Assembly (NCBI RefSeq): GCF_000264945.2
Contig: NZ_CP013070.1
Location: 3,590,323 to 3,654,322 of the forward strand
Direction: 5' to 3'
Source of the DNA: Sphingobium indicum B90A
GTDB lineage: Bacteria; Pseudomonadota; Alphaproteobacteria; Sphingomonadales; Sphingomonadaceae
Length of the DNA stretch: 64,000 nt
In this document: in pieces, positions 1-64,000 of the stretch
How the letters are laid out: every line of letters starts with the position of its first letter
How positions within the stretch are numbered: position 1 is the stretch's first letter
Position numbers and translations under genes: made by a program
Notes under the pieces: generated by a model
Seen by the model: only the letters and a program-made list of their open reading frames with translations
Told to the model about the DNA's origin: nothing
The model's database searches: none

Positions 1-288
1 GGCGACAATGTGCTGCTGGACCTGCCCATCACCCTGGACGAGGCGGTGAAGGGGGCGAAGGTCAAGGTGCCGACGGTCGACGGCCCGGTGATGCTGGGCG
101 TGCCGGCGGGCGCCTCCTCCGGCAAGACGCTGCGGCTGCGCGGCAAGGGCTTCACGGGCAGGAAGGGGCAGCGGGGCGACCAGCTCGTCACCCTGCTGAT
201 CGACGTGCCCGCCGACGATCCGGCGATCAAGGCGCTGGTGGAAGGCTGGCGGGACAGCCGCGCCGTGCGGACCCATCTGGGCGTATGA
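1..288 (+). CDS. DnaJ-family co-chaperone, C-terminal part (partial)
   Basis: The frame is open from base 1, so the gene starts upstream of the window; about 95 codons are visible. The peptide (DLPITLDEAVKGAKVKVPT, then GVPAGASSGKTLRLRGKGF) matches the second beta-sandwich domain of DnaJ/CbpA proteins, which binds unfolded clients and hands them to DnaK. The J domain and any zinc-finger region are outside the window, so classical DnaJ cannot be told from a CbpA/DjlA-like paralogue. It ends in TGA 15 bases before the next gene on the same strand, so the two may be co-transcribed. Confidence 0.85.
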   Translation, partial: GDNVLLDLPITLDEAVKGAKVKVPTVDGPVMLGVPAGASSGKTLRLRGKGFTGRKGQRGDQLVTLLIDVPADDPAIKALVEGWRDSRAVRTHLGV

Positions 289-302
289 GGGGTTAGGGGG
301 GA

Positions 303-1274
303 ATGCCGCATCCATCCCCCCTGTCGCCGGAATCCCGCCGCAAGCATATCGCTGAAGAAGCCCGCACCAAGTTCCACCGCCAGATCGCCCGCGTGCGGCC
401 CGGCAGCCACGCGTTCGAAATCGCGAAGCGGGTGGCGGTCGGCACCTATAATGACGGCTTCATCCATGCCGGGAACCTTGCCTATCTCTCGCTGATGACG
501 CTGTTCCCCTTCTTCATCGTGGCGGCGGCGGTGGCCAGCATCTTCGGCCGGTCGCAGGACGGGCTGGCGGCGGTCGGCGCCTTTCTGGAAACGGTGCCGC
601 CGGGCGTCGCGGAGGTGGTGCGCCAGCCCATCGTCGACGTGCTGAACGCCCGCACTGGGCCGCTGCTCTGGCTGGGCGGGCTGGTCGGGCTGTGGACCGT
701 CGGCAGCCTCATAGAGACGATCCGCGACATATTGCGCCGCGCCTATGGGACCAGGAGCACGCGCCCCTTCTGGCACTATCGCCTGACCGCCATCGGCATC
801 ACGCTGGTCAGCGTGTTCGCGGTGATGTTCGCCTTCTCCATGCAGGTGATCATCACCGGCATCGACCAGTTCCTGCACCAGATCCTGCCCTTTGCCGACC
901 AGGCGATACAGATTGTCAGCCTGACGAAGCTGGCGCCCATGGCGATCCTGTGCGTCGCGCTTTATTATCTCTACGTTTCCCTGACCCCCAGCCTGTACAA
1001 GGATCCGCGCTTCCCGAAATGGCCCGGCGCCATCGCCACGGCGCTCTGGTGGTATGGCGTCACCCTGCTGCTGCCGGTCACGCTTTCCATGCTCGGCGGC
1101 TATGACATGACCTATGGCAGCCTGGCCGGGGTGATGATCACGCTCATTTTCTTCTTTCTTGTCGGGCTTGGCGTGGTAATTGGCGCGGAATTGAATGCGG
1201 CGCTGGCGGAGTTCCCGGAAGAGGAGGCCGCGGCGGCCGCGCCGGACGATAAAGGGAATGGGACGACGGTATGA
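303..1274 (+). CDS. YihY/BrkB-family inner-membrane protein
   Basis: A 323-residue polytopic protein. After a basic N-terminal segment of about 45 residues come long hydrophobic stretches near residues 58-85, 115-140, 160-185, 205-225, 240-260 and 270-295, matching the six-helix layout of the YihY/BrkB family. The family was once called ribonuclease BN; its molecular role is still poorly defined. The C-terminus is acidic and alanine-rich. The ATG start is preceded by a G-rich stretch, and the stop overlaps the fabI start by four bases (ATGA), indicating translational coupling with fabI. Confidence 0.85.
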   Translation: MPHPSPLSPESRRKHIAEEARTKFHRQIARVRPGSHAFEIAKRVAVGTYNDGFIHAGNLAYLSLMTLFPFFIVAAAVASIFGRSQDGLAAVGAFLETVPPGVAEVVRQPIVDVLNARTGPLLWLGGLVGLWTVGSLIETIRDILRRAYGTRSTRPFWHYRLTAIGITLVSVFAVMFAFSMQVIITGIDQFLHQILPFADQAIQIVSLTKLAPMAILCVALYYLYVSLTPSLYKDPRFPKWPGAIATALWWYGVTLLLPVTLSMLGGYDMTYGSLAGVMITLIFFFLVGLGVVIGAELNAALAEFPEEEAAAAAPDDKGNGTTV

Positions 1275-2077
1275 CAGGCTTGATGGCGGGAAAACGCGGT
1301 CTGATCATGGGGCTGGCGAACGACAAGTCGCTGGCCTGGGGCATATCGAAGGCGCTGCATGCGCAGGGCGCGGAACTGGCCTTCTCCTATCAGGGCGAGG
1401 CGCTGGCCAAGCGGGTGAGGCCGCTGGCGGAGGAACTGGGGTCCGATTTCCTGATCGACTGCGACGTGTCGGACATGGAAAAGCTGGACGCCGCCTTTGC
1501 CGAGATCGAGGCGAAATGGGGCAGGCTGGACTTCGTGGTCCACGCCATCGGCTTTTCCGACAAGAATGAACTGCGCGGCCTCTATGTCGACACCAGCCTG
1601 GAAAATTTCCTGCTGACGATGAACATCTCCGCCTACAGCTTCGTCGCCGTCGCCAAGCGGGCGCGAGCGCTGATGCCGGAGGGCGGCAGCCTGCTGACGC
1701 TCAGCTATTATGGCGCGGAAAAGGTGATCCCCCATTATAACGTCATGGGCGTGGCCAAGGCGGCGCTGGAAACCAGCGTCAAATATCTGGCCATGGACCT
1801 GGGTCCGGAAAATATCCGCGTCAACGCCATCTCCGCCGGTCCGATCAAGACGCTGGCGGCCAGCGGCATCGGCGATTTCCGCTACATCATGAAGTGGAAC
1901 GAACTGAACAGCCCGCTCCGCCGCAACGTGACGATAGAGGATGTGGGCGGCGCGGGCCTCTATCTCCTCTCCGACCTGGCGGCGGGCGTGACCGGCGAAG
2001 TCCATCATGTCGACGCGGGCTACAATGTCATCGGCATGAAGGCCGAAGACGCGCCGGACATCGCATTGGACAAGTAA
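1271..2077 (+). CDS. fabI: Enoyl-[acyl-carrier-protein] reductase (NADH)
   Basis: A 268-residue short-chain dehydrogenase-like protein that performs the last reduction of each type II fatty acid elongation cycle in the cytoplasm. FabI features are present: the N-terminal nucleotide-binding segment [16 protein letters not shown], a Tyr-x6-Tyr-x6-Lys active site (residues [19 protein letters not shown] near 146-164), and the [18 protein letters not shown] loop. The length is normal for FabI. The start codon overlaps the upstream stop. A repeat-rich gap separates it from aroC. Confidence 0.95.
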
Positions 2078-2082
2078 CAAAA

Positions 2083-2138
2083 CCCCTCTCCCACCGGGAG
2101 AGGGAGGGACCCGCCGCGAAGCGGTGGGAGGGTGAGGG
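2083..2138. repeat. Intergenic palindromic repeat between fabI and aroC
   Basis: Two adjacent hairpins. The first has arms CCTCTCCC (2085-2092) and GGGAGAGG (2096-2103). The second is built on CCGCCGC/GCGGTGG around 2111-2127. The text 'GGGAGGGTGAGGGC' follows. Similar CCTCCCC/GGGGAGG modules recur at 6292-6471 and 43078-43218, so this belongs to a dispersed repeat family of this genome. It may also attenuate transcription from fabI into aroC. Confidence 0.6.
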
Positions 2139-2166
2139 CGAACCACCTCACCCACGAAAGGCAGAT

Positions 2167-3243
2167 ATGAGCTTCAACACTTTCGGCCGCGTCTTCCGCT
2201 TCTCGACCTGGGGGGAATCCCATGGTCCCGCCATCGGCGCGATGGTCGACGGCTGCCCTCCGGGCCTGCCCCTGACCGAAGCCGACATCCAGCCTTTCCT
2301 GGACAAGCGCAAGCCCGGCACCTCGAAATTCACCACCCAGCGCCGCGAAGCCGATGAGGTCCGCATCCTGTCGGGCGTGTTCGAGGGGCGCACAACCGGC
2401 ACCCCGATCAGCCTGATGATCGAAAATACCGACCAGCGGTCGAAGGACTATAGCGAAGTCGCCAAGGCCTATCGCCCCGGCCATGCCGACTATGCCTATG
2501 ACGCCAAATATGGTTTTCGCGACTATCGCGGCGGTGGGCGATCCTCGGCGCGGGAAACCGCCAGCCGCGTGGCGGCGGGCGCGGTCGCCCGGCTGGTGAT
2601 CCCCGATGTCGACATCTTCGCCTATGTGACCGAAATCGGCGGCGACGCCATCGACCCGGCCCGTTTTGACGCGAGCGAGATCGACAACAACCCCTTCTTC
2701 TGCCCCGATCGGGAGGCGGCGAAGCGCTGGGAGAAGCTGGTGGACGACGCCCGCAAGGACGGCTCCTCGCTCGGCGCGGTGGTGGAATGCATCGCCAGCG
2801 GCGTTCCGGCCGGCTGGGGCGCGCCCCTCTATGCCAAGCTCGACAGCGAACTCGCCGCCGCGATGATGAGCATCAACGCGGTCAAGGGCGTGGAGATCGG
2901 CGACGGTTTCGCCGCCGCCCGCCTGCGCGGCGAGCAGAATGCCGACCCGATGCGGCCCGGTAATGAGGGGAATCCCGTCTTCCTCGCCAACCATGCGGGC
3001 GGCATTGCGGGGGGCATCTCCACCGGACAGCCGGTCAAGGTCCGCATCGCCTTCAAGCCGACCAGCTCGATCCTGATCCCGGTCGAAACCGTCACCCGCG
3101 AGGGCGAGGCGTCGGACATCGTGACCAAGGGCCGCCACGACCCCTGCGTCGGCATTCGCGGCGTGCCGGTGGTCGAAGCGATGATGGCGCTGGTGCTGGC
3201 CGACCAGAAACTGCTCCACCGCGCCCAGTGCGGCGAGGGCTGA
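2167..3243 (+). CDS. aroC: Chorismate synthase
   Basis: A 358-residue protein that converts 5-enolpyruvylshikimate-3-phosphate to chorismate with reduced FMN, the last shared step of aromatic amino acid synthesis. Family signatures are clear: [18 protein letters not shown] at the N-terminus, the [21 protein letters not shown] region near residue 120, and the C-terminal [18 protein letters not shown] motif. An open frame extends upstream through fabI, but the start at 2167 is preferred because AAAGGCAG lies just upstream and the protein then begins at the family's usual MSFNTFG. The length is normal. Confidence 0.95.
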
Positions 3244-3259
3244 TCCAGGCCGTGCCCTG

Positions 3260-3277
3260 CTCCTGCGAACGCAGGAG
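3260..3277. repeat. CTCCTGC/GCAGGAG hairpin
   Basis: A short perfect palindrome with a four-base loop, CTCCTGC-GAAC-GCAGGAG, 17 bases after aroC. It could terminate aroC transcription, although no U-tract follows. The same hairpin word occurs at 9905-9924 and 10165-10184 as the outer pair of a nested repeat, and a single-arm variant lies near 3325. It is a dispersed repeat in this genome. Confidence 0.5.
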
Positions 3278-3450
3278 TCCAGCCCTGCCGTCAGGTCCGT
3301 TTCTCGCGAGGCTCAAATGCCTTCGCAGGAGCACGAAGGAGAATCCTGCTCGCCACCCCCCACAACGCGCCGAATCGAGCCATAATTCCGGCAAAGGCGC
3401 GATTCCGGCGAGACGACTCACCCAATCTGCGATACCATCGCCGTCACGGA

Positions 3451-3580
3451 TCGCCCGCGGGAGGGCGAGCGGCAGCGCGTAAGCCTGGGGAGCGTCACCA
3501 TGCCCCGCATGGATTGACGGTCAAAACGTCCCCTTCAGCCGCGAACACGGGCCAGCCATGCAACCATGGCTGGCCCATTT
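3451..3580 (+). ncRNA. Candidate structured RNA ending in a terminator-like hairpin
   Basis: The 380-base gap between aroC and the SLC13 gene holds several stackable helices on the plus strand. TCGCCC (3451-3456) pairs with GGGCGA (3463-3468). GGGGA-CGT (3487-3495, one bulged G) pairs with ACGTCCCC (3526-3533) and encloses a hairpin CCATGC/GCATGG (3498-3503 and 3507-3512). A strong 11-bp hairpin GGGCCAGCCAT/ATGGCTGGCCC (3549-3576) follows, then ATTTCGTT. It could be a free small RNA or a 5' leader/attenuator of the SLC13 gene that starts 47 bases later. I do not recognise a named family. Confidence 0.35.
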
Positions 3581-3623
3581 CGTTGAAGCAGGACGCGAAA
3601 ACGCGATCCGGGGCACAAGACGC

Positions 3624-5402
3624 ATGCATTTCATCACCGCGCTGATCGGCATCTATGGCGCGGAGATCGGGCTTGTCATCCTCGCCCTGATGTTCGTCGC
3701 CTTCGTGCGCGAACGCTATTCGCCCACTGTCGTGTCGGTGGTCGGGGCCTGCGCCTTCGCGCTGCTGGGCCTGCTCGACGAAAAGGATCTGTTCTCCGTT
3801 TTCTCCAACAGCGCGCCGCTGACGGTCGGGGCGATGTTCGTGCTTTCCGGCGCGCTGATCCGCACGGGGACGATCAACCGCGTCGCCGACCTGGTCATGG
3901 CCCGCGCCCAGCGCCACCCCCGCTTGGCGCTGGCCGAAGTCACGCTCGGCACGGTCGTCCTTTCGGCTTTCCTCAACAACACGCCGGTCGTGATCCTGCT
4001 GATCCCGATCATGTTCAAGCTGGCGCAGGCGACCGGCTATCCGGTCAAGAAACTGCTGATCCCGATGAACGCCGTCGCGGTGATGGGCGGTTGCGTGACG
4101 CTGATCGGCACATCGACCAACCTGATCGTCGCGGGCATCGCCGCCGACCAGGGCATGGCGCCCTTCGGCATATTCGACATCACGCCCTATGGGTTGGCCG
4201 GGGTCGCGGCCGGCATCGCCGCGCTGGCCGGCCTGTCCTTCCTGCTGCCCAGCGATCCGCCCTCCATCGCGGGGGAGGATGGCGGCAATGTGCAGGATTA
4301 TCTGACCGAACTCATCCTGTCGCGGGACAGCGACCTGATCGGCCGCACCGTCGGCTCCCTGTCGATCTTCGGCCGCTCCGCCAGCCTGCTCGGCCTCAAG
4401 CGGGCGGGGGAGATACGGCGCCGGGGGATAGAGGAAGAGGAACTGCACGCCGGCGACCACCTGCTGGTCCATGCCGACGGCGCGACGATCATGACCCTGC
4501 GCGAATCCGGCGACTTCGAAATCGGCCTGGCCGCGGCGTCGGAAACTCCCGGCGGCGGCACCGTCATCGAAGCGATGATCGCGCCCAGCCATCCGTCCAT
4601 CGGGGAACGGCTGATCGACATTCCCTTCCTCCACGCGCTGCGGGTGCGGATCATCGGCATTCACCGGGCGCGCCACCTGCCCGGACCCGACCTCAGCGAA
4701 ACCCGCGTGCGCGGCGCGGACCGCCTGCTGATCGCGGGCAGCGACGACAGCATCCGCTCGCTCAAGGACAATGCCCATCTGATCGGCGTCGACATCAGCC
4801 GCGCCCGCGCCTTCCGCCCGCGAAAGGCGTGGATCGCCATTCTCGCCCTGACGGCGGTGGTGCTGCTCTCGGCCATCGACGTCATCGGCATCGGGCTGGC
4901 CGCCTTCATCGCGGTGGGCGTGATCCTCGTCACCCGCTGCATCGATCCGGAGGAGGCATGGGCCGCGATCGACGGCGACGTGCTGATCCTCATCTTCGCG
5001 ATGCTTGCGGTCGGACTGGCGCTCGAACAGGCGGGCAGCGTCGCGCTGATGGTCGGCTGGATCGATCCGCTGCTCGCCGCCGCGCCCGCATGGTCGCTGG
5101 TGTTCCTCATCTATTTCTTCGCGCTGCTCCTGTCCGAACTGCTCAGCAACAATGCGGTGGCGGCGCTGCTCACGCCGCTCACCATCGCGCTCGCCCATCA
5201 GTTAGGCGCCGATCCGCGCCCGCTTGTGATCGCGCTGATGATCGGCGCGTCGGCCTGCTTCGCCACGCCGATCGGCTATCAGACCAATGCGCTGGTCTAT
5301 GCGGCGGGCGATTATCGCTTTTCCGATTTCGTGCGGATCGGGATTCCGCTCAACCTCGTCGTCGGGCTGGCGGTCTGCACCGCGCTCGTCCTGCTGGGAT
5401 GA
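3624..5402 (+). CDS. SLC13-family (DASS) permease with two TrkA-C domains
   Basis: A 592-residue membrane transporter of the divalent anion:sodium symporter family. Hydrophobic helices occupy residues 1-210 and 410-592, flanking a soluble middle (about 215-400) that looks like two TrkA-C/RCK-C domains (repeated GxTVGSL and GERLIDIPFLHALRVRIIGI segments). The SNLIVAGIA region after GCVTLIGTST and the second-half SNNAVAALLTPLTIAL region are family hallmarks. The substrate (sulfate, dicarboxylate or other) cannot be told. The frame is open from an ATG at 3558, but that codon lies inside a strong hairpin, so the ATG at 3624 is preferred. Confidence 0.8.
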   Translation: MHFITALIGIYGAEIGLVILALMFVAFVRERYSPTVVSVVGACAFALLGLLDEKDLFSVFSNSAPLTVGAMFVLSGALIRTGTINRVADLVMARAQRHPRLALAEVTLGTVVLSAFLNNTPVVILLIPIMFKLAQATGYPVKKLLIPMNAVAVMGGCVTLIGTSTNLIVAGIAADQGMAPFGIFDITPYGLAGVAAGIAALAGLSFLLPSDPPSIAGEDGGNVQDYLTELILSRDSDLIGRTVGSLSIFGRSASLLGLKRAGEIRRRGIEEEELHAGDHLLVHADGATIMTLRESGDFEIGLAAASETPGGGTVIEAMIAPSHPSIGERLIDIPFLHALRVRIIGIHRARHLPGPDLSETRVRGADRLLIAGSDDSIRSLKDNAHLIGVDISRARAFRPRKAWIAILALTAVVLLSAIDVIGIGLAAFIAVGVILVTRCIDPEEAWAAIDGDVLILIFAMLAVGLALEQAGSVALMVGWIDPLLAAAPAWSLVFLIYFFALLLSELLSNNAVAALLTPLTIALAHQLGADPRPLVIALMIGASACFATPIGYQTNALVYAAGDYRFSDFVRIGIPLNLVVGLAVCTALVLLG

Positions 5403-5495
5403 GGCCCTGGGCCGCGCCAAGCCATTTTCGGCCGACCGGCCCTGTCCCGGCGCCGGGCGCATCGCCATGATGATCGGCAGATCAAAGGATTGCCC

Positions 5496-6284
5496 GTGAC
5501 CAGCCTGCCCATCATCCAGGTCGACGCCTTCGCCGACGCGCCCTTCACCGGCAATCCGGCCGCGGTCATGCCGCTCGGCCAATGGCTGGACGATGCGACG
5601 CTTCAGGCGATAGCGGCGGAAAACAACCTCTCCGAAACCGCCTTCACCGTGCCCACCCCCGACGATCCGGAGGCGGACTATGCGCTGCGCTGGTTCACGC
5701 CGGCCGTGGAGGTCAAGCTCTGCGGCCATGCCACGCTGGCGAGCGGCCATGTGCTGATGGGCGGGCGCACCGCCGTCCGCTTCCGCACGCGGCAGGCGGG
5801 CATCCTCAGCGTGTCGCGCGACCGCGACGGCTATGCCCTCTCCCTTCCCGCCTGGCCTACCGGACCCAGGCCCTTGCCCGAACTGGCCGAGGCCATGGGC
5901 GGGGACATCCTGGAAACCCAATGGCGCGAAGGGGGCTATGCGATCTTCCTCTATCGCGACGCGGCCGCGATCCGTGCGCTGGAACCGGACTTCGCGACGT
6001 TGAAGAAGGCCGGTCCCATCCTGCTGATCGCCACCGCGCCCGGCGATGACAGCGACATCGTCAGCCGCGTCTTCGTCCCCGGCGCGGGCATAGACGAAGA
6101 TCCCGTCACCGGCTCCGCCCACTGCCTGCTCACCCCTTATTGGGCGAAACGGCTGGACAAGGCCGCGCTCACGGCCTTTCAGGCATCGCGGCGCGGCGGG
6201 CGCCTGTCGTGCCGGCTTTCCGGCGACAGGGTGATCCTGACCGGCGCCTGCCGCACGGTGATCGAAGGCAATTTCCTGCTTTAG
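5496..6284 (+). CDS. PhzF-family isomerase-like protein
   Basis: A 262-residue protein of the PhzF/diaminopimelate-epimerase-like fold. It has the N-terminal QVDAFADAPFTGNPAAV motif, the active-site glutamate context ENNLSETAF, the LCGHATLASGH motif, and the C-terminal DEDPVTGSAHCLL motif. PhzF itself isomerises trans-2,3-dihydro-3-hydroxyanthranilate, but most homologues outside phenazine clusters have no known substrate, and there is no phenazine cluster here. A TTG six bases upstream (5490) is an alternative start. GTG at 5496 is preferred because AAAGG sits seven bases ahead of it but only one base ahead of the TTG. Confidence 0.85.
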   Translation: MTSLPIIQVDAFADAPFTGNPAAVMPLGQWLDDATLQAIAAENNLSETAFTVPTPDDPEADYALRWFTPAVEVKLCGHATLASGHVLMGGRTAVRFRTRQAGILSVSRDRDGYALSLPAWPTGPRPLPELAEAMGGDILETQWREGGYAIFLYRDAAAIRALEPDFATLKKAGPILLIATAPGDDSDIVSRVFVPGAGIDEDPVTGSAHCLLTPYWAKRLDKAALTAFQASRRGGRLSCRLSGDRVILTGACRTVIEGNFLL

Positions 6285-6291
6285 GTGACCT

Positions 6292-6471
6292 TCAATCCTC
6301 CCCGCGCGCAGCGTGGGGAGGGTCGAAGAGAGGCACGTGACTCTCTTCGACGCTCGCGCAGCGAGTGGTGGAGGGGAAATTCGGAGGTCGTGCCCCATTC
6401 CCCTCCACCAGCCTGCGGCTGGACCCCCTCCCCATCTCCCGATGGGGAGGAATAGGAGAAGCGTGCTCTCC
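6292..6471. repeat. Intergenic CCTCCCC/GGGGAGG repeat block
   Basis: Fills the gap between two convergent genes. It contains the paired words CCTCCCCGCGCGCAGCG / TGGGGAGG, CACTCGCTGCGCGAGCG-type arms, GGTGGAGGGGAA / TTCCCCTCCACC, and CCTCCCCATCTCCCGATGGGGAGG. The same words, in different order and orientation, fill 43078-43218. It may act as a bidirectional terminator between PhzF and the serine hydrolase. Confidence 0.55.
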
Positions 6472-6476
6472 ACCCC

Positions 6477-7601
6477 TCACCGCGCATAAAGCCCGACGAG
6501 CTTCGCCAGTTCCGCCTTCAGCGCGGCGCGCTCCTCCTTGCGGGGCGACATGCCCAGCCGCACGACCGTCAGGCGCTGCGAGGGCGAAACCAGTATATAT
6601 TGCCCGCCATGGCCGACGCAGCCGAACAGGCTGCGCGGCGCCCGTCCCGGCATCAGCGCGCTGTCCTCGCTGTCCCGGTTCAGCCACAGATGCGCCCCAT
6701 AGGCGGCATTGCGGGGCGAAGGCTCGCGCATATGGTCGATCCATTTTTCCGGCACGATCTGGTGCCCCGCCGCGCCGCGCCCATGGTTGCGCAGCAATTC
6801 CCCGAAACGGGCATAGTCCCGCGCCGTCATATGCATGAAGCTGCCGCCGATCATCGTCCCTGCCGCATCATATTCCACGGTCAGGCTGTCGAGCCGCGCC
6901 GGGATCTTCAGCCGGCCGTCGATGAACATCTGCATCGCCCGCCGCCGCACGTCGGGATCGGTGCTGTTGGTCAGCATCCGCGCCATCAGGTCGGCCAGGA
7001 TGACGCTGTTGCCGGTCGAATAGGAAAAGGCGGCGCCCGGCGCATGGGCCAGCGGCTTTGCCTCCGCAAAGGCGCCCATGTCCTGCGCGCCGTCGGTGAA
7101 CAGCATCCTTATCGTGTCGGCCTCCGCCAGCGGTTCGGCATCCTCGACATGGTCCAGGCCGGACGTCATGGCCAGCAACTGGCGCAGGGTGATGCGCCCC
7201 CTGGGATCGCCCGGCTGGCCCCAGGCCGCCACCGGCACCGGCGAATCGAGCGCCAGCCGCCCGTCCGACACCATCAGCCCGATCAGCACCGCCGTCACGC
7301 TCTTGGCCGCGGACCAGGACGGCAGCTTCGTCCGCGGCCCATAGCCGGGCGCATAGCGCTCCGCCACGATCTCTCCGTCGTGCATGATGACCAGCGCTCG
7401 CGTTTCGCCCACCGCATCGTCGAACAGCGGGTCGATCGCTGCCCTCAGCGTCGCCGCGTCCGCGTCCGAATCGCCCGCGACATGATAGACCGGCTCCGGC
7501 CCGGCGGCGGCGCGCACGGTCCACAGCCCGGCCACCGCCAGCACCGCCAAAATCCCGCCCAACGCGCCAAGGCGCTTTACGCTGTTCCGCTCAAGCCTCA
7601 T
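6477..7601 (-). CDS. Serine hydrolase, class C beta-lactamase-like fold
   Basis: A 374-residue penicillin-binding-protein-like serine hydrolase. The N-terminus is basic then hydrophobic (LGALGGILAVLAVAGLWTV), giving a signal anchor or signal peptide for periplasmic placement. The SxxK nucleophile motif is PSWSAAKSV, the second motif is YSTGN, and the C-terminal GHGGQYILVSP stands where KTG-type box residues are expected (here HGG). Such proteins include esterases, peptidases and beta-lactamase-like enzymes; the substrate is unknown. A start 18 bases further out (7619) is open, but AAGG lies 9 bases ahead of ATG 7601, so the shorter form is chosen. It is divergent from the small gene at 7640. 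Confidence 0.8.
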   Translation of the reverse strand: MRLERNSVKRLGALGGILAVLAVAGLWTVRAAAGPEPVYHVAGDSDADAATLRAAIDPLFDDAVGETRALVIMHDGEIVAERYAPGYGPRTKLPSWSAAKSVTAVLIGLMVSDGRLALDSPVPVAAWGQPGDPRGRITLRQLLAMTSGLDHVEDAEPLAEADTIRMLFTDGAQDMGAFAEAKPLAHAPGAAFSYSTGNSVILADLMARMLTNSTDPDVRRRAMQMFIDGRLKIPARLDSLTVEYDAAGTMIGGSFMHMTARDYARFGELLRNHGRGAAGHQIVPEKWIDHMREPSPRNAAYGAHLWLNRDSEDSALMPGRAPRSLFGCVGHGGQYILVSPSQRLTVVRLGMSPRKEERAALKAELAKLVGLYAR

Positions 7602-7639
7602 AAGCCGCCGCCTTAGCATGGTGCGCGGGAAAGGGGAGC

Positions 7640-7954
7640 ATGTCCGGTCGCCGGAAATGGATTTACGGAGCTTTGGCGGCGGTGCTGCTGCCGCTGGCGC
7701 TGCTGGCCTGGAACTGGAGCGCCCTGCGTGCCCAGGCGCAGGTCGGCGCGGGCTTCGGCGCGCGCGTAACCTGCTCCTGCCGCTATGTGGAAGGGCGGTC
7801 GATGGAAAGCTGCAAGGGCGACAAGGAACCCGGCATGTGGGCCGTGTCGCTGAAGGACTTGCCCGAATCGCAATCGGTCAACGCGGCGGTTCCGCTGCTC
7901 GCCTCCCGCACGGCGCGCTATCGCAAGGGCTGGGGCTGCCTGCTGGACCCTTGA
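7640..7954 (+). CDS. Small hypothetical protein with an N-terminal membrane segment
   Basis: A 104-residue protein preceded by a good ribosome binding site (AAAGGGGA). Residues 6-24 form a hydrophobic helix after MSGRRK, giving a signal anchor. The rest contains a CSC pair, two more cysteines (SMESC and GWGC) and many small residues, suggesting a periplasmic disulfide-bonded domain. No family is recognised. It is divergent from the serine hydrolase, with only 38 bases between starts. Confidence 0.65.
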   Translation: MSGRRKWIYGALAAVLLPLALLAWNWSALRAQAQVGAGFGARVTCSCRYVEGRSMESCKGDKEPGMWAVSLKDLPESQSVNAAVPLLASRTARYRKGWGCLLDP

Positions 7955-7986
7955 GGCCCCATCCGACATCCCATGAGTCGCCCATC

Positions 7987-8067
7987 CGTCATCCCGGCGA
8001 AAGCTGGGATTTCGTGCCGCCAGGCAGTGCCCTATCGCCTGAGATCCCCGCTTTCGCTGGGATGACG
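7987..8067. repeat. 24-bp near-perfect inverted repeat
   Basis: The left arm at 7987-8010 (CGTCATCCCGGCGAAAGCTG and following) pairs with the right arm at 8044-8067 with two mismatches. It lies between the small hypothetical gene and recQ, both on the plus strand. The words 'CATCCCGGCGAAAGC' and 'GCTTTCGCTGGGATGACG' are a common type of dispersed intergenic repeat in sphingomonads (recollection, not searched). The structure could terminate transcription before recQ. Confidence 0.6.
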
Positions 8068-8116
8068 ATAGCGGGAAGCTGGCCCCACCGCCCTCAAATC
8101 GCTACAGCCCCTCCCC

Positions 8117-9889
<1,773 letters not shown>

Positions 9890-9904
9890 GCTTGAGAGCA
9901 ACGC

Positions 9905-10184
9905 GCTCCTGCGGAGGCAGGAGCCTAGGCCGCGTGGACAAATTCAAGATTCGCCTGACTGAGGGATTTGGGTGGAGAGGGGCCATTCCCCTATTCGTCA
10001 CCCCGGGCTTGACCCGGGGTCCCGCTGCCTTGGGCTGGGCGCGGACTCAGAAAGAAAGCGGGACCCCGGATCAAGTCCGGGGTGACGGTAAATGATGTCC
10101 GCTCATGGCCATTTCCCGACATTCCGAATTTGTCCACGCGGCCTATTGCTGACGTCTGAACTGGGCTCCTGCCTTCGCAGGAGC
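9905..10184. repeat. Three-level nested inverted repeat (module copy 1)
   Basis: Three concentric palindrome pairs fill the gap after recQ. The outermost pair is GCTCCTGC/GCAGGAGC hairpins at 9905-9924 and 10165-10184. Inside it, GGCCGCGTGGACAAATT (9928-9944) pairs perfectly with 10127-10143. The innermost pair is a 31-bp arm at 9996-10026 (core CACCCCGGGCTTGACCCGGG) and its near-complement at 10057-10087. Each innermost arm is itself a CCCCGG...CCGGGG palindrome. Related copies lie at 16748-16902 and 43018-43263. Confidence 0.75.
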
Positions 10185-10257
10185 ACGTTGCTCCTTGGCC
10201 AACCCCCTTGAATCCCGCCGTCCACAGGCGCAAGGAGGCCCGCAAAGGAGTCCGCCC

Positions 10258-10686
10258 ATGTTCCGCCAGCTTACCAAAAGCCTCTACGTCTCTCCGCAGA
10301 TCAGCGTCGATCAGGTGGCGGAGGCCAAGGCGCTGGGCGTCACCGTCATCATCAACAACCGCCCCGACGACGAGGAACCGGGCCAGACCAACGGCGCGGA
10401 GATCGAAGCCGCCGCCAAGGCCGCCGGCATCGCCTATGCCGCCGTGCCCGTGGCCCATGGCGGCTTCTCCCCCTGGCAACTCGACGGCATGGCCGCCGCG
10501 CTGGAACAGGCGGGCGAGGGCAAGATCCTCGCCTATTGCCGCTCCGGCACGCGCAGCACATTGCTCTGGGCGCTGACCCGCGCCCGCGCAGGCGATCACC
10601 CGGCGGCGCTGGCCGAGCAGGCCGCCTCGGCCGGATATGACGTCGCGCCCGTCCGCCAGATCATGGACGCGCTCGCCGCCGGTTGA
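10258..10686 (+). CDS. DUF442/TIGR01244-family phosphatase- or sulfurtransferase-like protein
   Basis: A 142-residue cytoplasmic protein. It begins with MFRQLTKSLYVSPQIS and carries a P-loop of the Cys-x5-Arg type (YCRSGTRS) near residue 97, as in dual-specificity phosphatases and the phosphatase-like domain of Blh proteins. The family is often annotated 'TIGR01244 family sulfur transferase', but substrates are not established. The start is set by AAAGGAG at 10244-10250; a longer in-frame start at 10195 lacks such a site. The stop overlaps the next gene's start by one base (TGATG). Confidence 0.8.
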   Translation: MFRQLTKSLYVSPQISVDQVAEAKALGVTVIINNRPDDEEPGQTNGAEIEAAAKAAGIAYAAVPVAHGGFSPWQLDGMAAALEQAGEGKILAYCRSGTRSTLLWALTRARAGDHPAALAEQAASAGYDVAPVRQIMDALAAG

Positions 10687-11870
10687 TGTCCGCAACACCG
10701 GAAACCTATGACGCCATCGTCCTGGGCGCTGGCGGCGCCGGCCTCATGTGCGCGGCCATGGCGGGCCAGCGGGGCAGGCGCGTGCTGGTCATCGACCATG
10801 CCGATCAGGCGGGGAAGAAAATCCTGATCTCCGGCGGCGGCCGCTGCAATTTCACCAATATCCACACCGCGCCCGACCGCTATCTGTCGGCCAACCCCCA
10901 TTTCGCCAAATCGGCGCTGGGCCGCTACACGCCGCAGGATTTCCTCGCCCTTGTCGAACGCCACGGCATCGCCTGGCATGAAAAGACGCTGGGCCAGCTC
11001 TTCTGCGACCAGAGCGCCCGCCAGATCGTCGCCATGCTGCTTGCCGAATGCGAGGCGGGCGGCGTCGCGATCCGCCTCGGCCACGCCATCACCGCCGTCA
11101 CCCATGCCGACGGCCGCTACAGCGTCACCCATGGCGGCAGGACCGCCACCGCCCCCGCGCTGGTCATCGCCACCGGCGGTCCGTCCATCCCGAAGATCGG
11201 CGCGACCGCCTTCGCCTACGATCTCGCCCGCCAGTTCGGCCTGAAGGTGGTCGAACCCCGCCCGGCGCTCGTCCCCCTGACGCTCGGCGGCGAAGACCTG
11301 TTGTTCCGCTCCCTCTCCGGCGTCTCGACCGAGGTCGTCGCCCGCCATGGCAAGACCGCCTTCCGCGAAGCCGCCTTGCTCACCCATCGCGGCCTGTCCG
11401 GCCCGGCGATCTTGCAGATTTCCTCCTATTGGCGGCATGGGGAGGCCATCGCCCTCGACTTCCTGCCCGACCAGGCGCCGGGCTGGCTTACGGAGGCGAA
11501 GCGCGGCAAGCCCCGCGCCACGCTGACGCAGAGCCTGCGCGGCCACCTGCCCGACCGTCTGGCCGACGCGCTGGCGGAGCGGCTCGCGCTGCCCGGCGAT
11601 CTCGGCAATATCCCGGACCGCAAGTTGCAGGATGCCGAACGCCGCCTCTCGGCCTGGTCCTTCACCCCCAACGGCACCGAAGGCTTCGCCAAGGCGGAAG
11701 TCACCATCGGCGGCATCTCCACCGCCGGACTGTCCTCGCAGACGATGGAGGCGCGCCACCTCCCCGGCCTTTACGCCATAGGCGAAGCGGTCGACGTCAC
11801 CGGCTGGCTGGGCGGCTATAATTTCCAATGGGCGTGGGCGAGCGGCTGGGTAGCGGCCCAGTTTCTTTAA
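10686..11870 (+). CDS. YhiN/HI0933-family FAD-dependent oxidoreductase
   Basis: A 394-residue flavoprotein. The N-terminal dinucleotide-binding motif is VLGAGGAGLMCA, followed by GKKILISGGGRCNFTN, a hallmark of the HI0933/YhiN family. The C-terminal FAD-contact motif is GLYAIGEAVDVTGWLGGYNFQWAWASG. The reaction is not established for most members. The ATG overlaps the stop of the DUF442 gene, so the two are translationally coupled. Tandem hairpins follow as a likely terminator. Confidence 0.85.
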   Translation: MSATPETYDAIVLGAGGAGLMCAAMAGQRGRRVLVIDHADQAGKKILISGGGRCNFTNIHTAPDRYLSANPHFAKSALGRYTPQDFLALVERHGIAWHEKTLGQLFCDQSARQIVAMLLAECEAGGVAIRLGHAITAVTHADGRYSVTHGGRTATAPALVIATGGPSIPKIGATAFAYDLARQFGLKVVEPRPALVPLTLGGEDLLFRSLSGVSTEVVARHGKTAFREAALLTHRGLSGPAILQISSYWRHGEAIALDFLPDQAPGWLTEAKRGKPRATLTQSLRGHLPDRLADALAERLALPGDLGNIPDRKLQDAERRLSAWSFTPNGTEGFAKAEVTIGGISTAGLSSQTMEARHLPGLYAIGEAVDVTGWLGGYNFQWAWASGWVAAQFL

Positions 11871-11884
11871 TCCCAAAAAAGCAG

Positions 11885-11952
11885 CCCCGGCGCAAGGGAA
11901 CGCCGGGGCCACAAAGAGGGATGTCCCGGCGCGAGGGGGGGAGAGCCGGGAC
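11885..11952 (+). terminator. Tandem hairpin terminator region
   Basis: Two GC-rich hairpins lie just after the flavoprotein gene. CCCCGGCG (11885-11892) pairs with CGCCGGGG (11901-11908), and GTCCCGGC (11923-11930) pairs with GCCGGGAC (11945-11952), followed by AAAAGGG. An A-run precedes the first hairpin, so on the minus strand the hairpin is followed by a U-tract. The block may therefore work in either direction. Confidence 0.6.
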
Positions 11953-12058
11953 AAAAGGGAAATAGGAAGGCCGATTTCCGTTTCAAGATGCTACTGAGAA
12001 TTTTCTCGCGCATGCCTCGCCCTGTCTGGACGTTCCCGCATGCATCTCCGAAACCCGC

Positions 12059-13045
12059 CTACCCGCACTCCACCGTCACATGCTCCATGCGCGGCAGGGC
12101 GCGGACCTGGCGGCGCACGGCGGCGGCGTCCGCGCCGGGGGCCAGGCTGACGATGGCGGCATGGGCATGCGGCCCGATGCGCCAGACATGCAGGTCGCGG
12201 ATGGTCGCCCCCTCCGCCTCCACCAGTCCCTTGATCCGCGCCGTCAGCGCCGGTTCGGCGGTGTCGAGCAGGATCGCGGCAGTATCCTTCATCAGCCCCC
12301 AGGCCCAGCGCGCGATCACCGCCGCGCCCAGCAGGCCCACGGCCGGGTCAAGCCACCACCAGCCCATATAGCGCCCCGCCAGCAGCGCCGCGATGGCCAA
12401 CACCGACGTCAGCGCGTCGGTCAGCACATGCATATAGGCGGCGCGCAGATTATTGTCGGCATGGCCCTGCTTATGATCATGGGCATGGCCGTGATGCCCG
12501 TGATCATGGCTATGGTCATGCCCCAGCAGCAGGGCGCTGATCAGGTTGATGACCAGGCCGATCACGGCCACCAGCGTCGCTTCGCCGAAAGCCACCTGCA
12601 CCGGATCGAACAGGCGCATCGCCGATTCGACGGCGATGAACAGCGCCGTGAAGGCCAGGATCAAAGCGGAGGCGAAGCCGGACAGATCCCCCACCTTGCC
12701 GGTCCCGAAAGTATAGCGGGGATTGCGCGCATGCCGCCGCGCATAGCCATAGGCGGCCGCCGCCACCGCCAGCGCGCCCGCATGGGTCGCCATGTGGAAA
12801 CCGTCGGCCAGCAGCGCCATCGACCCGCTCAGCCAGCCGAAGACGATCTCCACCACCATGGTCGCCGCCGTCAGCCACACGACCCACATCGTCTTGCGGG
12901 CATTCTCGTCATGTCCCCGGCTCAGATAGATATGGTCGAAATAATGGCTTTCCTCGCCCTCGTCCGCGCCGGTTGCGGGCATGGCACGGGCATGATCATG
13001 CTCCTCGGGATGATGGCCATGGTCGTGATCGTCATGCATGCTCAT
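12059..13045 (-). CDS. dmeF: Cation diffusion facilitator, DmeF-like divalent metal efflux pump
   Basis: A 328-residue inner-membrane CDF transporter exporting divalent metals (Co/Ni in characterised DmeF proteins) by proton antiport. It has a histidine-rich N-terminus (DDHDHGHHPEEHDH), a characteristic SHYFDHIYLSRGHDENARKTMWVV segment read here in two parts, and six hydrophobic helices. A second histidine-rich loop (HDHSHDHGHHGHAHDH) lies near residue 180. Metal-site HxxxD-type motifs are seen in LADGFHMATHAGAL and YMHVLTDALTS. The start overlaps the dmeR stop by four bases. Confidence 0.9.
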   Translation of the reverse strand: MSMHDDHDHGHHPEEHDHARAMPATGADEGEESHYFDHIYLSRGHDENARKTMWVVWLTAATMVVEIVFGWLSGSMALLADGFHMATHAGALAVAAAAYGYARRHARNPRYTFGTGKVGDLSGFASALILAFTALFIAVESAMRLFDPVQVAFGEATLVAVIGLVINLISALLLGHDHSHDHGHHGHAHDHKQGHADNNLRAAYMHVLTDALTSVLAIAALLAGRYMGWWWLDPAVGLLGAAVIARWAWGLMKDTAAILLDTAEPALTARIKGLVEAEGATIRDLHVWRIGPHAHAAIVSLAPGADAAAVRRQVRALPRMEHVTVECG

Positions 13046-13314
13046 TTCCCGTAGCGCCGGATCAGCGCCAGCATCTCTTCCGCCGCGGCCTGTCGCGCTG
13101 CGTCGCTGATGCCCGGCCGGGCGACATGTTCGCGCATATGCTGGTCGATCAGCTCCTCCATCAGGCTGCCCACGGCTCCCCTGACGGAGGCGACCAGTTG
13201 CAGCGTTTCCGAACAGCCCGCATCGCCCGCCAATTGCCGTTCGACCGCGCCGATCTGCCCGGCGATGCGCCGCACCCGCGCCAACAGCTTGTCCCGATCC
13301 GCCACGATATGCAT
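13042..13314 (-). CDS. dmeR: CsoR/RcnR-family metal-sensing repressor
   Basis: A 90-residue all-helical DNA-binding protein of the CsoR/RcnR/DmeR class. The N-terminus (MHIVADRDKLLARVRRIAGQ) is basic and carries the His expected near the N-terminus in RcnR-type sensors. The central ETLQLVASVRGAVGSL and DQHMREH segments carry further candidate metal-ligand residues. It probably represses its own operon with dmeF until Ni, Co or a similar metal binds. It overlaps dmeF by four bases and sits just after a G-tract operator. Confidence 0.9.
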   Translation of the reverse strand: MHIVADRDKLLARVRRIAGQIGAVERQLAGDAGCSETLQLVASVRGAVGSLMEELIDQHMREHVARPGISDAARQAAAEEMLALIRRYGK

Positions 13315-13315
13315 A

Positions 13316-13333
13316 GGATACCCCCCTATACTA
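13316..13333 (-). promoter_or_regulatory. G-tract operator upstream of dmeR-dmeF
   Basis: Read on the minus strand, the site is AGTATAGGGGGGTATCCT, i.e. ATA-G6-TAT. A central run of six G flanked by inverted A/T triplets is the established operator type of CsoR/RcnR repressors. It lies directly ahead of dmeR, so autoregulation of the operon is likely. Confidence 0.75.
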
Positions 13334-13391
13334 TATTCCCCGGAAAATCAATCCGTGCATTTCCTCTCGAAGCCCCTAAGAGTCTGTTTGG

Positions 13392-13413
13392 AAAATGCGC
13401 ATATGCGCATTTT
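13392..13413. promoter_or_regulatory. Perfect 22-bp palindrome upstream of crtY
   Basis: A perfect palindrome with half-site AAAATGCGCAT lies 47 bases ahead of the crtY start and about 60 bases from the dmeR operator. It is followed by a short hairpin AATCCGGC-TTCG-GCCGGATT (13423-13442). The palindrome suits a dimeric regulator site; the hairpin could be a terminator remnant or leader structure. No regulator is identified for it here. Confidence 0.4.
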
Positions 13414-13459
13414 CGGTGCGGCAATCCGGCTTCGGCCGGATTTCCGAACAAGGGGTGCG

Positions 13460-14620
13460 ATGGCGACCATGACCGATTGCGACCTGGCGATAGTGGGCGG
13501 CGGCCTGGCGGGCAGCCTGACCGCGCTCGCCTTCGCCATGCGCCATCCCCATGTCTCCATCCGGCTGCTGGAAAGCGGCGATACGCTCGGCGGCAACCAT
13601 ATCTGGTCCTTCTTCGACAGCGACGTGGATGCGGGCGACCGCTGGCTGGTCGAGCCGCTGGTCGCCCATCGCTGGCCCGAAGGCTATGAGGTCCGCTTCC
13701 CCGGCCATAGCCGTCAACTGGCCGCGCCCTATAACAGCATCACCTCGACGCGCCTCGACGCCCATGTCCGGGAGGTGCTGGGCGATGCCGTCCTGACCGG
13801 CGCGCAGGCCGTCGAACTGACGCCCACCACCGTCACCTTGTCCGATGGCCGCACCATCCGCGCCGGAGCCGTGCTGGACGCCAGGGGAGGGGGCGACCTT
13901 TCCGCTCTGCGCTGCGGCTGGCAGAAATTCGTCGGCCAGACCCTGCGCCTGACTGCCCCCCACGGCCTGACCCGCCCCGTCATCATGGACGCCACGGTCG
14001 AGCAATGCGACGGCTATCGCTTCGTCTACCTGCTCCCCCGCGACGACCGGACGATCTTTGTCGAGGACACCTATTATAGCGACACTCCGGACCTCGACAT
14101 CCCCGCGCTGGAGGGCCGCATCGCCGCCTATGCCAATGCGCAGGGCTGGCAGGTCGAGGCGGTCGTCCATGGCGAAAGCGGCGTCCTGCCGGTCGTCCAT
14201 GGCGGCGATTTCGACCGCTTCTGGCCCCAGCATGACCCGGTGGCGCGGATCGGGGTGAGGGCGGCGATGTTCCAGCCCATGACCGGCTATTCCCTGCCCG
14301 ACGCCGTGCGTTTCGCCCAATGGCTGGCGGACGAATGGCCGATGGAGGGACGGCTGCTGGCGCATGCGACGCGGGAATGGGCCGCCCTCCATTGGCGGCA
14401 GGGGCGCTATTACCGGCTGCTCGGCCGCATGCTGTTCGGCGCCGCCCGCCCCGCGCAGCGCTGGCGCATCTTCGAACGTTTCTATCGGCTCAGCCCCCCC
14501 TTGATCGGCCGCTTCTATGCGGGCCGCTCGACGCTTCGGGATCGCATCCGCATCTTGTGCGGGCGGCCCCCGGTGCCCATAAGGGACGCCATGCGTGCAT
14601 TGATGAGCCCTCCCGCCTGA
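13460..14620 (+). CDS. crtY: Lycopene beta-cyclase (CrtY type)
   Basis: A 386-residue flavoprotein cyclase that forms beta-ionone rings at the ends of lycopene. The N-terminal FAD motif is DLAIVGGGLAGSLTALA. HIWSFFDSDVDAGDRWL and AVLDARG match bacterial CrtY, and the C-terminal half holds MTGYSLPDAVRFA and the FYRLSPPLIGRFYAG segment common to this family. A longer frame runs upstream from 13109, but ATG 13460 follows AGGGGTG and gives the family N-terminus. It is followed closely by crtI on the same strand. Confidence 0.9.
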   Translation: MATMTDCDLAIVGGGLAGSLTALAFAMRHPHVSIRLLESGDTLGGNHIWSFFDSDVDAGDRWLVEPLVAHRWPEGYEVRFPGHSRQLAAPYNSITSTRLDAHVREVLGDAVLTGAQAVELTPTTVTLSDGRTIRAGAVLDARGGGDLSALRCGWQKFVGQTLRLTAPHGLTRPVIMDATVEQCDGYRFVYLLPRDDRTIFVEDTYYSDTPDLDIPALEGRIAAYANAQGWQVEAVVHGESGVLPVVHGGDFDRFWPQHDPVARIGVRAAMFQPMTGYSLPDAVRFAQWLADEWPMEGRLLAHATREWAALHWRQGRYYRLLGRMLFGAARPAQRWRIFERFYRLSPPLIGRFYAGRSTLRDRIRILCGRPPVPIRDAMRALMSPPA

Positions 14621-14633
14621 TGAAGCGAACCCG

Positions 14634-16115
14634 ATGAACCGGAAAGCGATCGTCATCGGCGCGGGCTTTGGCGGCCTCGCGCTCGCCATCCGCCTGCAAT
14701 CCGCCGGAATCGACACCACGCTGGTCGAGGCGCGGGACCGGCCCGGCGGGCGCGCCTATATGTGGGAAAAGGACGGCTTCGTCTTCGACGCCGGGCCGAC
14801 CGTCATCACCGATCCCGATTGCCTGGGCGAATTATGGCGCCTGTCCGGCCACGACATGGCGGAGGATGTCAGCCTCGTCCCCGTCTCCCCCTTCTACCGG
14901 CTCAATTGGCGCGACGGCACCAATTTCGACTATTCCAACGACGAAACCGCCCTCCGCGCCCAGATCGCCAGGCTCAATCCCGAAGATGTCGCGGGCTATG
15001 AAAGCTTCCTCGACTATGCGGGCGGCGTCTATGAAGAGGGGTATAGAAAGCTCGGCTCGGTCGCCTTCCTCGACTTCGCCTCCATGGTCCGCGCCGCCCC
15101 CGCGCTGATGAAGCATCAGGCGTGGCGCTCCGTCTATTCGGTCGTCTCCTCCCATGTGAAGAATGAGAAGCTCCGCCAGGCGCTCTCCTTCCACACGCTG
15201 CTGGTCGGCGGCAATCCGATGCAGACCAGCTCCATCTACGCCCTGATCCACAAGCTGGAGAAGGACGGCGGCGTCTGGTTCGCGAAGGGCGGCACCAACC
15301 GCCTCGTCCAGGCGATGGCGACGCATTTCGAGCGGCTGGGCGGCACGCTGCGCCTCGCCGATCCGGTGGTGCAGATCGAAACCTATGGCGACCGCGCCGT
15401 CGCCGTGCGCACCGCTTCGGGCTGGCGGGGGGAGGCGGACGCCGTCGCCTCCAACGCCGATCTGATGCACAGCTATCGCGACCTGATCGGCCATCATCCG
15501 CGTGGCCAGAAACAGGCGGAAAAGCTCGCCCGCAAACGCTGGTCGCCCAGCCTGTTCGTGCTGCATTTCGGCATCAGGGGAAGCTGGCCGGGCATACCGC
15601 ACCATATGATCCTGTTCGGCCCGCGCTATGAGGGGCTGCTGACCGACATTTACGATCATGGCGTGCTGCCGCAGGATTTCTCGCTCTACCTGCACCACCC
15701 GACCGTCACCGATCCGTCGATGGCGCCGGACGGCCATTCGACCTTCTACGCGCTCGCCCCGGTGCCGCATCTGGGCAAGCTGCCGATCGACTGGGACAGG
15801 TTCGCCCCCGCCTATGCAGAGCGCATATTGGACGAGATCCAGCATCGCCTGATCCCCGACATCCGTTCGCGCATCGTCACCCAATTTCATTATGCCCCGC
15901 CCGATTTCCGCCGCGACCTGTCGGCGCATCTGGGCAGCGCCTTCAGCCTGGAGCCGCTGCTCACCCAAAGCGCCTGGTTCCGCGCCCATAATCGCGACGA
16001 TGTCATCCCCAACCTCTATCTGGTCGGGGCGGGCACCCATCCCGGCGCGGGCATCCCCGGAGTGGTCGGCAGCGCCAAGGCGACCGCCGCGCTGATGCTG
16101 GAAGATCTGGCGTAA
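14634..16115 (+). CDS. crtI: Phytoene desaturase
   Basis: A 493-residue FAD-dependent desaturase converting phytoene to lycopene by four successive desaturations. The N-terminal VIGAGFGGLALAIRLQ dinucleotide fold, the GRAYMWEKDGFVFDAGPTVITDP segment and the C-terminal signature GAGTHPGAGIPGVVGSAKATA are diagnostic. It starts 13 bases after crtY and forms one transcription unit with it. The product feeds CrtY; together with CrtB this makes the core of a beta-carotene/nostoxanthin-type pathway usual in yellow sphingomonads. Confidence 0.95.
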   Translation: MNRKAIVIGAGFGGLALAIRLQSAGIDTTLVEARDRPGGRAYMWEKDGFVFDAGPTVITDPDCLGELWRLSGHDMAEDVSLVPVSPFYRLNWRDGTNFDYSNDETALRAQIARLNPEDVAGYESFLDYAGGVYEEGYRKLGSVAFLDFASMVRAAPALMKHQAWRSVYSVVSSHVKNEKLRQALSFHTLLVGGNPMQTSSIYALIHKLEKDGGVWFAKGGTNRLVQAMATHFERLGGTLRLADPVVQIETYGDRAVAVRTASGWRGEADAVASNADLMHSYRDLIGHHPRGQKQAEKLARKRWSPSLFVLHFGIRGSWPGIPHHMILFGPRYEGLLTDIYDHGVLPQDFSLYLHHPTVTDPSMAPDGHSTFYALAPVPHLGKLPIDWDRFAPAYAERILDEIQHRLIPDIRSRIVTQFHYAPPDFRRDLSAHLGSAFSLEPLLTQSAWFRAHNRDDVIPNLYLVGAGTHPGAGIPGVVGSAKATAALMLEDLA

Positions 16116-16124
16116 AGAGGACAT

Positions 16125-16706
16125 ATGAAGAGACTGGCAGTCTATTGCGGCTCGGCCACCCCGGCCGACCCCGCCTATGTCGATGCCGCCCGCCATGTCG
16201 GGCGCGTGCTGGCGCGGCGCGGCATCGGCGTCGTCTATGGCGGCGGTCGCCTGGGCCTGATGGGCGCGGTGGCGGATGCGGCGCTGGAGGCGGGCGGCGA
16301 AGTGATCGGGGTCATCCCCGAAGCGCTGGTCGGCGCCGAAGTCGCCCATCGCGGCTGCACCGAACTGCGCGTCGTCCAGACCATGCACCAGCGCAAGCAG
16401 CTTTTCACCGACCTGTCCGACGGCTTCGTCACCCTGCCGGGCGGCGTCGGCACGATGGACGAATTGTGGGAAGCGATCAGTTGGGCGCAGCTTGGTTATC
16501 ACCGAAAGCCGGTGGGCCTGCTGAACGTCGCGGGCTTCTACGACCAGCTCATCGCCTTCAACCAGCATATGGTGGAGGCAGGCTTCATCCGCGCCCAGCA
16601 CGCCAATATACTGATCCACGCCAACGCCATCGAAGCCCTGCTCGACAGGATGGCGGCCTATCAGCCCCACGAAACCGTCTTCGCGATGAAGGCGGATCGG
16701 CTGTGA
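16125..16706 (+). CDS. LOG-family nucleotide phosphoribohydrolase
   Basis: A 193-residue protein of the LOG/TIGR00730 family. It has the Rossmann-like VYCGSATPADPAYVDAA start, GVVYGGGRLGLMGAVADAAL, and the catalytic PGGxGTxxE motif (LPGGVGTMDELWEAISW) near residue 105. Family members release the base from cytokinin riboside or nucleoside 5'-monophosphates. It follows crtI by 9 bases with AAAGAGG ahead of ATG, so it is co-transcribed with the carotenoid genes. No link to carotenoid chemistry is known. Confidence 0.85.
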   Translation: MKRLAVYCGSATPADPAYVDAARHVGRVLARRGIGVVYGGGRLGLMGAVADAALEAGGEVIGVIPEALVGAEVAHRGCTELRVVQTMHQRKQLFTDLSDGFVTLPGGVGTMDELWEAISWAQLGYHRKPVGLLNVAGFYDQLIAFNQHMVEAGFIRAQHANILIHANAIEALLDRMAAYQPHETVFAMKADRL

Positions 16707-16747
16707 TCAAGACGTCGTTCGTTTCGAGCGGAGTCGAACAATGGCTG

Positions 16748-16902
16748 GGCCGCGTGGACAAATTCGGAATGTCGGAAATGGCCATGAGCGGTCATTAGTT
16801 TTCCGTCACCCCGGACTTGATCCGGGGTCCCGCTGCCTTGGGATAGGCGTGCACTCGGAAGAAAGCGGGACCCCGGATCAAGTCCGGGGTGACGAATAGG
16901 GG
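16748..16902. repeat. Nested inverted repeat (module copy 2, one outer arm missing)
   Basis: The left outer arm GGCCGCGTGGACAAATTCGG begins at 16748 and continues into about 45 bases that are the reverse complement of the right outer part of copy 1 (10099-10143). The inner pair is perfect over 31 bp: 16804-16834 and 16864-16894, core CACCCCGGACTTGATCCGGG. The expected right outer arm is absent; the sequence instead runs into crtB's upstream region. It separates the LOG gene from crtB. Confidence 0.7.
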
Positions 16903-17004
16903 GGAAGGTCCGCTCTCCACCCACGCCGTCCGCCGTCTCTCGACTTCGCTCGAAACAAGCCGAGGTCAGGTGACTTTCGCCACCACACACGGCATGTCCT
17001 GATA

Positions 17005-17958
17005 ATGCCCTCAGAATTTCCAGACCGCCCAACTCTCATCGCCCAGGCCCGCGAGAGCATCGCCCGCGGCTCCAAATCCTTCGCGCTTGCGTCCAAACTT
17101 TTCGACCGCCCAACCCGCGAACGCGCATGGCTGCTCTACGCCTGGTGCCGCAAATGCGACGACATAGCGGACGGCCAGGACCATGGCGGTACGATGCGCG
17201 GCGTCGCGGACGGCCAGGCGCGCCTCTCCACCATCCGCGTCCTCACCGATGCCGCGCTCCAGGGCGAACCCACCGGCGACCCGGCCTTCGACGGCTTCGG
17301 CCTCGTCATGCGGGAATGCGCCATTCCGGAACGCTACGCCCATGACCTGATCGAAGGCTTCGCCCTCGACGCCCGCGAATGGCGGCCCCGCAGCGAGGCG
17401 GACATGCTGCGCTATTGCTATCATGTCGCGGGCGCGGTCGGCTGCATGATGGCGATCTTGATGGGCGTCGACCCAGGCGATGAAGCCACGCTCGACCGCG
17501 CCTGCGACCTCGGCCTCGCCTTCCAGCTCGCCAATATCGCCCGCGACATCAGCGAGGATGAGGCCGCCGGCCGCTGCTACCTGCCGGAGGAATGGCTGGT
17601 CGAAATGGACGTGCCCCCCGGCGAGCATATGAAGCCCTGGGTCCGCCCGCGCCTCGCCATCCTCGCCCGCCGCTTGGCCGACAGGGCCGCCGCCTATGAG
17701 GAAAGCGCCCGCCACGGCACCGGCGCCCTGCCGCCCCGATCCGCCTGGGCGGTGCTGGCGGCGGCGGGCATCTATGGCGGCATCGCCCGCGAAGTCGCCC
17801 GCCGGGGCGAGCACGCCTGGGACCGCCGCGTCGTCACGCCGAAGGGCGACAAGCTGGGCTGGGTTCTCCGCGCCGGCCTCCAGGTGCCGGGCCGCGCCCG
17901 CCGCTGGCCCGCCGCGCAGGCGCGTCCGGCCTCCCTGTGGACCCGCCCCCTAAGCTGA
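17005..17958 (+). CDS. crtB: Phytoene synthase
   Basis: A 317-residue squalene/phytoene synthase-type prenyltransferase that joins two geranylgeranyl diphosphates head to head. The two Mg-binding aspartate-rich motifs are present: DDIAD in WCRKCDDIADGQD near residue 50 and the second in LANIARDISEDEAAGRCYLP near 190. It lies 298 bases after the LOG gene, separated by a repeat module, so it may have its own promoter. It completes the crt set with crtY and crtI. Confidence 0.93.
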   Translation: MPSEFPDRPTLIAQARESIARGSKSFALASKLFDRPTRERAWLLYAWCRKCDDIADGQDHGGTMRGVADGQARLSTIRVLTDAALQGEPTGDPAFDGFGLVMRECAIPERYAHDLIEGFALDAREWRPRSEADMLRYCYHVAGAVGCMMAILMGVDPGDEATLDRACDLGLAFQLANIARDISEDEAAGRCYLPEEWLVEMDVPPGEHMKPWVRPRLAILARRLADRAAAYEESARHGTGALPPRSAWAVLAAAGIYGGIAREVARRGEHAWDRRVVTPKGDKLGWVLRAGLQVPGRARRWPAAQARPASLWTRPLS

Positions 17959-17962
17959 CAGG

Positions 17963-18052
17963 CAAAAAAAGGGACCGATACTTGCGTATCGGTCCCGAGG
18001 CATGTTCGCAGGAGGAACAAGGTGAGGCGGGCGGGCCGTTGATCGGCCCGCC
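17963..18052 (-). terminator. amtB terminator (two hairpins, U-tract on the minus strand)
   Basis: Read on the minus strand after the amtB stop, the first hairpin is GGGCGGGCC/GGCCCGCCC (about 18028-18052). The second has 11-bp arms GGGACCGATAC/GTATCGGTCCC (17971-17996) followed by a run of seven T, a classical Rho-independent terminator. Because crtB converges from the other side, the second hairpin may also end crtB transcription. Confidence 0.85.
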
Positions 18053-18061
18053 CTGCCAATC

Positions 18062-19486
18062 TCAGTAGTTGTAGGCGCGCTCGCCGTGGCTGGAGAGGTC
18101 GAGACCTTCCATTTCGGCTTCCTTGCTCGGACGCAGACCCATCGTCTTGTCGATGATGAAGTAGAGGATCGCGCTGCCGATGCCGGAGAAGAGCAGGGTG
18201 AAGACCACCGCCTTGACCTGGATCCAGACCTGGCCCGGGATGCTGTAGGCTTCCGGATGGAAGGCCGCCGGGAAGACGGTGTAGTCGAACACGCCCTGGC
18301 CGCCCAGCGAGGGAGCCGCGACGATGCCGGTGCCGATGGCGCCGACGATGCCGCCGATGCAGTGCACGCCGAACACATCCAGGCTGTCGTCATAGCCGAC
18401 CTTGCCCTTCACGAACGCCACGAAGATGTAGCAGATCGGCGAGACGATGAAGCCGAGTGCGATGGAGGTCATCGGCGCCGCGAAGCCCGCGGCCGGGGTG
18501 ATCGCGACCAGCCCTGCCACCGCGCCGGTGACGGCGCCCAGCAGCGAAGCCTTGCCATGGTGGACCTGCTCGACCAGCGACCAGCTCACCGCCGCCGCGC
18601 AGGTGGCGACCATGGTGTTGATGAAGGCGACGCCGGTGACGGCATTGGCTTCCAGGTTGGACCCGGCGTTGAAGCCGAACCAGCCGACCCACAGCAGGCT
18701 GGCGCCGATCATGGTCATGGTCAGCGAGTGCGGCGGCATGGGCTCCTTGGGGAAGCCGACGCGCTTGCCGACCATGATCGCGCCCACCAGACCGGCGATA
18801 CCGGCGTTGATGTGCACCACGGTGCCGCCCGCGAAGTCGAGCGCGCCCCAGCCCCAGAGCAGGCCGTAATCGGTCGGAGCGTCAACCAGGAAGTCCGGGC
18901 CGGCCCAGTACCAGACCATGTGCGCCATCGGGAAGTAGATGAAGGTCAGCCACAGCACGACGAACACGATCAGCGAAGAGAATTTCACGCGCTCCGCGAA
19001 GGCGCCGACGATCAGCGCCGGGGTGATCATGGCGAAGGTCATCTGGAAGACCACGAACACGAATTCGGGCAGATAGACGTTGTTGCTGAACGTCGCGCCA
19101 TAGGTCGTGCCGTCGACCCCCATCAGGAAGGCCTTGGAAAGCCCGCCGAAGAAGTGGTTGTCGCCGCCGCTGGTGAAGGCGATCGAATAGCCCCAGCAGC
19201 ACCAGACCAGGCCCGCGACGGAAACGATCATGAACACCTGCATCAGGATGCTCAGCATGTTCTTGGTGCGGACCAGGCCGCCGTAGAACAGGGCCAGGCC
19301 CGGAACCGACATCATCAGCACCAATGCGGCGGAAACCAGCATCCAGGCGACGTCGCCCTTGTTGACCATGCCGGCCATGGCGGCGGCGTCTGGCGCCTTG
19401 ATCGGCGCGGCCAGCGCCGGTGCGGCTGCGAGCAGGGACAGGCCGACCGCCCCCATCACGCCGCAAAGCTTCTTGGAAAAGGACAT
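18062..19486 (-). CDS. amtB: Ammonium transporter
   Basis: A 474-residue Amt/Mep/Rh-family channel for ammonium uptake in the inner membrane. It has a cleavable signal peptide (GLSLLAAAPALA), then DVAWMLVSAALVLMMSVPGLALFYGGLVR, GTVVHINAGIAGLVGA and FGVHCIGGIVGAIGTGI, the usual signatures holding the pore histidines. The frame extends to 19576, but ATG 19486 follows a strong GGGGGA site. It ends with GLDLSSHGERAYNY, close to the conserved C-terminus contacted by GlnK. It is 13 bases after glnK in one nitrogen-controlled operon. Confidence 0.95.
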   Translation of the reverse strand: MSFSKKLCGVMGAVGLSLLAAAPALAAPIKAPDAAAMAGMVNKGDVAWMLVSAALVLMMSVPGLALFYGGLVRTKNMLSILMQVFMIVSVAGLVWCCWGYSIAFTSGGDNHFFGGLSKAFLMGVDGTTYGATFSNNVYLPEFVFVVFQMTFAMITPALIVGAFAERVKFSSLIVFVVLWLTFIYFPMAHMVWYWAGPDFLVDAPTDYGLLWGWGALDFAGGTVVHINAGIAGLVGAIMVGKRVGFPKEPMPPHSLTMTMIGASLLWVGWFGFNAGSNLEANAVTGVAFINTMVATCAAAVSWSLVEQVHHGKASLLGAVTGAVAGLVAITPAAGFAAPMTSIALGFIVSPICYIFVAFVKGKVGYDDSLDVFGVHCIGGIVGAIGTGIVAAPSLGGQGVFDYTVFPAAFHPEAYSIPGQVWIQVKAVVFTLLFSGIGSAILYFIIDKTMGLRPSKEAEMEGLDLSSHGERAYNY

Positions 19487-19499
19487 TAATTCCCCCTTC

Positions 19500-19838
19500 T
19501 TACAGTGCGGTTTCGCCGGTTTCGCCGGTACGAATGCGCACCGCCTGCTCGACATCGAGAACGAAGATCTTGCCATCGCCGATGGCGCCCGAATTCGCGG
19601 CCGCCTGAACGGCCTCGATCACGCGGGGCGCGAGATCGTCGTCGCAGACCACCTCGATCTTGATCTTCGGAACCATGTTCGTCGAATATTCAGCGCCGCG
19701 ATAGATTTCGGTCTGCCCCTTCTGGCGGCCAAAGCCCTTCACTTCGCTCACCGTCATGCCGGCGATGCCGAGCGAGGAAAGTGCCTCGCGGACATCGTCA
19801 AGCTTGAACGGCTTGATGATAGCCATGACAAGTTTCAT
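19500..19838 (-). CDS. glnK: PII nitrogen regulatory protein
   Basis: A 112-residue PII protein. It senses 2-oxoglutarate and ATP/ADP, is uridylylated on Tyr51 (within the YRGAEY T-loop) and blocks AmtB when nitrogen is plentiful. MKLVMAIIKPFKLDDVREAL and the GKIFVLDVEQAVRIRTGE C-terminus are diagnostic. It lies first in an operon with amtB and just downstream of a perfect sigma-54 promoter, so expression is expected under nitrogen limitation through NtrC and RpoN. rpoN itself is at 25364-26878. Confidence 0.95.
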   Translation of the reverse strand: MKLVMAIIKPFKLDDVREALSSLGIAGMTVSEVKGFGRQKGQTEIYRGAEYSTNMVPKIKIEVVCDDDLAPRVIEAVQAAANSGAIGDGKIFVLDVEQAVRIRTGETGETAL

Positions 19839-19873
19839 GTCGCCCCCTGTTACTGGTGTGCGGCGACATACTC

Positions 19874-19889
19874 AGCAAAAGCCGTGCCA
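19874..19889 (-). promoter_or_regulatory. Sigma-54 promoter of glnK-amtB
   Basis: On the minus strand the site reads TGGCACGGCTTTTGCT, matching the RpoN consensus TGGCACG-N4-TTGC(A/T) at every conserved position (-24 GG and -12 GC). The predicted start of transcription is about 12 bases beyond the -12 element, near 19863, leaving a leader of about 25 bases before the glnK ATG. An NtrC enhancer site was not identified with confidence. Confidence 0.9.
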
Positions 19890-20061
19890 ATTCGTAAAAG
19901 GCGGGTTAATGCGGGGTTTTTCCCTGACGCGTCAAAACGGCCCGCTGAAAAAATGGGCAGCGCTGGATCGATGCTCAAAAATTAGGCACGCCTGTCGTCG
20001 AATGGCGAAGCCATCCGCTGAAACAAGTTCGGCATGAAGGAAAGGGTAGGCCGAGCCAGCC

Positions 20062-20640
20062 TTACCAGCCTCCGCCTTTCTTCGCGGCCTCTTCCTCGCC
20101 GGGGGCATCGGCGCGGCCCAGCGCGGCGTTGCGATGGGGAAAGCGGCCGAAGCGCTCGATCATCGCATAATGCTCCCGAGCGAACGCTAGGGACTTCGCG
20201 TCGCCCGCGCCTTCGAACAGGCTGACCGACAATTTCTGATCGTCCACCGCCTCGCTATGCTGGAAGGGCATGTAGAAGAACAGCCGCCCGGCGCCGCCAA
20301 TCTGTATGTCATAGCCATGGGCCACTGCCCCTCGCGCGACGTCGCGGGCCAGCGCATCGGTGGAGAAAGCCGCGGCCGATCCCCGGAACATGTTGCGCGG
20401 CAACTGGTCGAACAGCAGGACCGCCGCCAGCGCGTCGTCGGCCCGCTCCAGAAATTCCTCGGCGGGCAGATGGCGCTTCTCTTCCCACAGGGCGCGGAAT
20501 CGCGCCTGGCACGTCCGGTCGAGCGCCGGATCGTGGCTCCACCATCCCTGCTCGCCGACCTGGTTGAACCAGAAATCCAGCAGGGCCGCCGCCCAGTCGG
20601 CGGTCACGGCGTCATGGCTGTCGGTCAGCATGTTCATCAT
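20062..20640 (-). CDS. DUF924-family protein
   Basis: A protein of about 192 residues in the DUF924 family, an all-helical TPR-like fold of unknown function. Typical text is LDFWFNQVGEQGWWSHDPALDRTC near the start, LFDQLPRNMFRGSAAAFSTDALA in the middle, and FFYMPFQHSEAVDDQKLSVSLFE toward the end. The frame remains open to a GTG at 20709 that would overlap tldD by 17 bases. The cluster of ATG codons at 20640, 20637 and 20631 is more likely to hold the start, though the ribosome binding site is weak. It follows tldD on the same strand. Confidence 0.8.
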   Translation of the reverse strand: MMNMLTDSHDAVTADWAAALLDFWFNQVGEQGWWSHDPALDRTCQARFRALWEEKRHLPAEEFLERADDALAAVLLFDQLPRNMFRGSAAAFSTDALARDVARGAVAHGYDIQIGGAGRLFFYMPFQHSEAVDDQKLSVSLFEGAGDAKSLAFAREHYAMIERFGRFPHRNAALGRADAPGEEEAAKKGGGW

Positions 20641-20692
20641 GGAAATAAAGACGGAGGGCGCTTGGGGTTCCTCCGTCCATGGCGCCTGCGCC

Positions 20693-22135
20693 TCAGGTCG
20701 CCGTGCCACCGACCGTAAGGCCCTCCATCAGCAGCGTCGGCTGGCCCACGCCAGCGGGCACGCTCTGCCCGCCCTTGCCGCACATGCCGATGCCTTCGTC
20801 CAGCGCCCAGTCATGGCCGATGCCGACCACCTTGGTCAGCGCCGTCGGCCCGTCGCCGATCAGCGTCGCGCCCTTGATCGGCTCGCCCAGCTTGCCGTTC
20901 TCAACCTTGTAGGCCTCAGTGCAGGAAAAGACGAACTTGCCCGACACGATGTCCACCTGCCCGCCGCCGAAGCTCTTGGCGAAAATGCCCGACTTCATCC
21001 GGCTCAGCAGTTCCTCCGGATCGTCCTGCCCGCCCTTGATGAAGGTGTTGGTCATGCGCGGCATCGGCGCATGGGCATAGCTTTCGCGGCGGCCGTTGCC
21101 GGTCGGCTCCACGCCCATCAGACGGGCGTTCAGCCGGTCCTGCATATAGCCCTTGAGGATGCCGTCCTCGATCAGCACATTTTCCCTCGTCGGCGTGCCC
21201 TCGTCATCGATGGAGAGCGAGCCGCGCCGGCTCATGATCGACCCGTCGTCCACCACGGTGACGCCCGGCGCCGCGACCCGCTGGCCGACGCGTCCGGAAA
21301 AGGCGCTGGTGCCCTTGCGGTTGAAGTCGCCCTCCAGCCCATGCCCGATGGCTTCATGCACCAGCACGCCCGGCCAGCCCGGCCCCAGCAGCACGGTCAT
21401 CTCCCCCGCGGGCGCGGCCACGGAACGCAGATTGACCCGCGCCTGCGCCAGCGCCTCGTCAATCGCCCGGTTCCATACGCCCGAGTCCATCACCTCGTCA
21501 TAGAGATAGCGACCGCCGATCCCGAACACGCCCGTCTCGCGGCGGCCATTCTCCTCCAGGATGACGGACACGTTGAGCCGCACCAGCGGCCGGATGTCGG
21601 TCGCGGTGAAGCCGTCGGCGCGCACGATTTCCACCACCGACCAGCTTCCCGCCAGGCTTGCCGACACCTGCGCGACACGCGGATCGCGGGCGCGGGCGGC
21701 GGCGTCGATGGCGGCGCAGAGCGTCACCTTCTCGGCAAAGGGCACGATCTCCAGCGGATTGACGTCGGTATAAAGATGCCGGTTGGTATGCTGCGGCGGC
21801 GGCGCGGGCTGGCCCTTCGCCGGATCGAGCAAGGTCAGCGTCTCGGCGGCGCGGCGGATCGCGGCTTCGCTGATGTCGTTGGCATGGGCGAAGCCGGTCA
21901 TCTCCCCCGACACGCCGCGCAGGCCGAAGCCCGCATCGGTCGAATAATCGGCGGTCTTCAGCCGCCCGTCATCGAAGCCGAAGCTCTCGCTCGCCCGATA
22001 TTGCAGGTAAAGCTCGCCATCGTCGCAGCCTTTCAGCGCCTCGGCGGTCAGGCGGCGCGCGCCGTCGGGATCGAGCAGGCCGGGGCGATAGAGCAGGCCA
22101 CGGGCATCGGTGAACTGGGGAGCAGCTTCGGTCAT
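20693..22135 (-). CDS. tldD: Metalloprotease TldD
   Basis: A 480-residue TldD/PmbA-family zinc protease. With its partner TldE/PmbA it degrades unfolded or small modified peptides (microcin B17 processing, CcdA turnover in E. coli). The zinc motif is HEAIGHGLEGDFNRKGTS (HExxxH with a downstream Glu context), and the C-terminal half contains the conserved GIFAKSFGGGQVD and SCTEAYKVENGK segments. TldE is not in the window. The frame opens to 22171, but ATG 22135 gives the usual TldD start. Confidence 0.9.
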   Translation of the reverse strand: MTEAAPQFTDARGLLYRPGLLDPDGARRLTAEALKGCDDGELYLQYRASESFGFDDGRLKTADYSTDAGFGLRGVSGEMTGFAHANDISEAAIRRAAETLTLLDPAKGQPAPPPQHTNRHLYTDVNPLEIVPFAEKVTLCAAIDAAARARDPRVAQVSASLAGSWSVVEIVRADGFTATDIRPLVRLNVSVILEENGRRETGVFGIGGRYLYDEVMDSGVWNRAIDEALAQARVNLRSVAAPAGEMTVLLGPGWPGVLVHEAIGHGLEGDFNRKGTSAFSGRVGQRVAAPGVTVVDDGSIMSRRGSLSIDDEGTPTRENVLIEDGILKGYMQDRLNARLMGVEPTGNGRRESYAHAPMPRMTNTFIKGGQDDPEELLSRMKSGIFAKSFGGGQVDIVSGKFVFSCTEAYKVENGKLGEPIKGATLIGDGPTALTKVVGIGHDWALDEGIGMCGKGGQSVPAGVGQPTLLMEGLTVGGTAT

Positions 22136-22343
22136 GCCGTCCGATATAGGAGCGGCAGGCGGCAAGCCCAATCAAAAATCGACGCTGGAGCGCCACCCGC
22201 CCAATATGAACCGTTCGTGCTGAGCAGGGGCTGAGCTTGTCGAAGACCCGCATCGAAGCATCAGGCCTTTCGACACGCGATATCGGCTTCGCCCCATAAC
22301 CGATCAGGACGAACGCAATGCCTCCGCCCTGAAGCAGTGCGAA
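22136..22343. other. Intergenic region with a sphingomonad-type repeat word
   Basis: No gene is seen. The text around 22207-22250 (CGTTCGTGCTGAGC, then GAGCTTGTCGAAG) matches a dispersed repeat word common between sphingomonad genes, with a partial complement CCTTTCGACACG near 22264. It separates tldD from the zinc-finger gene; both are on the minus strand, so it may terminate the upstream gene or hold the tldD promoter. Confidence 0.4.
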
Positions 22344-22571
22344 TTAAAGGCTGGCGCCCGAGGGAATATCCGGCAGGCCCGCGATTTCCGGCGTGTCCGC
22401 AACGCTGCCGGCCAGCACGAAGCGGCGGTCGCAATAGCCGCAGTCGACATAGCCATGCTCATCGATCTCAAGGAAGACGCGCGGATGGCCTAGCGCGGCG
22501 GGAATCTCCCCCGAACCGTCGCAGGAAACGCGGGGCTTGGTGACTCGGATGATTTCAGGCGGCTGGATCAT
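22344..22571 (-). CDS. Small zinc-finger-domain protein
   Basis: A 75-residue protein with the CHCC-type zinc finger common in alphaproteobacteria and in the mitochondrial NDUFS6 subunit. Candidate ligands are Cys17, His39, Cys44 and Cys47 (SCDGSGE, IDEHGYVDCGYC), followed by RRFVL. It begins MIQPPEIIRVTKPRV, a common start in this family. The longer open frame upstream is not supported. Its role in bacteria is unproven; a link to complex I assembly is suggested only by the mitochondrial homologue. Confidence 0.8.
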   Translation of the reverse strand: MIQPPEIIRVTKPRVSCDGSGEIPAALGHPRVFLEIDEHGYVDCGYCDRRFVLAGSVADTPEIAGLPDIPSGASL

Positions 22572-22627
22572 GGCGTCATGGATTAGCAGCGCCGGCGTTG
22601 CGCTGCAATATCCGTGGAGAAGGGGCC

Positions 22628-22801
22628 TTACATCAGCAGCAGCGGCGGCTTCTTTTTCGGACAGGGCTTCTCCACGCCCAGGTCGACCGCCTTGGCCGGC
22701 GCCTCCCAGTCCAGGCAATCGCGGGCCGTCGCCAGCGAAACGGGCGAAAACATCAGCAGAAAGGGCGCCACCGTCCCGGCAAGAAGAAGCGTGAGAGCCA
22801 T
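22628..22801 (-). CDS. Small predicted secreted protein (57 residues)
   Basis: The open frame runs from ATG 22801 to TAA 22628. The first 26 residues are a convincing signal peptide (MALTLLLAGTVAPFLLMFSP, then VSLATA). The mature part is only about 31 residues, with two cysteines (RDCLDWEAP and EKPCPKKKPP) and a basic-proline tail. GAGG lies upstream of the ATG. No family is recognised. It sits between the zinc-finger gene and tRNA-Val. Confidence 0.5.
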   Translation of the reverse strand: MALTLLLAGTVAPFLLMFSPVSLATARDCLDWEAPAKAVDLGVEKPCPKKKPPLLLM

Positions 22802-22889
22802 GATGCGAGTGCCTCACAAAAGCGTTCCGTCGCCGGAACCTTACGCCATTCGCGCCGCCGCGGGAACAGATTTCTCCAGGGGCAGGACA

Positions 22890-22964
22890 TGGTGGGCGAT
22901 GACGGGCTCGAACCGCCGACATTCTCGGTGTAAACGAGACGCTCTACCACTGAGCTAATCGCCC
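22890..22964 (-). tRNA. tRNA-Val (anticodon TAC)
   Basis: On the minus strand GGGCGAT (acceptor 5' side) pairs with ATCGCCC. The D-arm is TAGCTCAGTGGTAGAGC, the anticodon stem-loop is CTCGTTTACACCGAG with anticodon TAC, the T-arm is GGCGGTTCGAGCCCGTC, and CCA is encoded at the 3' end. No intron is present. The 75-base length and all arms are normal. Confidence 0.95.
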
Positions 22965-23050
22965 GATGCCTGTCCCGATGCCCAGGCGTCCGGTGGGGGC
23001 CTATCTACGGCAATCGGGCTGCCGGTCAAGCGGCGATGCGCGCAGGGTCG

Positions 23051-24055
23051 TCAGGTGCACAGGAAACGGCGGCTCGCGATGAACCAGCGGGTCAGCGCCT
23101 CCGCCGCGTGATCGGCCAGCGCGATGAAGACGCGGCGCCCGTCATGCGGGTCGGCCTGCCGGTCGACGAAACCCTTTTCGGTCAGCGTCCTGATCCAGCG
23201 CAGCGCGGTGGTCGGCGGCACGGCGGATGCGATGCACAGGCTGGAGACGGACACGCGCTCATGCTCCAGCCGGGCGGCCAGCAGGTCCAGCAGCATGTCC
23301 CAGGCGGGGTCCGCGAACAGGTCGGCGGGCAGGAAATCGTCGCGCAGCCGCCGCGCCCGCAACAGGTCGCGCACCTGCGCCGACTCCAGGGTCGCGGCGT
23401 CGGCAGGCTTGTCCGCGCTGCCGATGGGTTCCAGGGCGGGCATGCCGATATAATCGCTCGGCTCGTCCGATATGCGCGGGCCGAGGTCGAAGGAGGGTGT
23501 GGCGTGGCGGGGACGCAGCGTCAGCGCCTCAAGCGTGCGGGCAAGGCGGCTCACCTCGTCGCTCAATTGCTGGAGCCTCAGTCCCTCATTGTCGCGGTTC
23601 GCCTCATGCAGCGATCGGGACGGCGTCTGCCTCGCGGTGGCCAGAAGGGCGGCCGCAAGGTCGGTATGCCCCGGCCTGCAAAGCAATTGCGTCCGCTCGC
23701 TGCGCAGGCAGGCATAGGCAAGGTCGACGGTCTCCAGGTCGGCCACCAATATCACCGGCATGTCGTTCTGCAGCGCCAATGTCTCGATCTGCACCAGCAA
23801 CCGCTCGATCATCGGACCGGGCGTCGGGCAGAAGCACAGGATGATGTCGCAGCCGATCTGCACGTCCAGCCGGGTCGACGCCTGGTCCAGCGGCACCGTG
23901 CCCAGCAGGCGAAGGTCCGCCGCCCGGCTCAGCAGCGCGGCGTCGTCCAGATAGACGTCGTCCGCCAGGATCAGCAGCCCCGGCCGGTCGTCCCGCGCGC
24001 CGAAGGGCTGATCCAGGGATGCACCGAAACCGATCTCATCATGATCCGAACCCAC
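23051..24055 (-). CDS. Winged-helix (MarR-like) regulator with an N-terminal receiver-like domain
   Basis: A 334-residue protein. Residues about 240-325 form a winged helix: ERVSVSSLCIASAVPPTTALRWIRTL is the recognition region, and GFVDRQADPHDGRRVFIAL is the MarR-type wing. The first 140 residues alternate strands and helices like a response-regulator or P-loop-less alpha/beta domain (LLILADDVYLDDAALL, DIILCFCPTPGPMIERLL, PVILVADLETVDLAYACL). A short predicted coil (EGLRLQQLSDEVSRLARTLE) links them. The usual phosphorylation pocket is not clear. The target is unknown. Confidence 0.75.
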   Translation of the reverse strand: MGSDHDEIGFGASLDQPFGARDDRPGLLILADDVYLDDAALLSRAADLRLLGTVPLDQASTRLDVQIGCDIILCFCPTPGPMIERLLVQIETLALQNDMPVILVADLETVDLAYACLRSERTQLLCRPGHTDLAAALLATARQTPSRSLHEANRDNEGLRLQQLSDEVSRLARTLEALTLRPRHATPSFDLGPRISDEPSDYIGMPALEPIGSADKPADAATLESAQVRDLLRARRLRDDFLPADLFADPAWDMLLDLLAARLEHERVSVSSLCIASAVPPTTALRWIRTLTEKGFVDRQADPHDGRRVFIALADHAAEALTRWFIASRRFLCT

Positions 24056-24296
24056 GCTGAAATCTCCCTTCCCGTTTGCCGCAGCTTATCGCAACGCCGT
24101 CGTTACGCAGCCAGGCCATTCTCCGATATGGAGGTTTATGCCGCGCATCCTGCCCGTCGCGCCTGTTGCGAAGGGCGCTCTTGCCGACATCGCCATAACG
24201 GACACCGAAATGGAGCCTCGATCTCTGCCGAAATGGCGGGAATGGCGAGATTCCGCTTTTCATCCGATATGGATCAGCTTTTGCGCGTCTTTTTGC

Positions 24297-25148
24297 TCAA
24301 ACCGCCGTGCGGCGGGCAAAGTCTATATAGAGGGCGCGCAGCCGCATCGCGACCGGGCCGGGCTTGCCGTCGCCGATGGCCTGGCCGTCGATCCGCACCA
24401 CCGACTGGCAGAGGGTGGAGGCGCTGGCGATGAAGGCTTCCCTGGCCGCCAATGCTTCCGCGACGGTGAAGGGACGGCGGATGACGGCGATGCCGCTTTC
24501 CTCCGCCAGCGCGTTCAGCGCCGCGCCGGTGCAGCCCGCCAGCACCGCCTGGCTGTAGGGCCGGGTGACGATGCCCTCGTCCGTCACGATGAAGGCGGTG
24601 GACGACGCGCCTTCGGTGACGAAGCCGTCCTCGACCATCCACGCCTCCTGCGCGCCCGCTTCGGCGGCGGCGCGCTTGGCCATGGCCTGGGCGAGCAGGC
24701 CGACGCTCTTGATGTCGCGCCGCGCCCAGCGCAGGTCGGGCATGGTCGCGACTGCGATCCCGTTGCGCGCGGCGGGCACGTCCAGGAAAGGCTTGGCCTG
24801 CACGAACATCACCAGGGTCGGCGCGATGCCGGGCGAGGGCAGGAAATCCCGCGTCGCGTCGGCCCCCCGCGTGATCTGGAGATAGACCAGCCCCTCGGTC
24901 AGCCCGTTGCGCGCCACCAGTTCCTTCTGCGCCGCCTCGACCTCCGCGAGGGAGAGGGGCAGGGCGATGCCGATGGCCCCGGTCGACCGCTCCAGCCGGG
25001 CGAGATGGGACGCGCTGTCGACCAGCCTGCCGTCGATCACCGCCGCGACCTCATAAATGCCGTCCGCGAACAGGAAACCCCGATCCAGCACGGAGACCTG
25101 GGCTTGTTCCAGCGGCACGAAGCGGCCGTTCAGATAGGCGATGGACAT
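24297..25148 (-). CDS. Class IV PLP aminotransferase (D-amino-acid transaminase-like)
   Basis: A 283-residue fold-type IV PLP enzyme. It starts MSIAYLNGRFVPLEQAQVSV then LDRGFLFADGIYEVAAVIDG, as in D-alanine aminotransferases. The PLP lysine is in RRDIKSVGLLAQAMAK near residue 146, and EDGFVTEGASSTAFIV with SQAVLAGCTGAAL complete the cofactor pocket. The short length and start favour D-amino-acid transaminase over branched-chain aminotransferase, but aminodeoxychorismate lyase-like activity cannot be excluded. It lies between rpoN and the winged-helix gene. Confidence 0.8.
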   Translation of the reverse strand: MSIAYLNGRFVPLEQAQVSVLDRGFLFADGIYEVAAVIDGRLVDSASHLARLERSTGAIGIALPLSLAEVEAAQKELVARNGLTEGLVYLQITRGADATRDFLPSPGIAPTLVMFVQAKPFLDVPAARNGIAVATMPDLRWARRDIKSVGLLAQAMAKRAAAEAGAQEAWMVEDGFVTEGASSTAFIVTDEGIVTRPYSQAVLAGCTGAALNALAEESGIAVIRRPFTVAEALAAREAFIASASTLCQSVVRIDGQAIGDGKPGPVAMRLRALYIDFARRTAV

Positions 25149-25250
25149 GGGGCGGGAATGAAATCCTTGGGGTTGAAGAGACGCCCGATGTCGCCGCTCA
25201 TCCCGGCGGCGTCAAGCATATGAACGGATTTCCGCCCCCTCCCCACCACC

Positions 25251-25342
25251 CGTCATGCTGAACTTGTTTCAGCATCCATTCCTCCCCACGCGACCAAGGC
25301 GCATGGAGGCACAATGGATGCTGAAACAAGTTCAGCATGACG
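25251..25342. repeat. Perfect 30-bp inverted repeat after rpoN
   Basis: The arm at 25251-25280 (CGTCATGCTGAACTTGTTTC and following) is the exact reverse complement of 25313-25342, with a 32-base loop. Each arm contains its own near-palindrome, TGCTGAA-x-TTCAGCA. It sits 22 bases after the rpoN stop and ahead of the aminotransferase start, so it probably terminates rpoN. A related word, GCTGAAACAAGTTCGGCATG, lies near 20018. Confidence 0.8.
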
Positions 25343-25363
25343 AAGGAGAAAACAACACCTCCC

Positions 25364-26878
25364 CTAAGCCGCCTGCCCCCGCAAGGCCTTCTGCCGCCGC
25401 CGCTGCACCGACGATCCGATCCCCATCGCCTCGCGATATTTGGCGACGGTGCGGCGGGCGATGTCCATGCCCTTGGCGCGCAGCAGGTCGACCAGCGTGT
25501 CGTCCGACAATATGGCGTCGGCTGTCTCCGCCGCGATCAGCGCCTTGATGTGGCTCTTCACCGCCTCGGCCGACACCGCGCCCTCGCCGCCCGCCGCAGA
25601 AACGCCGCTGGTGAAGAAATATTTGAGTTCATACAGCCCACGCGGGCAGGACAGATATTTGTTCGACGTCACCCGGCTGACGGTCGATTCATGCATCTGG
25701 ATCGCGTCGGCCACGGCCTTCAGCGTCAGCGGCTTCAGATGCTCCACCCCCTTGCGGAAGAAATCCTCCTGCTGGCGGACGATCTCGCTCGCGACCTTGA
25801 CGATGGTCTTCTGCCGCTGGTCCAGCGCCTTCACCAGCCAGTTGGCGCTCGCCAGGCAATCGGCCAGCCACGCCTTGGACGTCCTGTCCTGCGGCCCGGA
25901 GGCGAGTTCGACATAATAGGTCCGGTTGATCAGCACGCGGGGCAGGGTGGCGCTGTTGACCTCGATCGCCCAACCCTCCCGCGTCGGCCGCACGAACAGG
26001 TCGGGCGTCACCGGCGCGGCGCTCTCGGTGGAAAAGCGCAGGCCGGGCTTGGGATCGTAACCGCGCAATTCGCGGATCATGTCCGCCATATCCTCCTCGT
26101 CCACGCCGCAGATCCGGCGCAACTGCGGCAGCGCCCCCCTGGCGAGCAGGTCCAGATTGGCCAGCAGCTTCGCCATGCAGGGGTCGTAACGATCCGCCTC
26201 CTTCGCCTGCAAGGCCAGGCATTCCGACAGCGACCGCGCCCCCACCCCGGTCGGGTCGAAACCGTGGATCACGCCCAGCACCTGCTCGATCCTGTAAAGC
26301 GGCACGCCCATGCCATGGGCGGTCTCCAGCAGATTGACCTCCAGATAACCGGCCTCGTCGATCTGCCCTATCAGTTGCGCGGCGATCATCAGGTCCATGC
26401 CTGACAGCGCGCTGCGCGCCTGATCCATCAGATGTTCCTGAAGCCCCTGCTCCGGATTGGCGAAACTGTCGAAATCCGGCGCCTCGCCGCTGCCGCCCGA
26501 CAGCATGTCCATCCCGCCGCCGGAGCCGATGGCGCCCGCCATCCGGTCGCCCGGCCCGTCGTCGATGAAGGTCTCCGCGCCATAATCCACGTCCAGCGGG
26601 GAATCGGCCGCGCCCAGCCCCTGGCCGATCAACTGGTCCGCATCGCCCGTTTCGGCACGCAGGTCATGCTGCTCCGCTGCACGGTCCACCCCGTCGGCGG
26701 GCGGCGCGAAATCATCCGTCCCGCCCGCCTCCAGCAGCGGATTCTTTTCCAGTTCGCCCGCGACGAACGCCTCGATCTCCAGATTGGACAGCGCCAGCAG
26801 CTTGATCGCCTGCTGCAACTGCGGCGTCATCACCAGCGACTGGCTCTGCCGCAGGTCGAGACGGGGCGCGAGCGTCAT
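25364..26878 (-). CDS. rpoN: RNA polymerase sigma-54 factor
   Basis: A 504-residue sigma-54. The N-terminal activator-interacting region is glutamine- and leucine-rich (LRQSQSLVMTPQLQQAIKLL). The core-binding domain follows, then an acidic linker, and the C-terminal RpoN box is ARRTVAKYREAMGI. It directs promoters with -24/-12 elements that need an AAA+ activator; the glnK promoter at 19874-19889 is a clear target in this window. It lies 48 bases downstream of lptB, the usual order in proteobacteria. Confidence 0.95.
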   Translation of the reverse strand: MTLAPRLDLRQSQSLVMTPQLQQAIKLLALSNLEIEAFVAGELEKNPLLEAGGTDDFAPPADGVDRAAEQHDLRAETGDADQLIGQGLGAADSPLDVDYGAETFIDDGPGDRMAGAIGSGGGMDMLSGGSGEAPDFDSFANPEQGLQEHLMDQARSALSGMDLMIAAQLIGQIDEAGYLEVNLLETAHGMGVPLYRIEQVLGVIHGFDPTGVGARSLSECLALQAKEADRYDPCMAKLLANLDLLARGALPQLRRICGVDEEDMADMIRELRGYDPKPGLRFSTESAAPVTPDLFVRPTREGWAIEVNSATLPRVLINRTYYVELASGPQDRTSKAWLADCLASANWLVKALDQRQKTIVKVASEIVRQQEDFFRKGVEHLKPLTLKAVADAIQMHESTVSRVTSNKYLSCPRGLYELKYFFTSGVSAAGGEGAVSAEAVKSHIKALIAAETADAILSDDTLVDLLRAKGMDIARRTVAKYREAMGIGSSVQRRRQKALRGQAA

Positions 26879-26926
26879 CAGTCCTTCCCGCCGCCGCCGT
26901 CAGGAAAGGCCCGCCCGCCGCCCATG

Positions 26927-27712
26927 TCAGAGCGAGAAATTCTCGCCCAGATAGAGCCGCCGCACGTCGGCATTGGCGACCAGCTCCGTCGGGCTGCCCG
27001 CGAACAGCACCTTGCCGTCATAGATGATGCAGGCGCGGTCCACGATCTCCAGCGTCTCGCGGACATTATGGTCGGTGATGAGGACGCCGATGCCCCGCGT
27101 CTTCAACTGCTTCACCAGGTCGCGAATATCCGCGATGGACAGCGGATCGATGCCCGCGAACGGCTCGTCCAGCAACACGATCGACGGATTGGCCGCCAGG
27201 GCGCGGGCGATCTCGCACCGCCGCCGCTCGCCGCCCGACAGCGCCATGGCGGAGGAATCGCGCAGCCGGGTCAGGCCGAATTCCTCCAGCAACTGTTCCA
27301 GCCGCGCCTGCCGCGCCGCCTTGTCCGGCTCCGCCAGTTCCAGCACCGCGCCGATATTCTGCGCCACGGTCAGGCCCCGGAAGATGGAGGTTTCCTGCGG
27401 CAGATAGCCGAGGCCCAATATCGACCGCCGGTACATGGGCAGGCCAGTGATGTCCTGCCCGTCCAGCACGATGCGGCCATGGTCGGGCCGCACCAGCCCC
27501 ATCACCGAATAGAAACAGGTCGTCTTGCCCGCGCCGTTGGGGCCGAGCAGGCCGACCACCTCGCCCTTGCCGACGGTCAGCGACACGTCGGCCAGAACGA
27601 CCCGCTTGTCATAGCTTTTGGCGATGGAGATGACGGACAGGCCTTCTCCCACTTCCTGGGGGGGAAGGGGCGATGCCGGCGCTGTCCGGTCCTGCATCAT
27701 CACGTCGTCCAT
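26927..27712 (-). CDS. lptB: LPS export ABC transporter ATP-binding protein
   Basis: A protein of about 261 residues, the ATPase of the LptB2FG complex that extracts lipopolysaccharide from the inner membrane. Walker A is GLLGPNGAGKTTCFY, the Q-loop region is YLPQETSIFRGLTV, the signature is ALSGGERRRCEIARALA, and Walker B is IVLLDEPFAGIDP. The open frame reaches 27808, but ATG 27712 has AAGGA just upstream; ATG 27700 or 27697 are alternatives. It is upstream of rpoN. Confidence 0.92.
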   Translation of the reverse strand: MDDVMMQDRTAPASPLPPQEVGEGLSVISIAKSYDKRVVLADVSLTVGKGEVVGLLGPNGAGKTTCFYSVMGLVRPDHGRIVLDGQDITGLPMYRRSILGLGYLPQETSIFRGLTVAQNIGAVLELAEPDKAARQARLEQLLEEFGLTRLRDSSAMALSGGERRRCEIARALAANPSIVLLDEPFAGIDPLSIADIRDLVKQLKTRGIGVLITDHNVRETLEIVDRACIIYDGKVLFAGSPTELVANADVRRLYLGENFSL

Positions 27713-28258
27713 CACGTCATCCTTGCTGCCGAATGCTTGTCGCGGGTCCAACCCATGACCCCGCGCGGCAATTGGCAAGCTTTGTGCATGGGAACGCCGC
27801 CGGGGCAAGAGGAAAATGGTGTTTCGGACCTTTTTGGGGCCATGATCCGCGACAAGATTGGTGTTGGCGCAGGTGCTTTCAATGCACGTCCGACAGGGAA
27901 GAAAAAGGGAAATGCCGGGGCGCCCAATGGCGAAGGCCTGTTCCGGTCGGAAGAAATGGTGCGGTCGAGAGGCACGAATTCGGTGTTACAACGTGTATCA
28001 AGGCGTCTCAAAATCCTGTCAGTTTAATCCTTTAAGATCAATCCGATGATCCCCTGTACGCCAGTGACAGCAGAGGGGATGCGCTGAGCTGCTCGGCAAT
28101 GGATCGAGCGAATTGATTGAGGATGCCCTGCGGGGATAGGTCGCGCCCGGCCTTCCGCCAACCAGCAGCTTCTGGCTGAATGATCCACCATCAAATGCCG
28201 GCACTAAACACCTAACAGGAAGCGTGCGTCACGAGAGACGGATACCGCTACTTCTTGC
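27713..28258. other. 546-bp gap at the left edge of the catabolic island
   Basis: Contains the lptB upstream region, then about 400 bases without a convincing complete gene. A minus-strand frame near 28046-28190 reads WIIQPEAAGWRKAGRDLS, then PQGILNQFARSIAEQLSASP, before a stop; it resembles the tail of a real protein but has no start and no recognised family, so it may be a gene remnant. Base composition falls toward the right end. The transition from housekeeping to accessory genes occurs here. Confidence 0.45.
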
Positions 28259-30358
28259 CTATTGCTCAGGGGAAGCGGATTCCGGCGGCTTTGATGTTGC
28301 GGCACCTGATCCGCGCTTTTTCAGCGCGACCGCCTGAGCGGACACATAGCCCCGGATTTCCTCTGCCTCCGCCTCGTTGAGATGCTGCTTCCAGCCCACC
28401 ATGCCGTTGCCCTCCAGCGCGCCGTCGATCACCACCGCGCGCCAGGACTCCCGGTCGGCGAGGAAAGCTGAGCGGCGGAGGTCGGGAATGACGTTCGAGG
28501 ATACCGCTGCCGGGCCGTGACAGCGCGAACAGTACCTGCCGTAATTCGTTCCGCCTTGGGCGATCTGCTTGCCGGTGAACGGGTCCGCGGTTGGATTGGG
28601 CGGCGGCGGCGCGCCGGGTTCGGCGGGAAGCTTGGCCGTGCCGTTCAGGCGGAAGGCGACCATCCGGCCCGGCTGGCGTTCGCGTTCGTCGGCGTCGCCG
28701 GCCGCGGGGCTGGCGCCGTTACCAGTAGCTATCGCGACATATTGCACGCCGCGGACGCTGTAGGCGATGGGCGCCGCCTGGACGCCGTTGGGCATCTTGT
28801 AGTTCCAGACCTCCCGTCCATTATCGGCGCGGAAAGCGGTGAAGCGGCCGGTCACGGCGCCCTGGCCCTGGAACACCAATCCGCCCGCCGTCGCCAGCAC
28901 GCCCGCGCGGTCCGCCGGCACGCGCCACGCCTCGGTCTGGGTCACCGGATTCCAGGCGAGCAGATGGGTCGGGCCGCCCTTGAGCTTGCTCAGCAGGCCG
29001 GTATTGAAGGGGCCGCGCGTATAGGTCTTGAAATTGGGATCGTCACGTACCTCCGCGCTGTTTTCAAAAGCGTTGAGATAGACGAGGCCGGTCTTTGGGC
29101 TGTAGGCCATGGCATGCCAGTTATGCGCGCCGGAGCTGTTGGGCCGCAGGTGGAACGGTCCATCGGTATAGCGGGAATTGGGTGTCTCGATCGGCCGGCC
29201 GGTCACCGTGTCGATGCCCGATGCCCAAGTCACGGGGACATAGGGCTTGGCCGAGATCACCTTCCCGTTGGTGCGGTCCAGCACATAGAAAAAGCCGTTC
29301 TTCGGCGCGTGCATCAGCACCTTGCGGATCTTGCCGTCGATGGTCAGGTTTCCCAGGATCATCGGCTGGGAGGAATTATAGTCCCAGGCCTCCTGCGGAT
29401 TCTCCTGATAGTGCCAGATATATTTGCCCGTGTCGGGGTCGAGCGCGATCACCGAGCAGAGGAACAGATTGTCGCCCTTGCCCGCGGTGCGGTATTTCGG
29501 ATTCCAGGGCGAGCCGTTGCCGGTGCCGATGTAGAGCTGGTTCAGTTCCGGATCGTACGAGATCGCGTGCCAGGCCGTGCCGCCGCCGCCATATTTGGCA
29601 TAGTCGCCGGACCAGGTCGGGCGCACCAGCTTCTCCATGATCTCGTCCGAAGCGGCGTGGTCCGGCCCCTTCGCGGGATCGCCGGGCACGGTGTAGAAGC
29701 GCCACACCAACTTGCCCGTGGCCGCGTCATAGGCCGAGACATAGCCCCGCACCCCGAAATCGGCGCCGGCGTTGCCGATGATGACCTTGTCATGGATCAC
29801 GCGCGGCGCGCCGGTGATCGTGAGCGCGCTCTTCGGATCGACCGTCTGGGTGCTCCAAAGCTGGGTGCCGGTGCGCGCGCTGATCGCGATCAGCCGCCCG
29901 TCGAGCGTGCCGACATAAACCTTGCCCTTGTAGACTGCGACGCCGCGATTGACCGTGTCGCAGCAGACCTTCACCCCCGTGTCGCCCGGCACCATCGGAT
30001 CGAAGAACCATATCTGTCGCCCGGTGGCCGCGTCGAGCGCGTAGACCTTGCTCCACGACGTGGAGACATACATCACCCCGTCGACCACCAGCGGCTCGGA
30101 TTGCTGCCCCCGGACCGTGTCGAAGTCGAAGCTCCAGGCGGGCTTCAGGTCCTTGACCGTGTTGACGTTGATCTGATCGAGCTTCGAATAATGGTCGCCG
30201 TTGAAGGTGCCGCCATTGACCAGCCAATTCGCCGGTTCGGAGGCGGCGGCGATCATCCGGGCATCGTCGACGGCGCCGGGGTGGACACCTGCCATCGTCG
30301 CTGCAAGCAGGGGCGCACCGGCGCCGGTTAAGATAATGATCCGGATTATGCGATTCAT
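28259..30358 (-). CDS. PQQ-dependent quinohemoprotein alcohol dehydrogenase 1
   Basis: A 699-residue periplasmic dehydrogenase with a signal peptide (IIRIIILTGAGAPLLAATMA). An eight-bladed PQQ propeller is followed by a C-terminal cytochrome c domain. The vicinal disulfide is VKVCCDTVNRG near residue 132, the calcium/PQQ region is GGGGTAWHAIS, the catalytic aspartate context is EAWDYNSSQPMIL, and the heme site is YCSRCHGP near 620. Type II enzymes of this kind oxidise alcohols and pass electrons to the respiratory chain. A good sigma-70 promoter lies upstream. The C-terminal tail is Ser/Pro-rich. Confidence 0.9.
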   Translation of the reverse strand: MNRIIRIIILTGAGAPLLAATMAGVHPGAVDDARMIAAASEPANWLVNGGTFNGDHYSKLDQINVNTVKDLKPAWSFDFDTVRGQQSEPLVVDGVMYVSTSWSKVYALDAATGRQIWFFDPMVPGDTGVKVCCDTVNRGVAVYKGKVYVGTLDGRLIAISARTGTQLWSTQTVDPKSALTITGAPRVIHDKVIIGNAGADFGVRGYVSAYDAATGKLVWRFYTVPGDPAKGPDHAASDEIMEKLVRPTWSGDYAKYGGGGTAWHAISYDPELNQLYIGTGNGSPWNPKYRTAGKGDNLFLCSVIALDPDTGKYIWHYQENPQEAWDYNSSQPMILGNLTIDGKIRKVLMHAPKNGFFYVLDRTNGKVISAKPYVPVTWASGIDTVTGRPIETPNSRYTDGPFHLRPNSSGAHNWHAMAYSPKTGLVYLNAFENSAEVRDDPNFKTYTRGPFNTGLLSKLKGGPTHLLAWNPVTQTEAWRVPADRAGVLATAGGLVFQGQGAVTGRFTAFRADNGREVWNYKMPNGVQAAPIAYSVRGVQYVAIATGNGASPAAGDADERERQPGRMVAFRLNGTAKLPAEPGAPPPPNPTADPFTGKQIAQGGTNYGRYCSRCHGPAAVSSNVIPDLRRSAFLADRESWRAVVIDGALEGNGMVGWKQHLNEAEAEEIRGYVSAQAVALKKRGSGAATSKPPESASPEQ

Positions 30359-30387
30359 TATATTCCCCGTTTTCCTGCTTTTCGCGC

Positions 30388-30415
30388 AGGATAACCAAGG
30401 GGATTAGCGTGTCAA
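30388..30415 (-). promoter_or_regulatory. Sigma-70-like promoter of quinohemoprotein gene 1
   Basis: On the minus strand TTGACA (30410-30415) and TATCCT (30388-30393) are 16 bases apart and about 30 bases ahead of the start codon. Just upstream of the -35 box lies an A/T-rich repeat, CTTATAGGTTTATAG (30418-30432), which may be an operator. Similar A/T-rich words precede other units of the island. Confidence 0.6.
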
Positions 30416-30446
30416 TCTATAAACCTATAAGCCATAATATTGATTG

Positions 30447-30968
30447 TTACAGCGGGGCGGGCGTGAAGAGGAAGCTGCGGTAGCCGCGGGTGAAGCGCTT
30501 GATCCGCGCCGTCCATGGCGTTCGGGCGGCGGTGCGCCAAGCATCGCCCGCCGGAATGTCGGACCCGGCGAGCGTGAATAGCGCCAGGTAGCGCGGCGAC
30601 CCTTCGGATCGATAGCGCGCGATCCCGCTCACGCCCGGCAGCGCGCCCAGGCGCGGCAGATGCTCGGTGTCGTACCAGGCGTTGAATTCCTCCTCCGCCT
30701 CGTCCGCGACTTCGAGGAAGTTGCAGAGGAGCGCCGTGGCGTTCGCAATCTCGACAAGGCCGACACAGGCGACGCGCGCGCCACTCCACCGTATCTCGCC
30801 CTCGACGGGGGGCGCGGCGATCGGATGGGGGGAGAGCAGCATGCGCGTGACTGGCGCATCCTCGCCTCCCCCGCTGCCGACCCGCGCCCGGCCTGTCAAC
30901 GCCGTCTCGCCAGCCACGGGCCGGGGCGTCTCCGCCGCGATCAGCAGATGAATCGCCTCGGCGCTCAA
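30447..30968 (-). CDS. EthD-like dimeric alpha/beta-barrel protein A
   Basis: A 173-residue cytoplasmic protein. The C-terminal half carries EEEFNAWYDTEHLPRL followed by a strand-rich ARYRSEGSPRYLALFTL, typical of EthD/ferredoxin-like dimeric barrels. The same EFNxWYDTEHxPR core is found in the paralogue at 52699-53241. The start is a TTG overlapping the stop of the CoA-ligase-like gene (TTGA), supported because the paralogue has a similar N-terminal extension. EthD itself was found in an ether-degrading P450 cluster, and its role there is unclear. It is the third gene of the minus-strand operon starting at 33740. Confidence 0.75.
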   Translation of the reverse strand: MSAEAIHLLIAAETPRPVAGETALTGRARVGSGGGEDAPVTRMLLSPHPIAAPPVEGEIRWSGARVACVGLVEIANATALLCNFLEVADEAEEEFNAWYDTEHLPRLGALPGVSGIARYRSEGSPRYLALFTLAGSDIPAGDAWRTAARTPWTARIKRFTRGYRSFLFTPAPL

Positions 30969-32383
30969 TCCGCCAGCCCCTGTCGCGTCAGGCGCGCGAG
31001 CGTGCGGATCGCGCGCTCCGGCGACCGGCGGAGGGGGATGCCCGCCGCCAGCATCTCCTCGGCCAGCTCGGCGGCGAGCGGGCTGCTCCCGCCCATCAGC
31101 GTATAGACCACCGGCTTGGTCGTGCCCGCGAGCGCGGGAAGGGTGGCGCGCGCGTTGCGGAGGCCGATATCCGGTGGCCCGGGCATGATCGCGATCAGCA
31201 GGCAGCCCACCGCCGGATCGTCGAGCAGCACGCTTGCGGCGCGGCCATAGACCTGCCAGTCGGTGAGGCCCGCGCCCGACAGATCGACCGGATTGCCCTC
31301 CGGGACCGCGTGGCGCGCCGCTTCGCGCAGGCCCTGCGTCGTCTCCGGCGACAGGGAAGCGAGCGGCAACGCCTCGCTCTCGCAGATATCGGCGAGGATG
31401 CCCTTGACGCCGCCATCGGTGAGCAGGACCGCCCCGCCGCGCGGCAGGTCGCCGAAGCGCAGCAGCAACTCGCCCGCGTCCCAGAATTCTTCCAGCGTTT
31501 CGGTGACGACGCAGCCCGCGTCCAGCGCCGCCGCGATGGTCGCGGCGTGGTCGCCGGTCTCGGCGCCGCTGTTGAAGGCGGCCGCCTGACGCGCGCGAGG
31601 CGAGCGGCCCGGATGCAGCAGGACGACATGCTTGTCTTTGCCACGCGCGCGGCGGATCGCGGCGAAGAAGGTCTCCGGCTTCCGGACTTGCTCGGCGAAG
31701 ACGAGGATCACGTCCGTCGCCGCGTCATCGATCATGAAATCGAGGAAGTCCGCGGCGCAGAGCACCGCCTCGTTGCCCGTGCAGATCGAATAGGAGACCG
31801 GCGTGCCCAGCGCCTCCAGCGCGAGCCGCGTCTGTCCGCTGACGCCGCCGGTCTGGGTGATCAGCCCCACCGCGCGCCGTCCTTCCAGCGGCACCGGCTT
31901 ATGGTTGCCGAACGACAGGGAGAGGCCGTCGGCGAAGTTGCTGAGACCCACGGTGCCTGGCCCCAGCACCGCCACGCCGGCGCGGGCGGCGGCGTCGGCG
32001 AGGTCGCGCTGGCGCTGCTTGCCGGCCTCGCCTTCCTCCGCGAAGCCCGAGGCGTAGACGATCGCGGCGCGGATGCCGCGCGCGCCGCATTCGCTGATCG
32101 CCGCCGGCACCATGGCCGCATCCATCGTGAGGAGGGCGATGTCGATCCCCTCCGGCAGGTCGAGGATCGTCGCATGGGCGGGGTGGCCGTCGATGGACTG
32201 GGAGCGGCTGACGAAATGGAGCGCGGCCGGATCGAAGCCGAAGCGCCGCAGATTGGCGAGCACGCGCATTCCCATGATTTCCCAATGGGTCTGGGGCGCG
32301 TCGGCGTCGGGCGGCGCGAGGCCGATGATCGCGATGGAGCGGGGACGCAGGAAGTGCGCGATGCTGTCGGCGTGATCGGACAT
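30965..32383 (-). CDS. CoA-binding, ADP-forming acyl-CoA synthetase-like protein lacking ATP-grasp
   Basis: A 472-residue protein matching the alpha (CoA-binding plus ligase) part of NDP-forming acyl-CoA synthetases: FLRPRSIAIIGLAPPDADAP at the start, VGLITQTGGVSGQTRLALEALG near 172, and LEEFWDAGELLLRFG near 308. Full enzymes of the FerA/Acs type carry an ATP-grasp domain of about 230 residues, which is missing here and not encoded next door. At the position of the phosphorylated His (usual SHTGALAG) this protein reads FNSGAETG, with Asn271 in place of His. It may act as a CoA carrier, transferase or partner subunit. It lies between the MFS transporter and EthD-like genes. Confidence 0.75.
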   Translation of the reverse strand: MSDHADSIAHFLRPRSIAIIGLAPPDADAPQTHWEIMGMRVLANLRRFGFDPAALHFVSRSQSIDGHPAHATILDLPEGIDIALLTMDAAMVPAAISECGARGIRAAIVYASGFAEEGEAGKQRQRDLADAAARAGVAVLGPGTVGLSNFADGLSLSFGNHKPVPLEGRRAVGLITQTGGVSGQTRLALEALGTPVSYSICTGNEAVLCAADFLDFMIDDAATDVILVFAEQVRKPETFFAAIRRARGKDKHVVLLHPGRSPRARQAAAFNSGAETGDHAATIAAALDAGCVVTETLEEFWDAGELLLRFGDLPRGGAVLLTDGGVKGILADICESEALPLASLSPETTQGLREAARHAVPEGNPVDLSGAGLTDWQVYGRAASVLLDDPAVGCLLIAIMPGPPDIGLRNARATLPALAGTTKPVVYTLMGGSSPLAAELAEEMLAAGIPLRRSPERAIRTLARLTRQGLAD

Positions 32384-32384
32384 G

Positions 32385-33740
32385 TCAGCGGGCGCCGCTC
32401 AACTGCCGGGCCACGCGGTCGTCTGCGGTCTCCTGCCCCCGCGCGCGGGCCAGCAGGATCGCGCCCGCGCCGATCAGGGCGGCCACCGCGTAGAGGGGAT
32501 AATAAGCGGACTTGTCGAGGCCAAGGCCGATCAGGACGCCGCCGGCATAAGGGCCTGCGATCGCCCCGAACCGTCCCATGCCCACCGCGAGGCCGACGCC
32601 GGTGCTGCGCGCATGGTCCGGGTAGAGCCGGTTGCTGGTGATCAGCATGCCGGTGAAGGCCGCCTCGATCGAGAACATGCTGAGCATCGCGAACAGGATG
32701 AGCGTCACCGGCGAGCTGACCCAGGCGAACCCCATCAGCCCAACGGCGCAGAGCAGCAGCGCGCCCGCCGTGGCGCGGCGCGCGCCCAGCCGCGCCGCCA
32801 GGGTGCCGATGGCGAGTACGCCAAGGATCGCGGCGAAGCTGGTCGCCATGCCGACCGCCACCGCCGCCTGTCCCTTGAAGCCGGCGAGCACCAGCACCTG
32901 CGGCTTCCAGCTGGTCAGGAAATAGCTGACGAAATAGCGCATGAACGACGCCAGCCAGAGGAACAGCGTTGCCGAGCGCAGCGGTCCGGACAGGATCGCG
33001 CCGATGGCGAGCGGCGAGCGGCTCGGCCGCTCCGGCACCGGCGGCAGCGCGGCGAGCTCCGGCTGCTTCAGGCGTCGCAGGATGGCGTTGGCGCGGGCGA
33101 GGGCGTTGGCCGGCTGGCGGTTCAGCAGGAAATGCAGCGATTCCGGCAGCAGGACGAAGGCAGCGACCGCGACCGCGCCGGTGATCAGGCCGGCGACGAG
33201 ATAGATGCTGCGCCAGCCATGGGCGCCGAGCAGCGCCGCGCCGATCGCCGCGCCGATCATCGCGCCGATTGCGAATCCGATATGGACGCAGGCGAGGAAG
33301 AAATTGCCGCGCGTCTCGTTGGAGAATTCGACGACGATCACGCTCAGCGACGGCACCAGCGCGCCGATCGCCAGCCCCGCCAGGAAGCGGAACAGGAGCA
33401 GCGTCTCCCAGTTGGTGCTGGCCGAGATCGCGATCATCGCCACCGCGCTGGTGGTGGCCGCCGCGAGCACGATCGGGCGCCGGCCGAAGCGGTCTGCCAG
33501 TGGCGCGATCAGGATCGCGCCGAGCATCAGCCCCGCCGCCCCGGCGCTCAGGATCAGGCCCATGGTTTGGGGCGCGAGACGCCAGTCCTTCAGGATCGCG
33601 GGCGCCGCATAGGCGGTGGCCGTGGTGTCGAGGCCATCGCAGATGTTGATCAGCACGCACAGCGCGACCACCGCGATCTGGAAGGCCGAAAGCGGCGCGT
33701 CGGCCAGGAGCGGCCTCACCTTGACGGACGAATTCGCCAT
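32385..33740 (-). CDS. Aromatic-acid:H+ symporter-type MFS transporter 1
   Basis: A 451-residue transporter with 12 predicted membrane helices. The AAHS features are an Asp in helix 1 (INICDGLDTTATAYAAPAI), the loop motif APLADRFGRRPIVL between helices 2 and 3, and a related motif in the middle loop (TLAARLGARRATAGALLL). Such carriers import benzoates, hydroxybenzoates, vanillate and similar acids. ATG 33740 has AAGGA upstream; the open frame to 33788 is less likely. It is first in an operon with the CoA-ligase-like and EthD-like genes, so its cargo is probably processed by them. Confidence 0.85.
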   Translation of the reverse strand: MANSSVKVRPLLADAPLSAFQIAVVALCVLINICDGLDTTATAYAAPAILKDWRLAPQTMGLILSAGAAGLMLGAILIAPLADRFGRRPIVLAAATTSAVAMIAISASTNWETLLLFRFLAGLAIGALVPSLSVIVVEFSNETRGNFFLACVHIGFAIGAMIGAAIGAALLGAHGWRSIYLVAGLITGAVAVAAFVLLPESLHFLLNRQPANALARANAILRRLKQPELAALPPVPERPSRSPLAIGAILSGPLRSATLFLWLASFMRYFVSYFLTSWKPQVLVLAGFKGQAAVAVGMATSFAAILGVLAIGTLAARLGARRATAGALLLCAVGLMGFAWVSSPVTLILFAMLSMFSIEAAFTGMLITSNRLYPDHARSTGVGLAVGMGRFGAIAGPYAGGVLIGLGLDKSAYYPLYAVAALIGAGAILLARARGQETADDRVARQLSGAR

Positions 33741-33922
33741 GACATCCTTCTTCCTGTTTGTTCCCGCTTTCGGTCCGCCCGCAGGCATACGCGATCTGGA
33801 CAGAGGCGCCGAATCTGTTTAAACCAAATGACTAGCTGAATGGAACTATTGATAATGGAATACGCATATGGCCAGTGCGCGACAAGCGGAATGTTCGGCG
33901 CGGGAACCCGGAGGCTTGGGCG

Positions 33923-34537
33923 ATGAAGCTTTTTTGGTCGTCGCGCTCTCCGTTCGCGCGCAAGGTTGTGATGGTGGCGCATGAAACCGGCCTGCATGAT
34001 CGTGTCGCGCTCATCCCGTTGCCGATCCCGAGTCCCGTTCCGTGCGTCGAGCTGCATCGGGCCAATCCGATCGCCAAGCTGCCGACGTTGATCGCCGACG
34101 ATGGCACGGCGATCGCTGATTCCCCGGTGATCTGCGAATATCTCGATCATCTCGGCGGCGGAAGTCTCTTCCCCGTGCCCGGCCCCGCGCGGTGGCGGGC
34201 CTTGGGGCGTCAGGCGCTGGCCGATGGTCTGATGGACCAGTTGCTGCTGTGGCGTGCCGAGTTGCGGCGCGCGGAGGCGTGCCGCTCGGCAACTCTGCTC
34301 GCGACTTTTGCGGGCCGGCTCGATGCCTCGCTTGATCGGCTTGAGGAACAGGCGGCCGGGGGGGCCTGTGGCGCCGGCTTCGATATTGGCGATCTCACCG
34401 TGGGGGTGATGCTCGCCTATCTCGATTTCCGGTTCGCCGAGCGCGGCTGGCGCGACGGCAGGCCGGCCCTCGCAAAATTCCAGGACAGCTTCGCCGCGCG
34501 CCCCTCGGCGATCGCGACCGCTTTCGCGGAGAATTAG
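33923..34537 (+). CDS. Glutathione S-transferase-like protein 1
   Basis: A 204-residue two-domain GST. The thioredoxin-like N-terminal domain begins KLFWSSRSPFARKVVMVAHE, with the SPFARK segment where the catalytic Ser or Cys usually sits. NPIAKLPTLIADDGTAIADS is the cis-Pro and gamma-glutamyl-binding region. The C-terminal half is helical. GSTs in sphingomonad aromatic clusters cleave aryl ethers, isomerise ring-fission products or dehalogenate; which applies here is unknown. GGAGG precedes the ATG. The stop TAG abuts the ATG of the LigI-like gene. Confidence 0.85.
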   Translation: MKLFWSSRSPFARKVVMVAHETGLHDRVALIPLPIPSPVPCVELHRANPIAKLPTLIADDGTAIADSPVICEYLDHLGGGSLFPVPGPARWRALGRQALADGLMDQLLLWRAELRRAEACRSATLLATFAGRLDASLDRLEEQAAGGACGAGFDIGDLTVGVMLAYLDFRFAERGWRDGRPALAKFQDSFAARPSAIATAFAEN

Positions 34538-35428
34538 ATGACGGATCCCCGGTCGCTGTCAATCACGCCGCCGCGCAAAGCCTTGCCGGCGGGCGCGTGC
34601 GACACTCACGCCCATGTTTTCGGTCCGTTCGACCTCTTCCCGCTGCCGGAGGGACGCACCTATACGCCCCCGCTGGCGACCGCCGACATGCACGCAGAGG
34701 CACTCGCCCGGCTGGGCTTCGACCGCGCCGTGATCATTCAGGCCTCGGCCTATGGCTCCGACAATCGCTGCACGCTGGAGGCCGTCGCCCGTGATCCCGT
34801 GGCGCGGCGCGGCGTCGGCGTCGCGGACGAGAGCTTCGACGAAGCGCAGCTTGCGGCGCTCCGGGCGGGCGGCATCCGCGGGCTGCGCTTCACCGAGATC
34901 ATCGGCAAGGATAGCGGCAAGCGCCTCGCCGGCGCCAGCGGCTTCGACACGCTGCGCGCCATCGCCCCCCGGATGCGCGCCGTGGGCCTGCACGCGCAGC
35001 TGTTCGCGCCGTTCGACCTGCTGATCGATTGGATCGACGACCTGCTGGCGTTGGACGTGCCGCTGGTGCTGGATCATCTGGCGCGGGTCGGGCCGTCGGA
35101 CCGGACGGTCGACGATCCCCGGTTCCAGCGCCTGCTCGGGCTGCTGCGCGAGGGGCGGGTCTGGGTGAAGCTGATGGTCTTCCGCAACAGTCGCGCGCCA
35201 GAGACCGGCTATGCGGATCTCCGGCCCTTCCACGAGGCGATGACGCGCGCCAACCCGGGCCGGCTCGTCTGGGGCACCGACTGGCCGCTGCTCAACGTGG
35301 CGCCGCCGCCGGACCCGGGCGCGCTGCTCGATCTGCTCGACGCGTGGATCGAAGGCGACGCGGTGCTGCGGCGGCGCATCCTGGTCGACAATCCGGAGCG
35401 GCTCTACGGCTTTCCGGCCCAGGCCTGA
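34538..35428 (+). CDS. LigI-like 2-pyrone-4,6-dicarboxylate hydrolase family protein
   Basis: A 296-residue amidohydrolase-superfamily protein very like LigI (293 residues), the lactonase of the protocatechuate 4,5-cleavage pathway. Shared segments include CDTHAHVFGPFDLFP near residue 22, GFDRAVIIQASAYGSDN near 62, IRGLRFTEI, LVLDHLARVGP near 176, and the catalytic-Asp motif WGTDWPLLN near 247. LigI hydrolyses the pyrone ring without a bound metal. The exact substrate here is inferred. It starts directly after the GST stop and lies 30 bases before quinohemoprotein gene 2. Confidence 0.8.
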   Translation: MTDPRSLSITPPRKALPAGACDTHAHVFGPFDLFPLPEGRTYTPPLATADMHAEALARLGFDRAVIIQASAYGSDNRCTLEAVARDPVARRGVGVADESFDEAQLAALRAGGIRGLRFTEIIGKDSGKRLAGASGFDTLRAIAPRMRAVGLHAQLFAPFDLLIDWIDDLLALDVPLVLDHLARVGPSDRTVDDPRFQRLLGLLREGRVWVKLMVFRNSRAPETGYADLRPFHEAMTRANPGRLVWGTDWPLLNVAPPPDPGALLDLLDAWIEGDAVLRRRILVDNPERLYGFPAQA

Positions 35429-35458
35429 AATATTTGCAGAAACAATAGGGTGGATGTG

Positions 35459-37573
35459 ATGGCGAAGCGTAGTGGGCGGTTCCATTGGGCGCGGAAAGGG
35501 GCAGTCGCGGCAATCCTGTTCTTCGGCACGGCTGCCCTTGCATTCCAGGGCGAGGGGAGATTGGTTGACGATGCGCGATTGCGCGCGGTGGATCGCGGGT
35601 CGGGCGAGTGGATCGTCCCCGCCGCCGGTTACAGCGAGCAGCGTTTCAGCCCGCACGCGCAGATCAATGTCGATACCGTCAAGCGGCTGGGCCTCGCCTG
35701 GTACGCCGATCTCGGCACCGACCGTGGCGTGGAGGCGACGCCCATCGTCGTCGACCGCATACTCTACAACATCACGCCTTGGAACGTGACCACCGCCTAT
35801 GATGCGGTGACCGGCAGGGAGATCTGGCGCTATGACCCCCAGGTACCGCGCCGCTTTGGCGGCTTCGCTTGCTGCGACATCAATTCCCGAGGCGTCGCGG
35901 CATGGAAGGGGAAGATCTTCATCGCCACCCTCGACGGCCGGTTGATCGCGCTCGACGCCAGGACCGGCAAGCCCATGTGGAGCCAGCAGACGCTCGATCC
36001 GGGTTGGGCCTATACGATCACGGGCGCGCCGCGCGTCTATGACGGCAAGGTCATCATCGGCAACGCCGGCGCCGAGGCGGCCGCGCCCGGTTATGTCTCC
36101 GCTTATGACGCCGAGACCGGCAGGAAGCTCTGGCGCTTCAACATCGTCCCCGGCGATCCCGCCAAGGGCTACAAAAGCAAGGCCGAGGCGATGGCCGCCA
36201 AGACCTGGAAGGGCGAATGGTGGAAGCAGGGTGGCGGCGGCACCGCATGGGACAGCTTCGCCTACGATCCGGAAGCGCGGCTGGTCTATATCGGCACCGG
36301 CAATGGCGGCCCCTGGGCGCAAGCGGTGCGTAGCCCGGGCGGCGGCGACAATCTCTTCCTGTCCTCGATCGTCGCGGTGAATGTCGATACCGGCGCTTAT
36401 GTCTGGCACTATCAGGAAACGCCGGGCGACGAATGGGACTATACCGCGACCCAGTCGATCATCCTCGCGGACATGAAGTTCGGCGGGCGGAACCGCAAGG
36501 TGCTGCTGCACGCGCCGAAGAACGGCTTCTTCTACGTGCTCGACCGCCGCACCGGAGAGCTGCTTTCGGCCGAACCCTATGTGCCCGGCATTACCTGGGC
36601 CAAGGGCATCGACAGGAAAACCGGCCGCCCGATCGTGAATCCAGAGGCGCGCTACGGCGAGACGCCGGTGCTGGTATCGCCGAGCGCCGGCGGCGGGCAT
36701 AACTGGAACCCGATGGCCTATAGTCCGAAGACGGGCCTCGCCTATTTCCCGGTGCTCCAGAGCGCGATGACATATGCGTTCGATCCGAACTTCAAGGTTC
36801 AGCCCGGTGAGATGCACCAGCTTGGCATCGCCTCCACAGGTCATGAGGAACTGCGCAAGCGCCACGCCGCGGAGATCGCGGCGATGACGAAGGTCTGGCT
36901 CACCGCCTGGGATCCGGTGAAGCAGAAGGAAGTCTGGCGCGTGCCATACGCGCGCCGCGGCAGCGGTGGCGCGCTGGTGACGGGCGGCAACCTGGTCTTC
37001 CAGGGGACGATAGACGCCAATTTCGCTGCCTATCGGGCAGACACCGGCGCGAAGCTTTGGGAGATGCCGGTCCGGCAGGTGCCGATCGCCGGCGCGATGA
37101 GCTATGTCATCGATGACGTGCAATATGTCGCTGTCAACGCCGGCTGGGGCGGCGGCCTCGCCCATGGCCCGAACAGCAACGACTCAGGGATGCGGCTGTC
37201 GACCGCCCGGCTGCTGGTGTTCCGACTGGACGGCAAGGCGACGCTGCCGCCGCTCCCGGTCGCGACCGCCGCCACGGTCGCGGCGCCGCCGCCCGACAGC
37301 GCGCCGGCGGCGCAGGTCGATCGGGGCCGCGCGCTCTACGCCACCAATTGCTCCGGCTGCCATGGCGATGAGGCGCGGGGCGGCATCAAGGACCTGCGCA
37401 AACTGACGCCCGGGACGCGCGCGCAATTCTACGACATCGTGCTGGGCGGCATCCGCGCCGATAACGGCATGGTGAGCTTCGCCGATAAGCTTTCCCGCGC
37501 CGACGCCGAGGCGATCCACGCCTATCTTGTCCATCGCGCCAATCAGGATTGGGACGGCCATGAGGTGAAATGA
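35459..37573 (+). CDS. PQQ-dependent quinohemoprotein alcohol dehydrogenase 2
   Basis: A 704-residue paralogue of the dehydrogenase at 28259, with a signal peptide (GAVAAILFFGTAALAFQ). It has the vicinal disulfide FACCDINSRG near residue 140, GGGGTAWDSFAYDPE, the catalytic context DEWDYTATQSIIL, and a C-terminal heme site (NCSGCHGDEARGG near 635). ATG 35459 is preferred over GTG 35450 because AGGG is then about eight bases upstream. It oxidises an alcohol or aldehyde in the periplasm. Its place after the LigI-like gene ties it to the same pathway. Confidence 0.9.
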   Translation: MAKRSGRFHWARKGAVAAILFFGTAALAFQGEGRLVDDARLRAVDRGSGEWIVPAAGYSEQRFSPHAQINVDTVKRLGLAWYADLGTDRGVEATPIVVDRILYNITPWNVTTAYDAVTGREIWRYDPQVPRRFGGFACCDINSRGVAAWKGKIFIATLDGRLIALDARTGKPMWSQQTLDPGWAYTITGAPRVYDGKVIIGNAGAEAAAPGYVSAYDAETGRKLWRFNIVPGDPAKGYKSKAEAMAAKTWKGEWWKQGGGGTAWDSFAYDPEARLVYIGTGNGGPWAQAVRSPGGGDNLFLSSIVAVNVDTGAYVWHYQETPGDEWDYTATQSIILADMKFGGRNRKVLLHAPKNGFFYVLDRRTGELLSAEPYVPGITWAKGIDRKTGRPIVNPEARYGETPVLVSPSAGGGHNWNPMAYSPKTGLAYFPVLQSAMTYAFDPNFKVQPGEMHQLGIASTGHEELRKRHAAEIAAMTKVWLTAWDPVKQKEVWRVPYARRGSGGALVTGGNLVFQGTIDANFAAYRADTGAKLWEMPVRQVPIAGAMSYVIDDVQYVAVNAGWGGGLAHGPNSNDSGMRLSTARLLVFRLDGKATLPPLPVATAATVAAPPPDSAPAAQVDRGRALYATNCSGCHGDEARGGIKDLRKLTPGTRAQFYDIVLGGIRADNGMVSFADKLSRADAEAIHAYLVHRANQDWDGHEVK

Positions 37574-37668
37574 CGCCCGGGGCAGAGGAATCAGCATGCG
37601 GAGGGTTGATATAGCACATTAAACCATACTAATGACTCAAATATGCTGACTCGGAAGGACGTTCGCCC

Positions 37669-38094
37669 ATGACTGATTCCACACCGCTCTCGGACTTCCG
37701 CCCGGTGCGGAGCGGCCTGATGACCGGGGCGCTGGACGACCTCGCCTCGGTCGGGCTGGCCGGCAGCCGCTGCCGGGCCTGCGGAGAGACGACCCTCGGC
37801 GCCAACACGCTCTGTCCGAATTGCGGCAGCGACGATGTCTTCCCGATCGCGCTCTCCGACGAGGGCAAGGTGTGGACCTACACGGTGGTGCGCTATCGCC
37901 CGCCGGGCGATTACAAGGGCGCGGAACCGTTCCAGCCTTTCGCCATCGGGCTGGTCGAACTGCCCGAAGGGCTGCGCGTCGTGGCGCCCGTGGGCGGCGA
38001 TCCGGATGCTGTGCGCATCGGCATGACGGTGCGGTTCACGGCCCGCGCGCGCGCCGATGGCGTCGTCGAATTCGTCTACAATCCTGCCGCCTAA
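37669..38094 (+). CDS. DUF35 (Zn-ribbon/OB-fold) CoA-binding partner protein
   Basis: A 141-residue protein. The rubredoxin-like zinc ribbon uses Cys35, Cys38, Cys49 and Cys52 (SRCRACGETTLGANTLCPNC), followed by an OB-fold beta barrel (GKVWTYTVVRYRPP through MTVRFTARARADG). DUF35 proteins pair with SCP-x-type thiolases, where they form a hydratase/aldolase or acyl-transfer complex. The thiolase partner starts 10 bases downstream. A promoter-like A/T-rich stretch and the word ACTAATGAC (37628-37636) lie upstream. Confidence 0.85.
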   Translation: MTDSTPLSDFRPVRSGLMTGALDDLASVGLAGSRCRACGETTLGANTLCPNCGSDDVFPIALSDEGKVWTYTVVRYRPPGDYKGAEPFQPFAIGLVELPEGLRVVAPVGGDPDAVRIGMTVRFTARARADGVVEFVYNPAA

Positions 38095-38103
38095 GGAATT
38101 CCC

Positions 38104-39249
38104 ATGAAGGACGTGGTTATCATCGGCGCGGGCATTCATGCCTTCGGCCGTTTCGACAAGACGGCCGAGGAGATCGGCTCCCACGCGGCGCGCATGGCGC
38201 TGGCGGACGCGGGGCTGGCCTGGTCGGACATCCAGGCTTCCTATCTTTCGCGCATGTACCTGCCGGCGACATCCGGCGCGCGCATTCTGCGCAAGCTGGG
38301 TGGCACGGACATGCCGATTGTCGATATCGAGGCGGCCTGCGCCAGCGGCGGCGCGGCGCTTCGCCAGGGCGTGCTGGCGATCCGGTCCGGCGAGTGCGAC
38401 GTGGTGATGGTGCTGGGCGCGGAGAAGATGCCGCGCGGCTTCATGGATCCGCGCATGATCTACGCCGACTGGCAGATCGAGATGGGGCTATCGCTGAATC
38501 CGTCCTACTGGTCGATGCGCGCGATGCGCCACATGCACGAATATGGCACCACCGATTTGCAGATCGCCAAGATCGCCTACAAGAACCACCGCAACAGCGT
38601 CCACAATCCCAACGCGATGTATCGCAAGGAATTCAGCCTGGAGGAGATTCTTGGCTCGCCGCTCGTGTGCGATCCGATCCGCCGGCTGGAAATCTGCGCG
38701 CCGGACGATGGCGCCGCGGCGGTCGTGATCGCGTCCGCGGATTATGCCCGCAAGATCGGCGCACGCGCGCCGATCACCATCGCCGGCAGCGTCCACACCA
38801 TCGCGCGCTATTCGGCCGATTTCCGCTGCCCCGCCGACAGCATGAGCGCCACCGCCAATAATGAGGGCCCGACCGAGGTGACCGCCCGCAAGGCCTATGA
38901 GCAGGCCGGGCTTGGCGCGGAGGATGTCGATTGCTTCGAGGTGCAGGACACCGACGCCTTTTGCGAGCTGGAGATATATGAGGAACTGCAGATGTGCCCG
39001 GTCGGCGAGGGCGGGCGCCTGATCGACGAGGGCGTCACCGAGATCACCGGCAAGCATCCGGTGAACATGAGCGGCGGCCTCATCAGCAAGGGCGAGCCGG
39101 TCGGCGCATCGCATCTCGGCCAGGTGGTGGAGATCGTCTCCCAACTGCGCGGCGAATCCGGCGCGCGGCAGGTGGAGGGTGCCAGGGTCGGCCTCGCCCA
39201 TGTGCTGGGCGCGGGCGGCAATTGCGCCATCACCATCCTGCGGAAGTGA
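38104..39249 (+). CDS. SCP-x-type thiolase
   Basis: A 381-residue thiolase-fold protein. The nucleophile is Cys79 in DIEAACASGGAAL, and a second conserved cysteine (Cys374) lies in GAGGNCAITIL. The usual catalytic His in the GHPxGA motif is replaced: the text is NMSGGLISKGEPVGASHLGQ, giving Glu331. This could mean a retro-aldol or acyl-transfer enzyme rather than a standard thiolase, as in DUF35-paired proteins of steroid side-chain degradation. It is 10 bases after DUF35 and 2 bases before the hydratase gene, so it is tightly operonic. Confidence 0.85.
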   Translation: MKDVVIIGAGIHAFGRFDKTAEEIGSHAARMALADAGLAWSDIQASYLSRMYLPATSGARILRKLGGTDMPIVDIEAACASGGAALRQGVLAIRSGECDVVMVLGAEKMPRGFMDPRMIYADWQIEMGLSLNPSYWSMRAMRHMHEYGTTDLQIAKIAYKNHRNSVHNPNAMYRKEFSLEEILGSPLVCDPIRRLEICAPDDGAAAVVIASADYARKIGARAPITIAGSVHTIARYSADFRCPADSMSATANNEGPTEVTARKAYEQAGLGAEDVDCFEVQDTDAFCELEIYEELQMCPVGEGGRLIDEGVTEITGKHPVNMSGGLISKGEPVGASHLGQVVEIVSQLRGESGARQVEGARVGLAHVLGAGGNCAITILRK

Positions 39250-39251
39250 CC

Positions 39252-40043
39252 ATGGCCGAGGCGGCCTCCCCTATCCTGTTCGAGCGTCGGGGGGCGGTCG
39301 GCTGGCTGATGTTCGACCGTCCGGCCCGGCGCAACGCGATCGACGCGGCGACCCACCTTGCGTTGCGCGAGGCGCTGACGGCGGTCGAGGCGGACCGGGC
39401 TATCCGCGCACTGGTGATCACCGGCGCGGGCGGGGCGTTCTGCAGCGGTCAGGATCTGGCCGAACGTCGCGACATGCTCGCCGAGGGAGAGGTGGATCTC
39501 CAGGCCTCGCTGGTCGAGAATTACAGCCCGCTGATCCGCCGGCTGATCGCGCTGCCGATGCCGGTGATAGCCGCGGTAGGCGGCGTGGCGGCGGGGGCGG
39601 GCGTGGGGCTGGTGCTTGCGGCGGACATCGTGCTCGCCGGTGCTTCGGCGCGCTTCCAGCTGCCATTCGTCAAGGTCGGTCTCGGCCCCGATTGCGGGCT
39701 GAGCTGGACATTGGCGCGGCAGGTCGGGCTCAATCGGGCACTGGCGCTGCTGCTCACCGGCGACGCCTTCGACGCGGACGAGGCCTTCGCCTGGGGACTG
39801 GTGTCCCGCGTCTGCCCGGACGAGGCGCTCGCCGCCGAGGCGGAGGCGCTGGCGGCGCGGCTGGCCAGGGGTCCGCGCGCCGCGATAGCCGCGATCAAGC
39901 GCAGTGTGCGCGAGGCGGCCGACCAGACGCTCGACGAGGCGCTCGCCGCCGAAGCGATCATGCAGGGCGGGCTGGGTCGCGATCCCGATTATCGGGAGGC
40001 GGTCATCGCCTTCACATCGAAACGCGAACCCCGGTTCCGCTGA
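39252..40043 (+). CDS. Enoyl-CoA hydratase/isomerase (PaaG-like)
   Basis: A 263-residue crotonase-fold protein. The oxyanion-hole segments are [12 protein letters not shown] near residue 65 and [21 protein letters not shown] near 115, with Asp/Glu candidates in [13 protein letters not shown]. The SGQDL motif and the shape of the second loop resemble PaaG-type ring 1,2-epoxyphenylacetyl-CoA isomerases as well as short-chain hydratases. An open frame extends far upstream; ATG 39252, two bases after the thiolase stop, is the natural start. Confidence 0.85.
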
Positions 40044-40063
40044 TAACCGCTCCGGAGAACGAC

Positions 40064-42028
40064 ATGGCCTTCGCCAGCGAGGTTGCCTCCTTTTCCATTC
40101 GCGAAGGCATCGGCGAGTGTGTGGTCGATGCGCCGCCGGTCAACGCGCTCGGACGCGACGTGCGACAGGCGCTGCTGGACGCGGTCGCCGAGGCGGCCGC
40201 TGATCCCGTCGTGGAGGCGCTGGTGATCCGCTGCGCCGGCCGCACCTTTTTCGCGGGCGCCGATATCCGTGAGTTCGGCAAGCCGCCGCTTCCGCCTAGC
40301 CTGCCGGAGGTGATCGCCGCGATCGAGGACAGCGCCAAGCCCATTATCGCCGCGATCCACGGTACGGCGCTTGGCGGCGGGCTGGAGGTGGCGCTCGGCG
40401 CACATCGGCGGATTGCGGTTTCCTCCGCCCGATTTGGGCTGCCCGAAGTCAAGCTTGGGCTGTTGCCGGGGGCGGGTGGCACACAGCGCCTGCCGCGTCT
40501 GGTCGGCGTGGGGAAAGCGCTGGCGATGATCGTCGGCGGCGATCCGATCAGTGCCGAAGAAGCGTTGGAAGCGGGTCTGCTCGACCGCAAGGTCGCCGAC
40601 GGAACGCTGATCGAGGCGGCGCGGCAGTTCGCGCGCGAGGCCGCCGGCGAAGGCGCGCCGGTCCGCACGCGGGATCTTCCAGTGGCTGATCCCGACCGCG
40701 TCGACACCGTCTTAGACGAATATGGGAACGCCAATCCGCGGCGCTTCGGCGGTCAGGACGCCCCCGCCGCTTGCGTCGAGGTGATCCGAAAGGGCCTGCG
40801 CGTGCCTTTCGACGAGGCGCTGGCGTTGGAACGCGCGGCCTTCACGCGGCTGCGCGACGGCGCGCAATCCGCCGCGCTCCGCCATGTCTTCTTCGCCGAG
40901 CGGGAGGTATCCAAGGTCGCGGGAATCGACGCCGACACGCCGCGCCTTCCGATCGATCGGGCCGGCGTGATCGGCGCGGGGACGATGGGCAGGGGCATCG
41001 CCATGGCCCTGCTCGCCGCCGGTCTGCCGGTGGTGCTGGTGGAGCAGCGGCGGGAAGCGCTCGACGCCGGTCTGGCGGCGGTGCGCGACCTGATCGCGCG
41101 CGCGGTGAAGGGCGGCCGCATGGACCGGGCGTCGGCGGACGCGGCCAGCGCCCGGCTTACCGGATCGCTCTCCTACGATGATCTCGCCGAGGTCGATCTG
41201 GTGATCGAGGCCGCGTTCGAAACGATGGAGGTCAAGCAGGTGATCTTCCGCGCGCTTGACGGCGTCGCGAAGCCGACGGCGATCCTCGCGACGAACACCT
41301 CCTATCTCGATGTTGACGCGATCGCCGCTTGCACATCCCGGCCAGAGCAGGTGCTCGGTCTGCATTTCTTCTCGCCCGCCAACATCATGAAGCTGCTGGA
41401 GATCGTTCGCGGAGCGCGGACCTCGCCGCAGGTGCTCGCGACCGCGCTTGATCTGGCCAAGCGGCTCGGCAAGATCGCGGTCGTCGCCGGCAATGCCCAT
41501 GGCTTCATCGGCAACCGCATGCTGATGGTGCGCCGCCTCGCTGCCGAGGCGATGGCGCTGGAGGGGGCGAGTCCCTACGCGATCGATCGTGTGCTGGTGG
41601 CGTTTGGCATGCCGATGGGGCCGTTTCGGATCGGTGACCTTGCCGGTCTCGACCTCGGCTGGACGCCCGAGACCTCCACCGGCTCGACCATCCGCGAACG
41701 GCTGAACGAACGCGGCCGGCGCGGGCAGAAGGTTGGCGCCGGTTTCTACGATTATGACGACGAGGGCCGGGCCAGGCCCTCGCCCGAAGTGGAGCGGATC
41801 ATCGCCGAACTCGCCGCCGACAAAGGTATCCCGCAGCGCGACTGGAGCGATGAGGCGATACTCGCCGGCCTGCTCGATCCGATGATCGAGGAAGGCCGCC
41901 GGATCGTGGCCGAGGGCATCGCCCAGCGCGCCTCCGACGTCGATATGGTGTGGGTGCATGGCTATGGCTGGCCGCGCTGGCGTGGCGGGCCGCTCTATTA
42001 CGCCGACCATCGGGGAAAGGCCGGATGA
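40064..42028 (+). CDS. FadB-like bifunctional enoyl-CoA hydratase / 3-hydroxyacyl-CoA dehydrogenase
   Basis: A 654-residue fusion. Residues 1-270 are a crotonase domain ([53 protein letters not shown], with the two catalytic glutamates in place). From about residue 298 the dehydrogenase follows: NAD motif [20 protein letters not shown], then [32 protein letters not shown] and the C-terminal [11 protein letters not shown]. It performs hydration and oxidation in beta-oxidation-type chain shortening. The start has GGAG upstream; the longer frame from 39179 overlaps the hydratase gene and is rejected. Confidence 0.92.
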
Positions 42029-42136
42029 CGCACGCTATATCTGTGATGCGATCCGGCCTCTCCCTGATGGTCGGCTGAACGGTGCCGGCGTCGGTCAGGG
42101 CATCGCCTTGCTGCTCAGAACGGGTCTGACGGATCG

Positions 42137-42919
42137 TCAGCCGAAGCGGCCTTCGGGCGCCAGCGCGATGAACTCGTCGACATAATAAAGCTGGTGCGCG
42201 TGGAAAAAGTGGAGCCGCGCGCCTACCGTGGCGTGGATCGCCCGGCTGGCCGCCTCGAACGCTGGCCAGTCGGTCCACCACAATTGGGCATAGCCGTCCC
42301 AGGGCAGATCGGGCAGGCGAGGCCCCGCGCGCATGTTCAGTACATAGCCGGCGAGTCCCGGCTGATTGGCCGCTTCCTTGGCGTGGACGGTCCGCCACTC
42401 CCGGAAGAACTGGTCCTCGGTCGTGCCGGGATTCCGTCCGACCAGGCCGATGCGCTTGGCGTTGCCTGTTTTGGGGTAGGGAATCCGGATGGGCACTTCC
42501 CGCGTGAACAACCCCATCGGATCGCCCGCCGCAAAGCGCGGCAGGTCGTCCGCCAGCGCGCCGATCAGCTGCTCGTCCGCAGCGCCAAAGGCATGAGTGT
42601 ACGCCGCCTCGTCCGCGAACCACATTTCGATGATGCCGTCATGCGGGGCGTCCGGCGATCGTTCGCGGATCACCCGGTTGAAAATGAGGCCGCGCAGACC
42701 CTTCAGTCCGAGCAGAAGCGGCGCGCGTTCCTTCTCCCAATGGGCGAGGAAGGCGTCCGGCGTCATTCCGGGCGCGCGCCGGAGGAATTCTGTGCATTTG
42801 AACAGACGGCCATCGGGCGCGGCGGCCAGGAGGCGGCCGGGCAAGGCGCCCGCCAGTCCCGTCGCCAGCGCGCCGCCGATCAGCGCCCGACGCTCCATCC
42901 CATGCCGCATGCTGTTCAC
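42137..42919 (-). CDS. Tat-exported protein with tandem EthD-like domains 1
   Basis: About 260 residues. The leader MERRALIGGALATGLAGALP resembles a twin-arginine signal, ending near AAA. Two EthD-like repeats follow: FLRRAPGMTPDAFLAHWEKE...(about residues 45-125) and LVGRNPGTTEDQFFREWRTV...(about 160-250). GTG 42919 is chosen because AGGAG lies six bases upstream; ATG 42910 or 42898 are alternatives. It converges with the FadB-like gene. It is paralogous to the gene at 46462 in leader and tandem layout. The function is unknown; periplasmic location alongside the PQQ enzymes is inferred. Confidence 0.7.
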   Translation of the reverse strand: MNSMRHGMERRALIGGALATGLAGALPGRLLAAAPDGRLFKCTEFLRRAPGMTPDAFLAHWEKERAPLLLGLKGLRGLIFNRVIRERSPDAPHDGIIEMWFADEAAYTHAFGAADEQLIGALADDLPRFAAGDPMGLFTREVPIRIPYPKTGNAKRIGLVGRNPGTTEDQFFREWRTVHAKEAANQPGLAGYVLNMRAGPRLPDLPWDGYAQLWWTDWPAFEAASRAIHATVGARLHFFHAHQLYYVDEFIALAPEGRFG

Positions 42920-43633
42920 GCCCACTCCTCAGCCGCCCACTTTCCGACGTTTACACTAATGACCTAATTTATTAGCTTATCAAAAGCATCCTGGCTAGAT
43001 GCCCTCTGACCCTTGGGCAGCGTGGACAAATTCGAGCATCGCCCCGGCTAAGTGATTTAAACGGAGAGCGGACCTCTTTAATCCTCCCCATCGGGAGATG
43101 GGGAGGGGGACCGGCCGAAGGCTGGTGGAGGGGAAGGGGCACGACCTCCGATTTCCCCTCCACCACCGCTTTCAGCGGCGGTCCCTCTCTCCACGCTGCG
43201 CGCAGGGAGGATTGACGCTCACCATTGGCCATTCGCCGATATTTCGAATTTGTCCATGCGGCTTAAGAGTCTTCCAGGGATTGGAAGCTTGCGCGGCGAG
43301 ATGTCCTTGCGCTTGGCGCCTGCGCCGCCATCCCGACTTCGATGCTCTCCGCCGCCGCTGCGGCACCCACCTATATGGGCAGCATTATATGTTCGTGACG
43401 CAGGCATGTCTTCGTGCCGCCCAGACGCCGCAGGCTGAAGATCATGACGCTGATCTCGCGCCGCCCGGCGTGACGCGTGAGGATTTCGTGTAGCTGCGCT
43501 ATGGTCCACCATGTTTTCGTCCCTCTGCCCATCTGACTGGTGGGTCGACTCGCTGGAGAATGATTGACCAGCTCATAAAGTATGATAGACTGACCTATAG
43601 AAAATAAAACCGGAAACACAGAGAGGGCTCTTA
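42920..43633. other. 714-bp gene-free region holding a repeat module
   Basis: From left: the A/T-rich promoter region of the Tat-exported gene (ACTAATGAC at 42955-42963, TTATTAGC near 42971); the repeat module at 43018-43263; about 240 bases with only short, low-quality frames; and the A/T-rich promoter region of the TonB receptor gene with GATAGACTG (43584-43592). A minus-strand frame at 43371-43560 reads AQLHEILTRHAGRREISVMI and beyond; it may be a degenerate gene piece but no family is recognised. Confidence 0.5.
43018..43263. repeat. Nested inverted repeat (module copy 3, different inner cassette)
   Basis: The outer arms CGTGGACAAATTCGA (43021-43035) and TCGAATTTGTCCATG (43244-43258) pair with one mismatch and match the outer arms of copies 1 and 2. 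The right flank CATTGGCCATTCGCCGATAT also resembles them. The inner part is not the CCCCGG palindrome of the other copies but the CCTCCCCATCGGG/GGTGGAGGGGAA block also found at 6292-6471. The outer frame therefore carries interchangeable inner cassettes. Confidence 0.7.
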
Positions 43634-46438
43634 ATGCGGTATCGCCTTTTGACTGCGTCGGTGTCCGCCATCGGCATCGCGTCCTTCCTCGCTGCCGCGG
43701 CGGGCGCGCAGACCGCGCCTGCGACCGCCGCGGCGCAGGATGCCGCCCCTGACAAGACGCAGGACATCAACGCGCAGGACATCGTGGTCACTGGCTCGCG
43801 CGTTGCGTTGAGCGGGTTCCAGGCCCCGTCGCCGACCGCCGTAGTCGGCTCCGAGGTGATCGATCGCCGCGCGGCCACAACGGTGATGTCCGTGCTGAAC
43901 CTCAACCCGGCCTTCAAGCCGACGCGCAGCCCCGGCGCCAACGCGACCAATACCGGCAGCCCGGCCCAGGCGACGGCCGACCTGCGCTCCCTGGGCGGAC
44001 AACGCACGCTGGTGTTGGTGAATGGCAGTCGCATGGTGCCGTCATCGCCCGCCAGCAAGCTAGGCGTGCCCGTCACGGTGGACCTCAACCTGATCCCCAC
44101 GCTGATGGTCGATCGGGTGGAGACGGTGACGGGCGGCGCATCCGCCCAATATGGTTCCGACGCCGTGTCCGGCGTCGTGAACGTCATCCTGAAGAAACAC
44201 TTCACCGGGCTCGAGGCGCGCGCCCAGGCGGGCATATCCGAGGAAGGCGACTATGCGACGCAGCGCCTGGGTTTCATCGCGGGCACCAGCTTCGCGCAGG
44301 ATCGCGGCCATGTCGTCGTGAGCGCGGACTATGAGCGCAACAGCGGCGTCGGCGACATGTACACGCGTGACTGGGGCCGCAAGGAATATCAAATCTATAG
44401 CAACTCCGCCTACAGGACGAACGGTCAGCCGGCGCTGATCCTGACGCAGGGGGTGCACAATAATCTGGGCGCGGGCGGCAGGATCACCGGCCCGGCCGGC
44501 TTCTCGCTGAACAAATACACCTTCAATTCCGATGGCAGCGTGCGACCGTTCGATTCCGGCATCCTGTCAAACGGGACGACGCAGATCGGCGGTGAAGGAC
44601 AGTCGATCGCGCGCGGCACCAGTCTTGTGCCCGCGCTGCGCCGTTTCACCACCTACGCGCACGCCGAATATGAGTTCGGACCCGCCCTTACCGCCTATGT
44701 GGAGGGCGGCTATTCGCGGTCGAAGGGCATATTGAGCGGGCTACCGCCGCGCTACACCTCCGTGACCATCAAGGACGACAATGCGTATCTGTCGCCGGCC
44801 GTGAAGGCGGCGATGGCGAAGGATGGGATCACCAGCTTCACCATGTCGCGGATCGGCTATGATTTCGGCAATGTGAAGACCGAGGCGGTGAACGCGACGC
44901 GGCACGTGGAGGTTGGCGGCAAGGGCGAGCTTGGCGGTTCCTGGCACTGGGACGCCCATTATTCCTACGGCCGGAACAATTATGACGGCTATAGCTTCAA
45001 CAACACCATCAGCGCCAACGTGCCCCTGGCTGCGGACGCGGTCTTCAACAGCGCGGGCAAGATCGTCTGCCGTTCGACGCGCGACGTGAATCCCAACAAT
45101 GGCTGCGTGCCGCTGAACCTGTTTGGTGCAGGTTCTCCATCCGCCGCCGCCATCAGCTATGTCAACGGCACCGGCCATACGACAGTCAAATATATCCAGC
45201 ACAGCGCGGCGGCGAACCTGCGGGGCAATCTGTTCTCGACCTGGGCGGGGCCAGTCTCGGCCGCGGTCGGCATCGAATATCGGCGCGAAAGCGAGAATGT
45301 CGGCGCCGATCCGATCGCGGCGGCGAACGGCTTTTCGTCCACGGGCAACGCCGTCCCTTATCGCGGCAGCTTCGACGTCAAGGAAGCCTATGTCGAGGCG
45401 ATCGTGCCGCTGGCGAAGGACAAGCCCTTCCTGCGTTCGCTGAACATCAACGGCGCGGCTCGCTTCGCCCATTACAGCACGGTGGGCGATCAGGTGACCT
45501 GGAAGGTCGGCGGCGTGTGGGAGCCGGTGGACGGCCTGCGCCTGCGCGTCACGCGGTCGCGCGACATCCGCGCGCCGGCCATCTGGGAACTCGCCAGCCC
45601 CGGCAACTTCGTGACCAACACGATCACCGTGAACGGCATCACCAAGATCATTCCGCAGAATGTTTCGGCCGGGAACCCCGACCTAAAGGCCGAGAAGGCG
45701 GATACCTTCACCGCTGGCGTGGTCGTCGAGCCGGGCGGATTCCTGCGCGGGCTGCGCGCCTCGGTCGACTATTACGACATCAATCTGAAGGGTGCGATCA
45801 CCAACTTGTCCGGCCTCAACGTCGCGTCGCTCTGCACGCTCGGCCAGCAGGAATTCTGCGGCCTGTTCACGTTCGATGCAGCCGGCAATCCCACCAGCCT
45901 CACGGCGCCGGCCCTCAACGTGGGTTCGTTCCGGAACAAGGGCCTGGATATGACGCTGAGCTATGGTTTTCCGCTGGGGGAAGGCCGGGTGAGCATCGCG
46001 GCGAGCGGCACCTATGTCTTCAACGCGCTGGTCGACCCGGGCACCGGCGCCGGCGCGATCGAGCGCGTGGGCGAGATGGGCCAGGCCAATCTCGGCGCGA
46101 TGCCGCGCTTCCGCGGCAACTTGGCCGTCACCTATACGCGCGGGCCGTTCTCGATCACGCCGCAGTTAAACTTCATCTCGGCGGGCAAGCAGGACAATAT
46201 CTACAACACCACGCCCGCGCTGACGATCAACGACAACCATGTGCCGGCGTTCGCCTATCTCGACCTGGCCGGCTCGATCGACGCGACGGAGCAGTTCCGG
46301 TTCTTCTGGTCGATCGAGAACCTGCTGGACAAGGATCCGGCGCCGACGCCCTACGCGGTGCTGAACGTGCCGACCAACGGCATCTGGTACGACAAGGTCG
46401 GGCGGCGCTTCATGGCGGGCGTGCGCGTGCGGCTGTGA
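43634..46438 (+). CDS. TonB-dependent outer-membrane receptor 1
   Basis: A 934-residue receptor with a signal peptide (ASVSAIGIASFLAAAAGAQT). The plug domain starts around residue 50 (DIVVTGSRVALSGFQAPSP as the TonB-box-proximal region, then RTLVLVNGSRMVPSS and VDRVETVTGGASAQYGSDAV). A long 22-strand barrel follows, ending GRRFMAGVRVRL. Sphingomonads use such receptors for aromatic compounds and oligomers as well as siderophores. The catabolic neighbours suggest a carbon substrate. GATAGACTG lies upstream. The next gene (Tat-EthD 2) begins 23 bases later. Confidence 0.9.
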   Translation: MRYRLLTASVSAIGIASFLAAAAGAQTAPATAAAQDAAPDKTQDINAQDIVVTGSRVALSGFQAPSPTAVVGSEVIDRRAATTVMSVLNLNPAFKPTRSPGANATNTGSPAQATADLRSLGGQRTLVLVNGSRMVPSSPASKLGVPVTVDLNLIPTLMVDRVETVTGGASAQYGSDAVSGVVNVILKKHFTGLEARAQAGISEEGDYATQRLGFIAGTSFAQDRGHVVVSADYERNSGVGDMYTRDWGRKEYQIYSNSAYRTNGQPALILTQGVHNNLGAGGRITGPAGFSLNKYTFNSDGSVRPFDSGILSNGTTQIGGEGQSIARGTSLVPALRRFTTYAHAEYEFGPALTAYVEGGYSRSKGILSGLPPRYTSVTIKDDNAYLSPAVKAAMAKDGITSFTMSRIGYDFGNVKTEAVNATRHVEVGGKGELGGSWHWDAHYSYGRNNYDGYSFNNTISANVPLAADAVFNSAGKIVCRSTRDVNPNNGCVPLNLFGAGSPSAAAISYVNGTGHTTVKYIQHSAAANLRGNLFSTWAGPVSAAVGIEYRRESENVGADPIAAANGFSSTGNAVPYRGSFDVKEAYVEAIVPLAKDKPFLRSLNINGAARFAHYSTVGDQVTWKVGGVWEPVDGLRLRVTRSRDIRAPAIWELASPGNFVTNTITVNGITKIIPQNVSAGNPDLKAEKADTFTAGVVVEPGGFLRGLRASVDYYDINLKGAITNLSGLNVASLCTLGQQEFCGLFTFDAAGNPTSLTAPALNVGSFRNKGLDMTLSYGFPLGEGRVSIAASGTYVFNALVDPGTGAGAIERVGEMGQANLGAMPRFRGNLAVTYTRGPFSITPQLNFISAGKQDNIYNTTPALTINDNHVPAFAYLDLAGSIDATEQFRFFWSIENLLDKDPAPTPYAVLNVPTNGIWYDKVGRRFMAGVRVRL

Positions 46439-46461
46439 GCATCCAGGCAGGAGGAGCAGCG

Positions 46462-47283
46462 ATGTCGGAGCTACCCGCGAACAGGCGTCCCGGTGCCGTG
46501 ATCGGGCGGCGCGAACTGCTTGCGGCGGGGGTCGCGGCGCTGACCGTGCCGGCGGTGGCGCGCGCGCAATATACGCGCATGCCGCCCGGCATCGCCAAGT
46601 CCCTGACCCTGCTGATCCGCAAGCCGGGCGCCACGCATGAGGAGTTCATGCGCTATTGGCTGGGGGTGCACGCGCCGATGGCGCTCAAGATTCCGGGCAT
46701 GCGGGGCATGGTCTGCAACGAGGTGCTGGGCCCCAGCCGGGGGCGGAACGACATACCCGGCGGCACGCCGATCCTGATCGACGGGGTCGCGGAGTCCTGG
46801 AAGCTGGAGAGCAACTCGCCAAGCAATCCCGACGCCCCGCGGGAGGCGCGCGCCTGGTATAGCGACGGGCCGTTGTTCGTCGGCGAGATCCAGGGCTATC
46901 GCGTCACCGAAAATGTGATGGTGCCGGTGAAGCGGGGCGGCAAGGGGCTGTTCTCGCTGCTCCAGCGCAAGCCGGGCACGACCCACGCAGCTTTTGTCGA
47001 CCACTGGCTCCGCGTGCATGGCGCGATGGCGAGCAAGGTGCCGGAAGTCGCCGGCCTGATCCTGAACGAGGTCGTGGCGCCGGCCAGGCGGAGCGACATC
47101 CCGCCCTTCAGCCACGCGCTTGGCGAGGTGGATGGCATCGCCCAGTCCTGGCACAAGGATCAGAGCTACCGGGGCGTAACCTCGCCCGAGGCCAAGGCCT
47201 GGTACGCCGACGGCGCCGCGAGCATAGGGTTCGCGCGTGGCTATTACACCCAGGAGCATGTGGTCATCGATCCACATCCGTAA
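46462..47283 (+). CDS. Tat-exported protein with tandem EthD-like domains 2
   Basis: A 273-residue protein with a clear twin-arginine leader (VIGRRELLAAGVAALTVPAV, cleavage near ARA). Two EthD-like repeats follow: LIRKPGATHEEFMRYWLGVH (about residue 50) and LQRKPGTTHAAFVDHWLRVH (about 175), each with the F-x-x-Y/H-W pattern. AGGAGG precedes the ATG. It is co-transcribed with TonB receptor 1, suggesting a periplasmic step acting on the imported compound. Catalysis has not been shown for such tandem EthD proteins. Confidence 0.8.
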   Translation: MSELPANRRPGAVIGRRELLAAGVAALTVPAVARAQYTRMPPGIAKSLTLLIRKPGATHEEFMRYWLGVHAPMALKIPGMRGMVCNEVLGPSRGRNDIPGGTPILIDGVAESWKLESNSPSNPDAPREARAWYSDGPLFVGEIQGYRVTENVMVPVKRGGKGLFSLLQRKPGTTHAAFVDHWLRVHGAMASKVPEVAGLILNEVVAPARRSDIPPFSHALGEVDGIAQSWHKDQSYRGVTSPEAKAWYADGAASIGFARGYYTQEHVVIDPHP

Positions 47284-47350
47284 TCGATAGACTAGCTCGA
47301 TAACTTATTTGCGGTGGCCGAGCGGCCAGGTCTCCGGGGAAGGCGACGAA

Positions 47351-47989
47351 ATGACCGAACAGCTGATATTCGACGCGGAAATGCTGGCGCGCGCGCGCGC
47401 GCTGGGCGCCGCCACACTGCATGAGGCGGCCGGACGCATCGGGGCCCTGCCGTCCGCGATCAAGCCCGTCGCGCCGGACATGCGAGTGGCCGGGCCCGCC
47501 TATACGGTAGTGGTGCCGATGCTCGACAATCTGTGGATTCACCGCGCGCTCTATCGCACCGAGCCGGGCGACGTCCTGGTGGTCTCGACCAGCGGCGGGA
47601 TCGAGGGCGGCTATTGGGGCGACATATTGAACGAGGCGGCGATGGCGCGGGGCCTGGCGGGGCTGGTGATCGACGGCGGCGTACGCGACACCGCCCGCCT
47701 CGCCGAAATGGGCTTCCCGGTCTTCTCGAACGGCATATGCATCCGAGGCACGATCAAGGGTTTCGATGTGCCGCCCCGGCTCCAGCAGCCGATCGCCATC
47801 GGGCAGGTGGTGATCGCGGCCGGCGATCTGATCGTCGGGGACCGCGACGGCGTGGTCGCCATCCCCGCCGCTGAGGCGGCCAACGCCGTCGCGCGCGGCC
47901 AAGCGCGGGAACTCGACGAGGCCGCGAAGATTGCGCGCATCCGTGCCGGAGAGAGGACGCTCGACATCTACGGCTTCGACGAGAAGTGA
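47351..47989 (+). CDS. RraA/LigK-like aldolase family protein
   Basis: A 212-residue RraA-fold protein. The active-site region is GLAGLVIDGGVRDTARLAEMGFPVFSNG, with the Arg and Asp of the class II HMG/CHA aldolases, preceded by the GGIEGGYWGDILNEAA loop. LigK and Pseudomonas HMG aldolase split 4-carboxy-4-hydroxy-2-oxoadipate to pyruvate and oxaloacetate. The LigI-, LigJ- and LigB-like genes nearby make that role plausible, but RraA homologues without aldolase activity exist. ATG 47351 follows GGGGAAGG; the word GATAGACTA (47286-47294) lies upstream. Confidence 0.8.
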   Translation: MTEQLIFDAEMLARARALGAATLHEAAGRIGALPSAIKPVAPDMRVAGPAYTVVVPMLDNLWIHRALYRTEPGDVLVVSTSGGIEGGYWGDILNEAAMARGLAGLVIDGGVRDTARLAEMGFPVFSNGICIRGTIKGFDVPPRLQQPIAIGQVVIAAGDLIVGDRDGVVAIPAAEAANAVARGQARELDEAAKIARIRAGERTLDIYGFDEK

Positions 47990-48245
47990 TGCGCAACGGC
48001 TCACCGTGCGGCGATTGACACGGTTCTAAAAAGTCAATAAACTGCCTTATTAGCAGATGAGTCACTCACTGCGCGAAAAAGAAAACACATATCCGCAGGT
48101 CGCGGTAGGGATTGGAATAGCCTCGCCTCTTCAAGGATCTTGAACGGGGACGGCTCGGTCGCGCTGAATGCGGCGCGTGGGCCCTTTTGCGAGCGCGTCC
48201 GAGAGTTCCTGACCGCGCCCCCGGTAAAGGGAGCTGAGGGAGGTC

Positions 48246-51104
48246 ATGATGGCGAGAGGTGTCGAGGCTCTTCGGAGCATGCGTCCGTGGCGGCTATTGA
48301 GCACGTCCAGTCTGGTGCCGCTGGCGGCCACCGGGAGTTTGGCGCTGGTGACGGCCGCCCAGGCCCAGGGTGCTCCAGCCCAGGGCGCTCCGGCGCAGGC
48401 CGCGGCTCAGCCCACCGCGAGCGATATTGTCGTCACCGGCACGCGCATCTCCGGCTTCACCGCCCCGACGCCCGTCACCGCCATCAGCCAGGCGCAGTTG
48501 CAGGAGAAGGCGGTGCACACCGTCTCCGAACTGTTGCAGGATATCCCCCAACTGCGCATCAACCAGAATGTCGGCAAGTCGAGCGAGCCGGTCGGCGCGA
48601 GCACCGCCGATCTGCGCGGCCTCGGCCCGCAGCGCACGCTCGTGCTGCTCGACGGCCGCCGCCTGCCGCTGACCGATCCCGCGGGCACGATCGACACCAA
48701 TGTCATCCCCACCGCGCTGATCAGCAATGTCGAGATCGTCACCGGCGGCGCGTCGGCGGCCTATGGTTCGGACGCGGTGGCCGGCGTCGTCAACTTCACG
48801 CTGGAGAGGAACCTGGAGGGGTTCCGCGGCGACCTGTCCTATGCGCAGACCAAATATGACGACTTCCATCGGCCGGCGGTGTCGCTCGCCTATGGCCATG
48901 GCTTCATGGACGACCGGCTGCATGTGGAAGCCGCCTTCGACTATCTACGCAATTCGGGCCAGACCAGCCAGGCGTCGCGGCCCTGGGGTTCGCATCGCAC
49001 GGCGTTGCTGACCAACCCGAACTACACGGCCACCAATGGCCAGCCGCGCCTGATCATCGCCGATAATTCCACCTTTTCGCAGATGACGCCGGGGGGCGTG
49101 CTCGGCCGTACGTCGGGGCTCGCGCTCGCCAGGCTGCTCGGTTTCCCCACCGGCACCGGCGTGCAATTCGGTCCGAACGGCCAACCCGTTCCTTTCAACT
49201 ACGGCACGAACGTCGGCGGCACCTACATGACCGGCGGCGACGGCGGCAGCTTCGAGGATGGGGGCAATCTGCTGCCGATCCTGAAACGCTATACCGGCTA
49301 TGGCCGGATCGATTTCGACTTGACGCAGGACATCAAGCTGTTCGGCGACTATCTCCAATCCCGCACCGAGACCCGGAGCGATCTCACCGCCAATTATGAC
49401 AATGGCACGCTGACCATCAACGCGGACAACGCCTATCTCCCTGCTGCCCTGAGGTCGGCGATGGCCGCTGCCAATATGAGGAGCTTCGCCCTTGGCCGCC
49501 AGCAGCTTGAGGATGGCACGGCTTTCTTTTCCACGCGCACGACGATGCGGCGCGGCGTGATCGGCGTCGAGGGCAAGGTTGGCGGCTGGAGCTGGGATGT
49601 TTCCGGCCAGATCGGCAGCACCCATTACCGGCAGGACAGCACCAACAACCGCATCCAGACGCGCTTCTTCAACGCGGTCGACGCGGTCATCAATCCCGCC
49701 ACCGGCCAGCCCGTCTGCCGCGTGACGCTGCAGAATCCGGGGAGCAGCAATCCCGACATCAGCGGGTGCGTGCCGGTCAACCTGTTCGGCGCGGGAGCGA
49801 TCAACCAGGCGGCGCAGGCCTATTATCTCGGGAACAGCTGGCAATCCTCCGTGCAGCGCGAGAAGGTGTTCTACCTGAACCTGAAAGGTTCGCCCTTCAC
49901 GACCTGGGCCGGCGATGTCTCACTGGCGGCGGGCGCGGAATATCGCACCGAGCAGACCGTGCTCACCTCCGACCCCGACTCCGCCGCGGCGCGCTGGCGC
50001 TCGATCAACGCCCAGCCCTTTTCGGGCAAGTATAATGTCAAGGAAGTCTATGGCGAGGTGGTCGTGCCGCTGGCGCGCGACATGGCCTTCGCCAAGAATC
50101 TGGAGTTGAACGGAGCGGTGCGCTACACGGATTATTCCACCAGCGGCGGCGTGGCGACGTGGAAGGTCGGTCTGAATTACGCGCCGGTCAGCGATATCCG
50201 GTTCCGCGGCACGATCTCCCGCGATATCCGCGCGCCCAATAATTATGAACTGTTCTCCCGCGGCAATCAGGTGATCAGCCAACTCGTCGACCGGCCCAGC
50301 AATGTCTCCGGACAGGTGCTGCAGGTGACGAGCGGCAATCCCGACCTGAAGCCGGAGAAGGCGGACACGCGCGCCATCGGCGCCGTGTTCCAGCCGGGCT
50401 GGCTGCCGGGCTTCCGCATGTCGGTCGATTATTATTCGATCAAGATCAAGGACGCGATCTCCACCGTGTCCGGCCAGAACATCGTCGATTTCTGCTTCAA
50501 CGGCCAGACCGTCTATTGCGCCAGCGTCGTGCGGGATGCATCGGGCAGGCTTACGCGGGTGAACGTCGTGCCGTTCAATGCGCAGTCGCAGAAGACATCG
50601 GGCATCGATTTCGAGGCGATGTACCGTTTCCCGCTCAGAACCTTCGGCGAGGGCACGATGACCTTCCGCGTGCTGGCCAATTATGTGGCCGAACTGAAGA
50701 CGATCGCCAATGGCGTGACCAATGACTATGTGGGCCTCGCGGGTGTCTCGCCGCCGCCGCTCGGCGTCCCCCAGTGGCGCTTCAACGCGGAGGCACGGTA
50801 CCAGATCGGGCGCGCCAAGCTGGGCGTGACCTACAGTTTCATCGACGGCGGCAAATATGACACCCGCTTCAACGTCACCACGCTCGACCTCGACAACAAC
50901 AATATTCCCAGCCGCGGTTATGTCGACCTCGACGCGAGCTACAAGCTGACCGAGAATTTCGACATCTATGGGCGGATCGACAATCTGTTCAATGTCGCGC
51001 CGCCGATCGCGCCGAACGCCATCGTCCAGCCGCAGATCGCGAACTCGCCCTTCTACGATACGCGCGGCATGTTCTGGACATTGGGGGTCCGTGCGCGGTT
51101 CTGA
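48246..51104 (+). CDS. TonB-dependent outer-membrane receptor 2
   Basis: A 952-residue receptor with a long basic-then-hydrophobic leader (LVPLAATGSLALVTAAQAQ) and an Ala/Pro/Gln-rich linker. The plug has SDIVVTGTRISGFTAPTPVT, RTLVLLDGRRLPLTD and VEIVTGGASAAYGSDAVAGV. The barrel ends LGVRARF with the C-terminal phenylalanine used in outer-membrane assembly. It resembles receptor 1 closely in plug layout. Its own A/T-rich promoter region lies in the 256-base gap upstream (TTATTAGC near 48048). It converges with the YkgJ-type gene. Confidence 0.9.
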   Translation: MMARGVEALRSMRPWRLLSTSSLVPLAATGSLALVTAAQAQGAPAQGAPAQAAAQPTASDIVVTGTRISGFTAPTPVTAISQAQLQEKAVHTVSELLQDIPQLRINQNVGKSSEPVGASTADLRGLGPQRTLVLLDGRRLPLTDPAGTIDTNVIPTALISNVEIVTGGASAAYGSDAVAGVVNFTLERNLEGFRGDLSYAQTKYDDFHRPAVSLAYGHGFMDDRLHVEAAFDYLRNSGQTSQASRPWGSHRTALLTNPNYTATNGQPRLIIADNSTFSQMTPGGVLGRTSGLALARLLGFPTGTGVQFGPNGQPVPFNYGTNVGGTYMTGGDGGSFEDGGNLLPILKRYTGYGRIDFDLTQDIKLFGDYLQSRTETRSDLTANYDNGTLTINADNAYLPAALRSAMAAANMRSFALGRQQLEDGTAFFSTRTTMRRGVIGVEGKVGGWSWDVSGQIGSTHYRQDSTNNRIQTRFFNAVDAVINPATGQPVCRVTLQNPGSSNPDISGCVPVNLFGAGAINQAAQAYYLGNSWQSSVQREKVFYLNLKGSPFTTWAGDVSLAAGAEYRTEQTVLTSDPDSAAARWRSINAQPFSGKYNVKEVYGEVVVPLARDMAFAKNLELNGAVRYTDYSTSGGVATWKVGLNYAPVSDIRFRGTISRDIRAPNNYELFSRGNQVISQLVDRPSNVSGQVLQVTSGNPDLKPEKADTRAIGAVFQPGWLPGFRMSVDYYSIKIKDAISTVSGQNIVDFCFNGQTVYCASVVRDASGRLTRVNVVPFNAQSQKTSGIDFEAMYRFPLRTFGEGTMTFRVLANYVAELKTIANGVTNDYVGLAGVSPPPLGVPQWRFNAEARYQIGRAKLGVTYSFIDGGKYDTRFNVTTLDLDNNNIPSRGYVDLDASYKLTENFDIYGRIDNLFNVAPPIAPNAIVQPQIANSPFYDTRGMFWTLGVRARF

Positions 51105-51130
51105 GCGGGGAGCCGCCCCGCTTCCGGGAG

Positions 51131-51622
51131 CTAGCGCCGCCCGGACTTGTGGGCGTCGGCGATGCGCTCGAAAGCCCGGACCTGCGCGTCCGTGTCGATC
51201 AGATGATCGAGCCCCAGTTCGCGGGCGCGCTGGAGGCGGTCGCGGCCGCGCTCGACTTGCGCCCTGTCCAGCACATTGCCCATCGCCCATAATATGTCCC
51301 GCCGGGACCGCGACATCCGGCCGAGTGCCTTGAAGGTGCGGGCGCAATGATAGCGCCGGCATATCGCGGGCGCGCGCTCGTGGATCGAACAGCCGGTTTC
51401 CGTCAGATAAACGCAATGCCCGGTCGCGGGATCGCGTTTCAGCGCTGGGACGCGCTGACCCGGATAGAGATCGCTCGCGATATATTCCCAGTCGAAATCC
51501 TCCAGCACATCGCCCGCCTCGGGGCGCAGGATCACCTGCTCGTTGAAGCAGCAGAGCGTGCAGCCGTCACACGGTATGGCATTGGCCGCGAACCGGGGAT
51601 CGGCTGGCGGCGTCGCCGTCAC
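51131..51622 (-). CDS. YkgJ-family cysteine-cluster metal-binding protein
   Basis: A 163-residue protein with the CxxCxxCC-type cluster IPCDGCTLCCFNEQV near residue 17, plus CVYLTETGCSIHERAPAICRRYHC near 70-95, giving eight conserved cysteines that bind zinc or iron-sulfur. The start is GTG overlapping the stop of the aldehyde dehydrogenase stub (GTGA). Family members occur in many catabolic operons, but their role is unknown. It is the last gene of the operon that begins with MFS transporter 2. Confidence 0.8.
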   Translation of the reverse strand: MTATPPADPRFAANAIPCDGCTLCCFNEQVILRPEAGDVLEDFDWEYIASDLYPGQRVPALKRDPATGHCVYLTETGCSIHERAPAICRRYHCARTFKALGRMSRSRRDILWAMGNVLDRAQVERGRDRLQRARELGLDHLIDTDAQVRAFERIADAHKSGRR

Positions 51623-51732
51623 GCGCCCGCCGCCCTGGCGAAAGGCGCCTCGGTGGCGGGATTGACCGCCCGCCGGGTGTCCGCGCCCTCGACCGGCGCG
51701 CCGTCGATCGGCAAGGCGAAGCCGGTCATCAT
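51619..51732 (-). pseudogene. Aldehyde dehydrogenase N-terminal stub (37 codons)
   Basis: A short open frame reads MTGFALPIDGAPVEGADTRR then AVNPATEAPFARAAGA and stops. The text FxLxIDGxPVxGA...VNPATExxFA is the start of NAD(P)-dependent aldehyde dehydrogenases, which are normally about 480 residues. Everything after residue 37 is missing. The stub overlaps the SMP-30-like stop on one side (ATGA) and the YkgJ start on the other (GTGA), so it is still in the translation relay of the operon. It is probably the remnant of an internal deletion. Confidence 0.6.
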
Positions 51733-52682
51733 CGTCCTGCTCGGATAGGCGTGCCGTAGATGGCGAAGGGACCGGGATCCTGTCCAGCCAGCGCTGGATC
51801 GGTGCGATAGCGGAGCTTGCCCGCGACCGCCCAGGAGGTCTTCCCCAGCGCCACCGCCGAGGTCGTGCCGGTGCGGCCGCCGGGGAGCGGGGAGAGGGTC
51901 ACCGTGTCGCCCTTGACGGTCATGAGCGTGATCCCGCCCTGGTCGCCCGCCTCGGCGAGCAGGAAGCGGCCGCGGCCGATATGGCGCAGGCCGTCCGGAC
52001 GGTCGAGCTTGCGGGGCGGGATGAGTTCGACCAGCGGACGCGCGCTCCCATCGGCGTTCGTGCCGGTGCGGAACATGCGGCCGGACGTGACGCTGGTCAC
52101 GTAGAGCTGGCCGTCGTCGTCGAAGGCGATGCCGTCGGCGCCCGCCAGGCGCGGATCGGCGATCCAGACGTCGGCCTTGTCCCCGCGCACGCGGATGATC
52201 GAGCCGCGCAGCGTCTCGGCGACATAGGCGGTGCCGTCGGGCGCGACCGCGAAGTCGTTGCACAGCGACCGGGAGGCGCCAGGGGTGGGAATATTCCTGA
52301 CCGGCGCGCCGCTCTTGAGGTCGAACAGGCGGATCGCCGCGGCGCGGTCGCGCGCCTCGGTCGGGTCGCTGCGTCGGCCGTTGGAGCAGACATAGAGCAG
52401 GCCATGCCTGTCGTCCGCGAACACGCCCAGCACCGACACGAGTCCACTGCTGTCCGGCGCGATGAAAATGGTGGCGGCCTTGTCACCGGGCCGGGCGCGC
52501 CAGATCGTCCCATTGCCCGCGCTGCCGACGATCAGCGTGCCGTCGCGCGTCGCGGTGATGCTTTCGGGGAAGACGCGCGGCTGGGGGATTGCGATTTCGG
52601 GCGGAGGCGGGGGTGAGGGCGGGGCCGCCGCCCCAAGCAGCCCCGCCGCCACCGCCAGCCCCATCCATCGCGCCCGTCGCAT
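51729..52682 (-). CDS. Exported SMP-30/gluconolactonase-like beta-propeller protein
   Basis: A 317-residue protein with a signal peptide (RWMGLAVAAGLLGAAAPPSP) and a proline-rich linker. Propeller repeats include PESITATRDGTLIVGSAGNG, LCNDFAVAPDGTAYVAET and GADGIAFDDDGQLYVTSV, typical of the SMP-30/LRE six-bladed fold, whose members are calcium-dependent lactonases. The ND and D/G motifs at metal positions are kept. A periplasmic lactonase step is plausible. It lies between the EthD-like gene and the aldehyde dehydrogenase stub; ATG 52682 is chosen over a longer frame to 52733. Confidence 0.75.
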   Translation of the reverse strand: MRRARWMGLAVAAGLLGAAAPPSPPPPPEIAIPQPRVFPESITATRDGTLIVGSAGNGTIWRARPGDKAATIFIAPDSSGLVSVLGVFADDRHGLLYVCSNGRRSDPTEARDRAAAIRLFDLKSGAPVRNIPTPGASRSLCNDFAVAPDGTAYVAETLRGSIIRVRGDKADVWIADPRLAGADGIAFDDDGQLYVTSVTSGRMFRTGTNADGSARPLVELIPPRKLDRPDGLRHIGRGRFLLAEAGDQGGITLMTVKGDTVTLSPLPGGRTGTTSAVALGKTSWAVAGKLRYRTDPALAGQDPGPFAIYGTPIRAGR

Positions 52683-52698
52683 GCCTCGTTCCTCGTCC

Positions 52699-53241
52699 TC
52701 AGGCGGGGGTGAAACCCATCCGCAGATTGTCATGGCGGAAAGTCAATATCCGCGCGCTCCATGGTGTCGTCGCGGCCTCGCGCCACTGGGCGCCGGTCAC
52801 CACGTCCAGGTCGCGCAGGTGATAAAAGGCCGCGTAGCTCGGCTGGCTTGTCGAAGCGCGGAAGCGCCGCGCGGCGAGCACGCCGTCCACCGCCCTGAAG
52901 CGCGGCACATGCTCGGTATCGTACCAGTCGTTGAACTCCTCCTCGTGCGCGCCGTCGATGTTCATCCAGTTCACGAGCAGGCCGCCCGCGTTCCTGGGCG
53001 CCGGCTCGTCGCCGGGCAGGATCTGGATGCCCGACCAGCGCCATGCGCCCGCCGCCCCGGCGAGGTCCGTCTTCGCCGCGCTGTCGGCCAGCAGCATGTG
53101 GCGCGGTCGGCCCGGCTCCCCCGCCCGGCTGGACATGGTCCGGCCGACCCATGGCATCGGCGCCAGCGCGTCTTGGGGAAGGGACAGGCCGTCCGCCCCC
53201 GCGTCGGGCGCACCCATCACGAAGACGAGACCGAGGCTCAA
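52699..53241 (-). CDS. EthD-like dimeric alpha/beta-barrel protein B
   Basis: A 180-residue cytoplasmic protein, paralogue of the one at 30447. The shared core is EEEFNDWYDTEHVPRFRAVD, then RRFRASTSQPSYAAFYHLRD, and both end with a TPW-x-ARI segment and a short C-terminal tail. The N-terminal 75 residues look like a degenerate second barrel. The start overlaps the LigJ-like stop by four bases (ATGA), so the two proteins are made together. The function is unknown. Confidence 0.75.
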   Translation of the reverse strand: MSLGLVFVMGAPDAGADGLSLPQDALAPMPWVGRTMSSRAGEPGRPRHMLLADSAAKTDLAGAAGAWRWSGIQILPGDEPAPRNAGGLLVNWMNIDGAHEEEFNDWYDTEHVPRFRAVDGVLAARRFRASTSQPSYAAFYHLRDLDVVTGAQWREAATTPWSARILTFRHDNLRMGFTPA

Positions 53242-54221
53242 GCGAAGGCCTTGCGGTAGATCCTGCGGGCATTGCCCTCGAAGATCTTGGCCTTGTCCTC
53301 GGCGGTGAGGAAGTCGATGCTCTCGATCACCGGCTTCAGATCGTCGAGGTCATGGCCCCAATGGGGATTATGGACCGATCCGGTGCCGGGCCGCTCGGTG
53401 CCGAACAGGCAATTGTCGGCGCCGACCACCTGAAAGAGCAGCTCCAGCCCTTCCCTGGAATAGAGGCAGGTGTCGAAATAGAGCTGGCGCAGTTCCTGGT
53501 CGAACTCGCGGCCGCGCCGCCAAGCGCCGGCACGGAAACGCCCGATCTGATAAGGGATCGCGCCGCCGCCGTGCGAGATGACGATCTTCAGCGTCGGAAA
53601 GTCCTTGAATACGTCCGACTGCAACAGCGACATCACGGCGATGCTGCCCTCGTTGATGAACTTCAGCGTGTAGCTTTCGCGTGGGTGGCAGCAGCCGGCC
53701 GAATGGATCAACGCAGGCACGTCCAGCTCGACGAGCTTCTCATAGAGCGGGTACCAGAAGCGATCGCCCAGGCCCGGCGGGGGCAGGGCGTCGCCCTCGG
53801 TGGGATCGGGATTGAGGATGCAGCCGATGAAGCCAAGCTCCCTGACGCAGCGCTCCAGCTCCTCGACGCAGTTGGCCGGGCTCTCGGCGCGGAACTGCGG
53901 CAGGCCGGCGACGCCCTTCAGCCGATCCGGAAACATCTCGACCTGCTGGTGGATCAGGTTGTTGCAATAGCGCGCCCAGTGCAGCGGCACGCCCGCCGGT
54001 CCCAGCGAATGCATCTGGAGATAGGGGCGCGGCGACAGGAACTGGACGTCCGTGCCTACCTGGTCCATCTTGGCGAGCAGGCCGCGCGCGGTCTTCTCAG
54101 CCACCTCCGCCGCCGGCAGCTTCGCGGCCTGGGGCGGATTGTTGCGGGCGCCCGTGAGCGTCGCCATCTTCGCATAGTCGGCGTCGGTCATCACTATATG
54201 GGCGTGGGCGTCGATGATCAT
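53238..54221 (-). CDS. LigJ-like 4-oxalomesaconate hydratase family protein
   Basis: A 327-residue amidohydrolase-superfamily protein resembling LigJ of Sphingobium SYK-6. The metal site starts MIIDAHAHIVM, with further ligands in VPALIHSAGCCHP near 165 and KIVISHGGGAIPYQIGRF near 210. At the catalytic position it has Glu in NCLFGTERPGTG, as in LigJ, where ACMSD-type decarboxylases have Asp. FDTCLYSREGLELLFQV also matches. LigJ hydrates 4-oxalomesaconate to CHA. AAAGGAAG precedes ATG 54221; the RidA gene upstream overlaps by four bases. Confidence 0.8.
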   Translation of the reverse strand: MIIDAHAHIVMTDADYAKMATLTGARNNPPQAAKLPAAEVAEKTARGLLAKMDQVGTDVQFLSPRPYLQMHSLGPAGVPLHWARYCNNLIHQQVEMFPDRLKGVAGLPQFRAESPANCVEELERCVRELGFIGCILNPDPTEGDALPPPGLGDRFWYPLYEKLVELDVPALIHSAGCCHPRESYTLKFINEGSIAVMSLLQSDVFKDFPTLKIVISHGGGAIPYQIGRFRAGAWRRGREFDQELRQLYFDTCLYSREGLELLFQVVGADNCLFGTERPGTGSVHNPHWGHDLDDLKPVIESIDFLTAEDKAKIFEGNARRIYRKAFA

Positions 54222-54607
54222 GCCGCTTCCTTTGCTACCGCCAGGGCGTCGAGTTGGATGAGGACCGCGCCGCGCAGCGTCGCGATCTGGGTGTGGCGCG
54301 CCGGCCGGTGGGCCGGATCGGGATAATGTTCCAGCCAGGACGCGTTGATCGCCTCCCTGGCGCCGTCGTCGCGGACATGACAGGTGATCTTCACCACGTC
54401 TCCCATGTCCATGCCGGCCTCGGCCAGCACGAGCGCCAGGTTGCGGAAGCAATTGGCGGCCTGCCCGGCGACATCCTCCGGCATGACGCGCGTTTCGCTA
54501 TCCCGGCCCATGATGCCGCCGGTGGCGAGGATCGGCCCGATCCGGCAGGCGAGCGGGATCGGCTGGGGATGGCCGATCGATTCGATATTGATGCTGCGTT
54601 GGCGCAT
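54218..54607 (-). CDS. RidA-family protein (imine deaminase-like)
   Basis: A 129-residue YjgF/RidA-fold protein. LATGGIMGRDSETRVM is the early strand, GQAANCFRNLALVLAEAGMDM the helix, and DVVKITCHVRD the central strand. The usual C-terminal VExxA/IA segment is replaced by VLIQLDALAVA, and the catalytic Arg of true RidA (RxA..V) is not evident, so an enamine/imine deaminase role is uncertain. RidA homologues in aromatic clusters often handle tautomerisation of ring-fission products. It overlaps the LigJ-like gene. Confidence 0.8.
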   Translation of the reverse strand: MRQRSINIESIGHPQPIPLACRIGPILATGGIMGRDSETRVMPEDVAGQAANCFRNLALVLAEAGMDMGDVVKITCHVRDDGAREAINASWLEHYPDPAHRPARHTQIATLRGAVLIQLDALAVAKEAA

Positions 54608-54619
54608 GGCTTCCTCCAC

Positions 54620-55615
54620 TCAATGCCACTCGGCGAAGCAAACGCCCGTGCCCGTGCCCGCTTCGGTGCGGTAGCAGGGCAGATATTCCGACCAGGCGAG
54701 GTCGAGATGTTCGCACGCGCCCGCCGTAGCGATCCAGTTGCGGATTTCCGAGCTGCCTGAATTGAGCTTCGCCCGATCCATGCTGGTGAGAGCGGCGACA
54801 TCCTTGGTGCGGATCGCTTCGATCAGGCCGCGGTCCAACTCCTCGTCGACCACGAAATGGCTGAGGCCGCCCGAGGCGATGACGCCGACCTTGATGTCCT
54901 CCGGATAGCTCTCGACCGCCCGGCGTATCGCCTGGCCGAGCGCATAGCAACGGCGCGGCGTCGGCTGGTTGGGCGCATAATAGGTGTTGAGCGCCAGCGG
55001 CACGATCGGCAGCGGGTTGGCCTCGTCCATCAACTGGCGGTGGACGAAGCCGAAGGCATGGCCCTCGCCCTCGCCGTCGCGCAGCCGGTTGGCGGTGGAG
55101 ATGTCGAATTCATCATCGACCAGCCGGGCGATCATGTGGCGCGCAAGCCCGGCGTCGACCGGGAAGTCGGTCTCGCCCTCGTCCACATAATAGCCGCCGC
55201 GCGCGTTCTGCCACCATTCGAGCGGGTTGGGATTGCCCTTGTGGCGCGGGTTGTTGCGGATCGTCTCGCCATAATAGATGAGGATGCTCGGCAGATTGTC
55301 GTTGGTGTAAAGCTCGGCCTGGTCGTCGCCGATGACGATCAGCGTGTCGATGCCGGAGGCGACGATCGCCGCCCTGATCCGCTCGACCCCCCGCTTGGCG
55401 GCGCGCATGCGCTCGTCGAGCAGCGCGGGCGTGATATGGTCGCGCAGCGCCTTGTCCGCGCGTTCCAGCAGCATGGCATAGGTCGCCGGACGCCCTTCCT
55501 TGTCGAGGAACTTGCCCGGAATGTCGCGCTCCTCGAACCGCGCCCAATCGCCGTCGCGCATGTTGAGCATGGGGGTGTGCGAGGAGCCGAGACCGTGAGT
55601 AAGCCGTGCCATCAT
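54620..55615 (-). CDS. LigB-like class III extradiol dioxygenase family protein
   Basis: A 331-residue protein of the LigB superfamily. Matching LigB landmarks are LGSSHTPML (iron ligand His13), TYYAPNQPTPRRCYALGQ, RRAVESYPEDIKVGVIASGG then LSHFVVDEELDRGL, catalytic His186 in EGHAFGF, and iron ligand Glu290 in SGSSEIRNW. The second iron-ligand His of LigB (NDHASAF) is replaced: the text here is GDDQAELY, giving Gln99. No LigA-like small subunit is nearby. It probably opens a dihydroxylated ring or is a diverged relative. It is second in the operon after MFS transporter 2. Confidence 0.75.
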   Translation of the reverse strand: MMARLTHGLGSSHTPMLNMRDGDWARFEERDIPGKFLDKEGRPATYAMLLERADKALRDHITPALLDERMRAAKRGVERIRAAIVASGIDTLIVIGDDQAELYTNDNLPSILIYYGETIRNNPRHKGNPNPLEWWQNARGGYYVDEGETDFPVDAGLARHMIARLVDDEFDISTANRLRDGEGEGHAFGFVHRQLMDEANPLPIVPLALNTYYAPNQPTPRRCYALGQAIRRAVESYPEDIKVGVIASGGLSHFVVDEELDRGLIEAIRTKDVAALTSMDRAKLNSGSSEIRNWIATAGACEHLDLAWSEYLPCYRTEAGTGTGVCFAEWH

Positions 55616-55628
55616 CTATCTCCGAGGA

Positions 55629-56954
55629 TCATGCCGTCGCCGGTGCCGGGCCATGGAAGCGGCTGACGATGAAAATACAGGCGGCGGCGACCGCCGCGAC
55701 CACCGCGAGCGCGGCGTAGAGCGGCAGCAGCCCGCCGCCCGCGCCAAGGACGATGCCGCCCACCAGCGGCCCCGCGACCGCCCCGAAGCGGCCGAAGCCG
55801 ACCACGAAGCCCACGCCGGCCGCGCGCATCGTCGCCGGATAATAGCGCGTCGCGTTGATCATCAGGCCGCTGAACGCGCCTTGCGCGAAGAAGCTGATCA
55901 CCGGCGCGATCGTCAGCATCATATAGGGATCGCCCGTGTTCAACCCGAACAGCAGGAAGGATGTCGCCGCGCCGGCGAAATAGATCGCCGTCAGCCGCGC
56001 CGCGCTGACGATCGCCGAGAAATAGCCCATCGACAGGTTGCCGAGGATCGAGAAGATGCTGGTGAACGTGCCCGCCAGCAGCGCGAGGCGCGTCGGCAGG
56101 CCTGCATCGTCCAGCACCTTCGGCGTCCAGCTCAGATGATAGAAGCCGACGACCGAATAGCCGAGCGATGCCACCCAGAGTAGTACGCTGCCCGCTATCA
56201 TCCCCGGCCCGATCAGATCGGCGATGCGCGTCCGCGCCCGGCCCCCGCCGGTGATCGCCGGCAGCGCGTCGAGCGGCTCGACGCCCAGGCGCCGGCGGAC
56301 GCGGTTGACCCGCTCGAGCGCGCCGCGCGGCTGGGCGGCGAGCAGGAACTGCATCGATTCCGGCAGCCAGAGGAACACGGCGACGAGGATGACGAGATTG
56401 AACAGGCCGCCGACGATGAACAATATCTGCCAGCCATGATCGGCGACGAACCAATAGCCGATCTGGGATGCGAAGGTGACGCCGAGCGCATAGCAGAGGT
56501 GCATCACCGAAAGGAAGAAATTACCCCATTTGCGGTTCGCATATTCGATGACCAGCACGTTGAGATTGGCCATCAGCGAGCCCACGCCGATGCCGGTGAA
56601 GAAGCGCAGCGCCAAGAGTTCATGGACGCTGCCGGCCGCCGCGCTGAGCAGCATGACCACGGCGTTCAGCGCCAGCGCGGAAAGCAGGATCGTGCGCCGC
56701 CCGAACCTGTCCGCCTGCGGCGCCACCACGAACGCGCCCACCGCCATGCCGATCGCGGTTGAGGCGAACAGCACGCCCAGCATCCGCGGGTTCACTGCCC
56801 AGGCGTGGCTGATCACCGGCGCCGCCTGGACCAGGGTGGCGAAATCGAGTCCGTCGGCGATGTTGACGATGCAGCACAGGAGGACGATTGCTATCGAGAA
56901 GGCGTTCATCGGCGCCTCGGCGATCACGCTTTCTCCTTTGGACATCTGCGACAT
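55629..56954 (-). CDS. Aromatic-acid:H+ symporter-type MFS transporter 2
   Basis: A 441-residue 12-helix transporter paralogous to the one at 32385. Helix 1 reads IVNIADGLDFATLVQAAPVI with the AAHS aspartate, the helix 2-3 loop has APQADRFGRRTILL, and the long middle loop has PESMQFLLAAQPRGALERVN. AGGGAG precedes ATG 56954. It is first in a seven-gene minus-strand operon with LigB-, RidA-, LigJ-, EthD-, SMP-30- and YkgJ-type genes, so it likely imports the compound whose ring is cleaved. ATAGACTA (57008-57015, minus strand) lies upstream. Confidence 0.85.
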   Translation of the reverse strand: MSQMSKGESVIAEAPMNAFSIAIVLLCCIVNIADGLDFATLVQAAPVISHAWAVNPRMLGVLFASTAIGMAVGAFVVAPQADRFGRRTILLSALALNAVVMLLSAAAGSVHELLALRFFTGIGVGSLMANLNVLVIEYANRKWGNFFLSVMHLCYALGVTFASQIGYWFVADHGWQILFIVGGLFNLVILVAVFLWLPESMQFLLAAQPRGALERVNRVRRRLGVEPLDALPAITGGGRARTRIADLIGPGMIAGSVLLWVASLGYSVVGFYHLSWTPKVLDDAGLPTRLALLAGTFTSIFSILGNLSMGYFSAIVSAARLTAIYFAGAATSFLLFGLNTGDPYMMLTIAPVISFFAQGAFSGLMINATRYYPATMRAAGVGFVVGFGRFGAVAGPLVGGIVLGAGGGLLPLYAALAVVAAVAAACIFIVSRFHGPAPATA

Positions 56955-57033
56955 ATCCGCTCCCTCTTTTGCCTTTCAGGCTGTTACCATCAAAAAGATC
57001 ATAATGATAGTCTATATGATGATATAAGGTGTA

Positions 57034-58206
57034 TCAGAGGCCCAGCTCGGCGAGAATTTCCTTGTCATGCTCGCCGAGGAGCGGCGGCGCGCGCCGGTAC
57101 GCCACCGGCGCGTTCCGGAATCGCATGGGGCTGGCCAGCATGGCGAGGCGGCCCGACACCGGATGATCGAGATGCACGAGCATCTCGCGATGCCTCACTT
57201 GCGGATCGGCCAGCACGTCCGGCACGGTGTTGATCGGCGCGCAGGGCACGCCCGCCGCCTCCAGCCGGGCGACCCAGCCCTTCATCGTATCCGCCGACAG
57301 GGCGGCGATCAGTGCGGGCATGAGTTGGTCGAGATTGCGGACGCGATCGCCATTGGTGAGGAAGCGTGCGTCCTCGATCAGTTCCGGCCGCCCGATCGCC
57401 TCGCAGAACTTGGCATATTGCCCGTCATTGCCGACGACGATCACGACATGGCCATCCGCGCAGGGGAAGACATCCTGCGGCTGGATGTTGGGGTGGCGGT
57501 TGCCGGCGCGCATCGGCGTCTTGCCTGAGACAAAATAATTCTGCGCCTGGTTGCAAAGCGACCCGACCGCCACGTCGAGCATGCCGATATCGATATATTC
57601 GCCTTGACCCGTCTCATCGCGGCGCGCGATGGCGGCGAGCACGGCGATCGCGGCATACATGCCGGTCATCAGGTCGACCACCGGCACGCCCACCTTCTGC
57701 GGGCCCGCGCCGGGAAAGCCGTCCGCCTCCCCGGTGACGCTCATCAGCCCGCCCATTGCCTGGATCATGAAGTCATAGGCGGCCTGGGAGGCGCGCGGAC
57801 CATCCTGGCCGAAGCCGGTGATCGAGCAATAGACAATGTCGGGCTTCACCGCCTTCAGCCCTTCATAATCCAGCCCGAATTTGGCGAGGCCGCCGGTCTT
57901 GTAATTTTCCAGCACGATGTCGGACCGGGCGGCCAGCGCCTTCACCAGCGCCTGCCCCTCTGGCGTCGCGAGATCCGCGCGGATCGAGCGCTTGCCCCGG
58001 TTGCAGGCAAGGAAGTAGCCGGCGTCGCCCCGACCGCCATCAGCGCCCGGCAGGAAGGGCGGACCCCAGCCGCGCGTGTCGTCGCCGCCTTCCGGCCGCT
58101 CGACCTTGGTCACGTCCGCGCCGAGATCGGCGAGGATCTGGCCGCAAAATGGACCTGCCAGGATACGGCTGAGGTCGAGCACGCGCAGATGCGAAAGGGG
58201 GCTGGC
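57034..58206 (-). CDS. Class III CoA-transferase (CaiB/BaiF family)
   Basis: A 390-residue formyl-CoA-transferase-type enzyme. The N-terminal VLDLSRILAGPFCGQILADLGADVTKVERP and GDDTRGWGPPF are diagnostic, and the catalytic Asp lies in KVGVPVVDLMTGMYAAIAVLAA near residue 170. It moves CoA between carboxylic acids without ATP, which could replace a CoA ligase in this island. GTG 58206 is chosen because AGGAAGG sits six bases upstream; a TTG at 58227 abutting the GST stop is the alternative. It follows GST 2 on the same strand. Confidence 0.88.
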   Translation of the reverse strand, partial: ASPLSHLRVLDLSRILAGPFCGQILADLGADVTKVERPEGGDDTRGWGPPFLPGADGGRGDAGYFLACNRGKRSIRADLATPEGQALVKALAARSDIVLENYKTGGLAKFGLDYEGLKAVKPDIVYCSITGFGQDGPRASQAAYDFMIQAMGGLMSVTGEADGFPGAGPQKVGVPVVDLMTGMYAAIAVLAAIARRDETGQGEYIDIGMLDVAVGSLCNQAQNYFVSGKTPMRAGNRHPNIQPQDVFPCADGHVVIVVGNDGQYAKFCEAIGRPELIEDARFLTNGDRVRNLDQLMPALIAALSADTMKGWVARLEAAGVPCAPINTVPDVLADPQVRHREMLVHLDHPVSGRLAMLASPMRFRNAPVAYRRAPPLLGEHDKEILAELGL

Positions 58207-58227
58207 CACGAAAATCCTTCCTGTCAA

Positions 58228-58914
58228 TCAATCCAGTGCGAGTCGGTTCGCGACCGCGCTGGGCCGCGCCTCGAAGCGGTCATGCCAGGCGGCGAGCGCG
58301 TCGCGGCCCTGGCGCCAGGCGAGAAAGGAGAAGCGCAGGTCGAGATAGGCCAGCGCCGAGCCGGCGGCGATCTGCCCGAGATCGAGCGCGTCCGGCCAGC
58401 GGCTCGCCTCCGCCTCCAGCGCGTCGAGCGCGACCCGCGCCTTGAGCGCATAGGCCGTGTGGAACGCGGCGCTCTGCTGCTCCTGCGGGCGGATGCGTTC
58501 TTGCCGCCAGAGCAACAGCGCGTCGAGCATGCCGTCGACCAGCGCCTGCAGGCGCAGCACCTCGAATCGCGCCCACCCCTCTTTCGGGAGAAGGACGGGC
58601 GCGGGCTGGAGGATCGTCAGATACTCGCAGATGACGGCCGAATCGTGGAGCATCGCGCCATCCTCCAGCTCGAGCATCGGAATGGTGCCGAGCGGATGGC
58701 GTTTCATATAGGCGGTGTCGGGGTTCAGCCGCTCGACAACGGTGCGCTGGCGCCGAATCCGGGCGTCGAGGCCGCATTCAGCGATCACGATCGCCACTTT
58801 GCGGACGAAGGGTGATTTCGGACTCCAGTGCAGCAGCACGGGCCATGGCAGGCCGACCTTCGGCGCGCGCGCCGTTGCGTTTTCCGCGTCCCTCTGAGCC
58901 TCGATTCGGATCAT
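58228..58914 (-). CDS. Glutathione S-transferase-like protein 2
   Basis: A 228-residue GST. The thioredoxin-like domain begins at VLLHWSPKSPFVRKVAIVIAE, with SPFVRK at the catalytic position, and RHPLGTIPMLELEDGAMLHDS provides the cis-Pro and DS motif. The helical domain holds LVDGMLDALLLWRQERIRP. It is related to GST 1 (33923) in both domains. It lies directly upstream of the CoA-transferase gene, and the pair diverges from the GntR regulator. The reaction is unknown. Confidence 0.85.
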   Translation of the reverse strand: MIRIEAQRDAENATARAPKVGLPWPVLLHWSPKSPFVRKVAIVIAECGLDARIRRQRTVVERLNPDTAYMKRHPLGTIPMLELEDGAMLHDSAVICEYLTILQPAPVLLPKEGWARFEVLRLQALVDGMLDALLLWRQERIRPQEQQSAAFHTAYALKARVALDALEAEASRWPDALDLGQIAAGSALAYLDLRFSFLAWRQGRDALAAWHDRFEARPSAVANRLALD

Positions 58915-59023
58915 TAAGCTATTACACTGTCCTTATGTGTGTTTGTCAAAGGCTCACGCACCGCACCGGCAAATGCGGAATGCGCACGGTTGCTCTAATC
59001 CAATTGGCTGCTATAAACACCTA

Positions 59024-59776
59024 ATGCTGCAAGACACAGAGAACACAGGAGGCCCCCTCGGCGCAGATGGAACGGGGATCCCCCGCTATCTGCAGCTCAG
59101 TACATTGTTCCGGCGCATGATCGCGTCCGGGGAGTGGCAGGTCGGTTCCCAAATTCCAACGGTCGAGGAACTGGCCGCCGAATATGGCGTGGCGCGCGCC
59201 ACCGTCCGCCAGGCGCTCGGCATCTTGAACGGCGAAGGCCTCATCGAACGCTATCGCGCCAAGGGCACCTTCGTTACTTATCGGCCCCAGGAGCAACTCT
59301 GGTGCGAGGTCGAGACCGACTGGTCGGGACTTTTGCGCTCGCGTTCCGGCGCGACCATCGAGCTGCTCTCGGAGGAAACCGGCCACCAGCCGCCGAACAT
59401 CATCCAGAGCGATGGCGAGCGCGCGCGCAGCTATCGCCGCTTCCGCCGCCGTCATTGGCGGGAGGGCAAGCCCTTCCTGCTGGCCGACACCTATCTCGAC
59501 GAGGCGCTCTGCAAGCGCATCTCGCATGAAGATCTGGTGACGAAGACGGCGCTTAGCCTGGTGGCGGACATCCGCGGCCTGAAGATCGCCGGCGCCAGCC
59601 AGACGCTGACCATCGGCGCGGCCGACGTGCTGACCGCAAAGGGGCTCCAGGTGCCGCTCAACGTGCCCGTGGCTTATGTGCATCGCACGGTGATCAGCGA
59701 TAGCGGCCGGCTGGTGATGGTGTCCGACGGCACCTATCGGGGCGATGTCGTCCGGCTGGACATCAAGCTCAAATAA
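59024..59776 (+). CDS. GntR-family regulator with a UTRA ligand-binding domain
   Basis: A 250-residue HutC/FarR-type regulator. The N-terminal winged helix reads GEWQVGSQIPTVEELAAEYG then VARATVRQALGILNGEGLIE, with the wing RYRAKGTFV. The UTRA domain follows (about residues 95-245), ending SDGTYRGDVVRLDIKLK. It would sense a small acid or pathway intermediate. ATG 59024 is chosen over an upstream open frame. It is divergent from GST 2, and as the only regulator gene in the island it is the best candidate to control it. Confidence 0.88.
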   Translation: MLQDTENTGGPLGADGTGIPRYLQLSTLFRRMIASGEWQVGSQIPTVEELAAEYGVARATVRQALGILNGEGLIERYRAKGTFVTYRPQEQLWCEVETDWSGLLRSRSGATIELLSEETGHQPPNIIQSDGERARSYRRFRRRHWREGKPFLLADTYLDEALCKRISHEDLVTKTALSLVADIRGLKIAGASQTLTIGAADVLTAKGLQVPLNVPVAYVHRTVISDSGRLVMVSDGTYRGDVVRLDIKLK

Positions 59777-59938
59777 ATAGGGAAATTCCGCGAAAACACG
59801 CGGATATACCAGGGTGGCGCAAATTATTATCGACATAGGCCATAAAGATGGCCTATGAGGTTTTTGCCTCGGCCGACGGACGTTGTTCGGGGCGGCTGAA
59901 CAAACAGCCATAACTGCCTACCCAGAGTGGAGAGCGTA

Positions 59939-60393
59939 GTGCCGCGCATTCCGTTTCCTGAATTCGCGACCATGAATCCCGCCCAGCGCGCGGTGTATGA
60001 AGCGATCGTGAGCGGCCCGCGCGGAGGGCTGGTCGGCCCGCTCCGCGCAGCGCTGCACAATCCCGAACTTGCCGACAAATGGCAGCGGTTCGGCGAATTG
60101 CTGCGCTTCCGCACCTCGCTCACCAAGCGGCATAGCGAGCTCGCCATCCTCGTGACGGCGCGTGTCTGGAACTGTTCGTTCGAGTGGTTCCAGCATGAGC
60201 CGCATGCGCTGGCGGCAGGCCTTCCCGCCGGGATCGTGAACGCGCTCCGCATGGAGCAGAGGCCGGATTTCGACGATTCGGCCGACGAGGCGATCTACGA
60301 ATTCACCAACCAGCTTCAGCGCGACCACTCCGTCACCGACGCGGCGCACCGCGCCGTCCAGGCGGTCTACGGGGTGACGGGCGTAGTCGAACT
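59939..60393 (+). pseudogene. Carboxymuconolactone decarboxylase-family protein, cut by IS6100
   Basis: The first 151 codons are present and the frame is then broken by IS6100. The text PRIPFPEFATMNPAQRAVYE, GPRGGLVGPLRAALHNPELA, and LTKRHSELAILVTARVWNC then SFEWFQHEPHAL matches the AhpD/CMD fold, with the Glu and His of its active site. Full-length members of this type are about 180-190 residues, so about 30 residues are missing. GTG 59939 follows GGAG; an in-frame GTG at 59927 is less likely. The rest of the gene is not found across the IS. Confidence 0.8.
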
Positions 60394-61273
60394 GGCTCTG
60401 TTGCAAAGATTGGCGGCAGTCAGAGGTAGGCTGTCGCTCTGCGCCGATCAGGCGGCTGCTGCGAAATGGTGGTTGAGCATGCCCATGGCCTCCGTCAGCG
60501 CCGAGGGCCCAATGCCAAAAGCTCTCTCCACAAGGCGCACCTCGCCCCTGATGCCGGGCTGCAGGCACCAGGGGCGAGCCTGTCCTTTGCGCAGGGCTCG
60601 CATGACTTCGAATCCCTTGATCGTGGCATAGGCCGTGGGGATCGATTTGAAACCGCGCACCGGCTTGATCAGTATCTTGAGCTTTCCGTGATCGGCCTCG
60701 ATCACGTTATTGAGATACTTCACCTGCCGGTGGGCCGTCTCCCGGTCCAGCTTTCCTTCGCGCTTCAATTCGGTGATCGCTGCACCATAGCTCGGCGCTT
60801 TGTCGGTATTGAGCGTGGCAGGCTTTTCCCAGTGCTTCAGGCCTCGCAGGGCCTTGCCCAGGAACCGCTTCGCTGCCTTGGCGCTGCGGGTCGGCGACAG
60901 GTAGAAATCGATCGTGTCGCCCCGCTTGTCGACTGCCCGGTACAGGTAGGTCCACTTGCCCCGCACCTTGACGTAGGTTTCATCCAGGCGCCAGCTCGGA
61001 TCAAAGCCACGCCGCCAGAACCAGCGCAGCCGCTTCTCCATCTCCGGGGCGTAGCACTGGACCCAGCGATAGATCGTCGTATGGTCGACCGAAATGCCGC
61101 GTTCCGCCAGCATTTCCTCAAGGTCGCGATAGCTGATCGGATAGCGACAATACCAGCGCACCGCCCACAGGATCACATCACCCTGGAAATGGCGCCACTT
61201 GAAATCCGTCATCGTTCCGTCCGTCCAATCTCCGCCAAGCATGCTCAAGCTTCACGATTTTTGCAACAGAGCC
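60394..61273. mobile_element. Insertion sequence IS6100, copy 1
   Basis: Exactly 880 bp, bounded by the 14-bp terminal inverted repeats GGCTCTGTTGCAAA (60394-60407) and its complement (61260-61273). It carries one transposase on the minus strand. The flanking 8-mers GTCGAACT and GGCGCGCG differ, so no target duplication is present, and genes are cut on both sides. IS6-family elements move by cointegrate formation, so homologous recombination or IS-adjacent deletion explains the mismatch. Confidence 0.97.
60448..61242 (-). CDS. tnpA: IS6100 transposase, copy 1
   Basis: A 264-residue IS6-family DDE transposase. The catalytic residues sit in RLDETYVKVRGKWTYLYRA, ATLNTDKAPSYGAAI and NNVIEADHGKLK. 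The N-terminus holds a helix-turn-helix (PISYRDLEEMLAERGISVDH). ATG 61242 gives the commonly annotated length; a shorter start at 61212 (MTDFKWRHF) is possible. The protein is the same as that of copy 2. Confidence 0.95.
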   Translation of the reverse strand: MLGGDWTDGTMTDFKWRHFQGDVILWAVRWYCRYPISYRDLEEMLAERGISVDHTTIYRWVQCYAPEMEKRLRWFWRRGFDPSWRLDETYVKVRGKWTYLYRAVDKRGDTIDFYLSPTRSAKAAKRFLGKALRGLKHWEKPATLNTDKAPSYGAAITELKREGKLDRETAHRQVKYLNNVIEADHGKLKILIKPVRGFKSIPTAYATIKGFEVMRALRKGQARPWCLQPGIRGEVRLVERAFGIGPSALTEAMGMLNHHFAAAA

Positions 61274-61498
61274 GGCGCGCGGATCCTGTGGTGCACGCCC
61301 GTGTTTGGCCAGGCCGTGGGCACTCAACATATCGATGAGATTCTCGCGGTCTGGTATCCGACTCACAAAACCTTCCTCGATCTTTCGGATGCGCCCGGGG
61401 CTAAGGAAAGCTACCGCCTGAGAGGCGCCTGCGTGGCCTACGCCGTCATCCATCGATGCTCCGGCAGCAACTCTCCGCTCGACGGCAATGGCTAGAAC
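61274..61498 (+). pseudogene. DUF1330-like protein fragment between IS6100 and linB
   Basis: A 74-codon C-terminal fragment in frame from the IS edge to TAG. It reads ARILWCTPVFGQAVGTQHID then EILAVWYPTHKTFLDLSDAP and YRLRGACVAYAVIHRC, like the second half of DUF1330/EthD-type small barrel proteins (variable strand, then W/RYP-x4-FL, then RxxAxxDxxL). The start of the gene was removed by IS6100. It is not related to the carboxymuconolactone gene on the other side of the IS. Confidence 0.55.
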
Positions 61499-61508
61499 GA
61501 TTCCTCGA

Positions 61509-61537
61509 TTGACATGATATTCATCATGCGATATGCA
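61509..61537 (+). promoter_or_regulatory. Possible linB promoter
   Basis: TTGACA (61509-61514) is a perfect -35 box. Seventeen bases on, TATGCA (61532-61537) is a weak -10 box. It ends 43 bases ahead of the linB ATG. The short palindrome ATGATATTCATCAT overlaps the spacer. Promoters supplied by IS6100 itself may also contribute. Confidence 0.4.
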
Positions 61538-61580
61538 TCGCCGACCGGGCAGACCAGAAAATCGCTCAAGGAGAATATCG

Positions 61581-62471
61581 ATGAGCCTCGGCGCAAAGCC
61601 ATTTGGCGAGAAGAAATTCATTGAGATCAAGGGCCGGCGCATGGCCTATATCGATGAAGGGACCGGCGATCCGATCCTCTTCCAGCACGGCAATCCGACG
61701 TCGTCCTATCTGTGGCGCAATATCATGCCGCATTGCGCCGGGCTGGGACGGCTGATCGCCTGTGACCTGATCGGCATGGGCGATTCGGACAAGCTCGATC
61801 CGTCGGGGCCCGAGCGTTATACCTATGCCGAGCATCGTGACTATCTCGACGCGCTGTGGGAGGCGCTCGATCTCGGGGACAGGGTTGTTCTGGTCGTGCA
61901 TGACTGGGGGTCCGTCCTCGGCTTCGACTGGGCCCGCCGCCACCGCGAGCGTGTACAGGGGATTGCCTATATGGAAGCGGTCACCATGCCGCTCGAATGG
62001 GCGGATTTTCCCGAACAGGATCGCGATCTGTTTCAGGCCTTTCGCTCGCAGGCGGGCGAAGAATTGGTGTTGCAGGACAATGTTTTTGTCGAACAAGTTC
62101 TCCCCGGATTGATCCTGCGCCCCTTAAGCGAAGCGGAGATGGCCGCCTATCGCGAGCCCTTCCTCGCCGCCGGCGAAGCCCGTCGACCGACCCTGTCTTG
62201 GCCTCGCCAAATCCCGATCGCAGGCACCCCGGCCGACGTGGTCGCGATCGCCCGGGACTATGCCGGCTGGCTCAGCGAAAGCCCGATTCCGAAACTCTTC
62301 ATCAACGCCGAGCCGGGACACCTGACCACGGGCCGAATACGCGACTTCTGCCGCACATGGCCAAACCAGACCGAAATCACGGTCGCAGGCGCCCATTTCA
62401 TCCAGGAGGACAGTCCGGACGAGATTGGCGCGGCGATTGCGGCGTTTGTCCGGCGATTGCGCCCAGCATAA
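61581..62471 (+). CDS. linB: Haloalkane dehalogenase LinB (B90A/MI1205-like variant)
   Basis: A 296-residue alpha/beta-hydrolase that replaces halogen by hydroxyl in tetrachlorocyclohexadiene and in hexachlorocyclohexane isomers. The triad is Asp108 ([11 protein letters not shown]), Glu132 (AYMEAVTMP) and His272 (GAHFIQ); Asn38 and Trp109 hold the halide. At the seven sites I recall as differing between variants, this protein has Thr81, Val112, Val134, Thr135, Leu138, His247 and Ile253, the B90A/MI1205 type with higher activity on beta-HCH, not the UT26 type. AAGGAG precedes ATG 61581. Other lin genes are not in the window. Confidence 0.97.
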
Positions 62472-62558
62472 TCCGGAACCGGCTCATTTTCTAAGATCCG
62501 AACAAACCACAGACGCGGCGACGCCGATCACCCGCGCAGGACAATAGGAGAGACCGAC

Positions 62559-62576
62559 ATGAGCGACGACATTTTT
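62559..62576 (+). pseudogene. Six-codon gene start cut by IS6100 copy 2
   Basis: TAGGAGAG is followed by ATG and codons for MSDDIF, and the IS begins at the very next base. This is the start of a gene that lay downstream of linB before IS6100 copy 2 arrived or recombined. The rest of the gene is absent from the window, so its identity is unknown. Confidence 0.5.
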
Positions 62577-63456
62577 GGCTCTGTTGCAAAGATTGGCGGC
62601 AGTCAGAGGTAGGCTGTCGCTCTGCGCCGATCAGGCGGCTGCTGCGAAATGGTGGTTGAGCATGCCCATGGCCTCCGTCAGCGCCGAGGGCCCAATGCCA
62701 AAAGCTCTCTCCACAAGGCGCACCTCGCCCCTGATGCCGGGCTGCAGGCACCAGGGGCGAGCCTGTCCTTTGCGCAGGGCTCGCATGACTTCGAATCCCT
62801 TGATCGTGGCATAGGCCGTGGGGATCGATTTGAAACCGCGCACCGGCTTGATCAGTATCTTGAGCTTTCCGTGATCGGCCTCGATCACGTTATTGAGATA
62901 CTTCACCTGCCGGTGGGCCGTCTCCCGGTCCAGCTTTCCTTCGCGCTTCAATTCGGTGATCGCTGCACCATAGCTCGGCGCTTTGTCGGTATTGAGCGTG
63001 GCAGGCTTTTCCCAGTGCTTCAGGCCTCGCAGGGCCTTGCCCAGGAACCGCTTCGCTGCCTTGGCGCTGCGGGTCGGCGACAGGTAGAAATCGATCGTGT
63101 CGCCCCGCTTGTCGACTGCCCGGTACAGGTAGGTCCACTTGCCCCGCACCTTGACGTAGGTTTCATCCAGGCGCCAGCTCGGATCAAAGCCACGCCGCCA
63201 GAACCAGCGCAGCCGCTTCTCCATCTCCGGGGCGTAGCACTGGACCCAGCGATAGATCGTCGTATGGTCGACCGAAATGCCGCGTTCCGCCAGCATTTCC
63301 TCAAGGTCGCGATAGCTGATCGGATAGCGACAATACCAGCGCACCGCCCACAGGATCACATCACCCTGGAAATGGCGCCACTTGAAATCCGTCATCGTTC
63401 CGTCCGTCCAATCTCCGCCAAGCATGCTCAAGCTTCACGATTTTTGCAACAGAGCC
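62577..63456. mobile_element. Insertion sequence IS6100, copy 2
   Basis: 880 bp with the same 14-bp inverted repeats and the same orientation as copy 1; no difference was noticed by eye. The flanking 8-mers ACATTTTT and GGTCGATC differ, so there is again no target duplication. With copy 1 it brackets linB in a direct-repeat, composite-transposon-like arrangement (60394-63456). Confidence 0.97.
62631..63425 (-). CDS. tnpA: IS6100 transposase, copy 2
   Basis: The same 264-residue DDE transposase as copy 1, intact, on the minus strand. Both copies appear functional, so linB can be mobilised or amplified by replicative transposition or by RecA recombination between the direct copies. Confidence 0.95.
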   Translation of the reverse strand: MLGGDWTDGTMTDFKWRHFQGDVILWAVRWYCRYPISYRDLEEMLAERGISVDHTTIYRWVQCYAPEMEKRLRWFWRRGFDPSWRLDETYVKVRGKWTYLYRAVDKRGDTIDFYLSPTRSAKAAKRFLGKALRGLKHWEKPATLNTDKAPSYGAAITELKREGKLDRETAHRQVKYLNNVIEADHGKLKILIKPVRGFKSIPTAYATIKGFEVMRALRKGQARPWCLQPGIRGEVRLVERAFGIGPSALTEAMGMLNHHFAAAA

Positions 63457-64000
63457 GGTCGATCTGCAACGCGATGCGCTCACGGCCGCTGGTGTCGATC
63501 AACGGCACCTCTACTCCGACAAGGCTTCCGGTGCGCGCGACGATCGCGCCGGCCTGAAAGCCTGCCTCGACTACATGAACGCCGGCGACACGCTGGTTGT
63601 CTGGAAGCTCGATCGGCTCGGCCGCTCGCTGCCGCACCTGCTGGCGATCGTCACCGACCTCAAGGAACGCGGCATCGCCTTCCGGTCGCTGACCGAACAG
63701 ATGGATACCACCACGCCGCATGGCGAGTTGCTGTTCTCGCTGTTCGGCGCGCTCGCCCAATACGAGCGAGCGTTGACGCGGGAGCGGATCATGGCGGGCC
63801 TGGCCGCCGCAAAGCGGCGGGGCCGACAAGGTGGACGACCGCCGACGATCGCCGCGGAAAAGATGCAGTTGATAGTTGCCGCTCTGTCCAATGGGGCCAG
63901 CAAAGCGTCGGTTTCTCGCACGTTCAGCGTGCCGCGATCAACATTGACGGACACGTTGGAGCGGATCGGGTGGTCAGCGCCGGTCAAGGATACGCCTTGA
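63457..64000 (+). pseudogene. Tn3-type resolvase/invertase, N-terminus removed by IS6100
   Basis: In frame from 63458 the peptide reads VDLQRDALTAAGVDQRHLYS then DKASGARDDRAGLKACLDYM, leading to GDTLVVWKLDRLGRSLPHLL. These are the middle and later parts of a serine recombinase. The C-terminal helix-turn-helix (SNGASKASVSRTFSVPRSTL) is present. The N-terminal strand with the catalytic Ser (usually YxRVSTxxQ) is gone, so it is inactive. A new ATG at 63575 could give a 141-residue product. It stops at the window end. It is probably a remnant of a Tn3-family element. Confidence 0.85.

Follow-up and report, generated by a model that had tools for sequence, protein, structure and literature searches.

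The window analysed here, a stretch of 64,000 nucleotides from the chromosome of Sphingobium indicum B90A, contains an island at positions 28259-60393 whose predicted gene families were listed in a first-pass annotation and were confirmed by our Pfam searches. Its right edge, which that annotation placed at 60393, is exactly the base preceding an IS6100 copy. The features are listed by window coordinates, strand, product and basis.

28259-30358, minus: quinohemoprotein (PQQ and cytochrome c) alcohol dehydrogenase 1 (Pfam PQQ and CBB3; TIGR03075)
30447-30968, minus: small EthD/dabb-like protein (B), kin of 52699-53241 (no Pfam hit; P. marina homologue)
30965-32383, minus: only the alpha half of an ADP-forming acyl-CoA synthetase (CoA_binding_2 and Succ_CoA_lig, no ATP-grasp)
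32385-33788, minus: MFS carrier 1 (Pfam)
33875-34537, plus: glutathione S-transferase 1, YibF-like (Pfam, PDB)
34538-35428, plus: LigI-like amidohydrolase/lactonase, Amidohydro_2 (PDB)
35450-37573, plus: quinohemoprotein alcohol dehydrogenase 2 (Pfam; TIGR03075)
37669-38094, plus: DUF35 / ChsH2-C OB-fold partner (Pfam)
38104-39249, plus: SCP-x thiolase-like protein (Cys79 kept; HDxF replaced by QDTD, GHP by GEP)
39246-40043, plus: enoyl-CoA hydratase (ECH; Pfam ECH_1, 204 bits)
40064-42028, plus: FadB-like enoyl-CoA hydratase / 3-hydroxyacyl-CoA dehydrogenase fusion (ECH_1, 3HCDH_N and 3HCDH)
42137-42925, minus: EthD-domain protein 1 (Pfam)
43634-46438, plus: TonB-dependent receptor 1 (39% identity to its counterpart in the SYK-6 DDVA locus)
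46462-47283, plus: EthD-domain protein 2 (Pfam EthD; homologues in loci L032-L037)
47309-47989, plus: RraA-family 4-carboxy-4-hydroxy-2-oxoadipate aldolase (NF006731; PDB 3noj)
48246-51104, plus: TonB-dependent receptor 2 (Pfam)
51729-52733, minus: SMP-30 / strictosidine-synthase-like propeller (Pfam)
52699-53241, minus: small dabb-like protein (S) (adjoins the LigY-like gene in loci L033-L036)
53238-54221, minus: LigY-family C-C hydrolase, Amidohydro_2, amidohydrolase superfamily (PDB, tree)
54620-55615, minus: LigZ/DesZ-family extradiol dioxygenase in its own clade, LigB domain (alignment, tree)
55629-56954, minus: MFS carrier 2 (Pfam)
57034-58227, minus: class III CoA-transferase (Pfam; NCBIfam succinate-glutarate CoA-transferase, 469 bits, cut-off of 750 not reached)
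58228-58914, minus: glutathione S-transferase 2 (Pfam)
58937-59776, plus: GntR/UTRA regulator (Pfam; 67-75% identity in loci L032-L037)
59927-60393, plus: carboxymuconolactone-decarboxylase-like (CMD) gene, interrupted by IS6100 after codon 155
60394-61273, minus: IS6100 copy 1, truncating the island (inverted repeats; transposase; 99-100% DNA matches among the records listed)

Both PQQ alcohol dehydrogenases exceed the NCBIfam TIGR03075 cut-off (618 and 578 against 480 bits), and the best PDB match of the first is the type II quinohemoprotein alcohol dehydrogenase 1kv9 (633 bits). The earlier statement that a normal CoA ligase is missing holds for the ATP-grasp half, which is absent from the island gene, but not for the alpha half; the related proteins encoded in Parasphingopyxis marina and in the SYK-6 DDVA locus are longer (740-752 aa), and the sole match to ATP-grasp_5 over the cut-off in the whole genome (34 bits) lies in a 411-aa frame, perhaps SucC. 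The label LigI-like keeps its PDB match to LigI (136 bits), NCBIfam offering 4-sulfomuconolactone hydrolase far under its cut-off, and of the double label RraA/LigK the aldolase passes NF006731 (188.7 against 179 bits) but does not reach TIGR02798 ligK_PcmE (169.9 against 304.5). Glutathione S-transferase 1 was considered as a beta-etherase and rejected, since its eight PDB matches are all to GST or YibF entries and none carries the name LigE/F.

Probable truncation of the island at IS6100

The island operon breaks off within the CMD gene precisely where IS6100 starts, beside the lindane gene linB, and the DNA matches listed for this end fall at IS6100/linB places. In P. marina, by contrast with this genome, the sister cluster extends further, with genes for a LigXa-like oxygenase (60% identical to LigXa) and a pair of RraA proteins (RraA3 and RraA2), all three of which are absent here; the best match to a LigXa-type Rieske protein in the B90A genome is partial, at 26%. 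We infer that the operon end (the rest of CMD, the LigXa-like oxygenase, RraA3 and RraA2) was lost by deletion via IS6100, the inserted element seemingly having cut off the first oxygenase of the pathway. The 8-bp sequences on the outer sides of the IS6100 pair are not identical. This fits a deletion without proving it and led us to reject an IS composite with target duplication. The first-pass annotation had marked the IS6100 edge without stating that the island is cut there or that a LigXa-like oxygenase is absent. A plasmid-borne origin was likewise rejected, as the best of five plasmid records covers 3% of window positions 28259-53000.

Ring-cleavage and thiolase-like enzymes

The protein at 54620-55615, initially labelled LigB, has the DesB/LigB fold and a weak sequence match to LigB/DesB, and aligns over its full length with LigZ and DesZ, with which it has the G[ND]DQ and H-x-x-G-F motifs in common (35% identity to the protein taken as DesZ, 33% to LigZ). 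It is not LigZ proper: in a quick tree without bootstrap, built from the window protein and 64 hand-chosen loci (none of them dropped), a branch with 99% SH-aLRT support parts the 16 rows among which LigZ and DesZ fall from the 49 rows that include the window protein. Its sequence is that of a LigZ/DesZ extradiol family member, with catechol-acid cleavage as the predicted activity. His13, His186, His253 and Glu290 occur in all 65 chosen rows, and position 99 is Gln in 61 of them and His in four. This putative replacement of an iron-ligand His by Gln, for which our literature search found no case of Gln as iron ligand, is an active-site oddity that deserves tests. Among the matches listed for 94 genomes of the genus, none outside the B90A genome is a full-length dioxygenase match above 43%; one genome (G187) carries split pieces at 63% and 42%.

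For the hydrolase at 53238-54221 the former name LigJ gives way to LigY: the PDB search yields 288 bits to LigY against 252 to LigJ, and in the tree (34 of 36 rows tried) it groups with LigY, LigJ and L040 being set apart by a 100% branch. Its identity is 45-46% to LigY, 50-51% to the DesZ-adjacent amidohydrolase of SYK-6 and 40% to LigJ, and the five presumed metal-ligand positions are invariant in all 34 rows.

The thiolase-like protein retains the Cys nucleophile of canonical SCP-2 thiolases and lacks both usual histidines. QDTD and GEP are found in all 121 rows compared (the window protein together with the top 120 rows from the database, of which one is the window's own), each at least 77% identical. 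The Tyr of the YDxF motif marks Ltp2/Sal retro-aldolases (PMC12329534); the island protein has QDTDAF at that site. Another thiolase-fold subtype, with the YDxF motif, is encoded in SYK-6 and in Burkholderia, Halomonas and Cupriavidus loci. The apparent loss of both histidines makes this protein a second candidate oddity deserving tests.

Related loci and alternative readings

Genes in the relatives' loci were called by a simple script based on GC by codon position, which misses or merges genes: in P. marina it placed DUF35 on the wrong strand, fused GST2 to the CoA-transferase and set a questionable 276-aa gene on the minus strand across the LigXa-like one, and in G172 it placed a questionable gene of 1007 aa in the interval from LigY to LigXa. 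The comparison of the island with P. marina and SYK-6 was therefore repeated by tblastn. P. marina matches 22 of the 26 island proteins, with SCP-x/DUF35/ECH and the ring genes in one run. Within its 58 kb there is no match to the PQQ dehydrogenases or to the SMP-30 and CxxCxxCC proteins, and for the FadB fusion nothing closer than an ECH at 25%. The SYK-6 locus for catabolism of 5,5'-dehydrodivanillate (DDVA), a pathway by which paired lignin rings are degraded, was identified through a LigY match of 100% and has a core of TonB receptor, acyl-CoA synthetase, ECH, SCP-x/DUF35, MFS, LigZ, two RraA, LigY and LigXa; nine of the 26 island proteins match this stretch (E 1e-8), several of them onto one same gene, and the PQQ dehydrogenases again have no match. 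By Pfam, the relatives' neighbours also include TctC, esterase and acyl-CoA dehydrogenase genes, and 19 further loci hold LigXa_C Rieske genes that are less closely related (about 29-43% identity to LigXa, in some cases over part of the sequence).

Given the established family memberships, clades, co-location and gene absences, the island is probably a divergent relative of the SYK-6 LigXYZ (DDVA) locus, accessory in the genus and truncated here. Finding ring cleavage together with CoA-type shortening is nothing new, since the same core parts occur in the DDVA locus, and this weakens the initial impression of an undescribed combination, although the ring-opening pair still forms clades of its own. 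DDVA itself need not be the substrate, as this pair is only 33-51% identical to the SYK-6 dioxygenase and hydrolase.

That the PQQ/CoA side-chain module and the LigZ/LigY ring module are unrelated neighbours, two or more modules joined by chance, is unlikely. In its favour, the CoA half is not a constant part: among loci L032-L037 only L032 has SCP-x/DUF35 within its flanks, and the genomes of L033-L037 hold no thiolase above 43% (in six of seven genomes searched the relative reaches at best 43%, or is missing); the unmatched PQQ genes point the same way. Against this stand the single run in P. marina, protein matches to both halves on equal-sized contigs of Pacificimonas and a Blastomonas MAG, and the pairing of an SCP-x-like protein with the dioxygenase in SYK-6 and eight of the ten loci L102-L111. 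The gene content recurs in other genera, which is more than chance would give. Since side-chain and ring-cleavage genes share one run in both P. marina and the DDVA locus, the original proposal of a single substrate, imported, shortened through CoA esters and ring-opened, is still the most economical; its PQQ oxidation step is less secure because the dehydrogenases lack matches in both stretches.

A DesZ-like route for 3-O-methylgallate/syringate-type monomers, not dimers, is more unlikely still: the dioxygenase is about equally far from DesZ and LigZ and the amidohydrolase slightly nearer its DesZ-adjacent counterpart, but the P. marina Rieske protein is 60% identical to LigXa against 34% to the Rieske protein near DesZ, and syringate would leave the side-chain genes without an obvious function. 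Very improbable, finally, is the protocatechuate 4,5-cleavage lower pathway first proposed, with LigB-, LigI-, LigJ- and LigK-like enzymes in series, to which an RraA aldolase passing one CHA-aldolase cut-off, a LigI-like lactonase and 40% identity to LigJ would lend themselves, but which is not supported by a LigZ/DesZ-type dioxygenase, an amidohydrolase grouping with LigY (LigJ sits apart at the end of a long branch) and LigA and LigC reported missing from the 32-kb region first annotated.

Proposed route and comparison with known systems

For the LigXYZ-type reading we infer substrate and reaction order as follows. The receptors and MFS carriers would import a ring-substituted C6-C3 or biaryl compound, an alcohol on which the PQQ dehydrogenases may oxidise (the least secure step). 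The side chain would become a CoA ester and undergo hydration and dehydrogenation by ECH and FadB, after which the SCP-x/DUF35 pair would cleave it. Demethylation or hydroxylation of the ring by a LigXa-like Rieske enzyme would give a 3-substituted catechol acid, whose ring would be opened by the LigZ/DesZ-type dioxygenase; the LigY-type hydrolase would cut a C-C bond, and one or more RraA aldolases would convert the small fragment to pyruvate. In this genome the operon lacks its end, with IS6100 and the neighbouring linB in its place, and the route therefore probably does not function from its natural start.

More tentatively, and with considerable doubt, the intact island (a P. marina-like ring module with the window's PQQ/CoA genes as an upstream extension) may represent an uncharacterised route for side-chain-bearing biaryl or dimeric lignin compounds, using thiolase-fold C-C cleavage without either catalytic histidine and a dioxygenase iron site with Gln for the second His, which IS6100 arriving with linB would have destroyed here. 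If so, a pollutant-degradation element may have deprived its host of a natural-product pathway. For a hitherto unassigned island, the analysis supplies a LigXYZ-type pathway that can be tested. It also singles out two active sites with unusual residues and draws attention to little-noticed DDVA-locus genes (acyl-CoA synthetase, SCP-x/DUF35 and the RraA pair), for which the literature within reach, most subscription papers lying outside it, gave no function.

Among known systems, the protocatechuate 4,5-cleavage pathway (ligABCIJK) resembles the island in its LigK-type aldolase and LigI-like lactonase, whereas the island has no LigJ-clade protein and its dioxygenase is LigZ/DesZ-type. The SYK-6 desZ locus, assigned by position and neighbours, likewise combines a dioxygenase, a LigY-like protein and RraA, but belongs to a different clade and leaves the island SCP-x and PQQ proteins unmatched within 20 kb. 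BbsAB, Sal/Shy and Ltp2/ChsH2 have in common with it a thiolase-fold gene adjoining a DUF35 gene, and IpfDE also counts among such DUF35-partnered systems; unlike BbsAB, Sal/Shy and Ltp2/ChsH2, the island protein combines a retained Cys79 with replaced catalytic-His motifs and no YDxF Tyr. The closest likeness is to the DDVA locus, whose genes include ddvT, ddvK, ligZ, ligY and ligXa: receptor, acyl-CoA synthetase, ECH, SCP-x-like protein, DUF35, MFS, LigZ-type, RraA and LigY-type genes are common to both. The island differs in its diverged ring-opening pair and thiolase-like subtype, lacks the LigXa and RraA pair of a DDVA-type locus, and has in addition PQQ dehydrogenases, EthD proteins, GSTs, a class III CoA-transferase and a GntR regulator; the P. 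marina sister adds to the likeness its LigXa-like protein (60%) and RraA2 (84%).

Right edge of the island

Pfam scans placed every family named in the first-pass annotation where it had been reported. A 3.65-Mb contig, one of four in a 3.95-Mb genome, ends with the window, and the island's right limit, 60393, is the base directly before the inverted repeat of the first of two IS6100 copies:

60394-61273, IS6100 copy 1
62577-63456, IS6100 copy 2

linB (haloalkane dehalogenase) lies between these chromosomal copies, and near-identical DNA to 60394-63456 occurs in Sphingobium/Sphingomonas plasmid records. The outer 8-bp flanks of the pair differ. The carboxymuconolactone-decarboxylase-like (CMD) gene ends here after 155 codons, compared with 186 in Parasphingopyxis marina, and a search of this genome for a second CMD piece found none. 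A deletion or exchange linked to IS6100 would most simply account for the CMD end and the missing genes. Should the contig be circular, the stretch just beyond the join (L170, G000:C1:1-8000) holds genes for an EthD-like protein (2213-2896), an SDR-like protein (2927-3697) and an IS6100-like transposase (4962-5753). The island itself encodes four EthD/dabb-type proteins (30447-30968, 42137-42925, 46462-47283 and 52699-53241), the third with an additional methylmuconolactone-isomerase-like stretch.

Sister islands and genes absent from this genome

Within 58 kb of P. marina, 22 of the 26 island proteins have matches (E 1e-8): SCP-x 85%, LigY-like 82%, CoA-transferase 80%, RraA 79%, LigZ-like and GntR 73%, LigI-like, DUF35 and ECH 68%, GSTs 59-68%, CMD 63%, and the remaining matches as low as 37%. 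The two island TonB receptors correspond to a single P. marina gene (38%), the sole match of the island FadB is an ECH (25%), and neither the two PQQ dehydrogenases nor the SMP-30 and CxxCxxCC proteins have a match in the 58 kb at E 1e-8. In P. marina, CMD is followed in the same direction by genes for a LigXa-like Rieske oxygenase and for two RraA proteins.

In the genome studied here no protein is LigXa-like (the closest match is 26%, over part), and a single RraA lies outside the island (52 bits, against at least 130 for the island types). A search for an ATP-grasp_5 partner of the synthetase alpha half gave nothing beyond a 34-bit match, and no pqqB exceeded the curated cut-off, pqqB being the only pqq gene queried and no positive-control genome exceeding that cut-off. 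If the pqqB absence is right, PQQ for the two island dehydrogenases must be imported and may be scavenged.

A scan of species genomes confirmed 511 loci, of which the 80 best were retained. LigXa-like genes (51-60%) were present in 6 of 83 loci (L032-L035, L096, L107), with a more distant one in 19. L033-L036 (SAT22, Root720, Rhizorhabdus, Hephaestia) have mainly the island's right half in common, L037 (Terricaulis) carries a reshuffled gene set without a LigY-like match, and 8 of the 10 loci L102-L111 (Burkholderia, Halomonas, Cupriavidus, others) have an SCP-x-like match in the dioxygenase locus. These lineages are the island's sisters in both the dioxygenase and hydrolase trees, consistent with joint inheritance.

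Altered active-site motifs

There is good support for assigning the island's dioxygenase and hydrolase to the LigZ/DesZ and LigY families, respectively. Passages of PMC3962378 give the DesB iron ligands as His12, Asn57, His59 and Glu239. The N-D-H stretch of DesB aligns with (D/N)-D-Q in the LigZ/DesZ family, the His59 position (window position 99) being Gln in 61 of 65 rows (the window dioxygenase plus 64 hand-chosen loci) and His in four (L044, L048, L059, L127). Our literature search found no precedent for Gln at this iron site. All 65 rows carry a His within a G/P-H-(A/S) stretch, which may be a stand-in for the lost ligand or the counterpart of DesB His124.

The window SCP-x retains the Cys of the CASGG stretch, and its type has QDTD for HDxF and GEP for GHP in 121 of 121 rows, a narrow sample in which every row is at least 77% identical; the solved SCP-2, archaeal and BbsB thiolases compared with it have both His. 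The SYK-6, Halomonas, Cupriavidus and Burkholderia proteins instead show YDDF/YDSF and lack the nucleophile-position Cys, like the retro-aldolase Sal as excerpted in PMC12329534. Judged by these motifs, therefore, one locus slot is occupied by different thiolase-like subtypes.

Comparison with the SYK-6 DDVA locus

The 5,5'-dehydrodivanillate (DDVA) locus of SYK-6 matches 9 of 26 island proteins (E 1e-8), several sharing one gene. Around LigY its order is TonB receptor, full acyl-CoA synthetase with ATP-grasp (the window has an alpha half), ECH, SCP-x-like, DUF35, alpha/beta hydrolase, MFS, LigZ, RraA, RraA, LigY and, farther off, LigXa. Excerpts of PMC6874591 place ddvT upstream of a cluster holding ligXa, ligZ, ligY and ddvK, and the gene number we read agrees with locus tags in parts of PMC6874591 and of the 2026 review PMC12997858. 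The combination that the first-pass annotation did not recognise as described therefore exists in a described locus. The portions of the literature searched assigned no function to the CoA genes of this locus or to its pair of RraA genes. The two RraA-family genes lie between ligZ and ligY (L150:13860-15202); identity to the P. marina counterpart is 84% for one protein and 49% for the other, and the LigXa candidate is 60% identical to the P. marina Rieske protein.

The SCP-x and ring halves of the island are likely linked. Guided by LigXa kinship, our guess at the substrate is a lignin compound that carries a side chain and is either a biaryl or ring-substituted in some other way. The island is a known kind of locus, in altered form.
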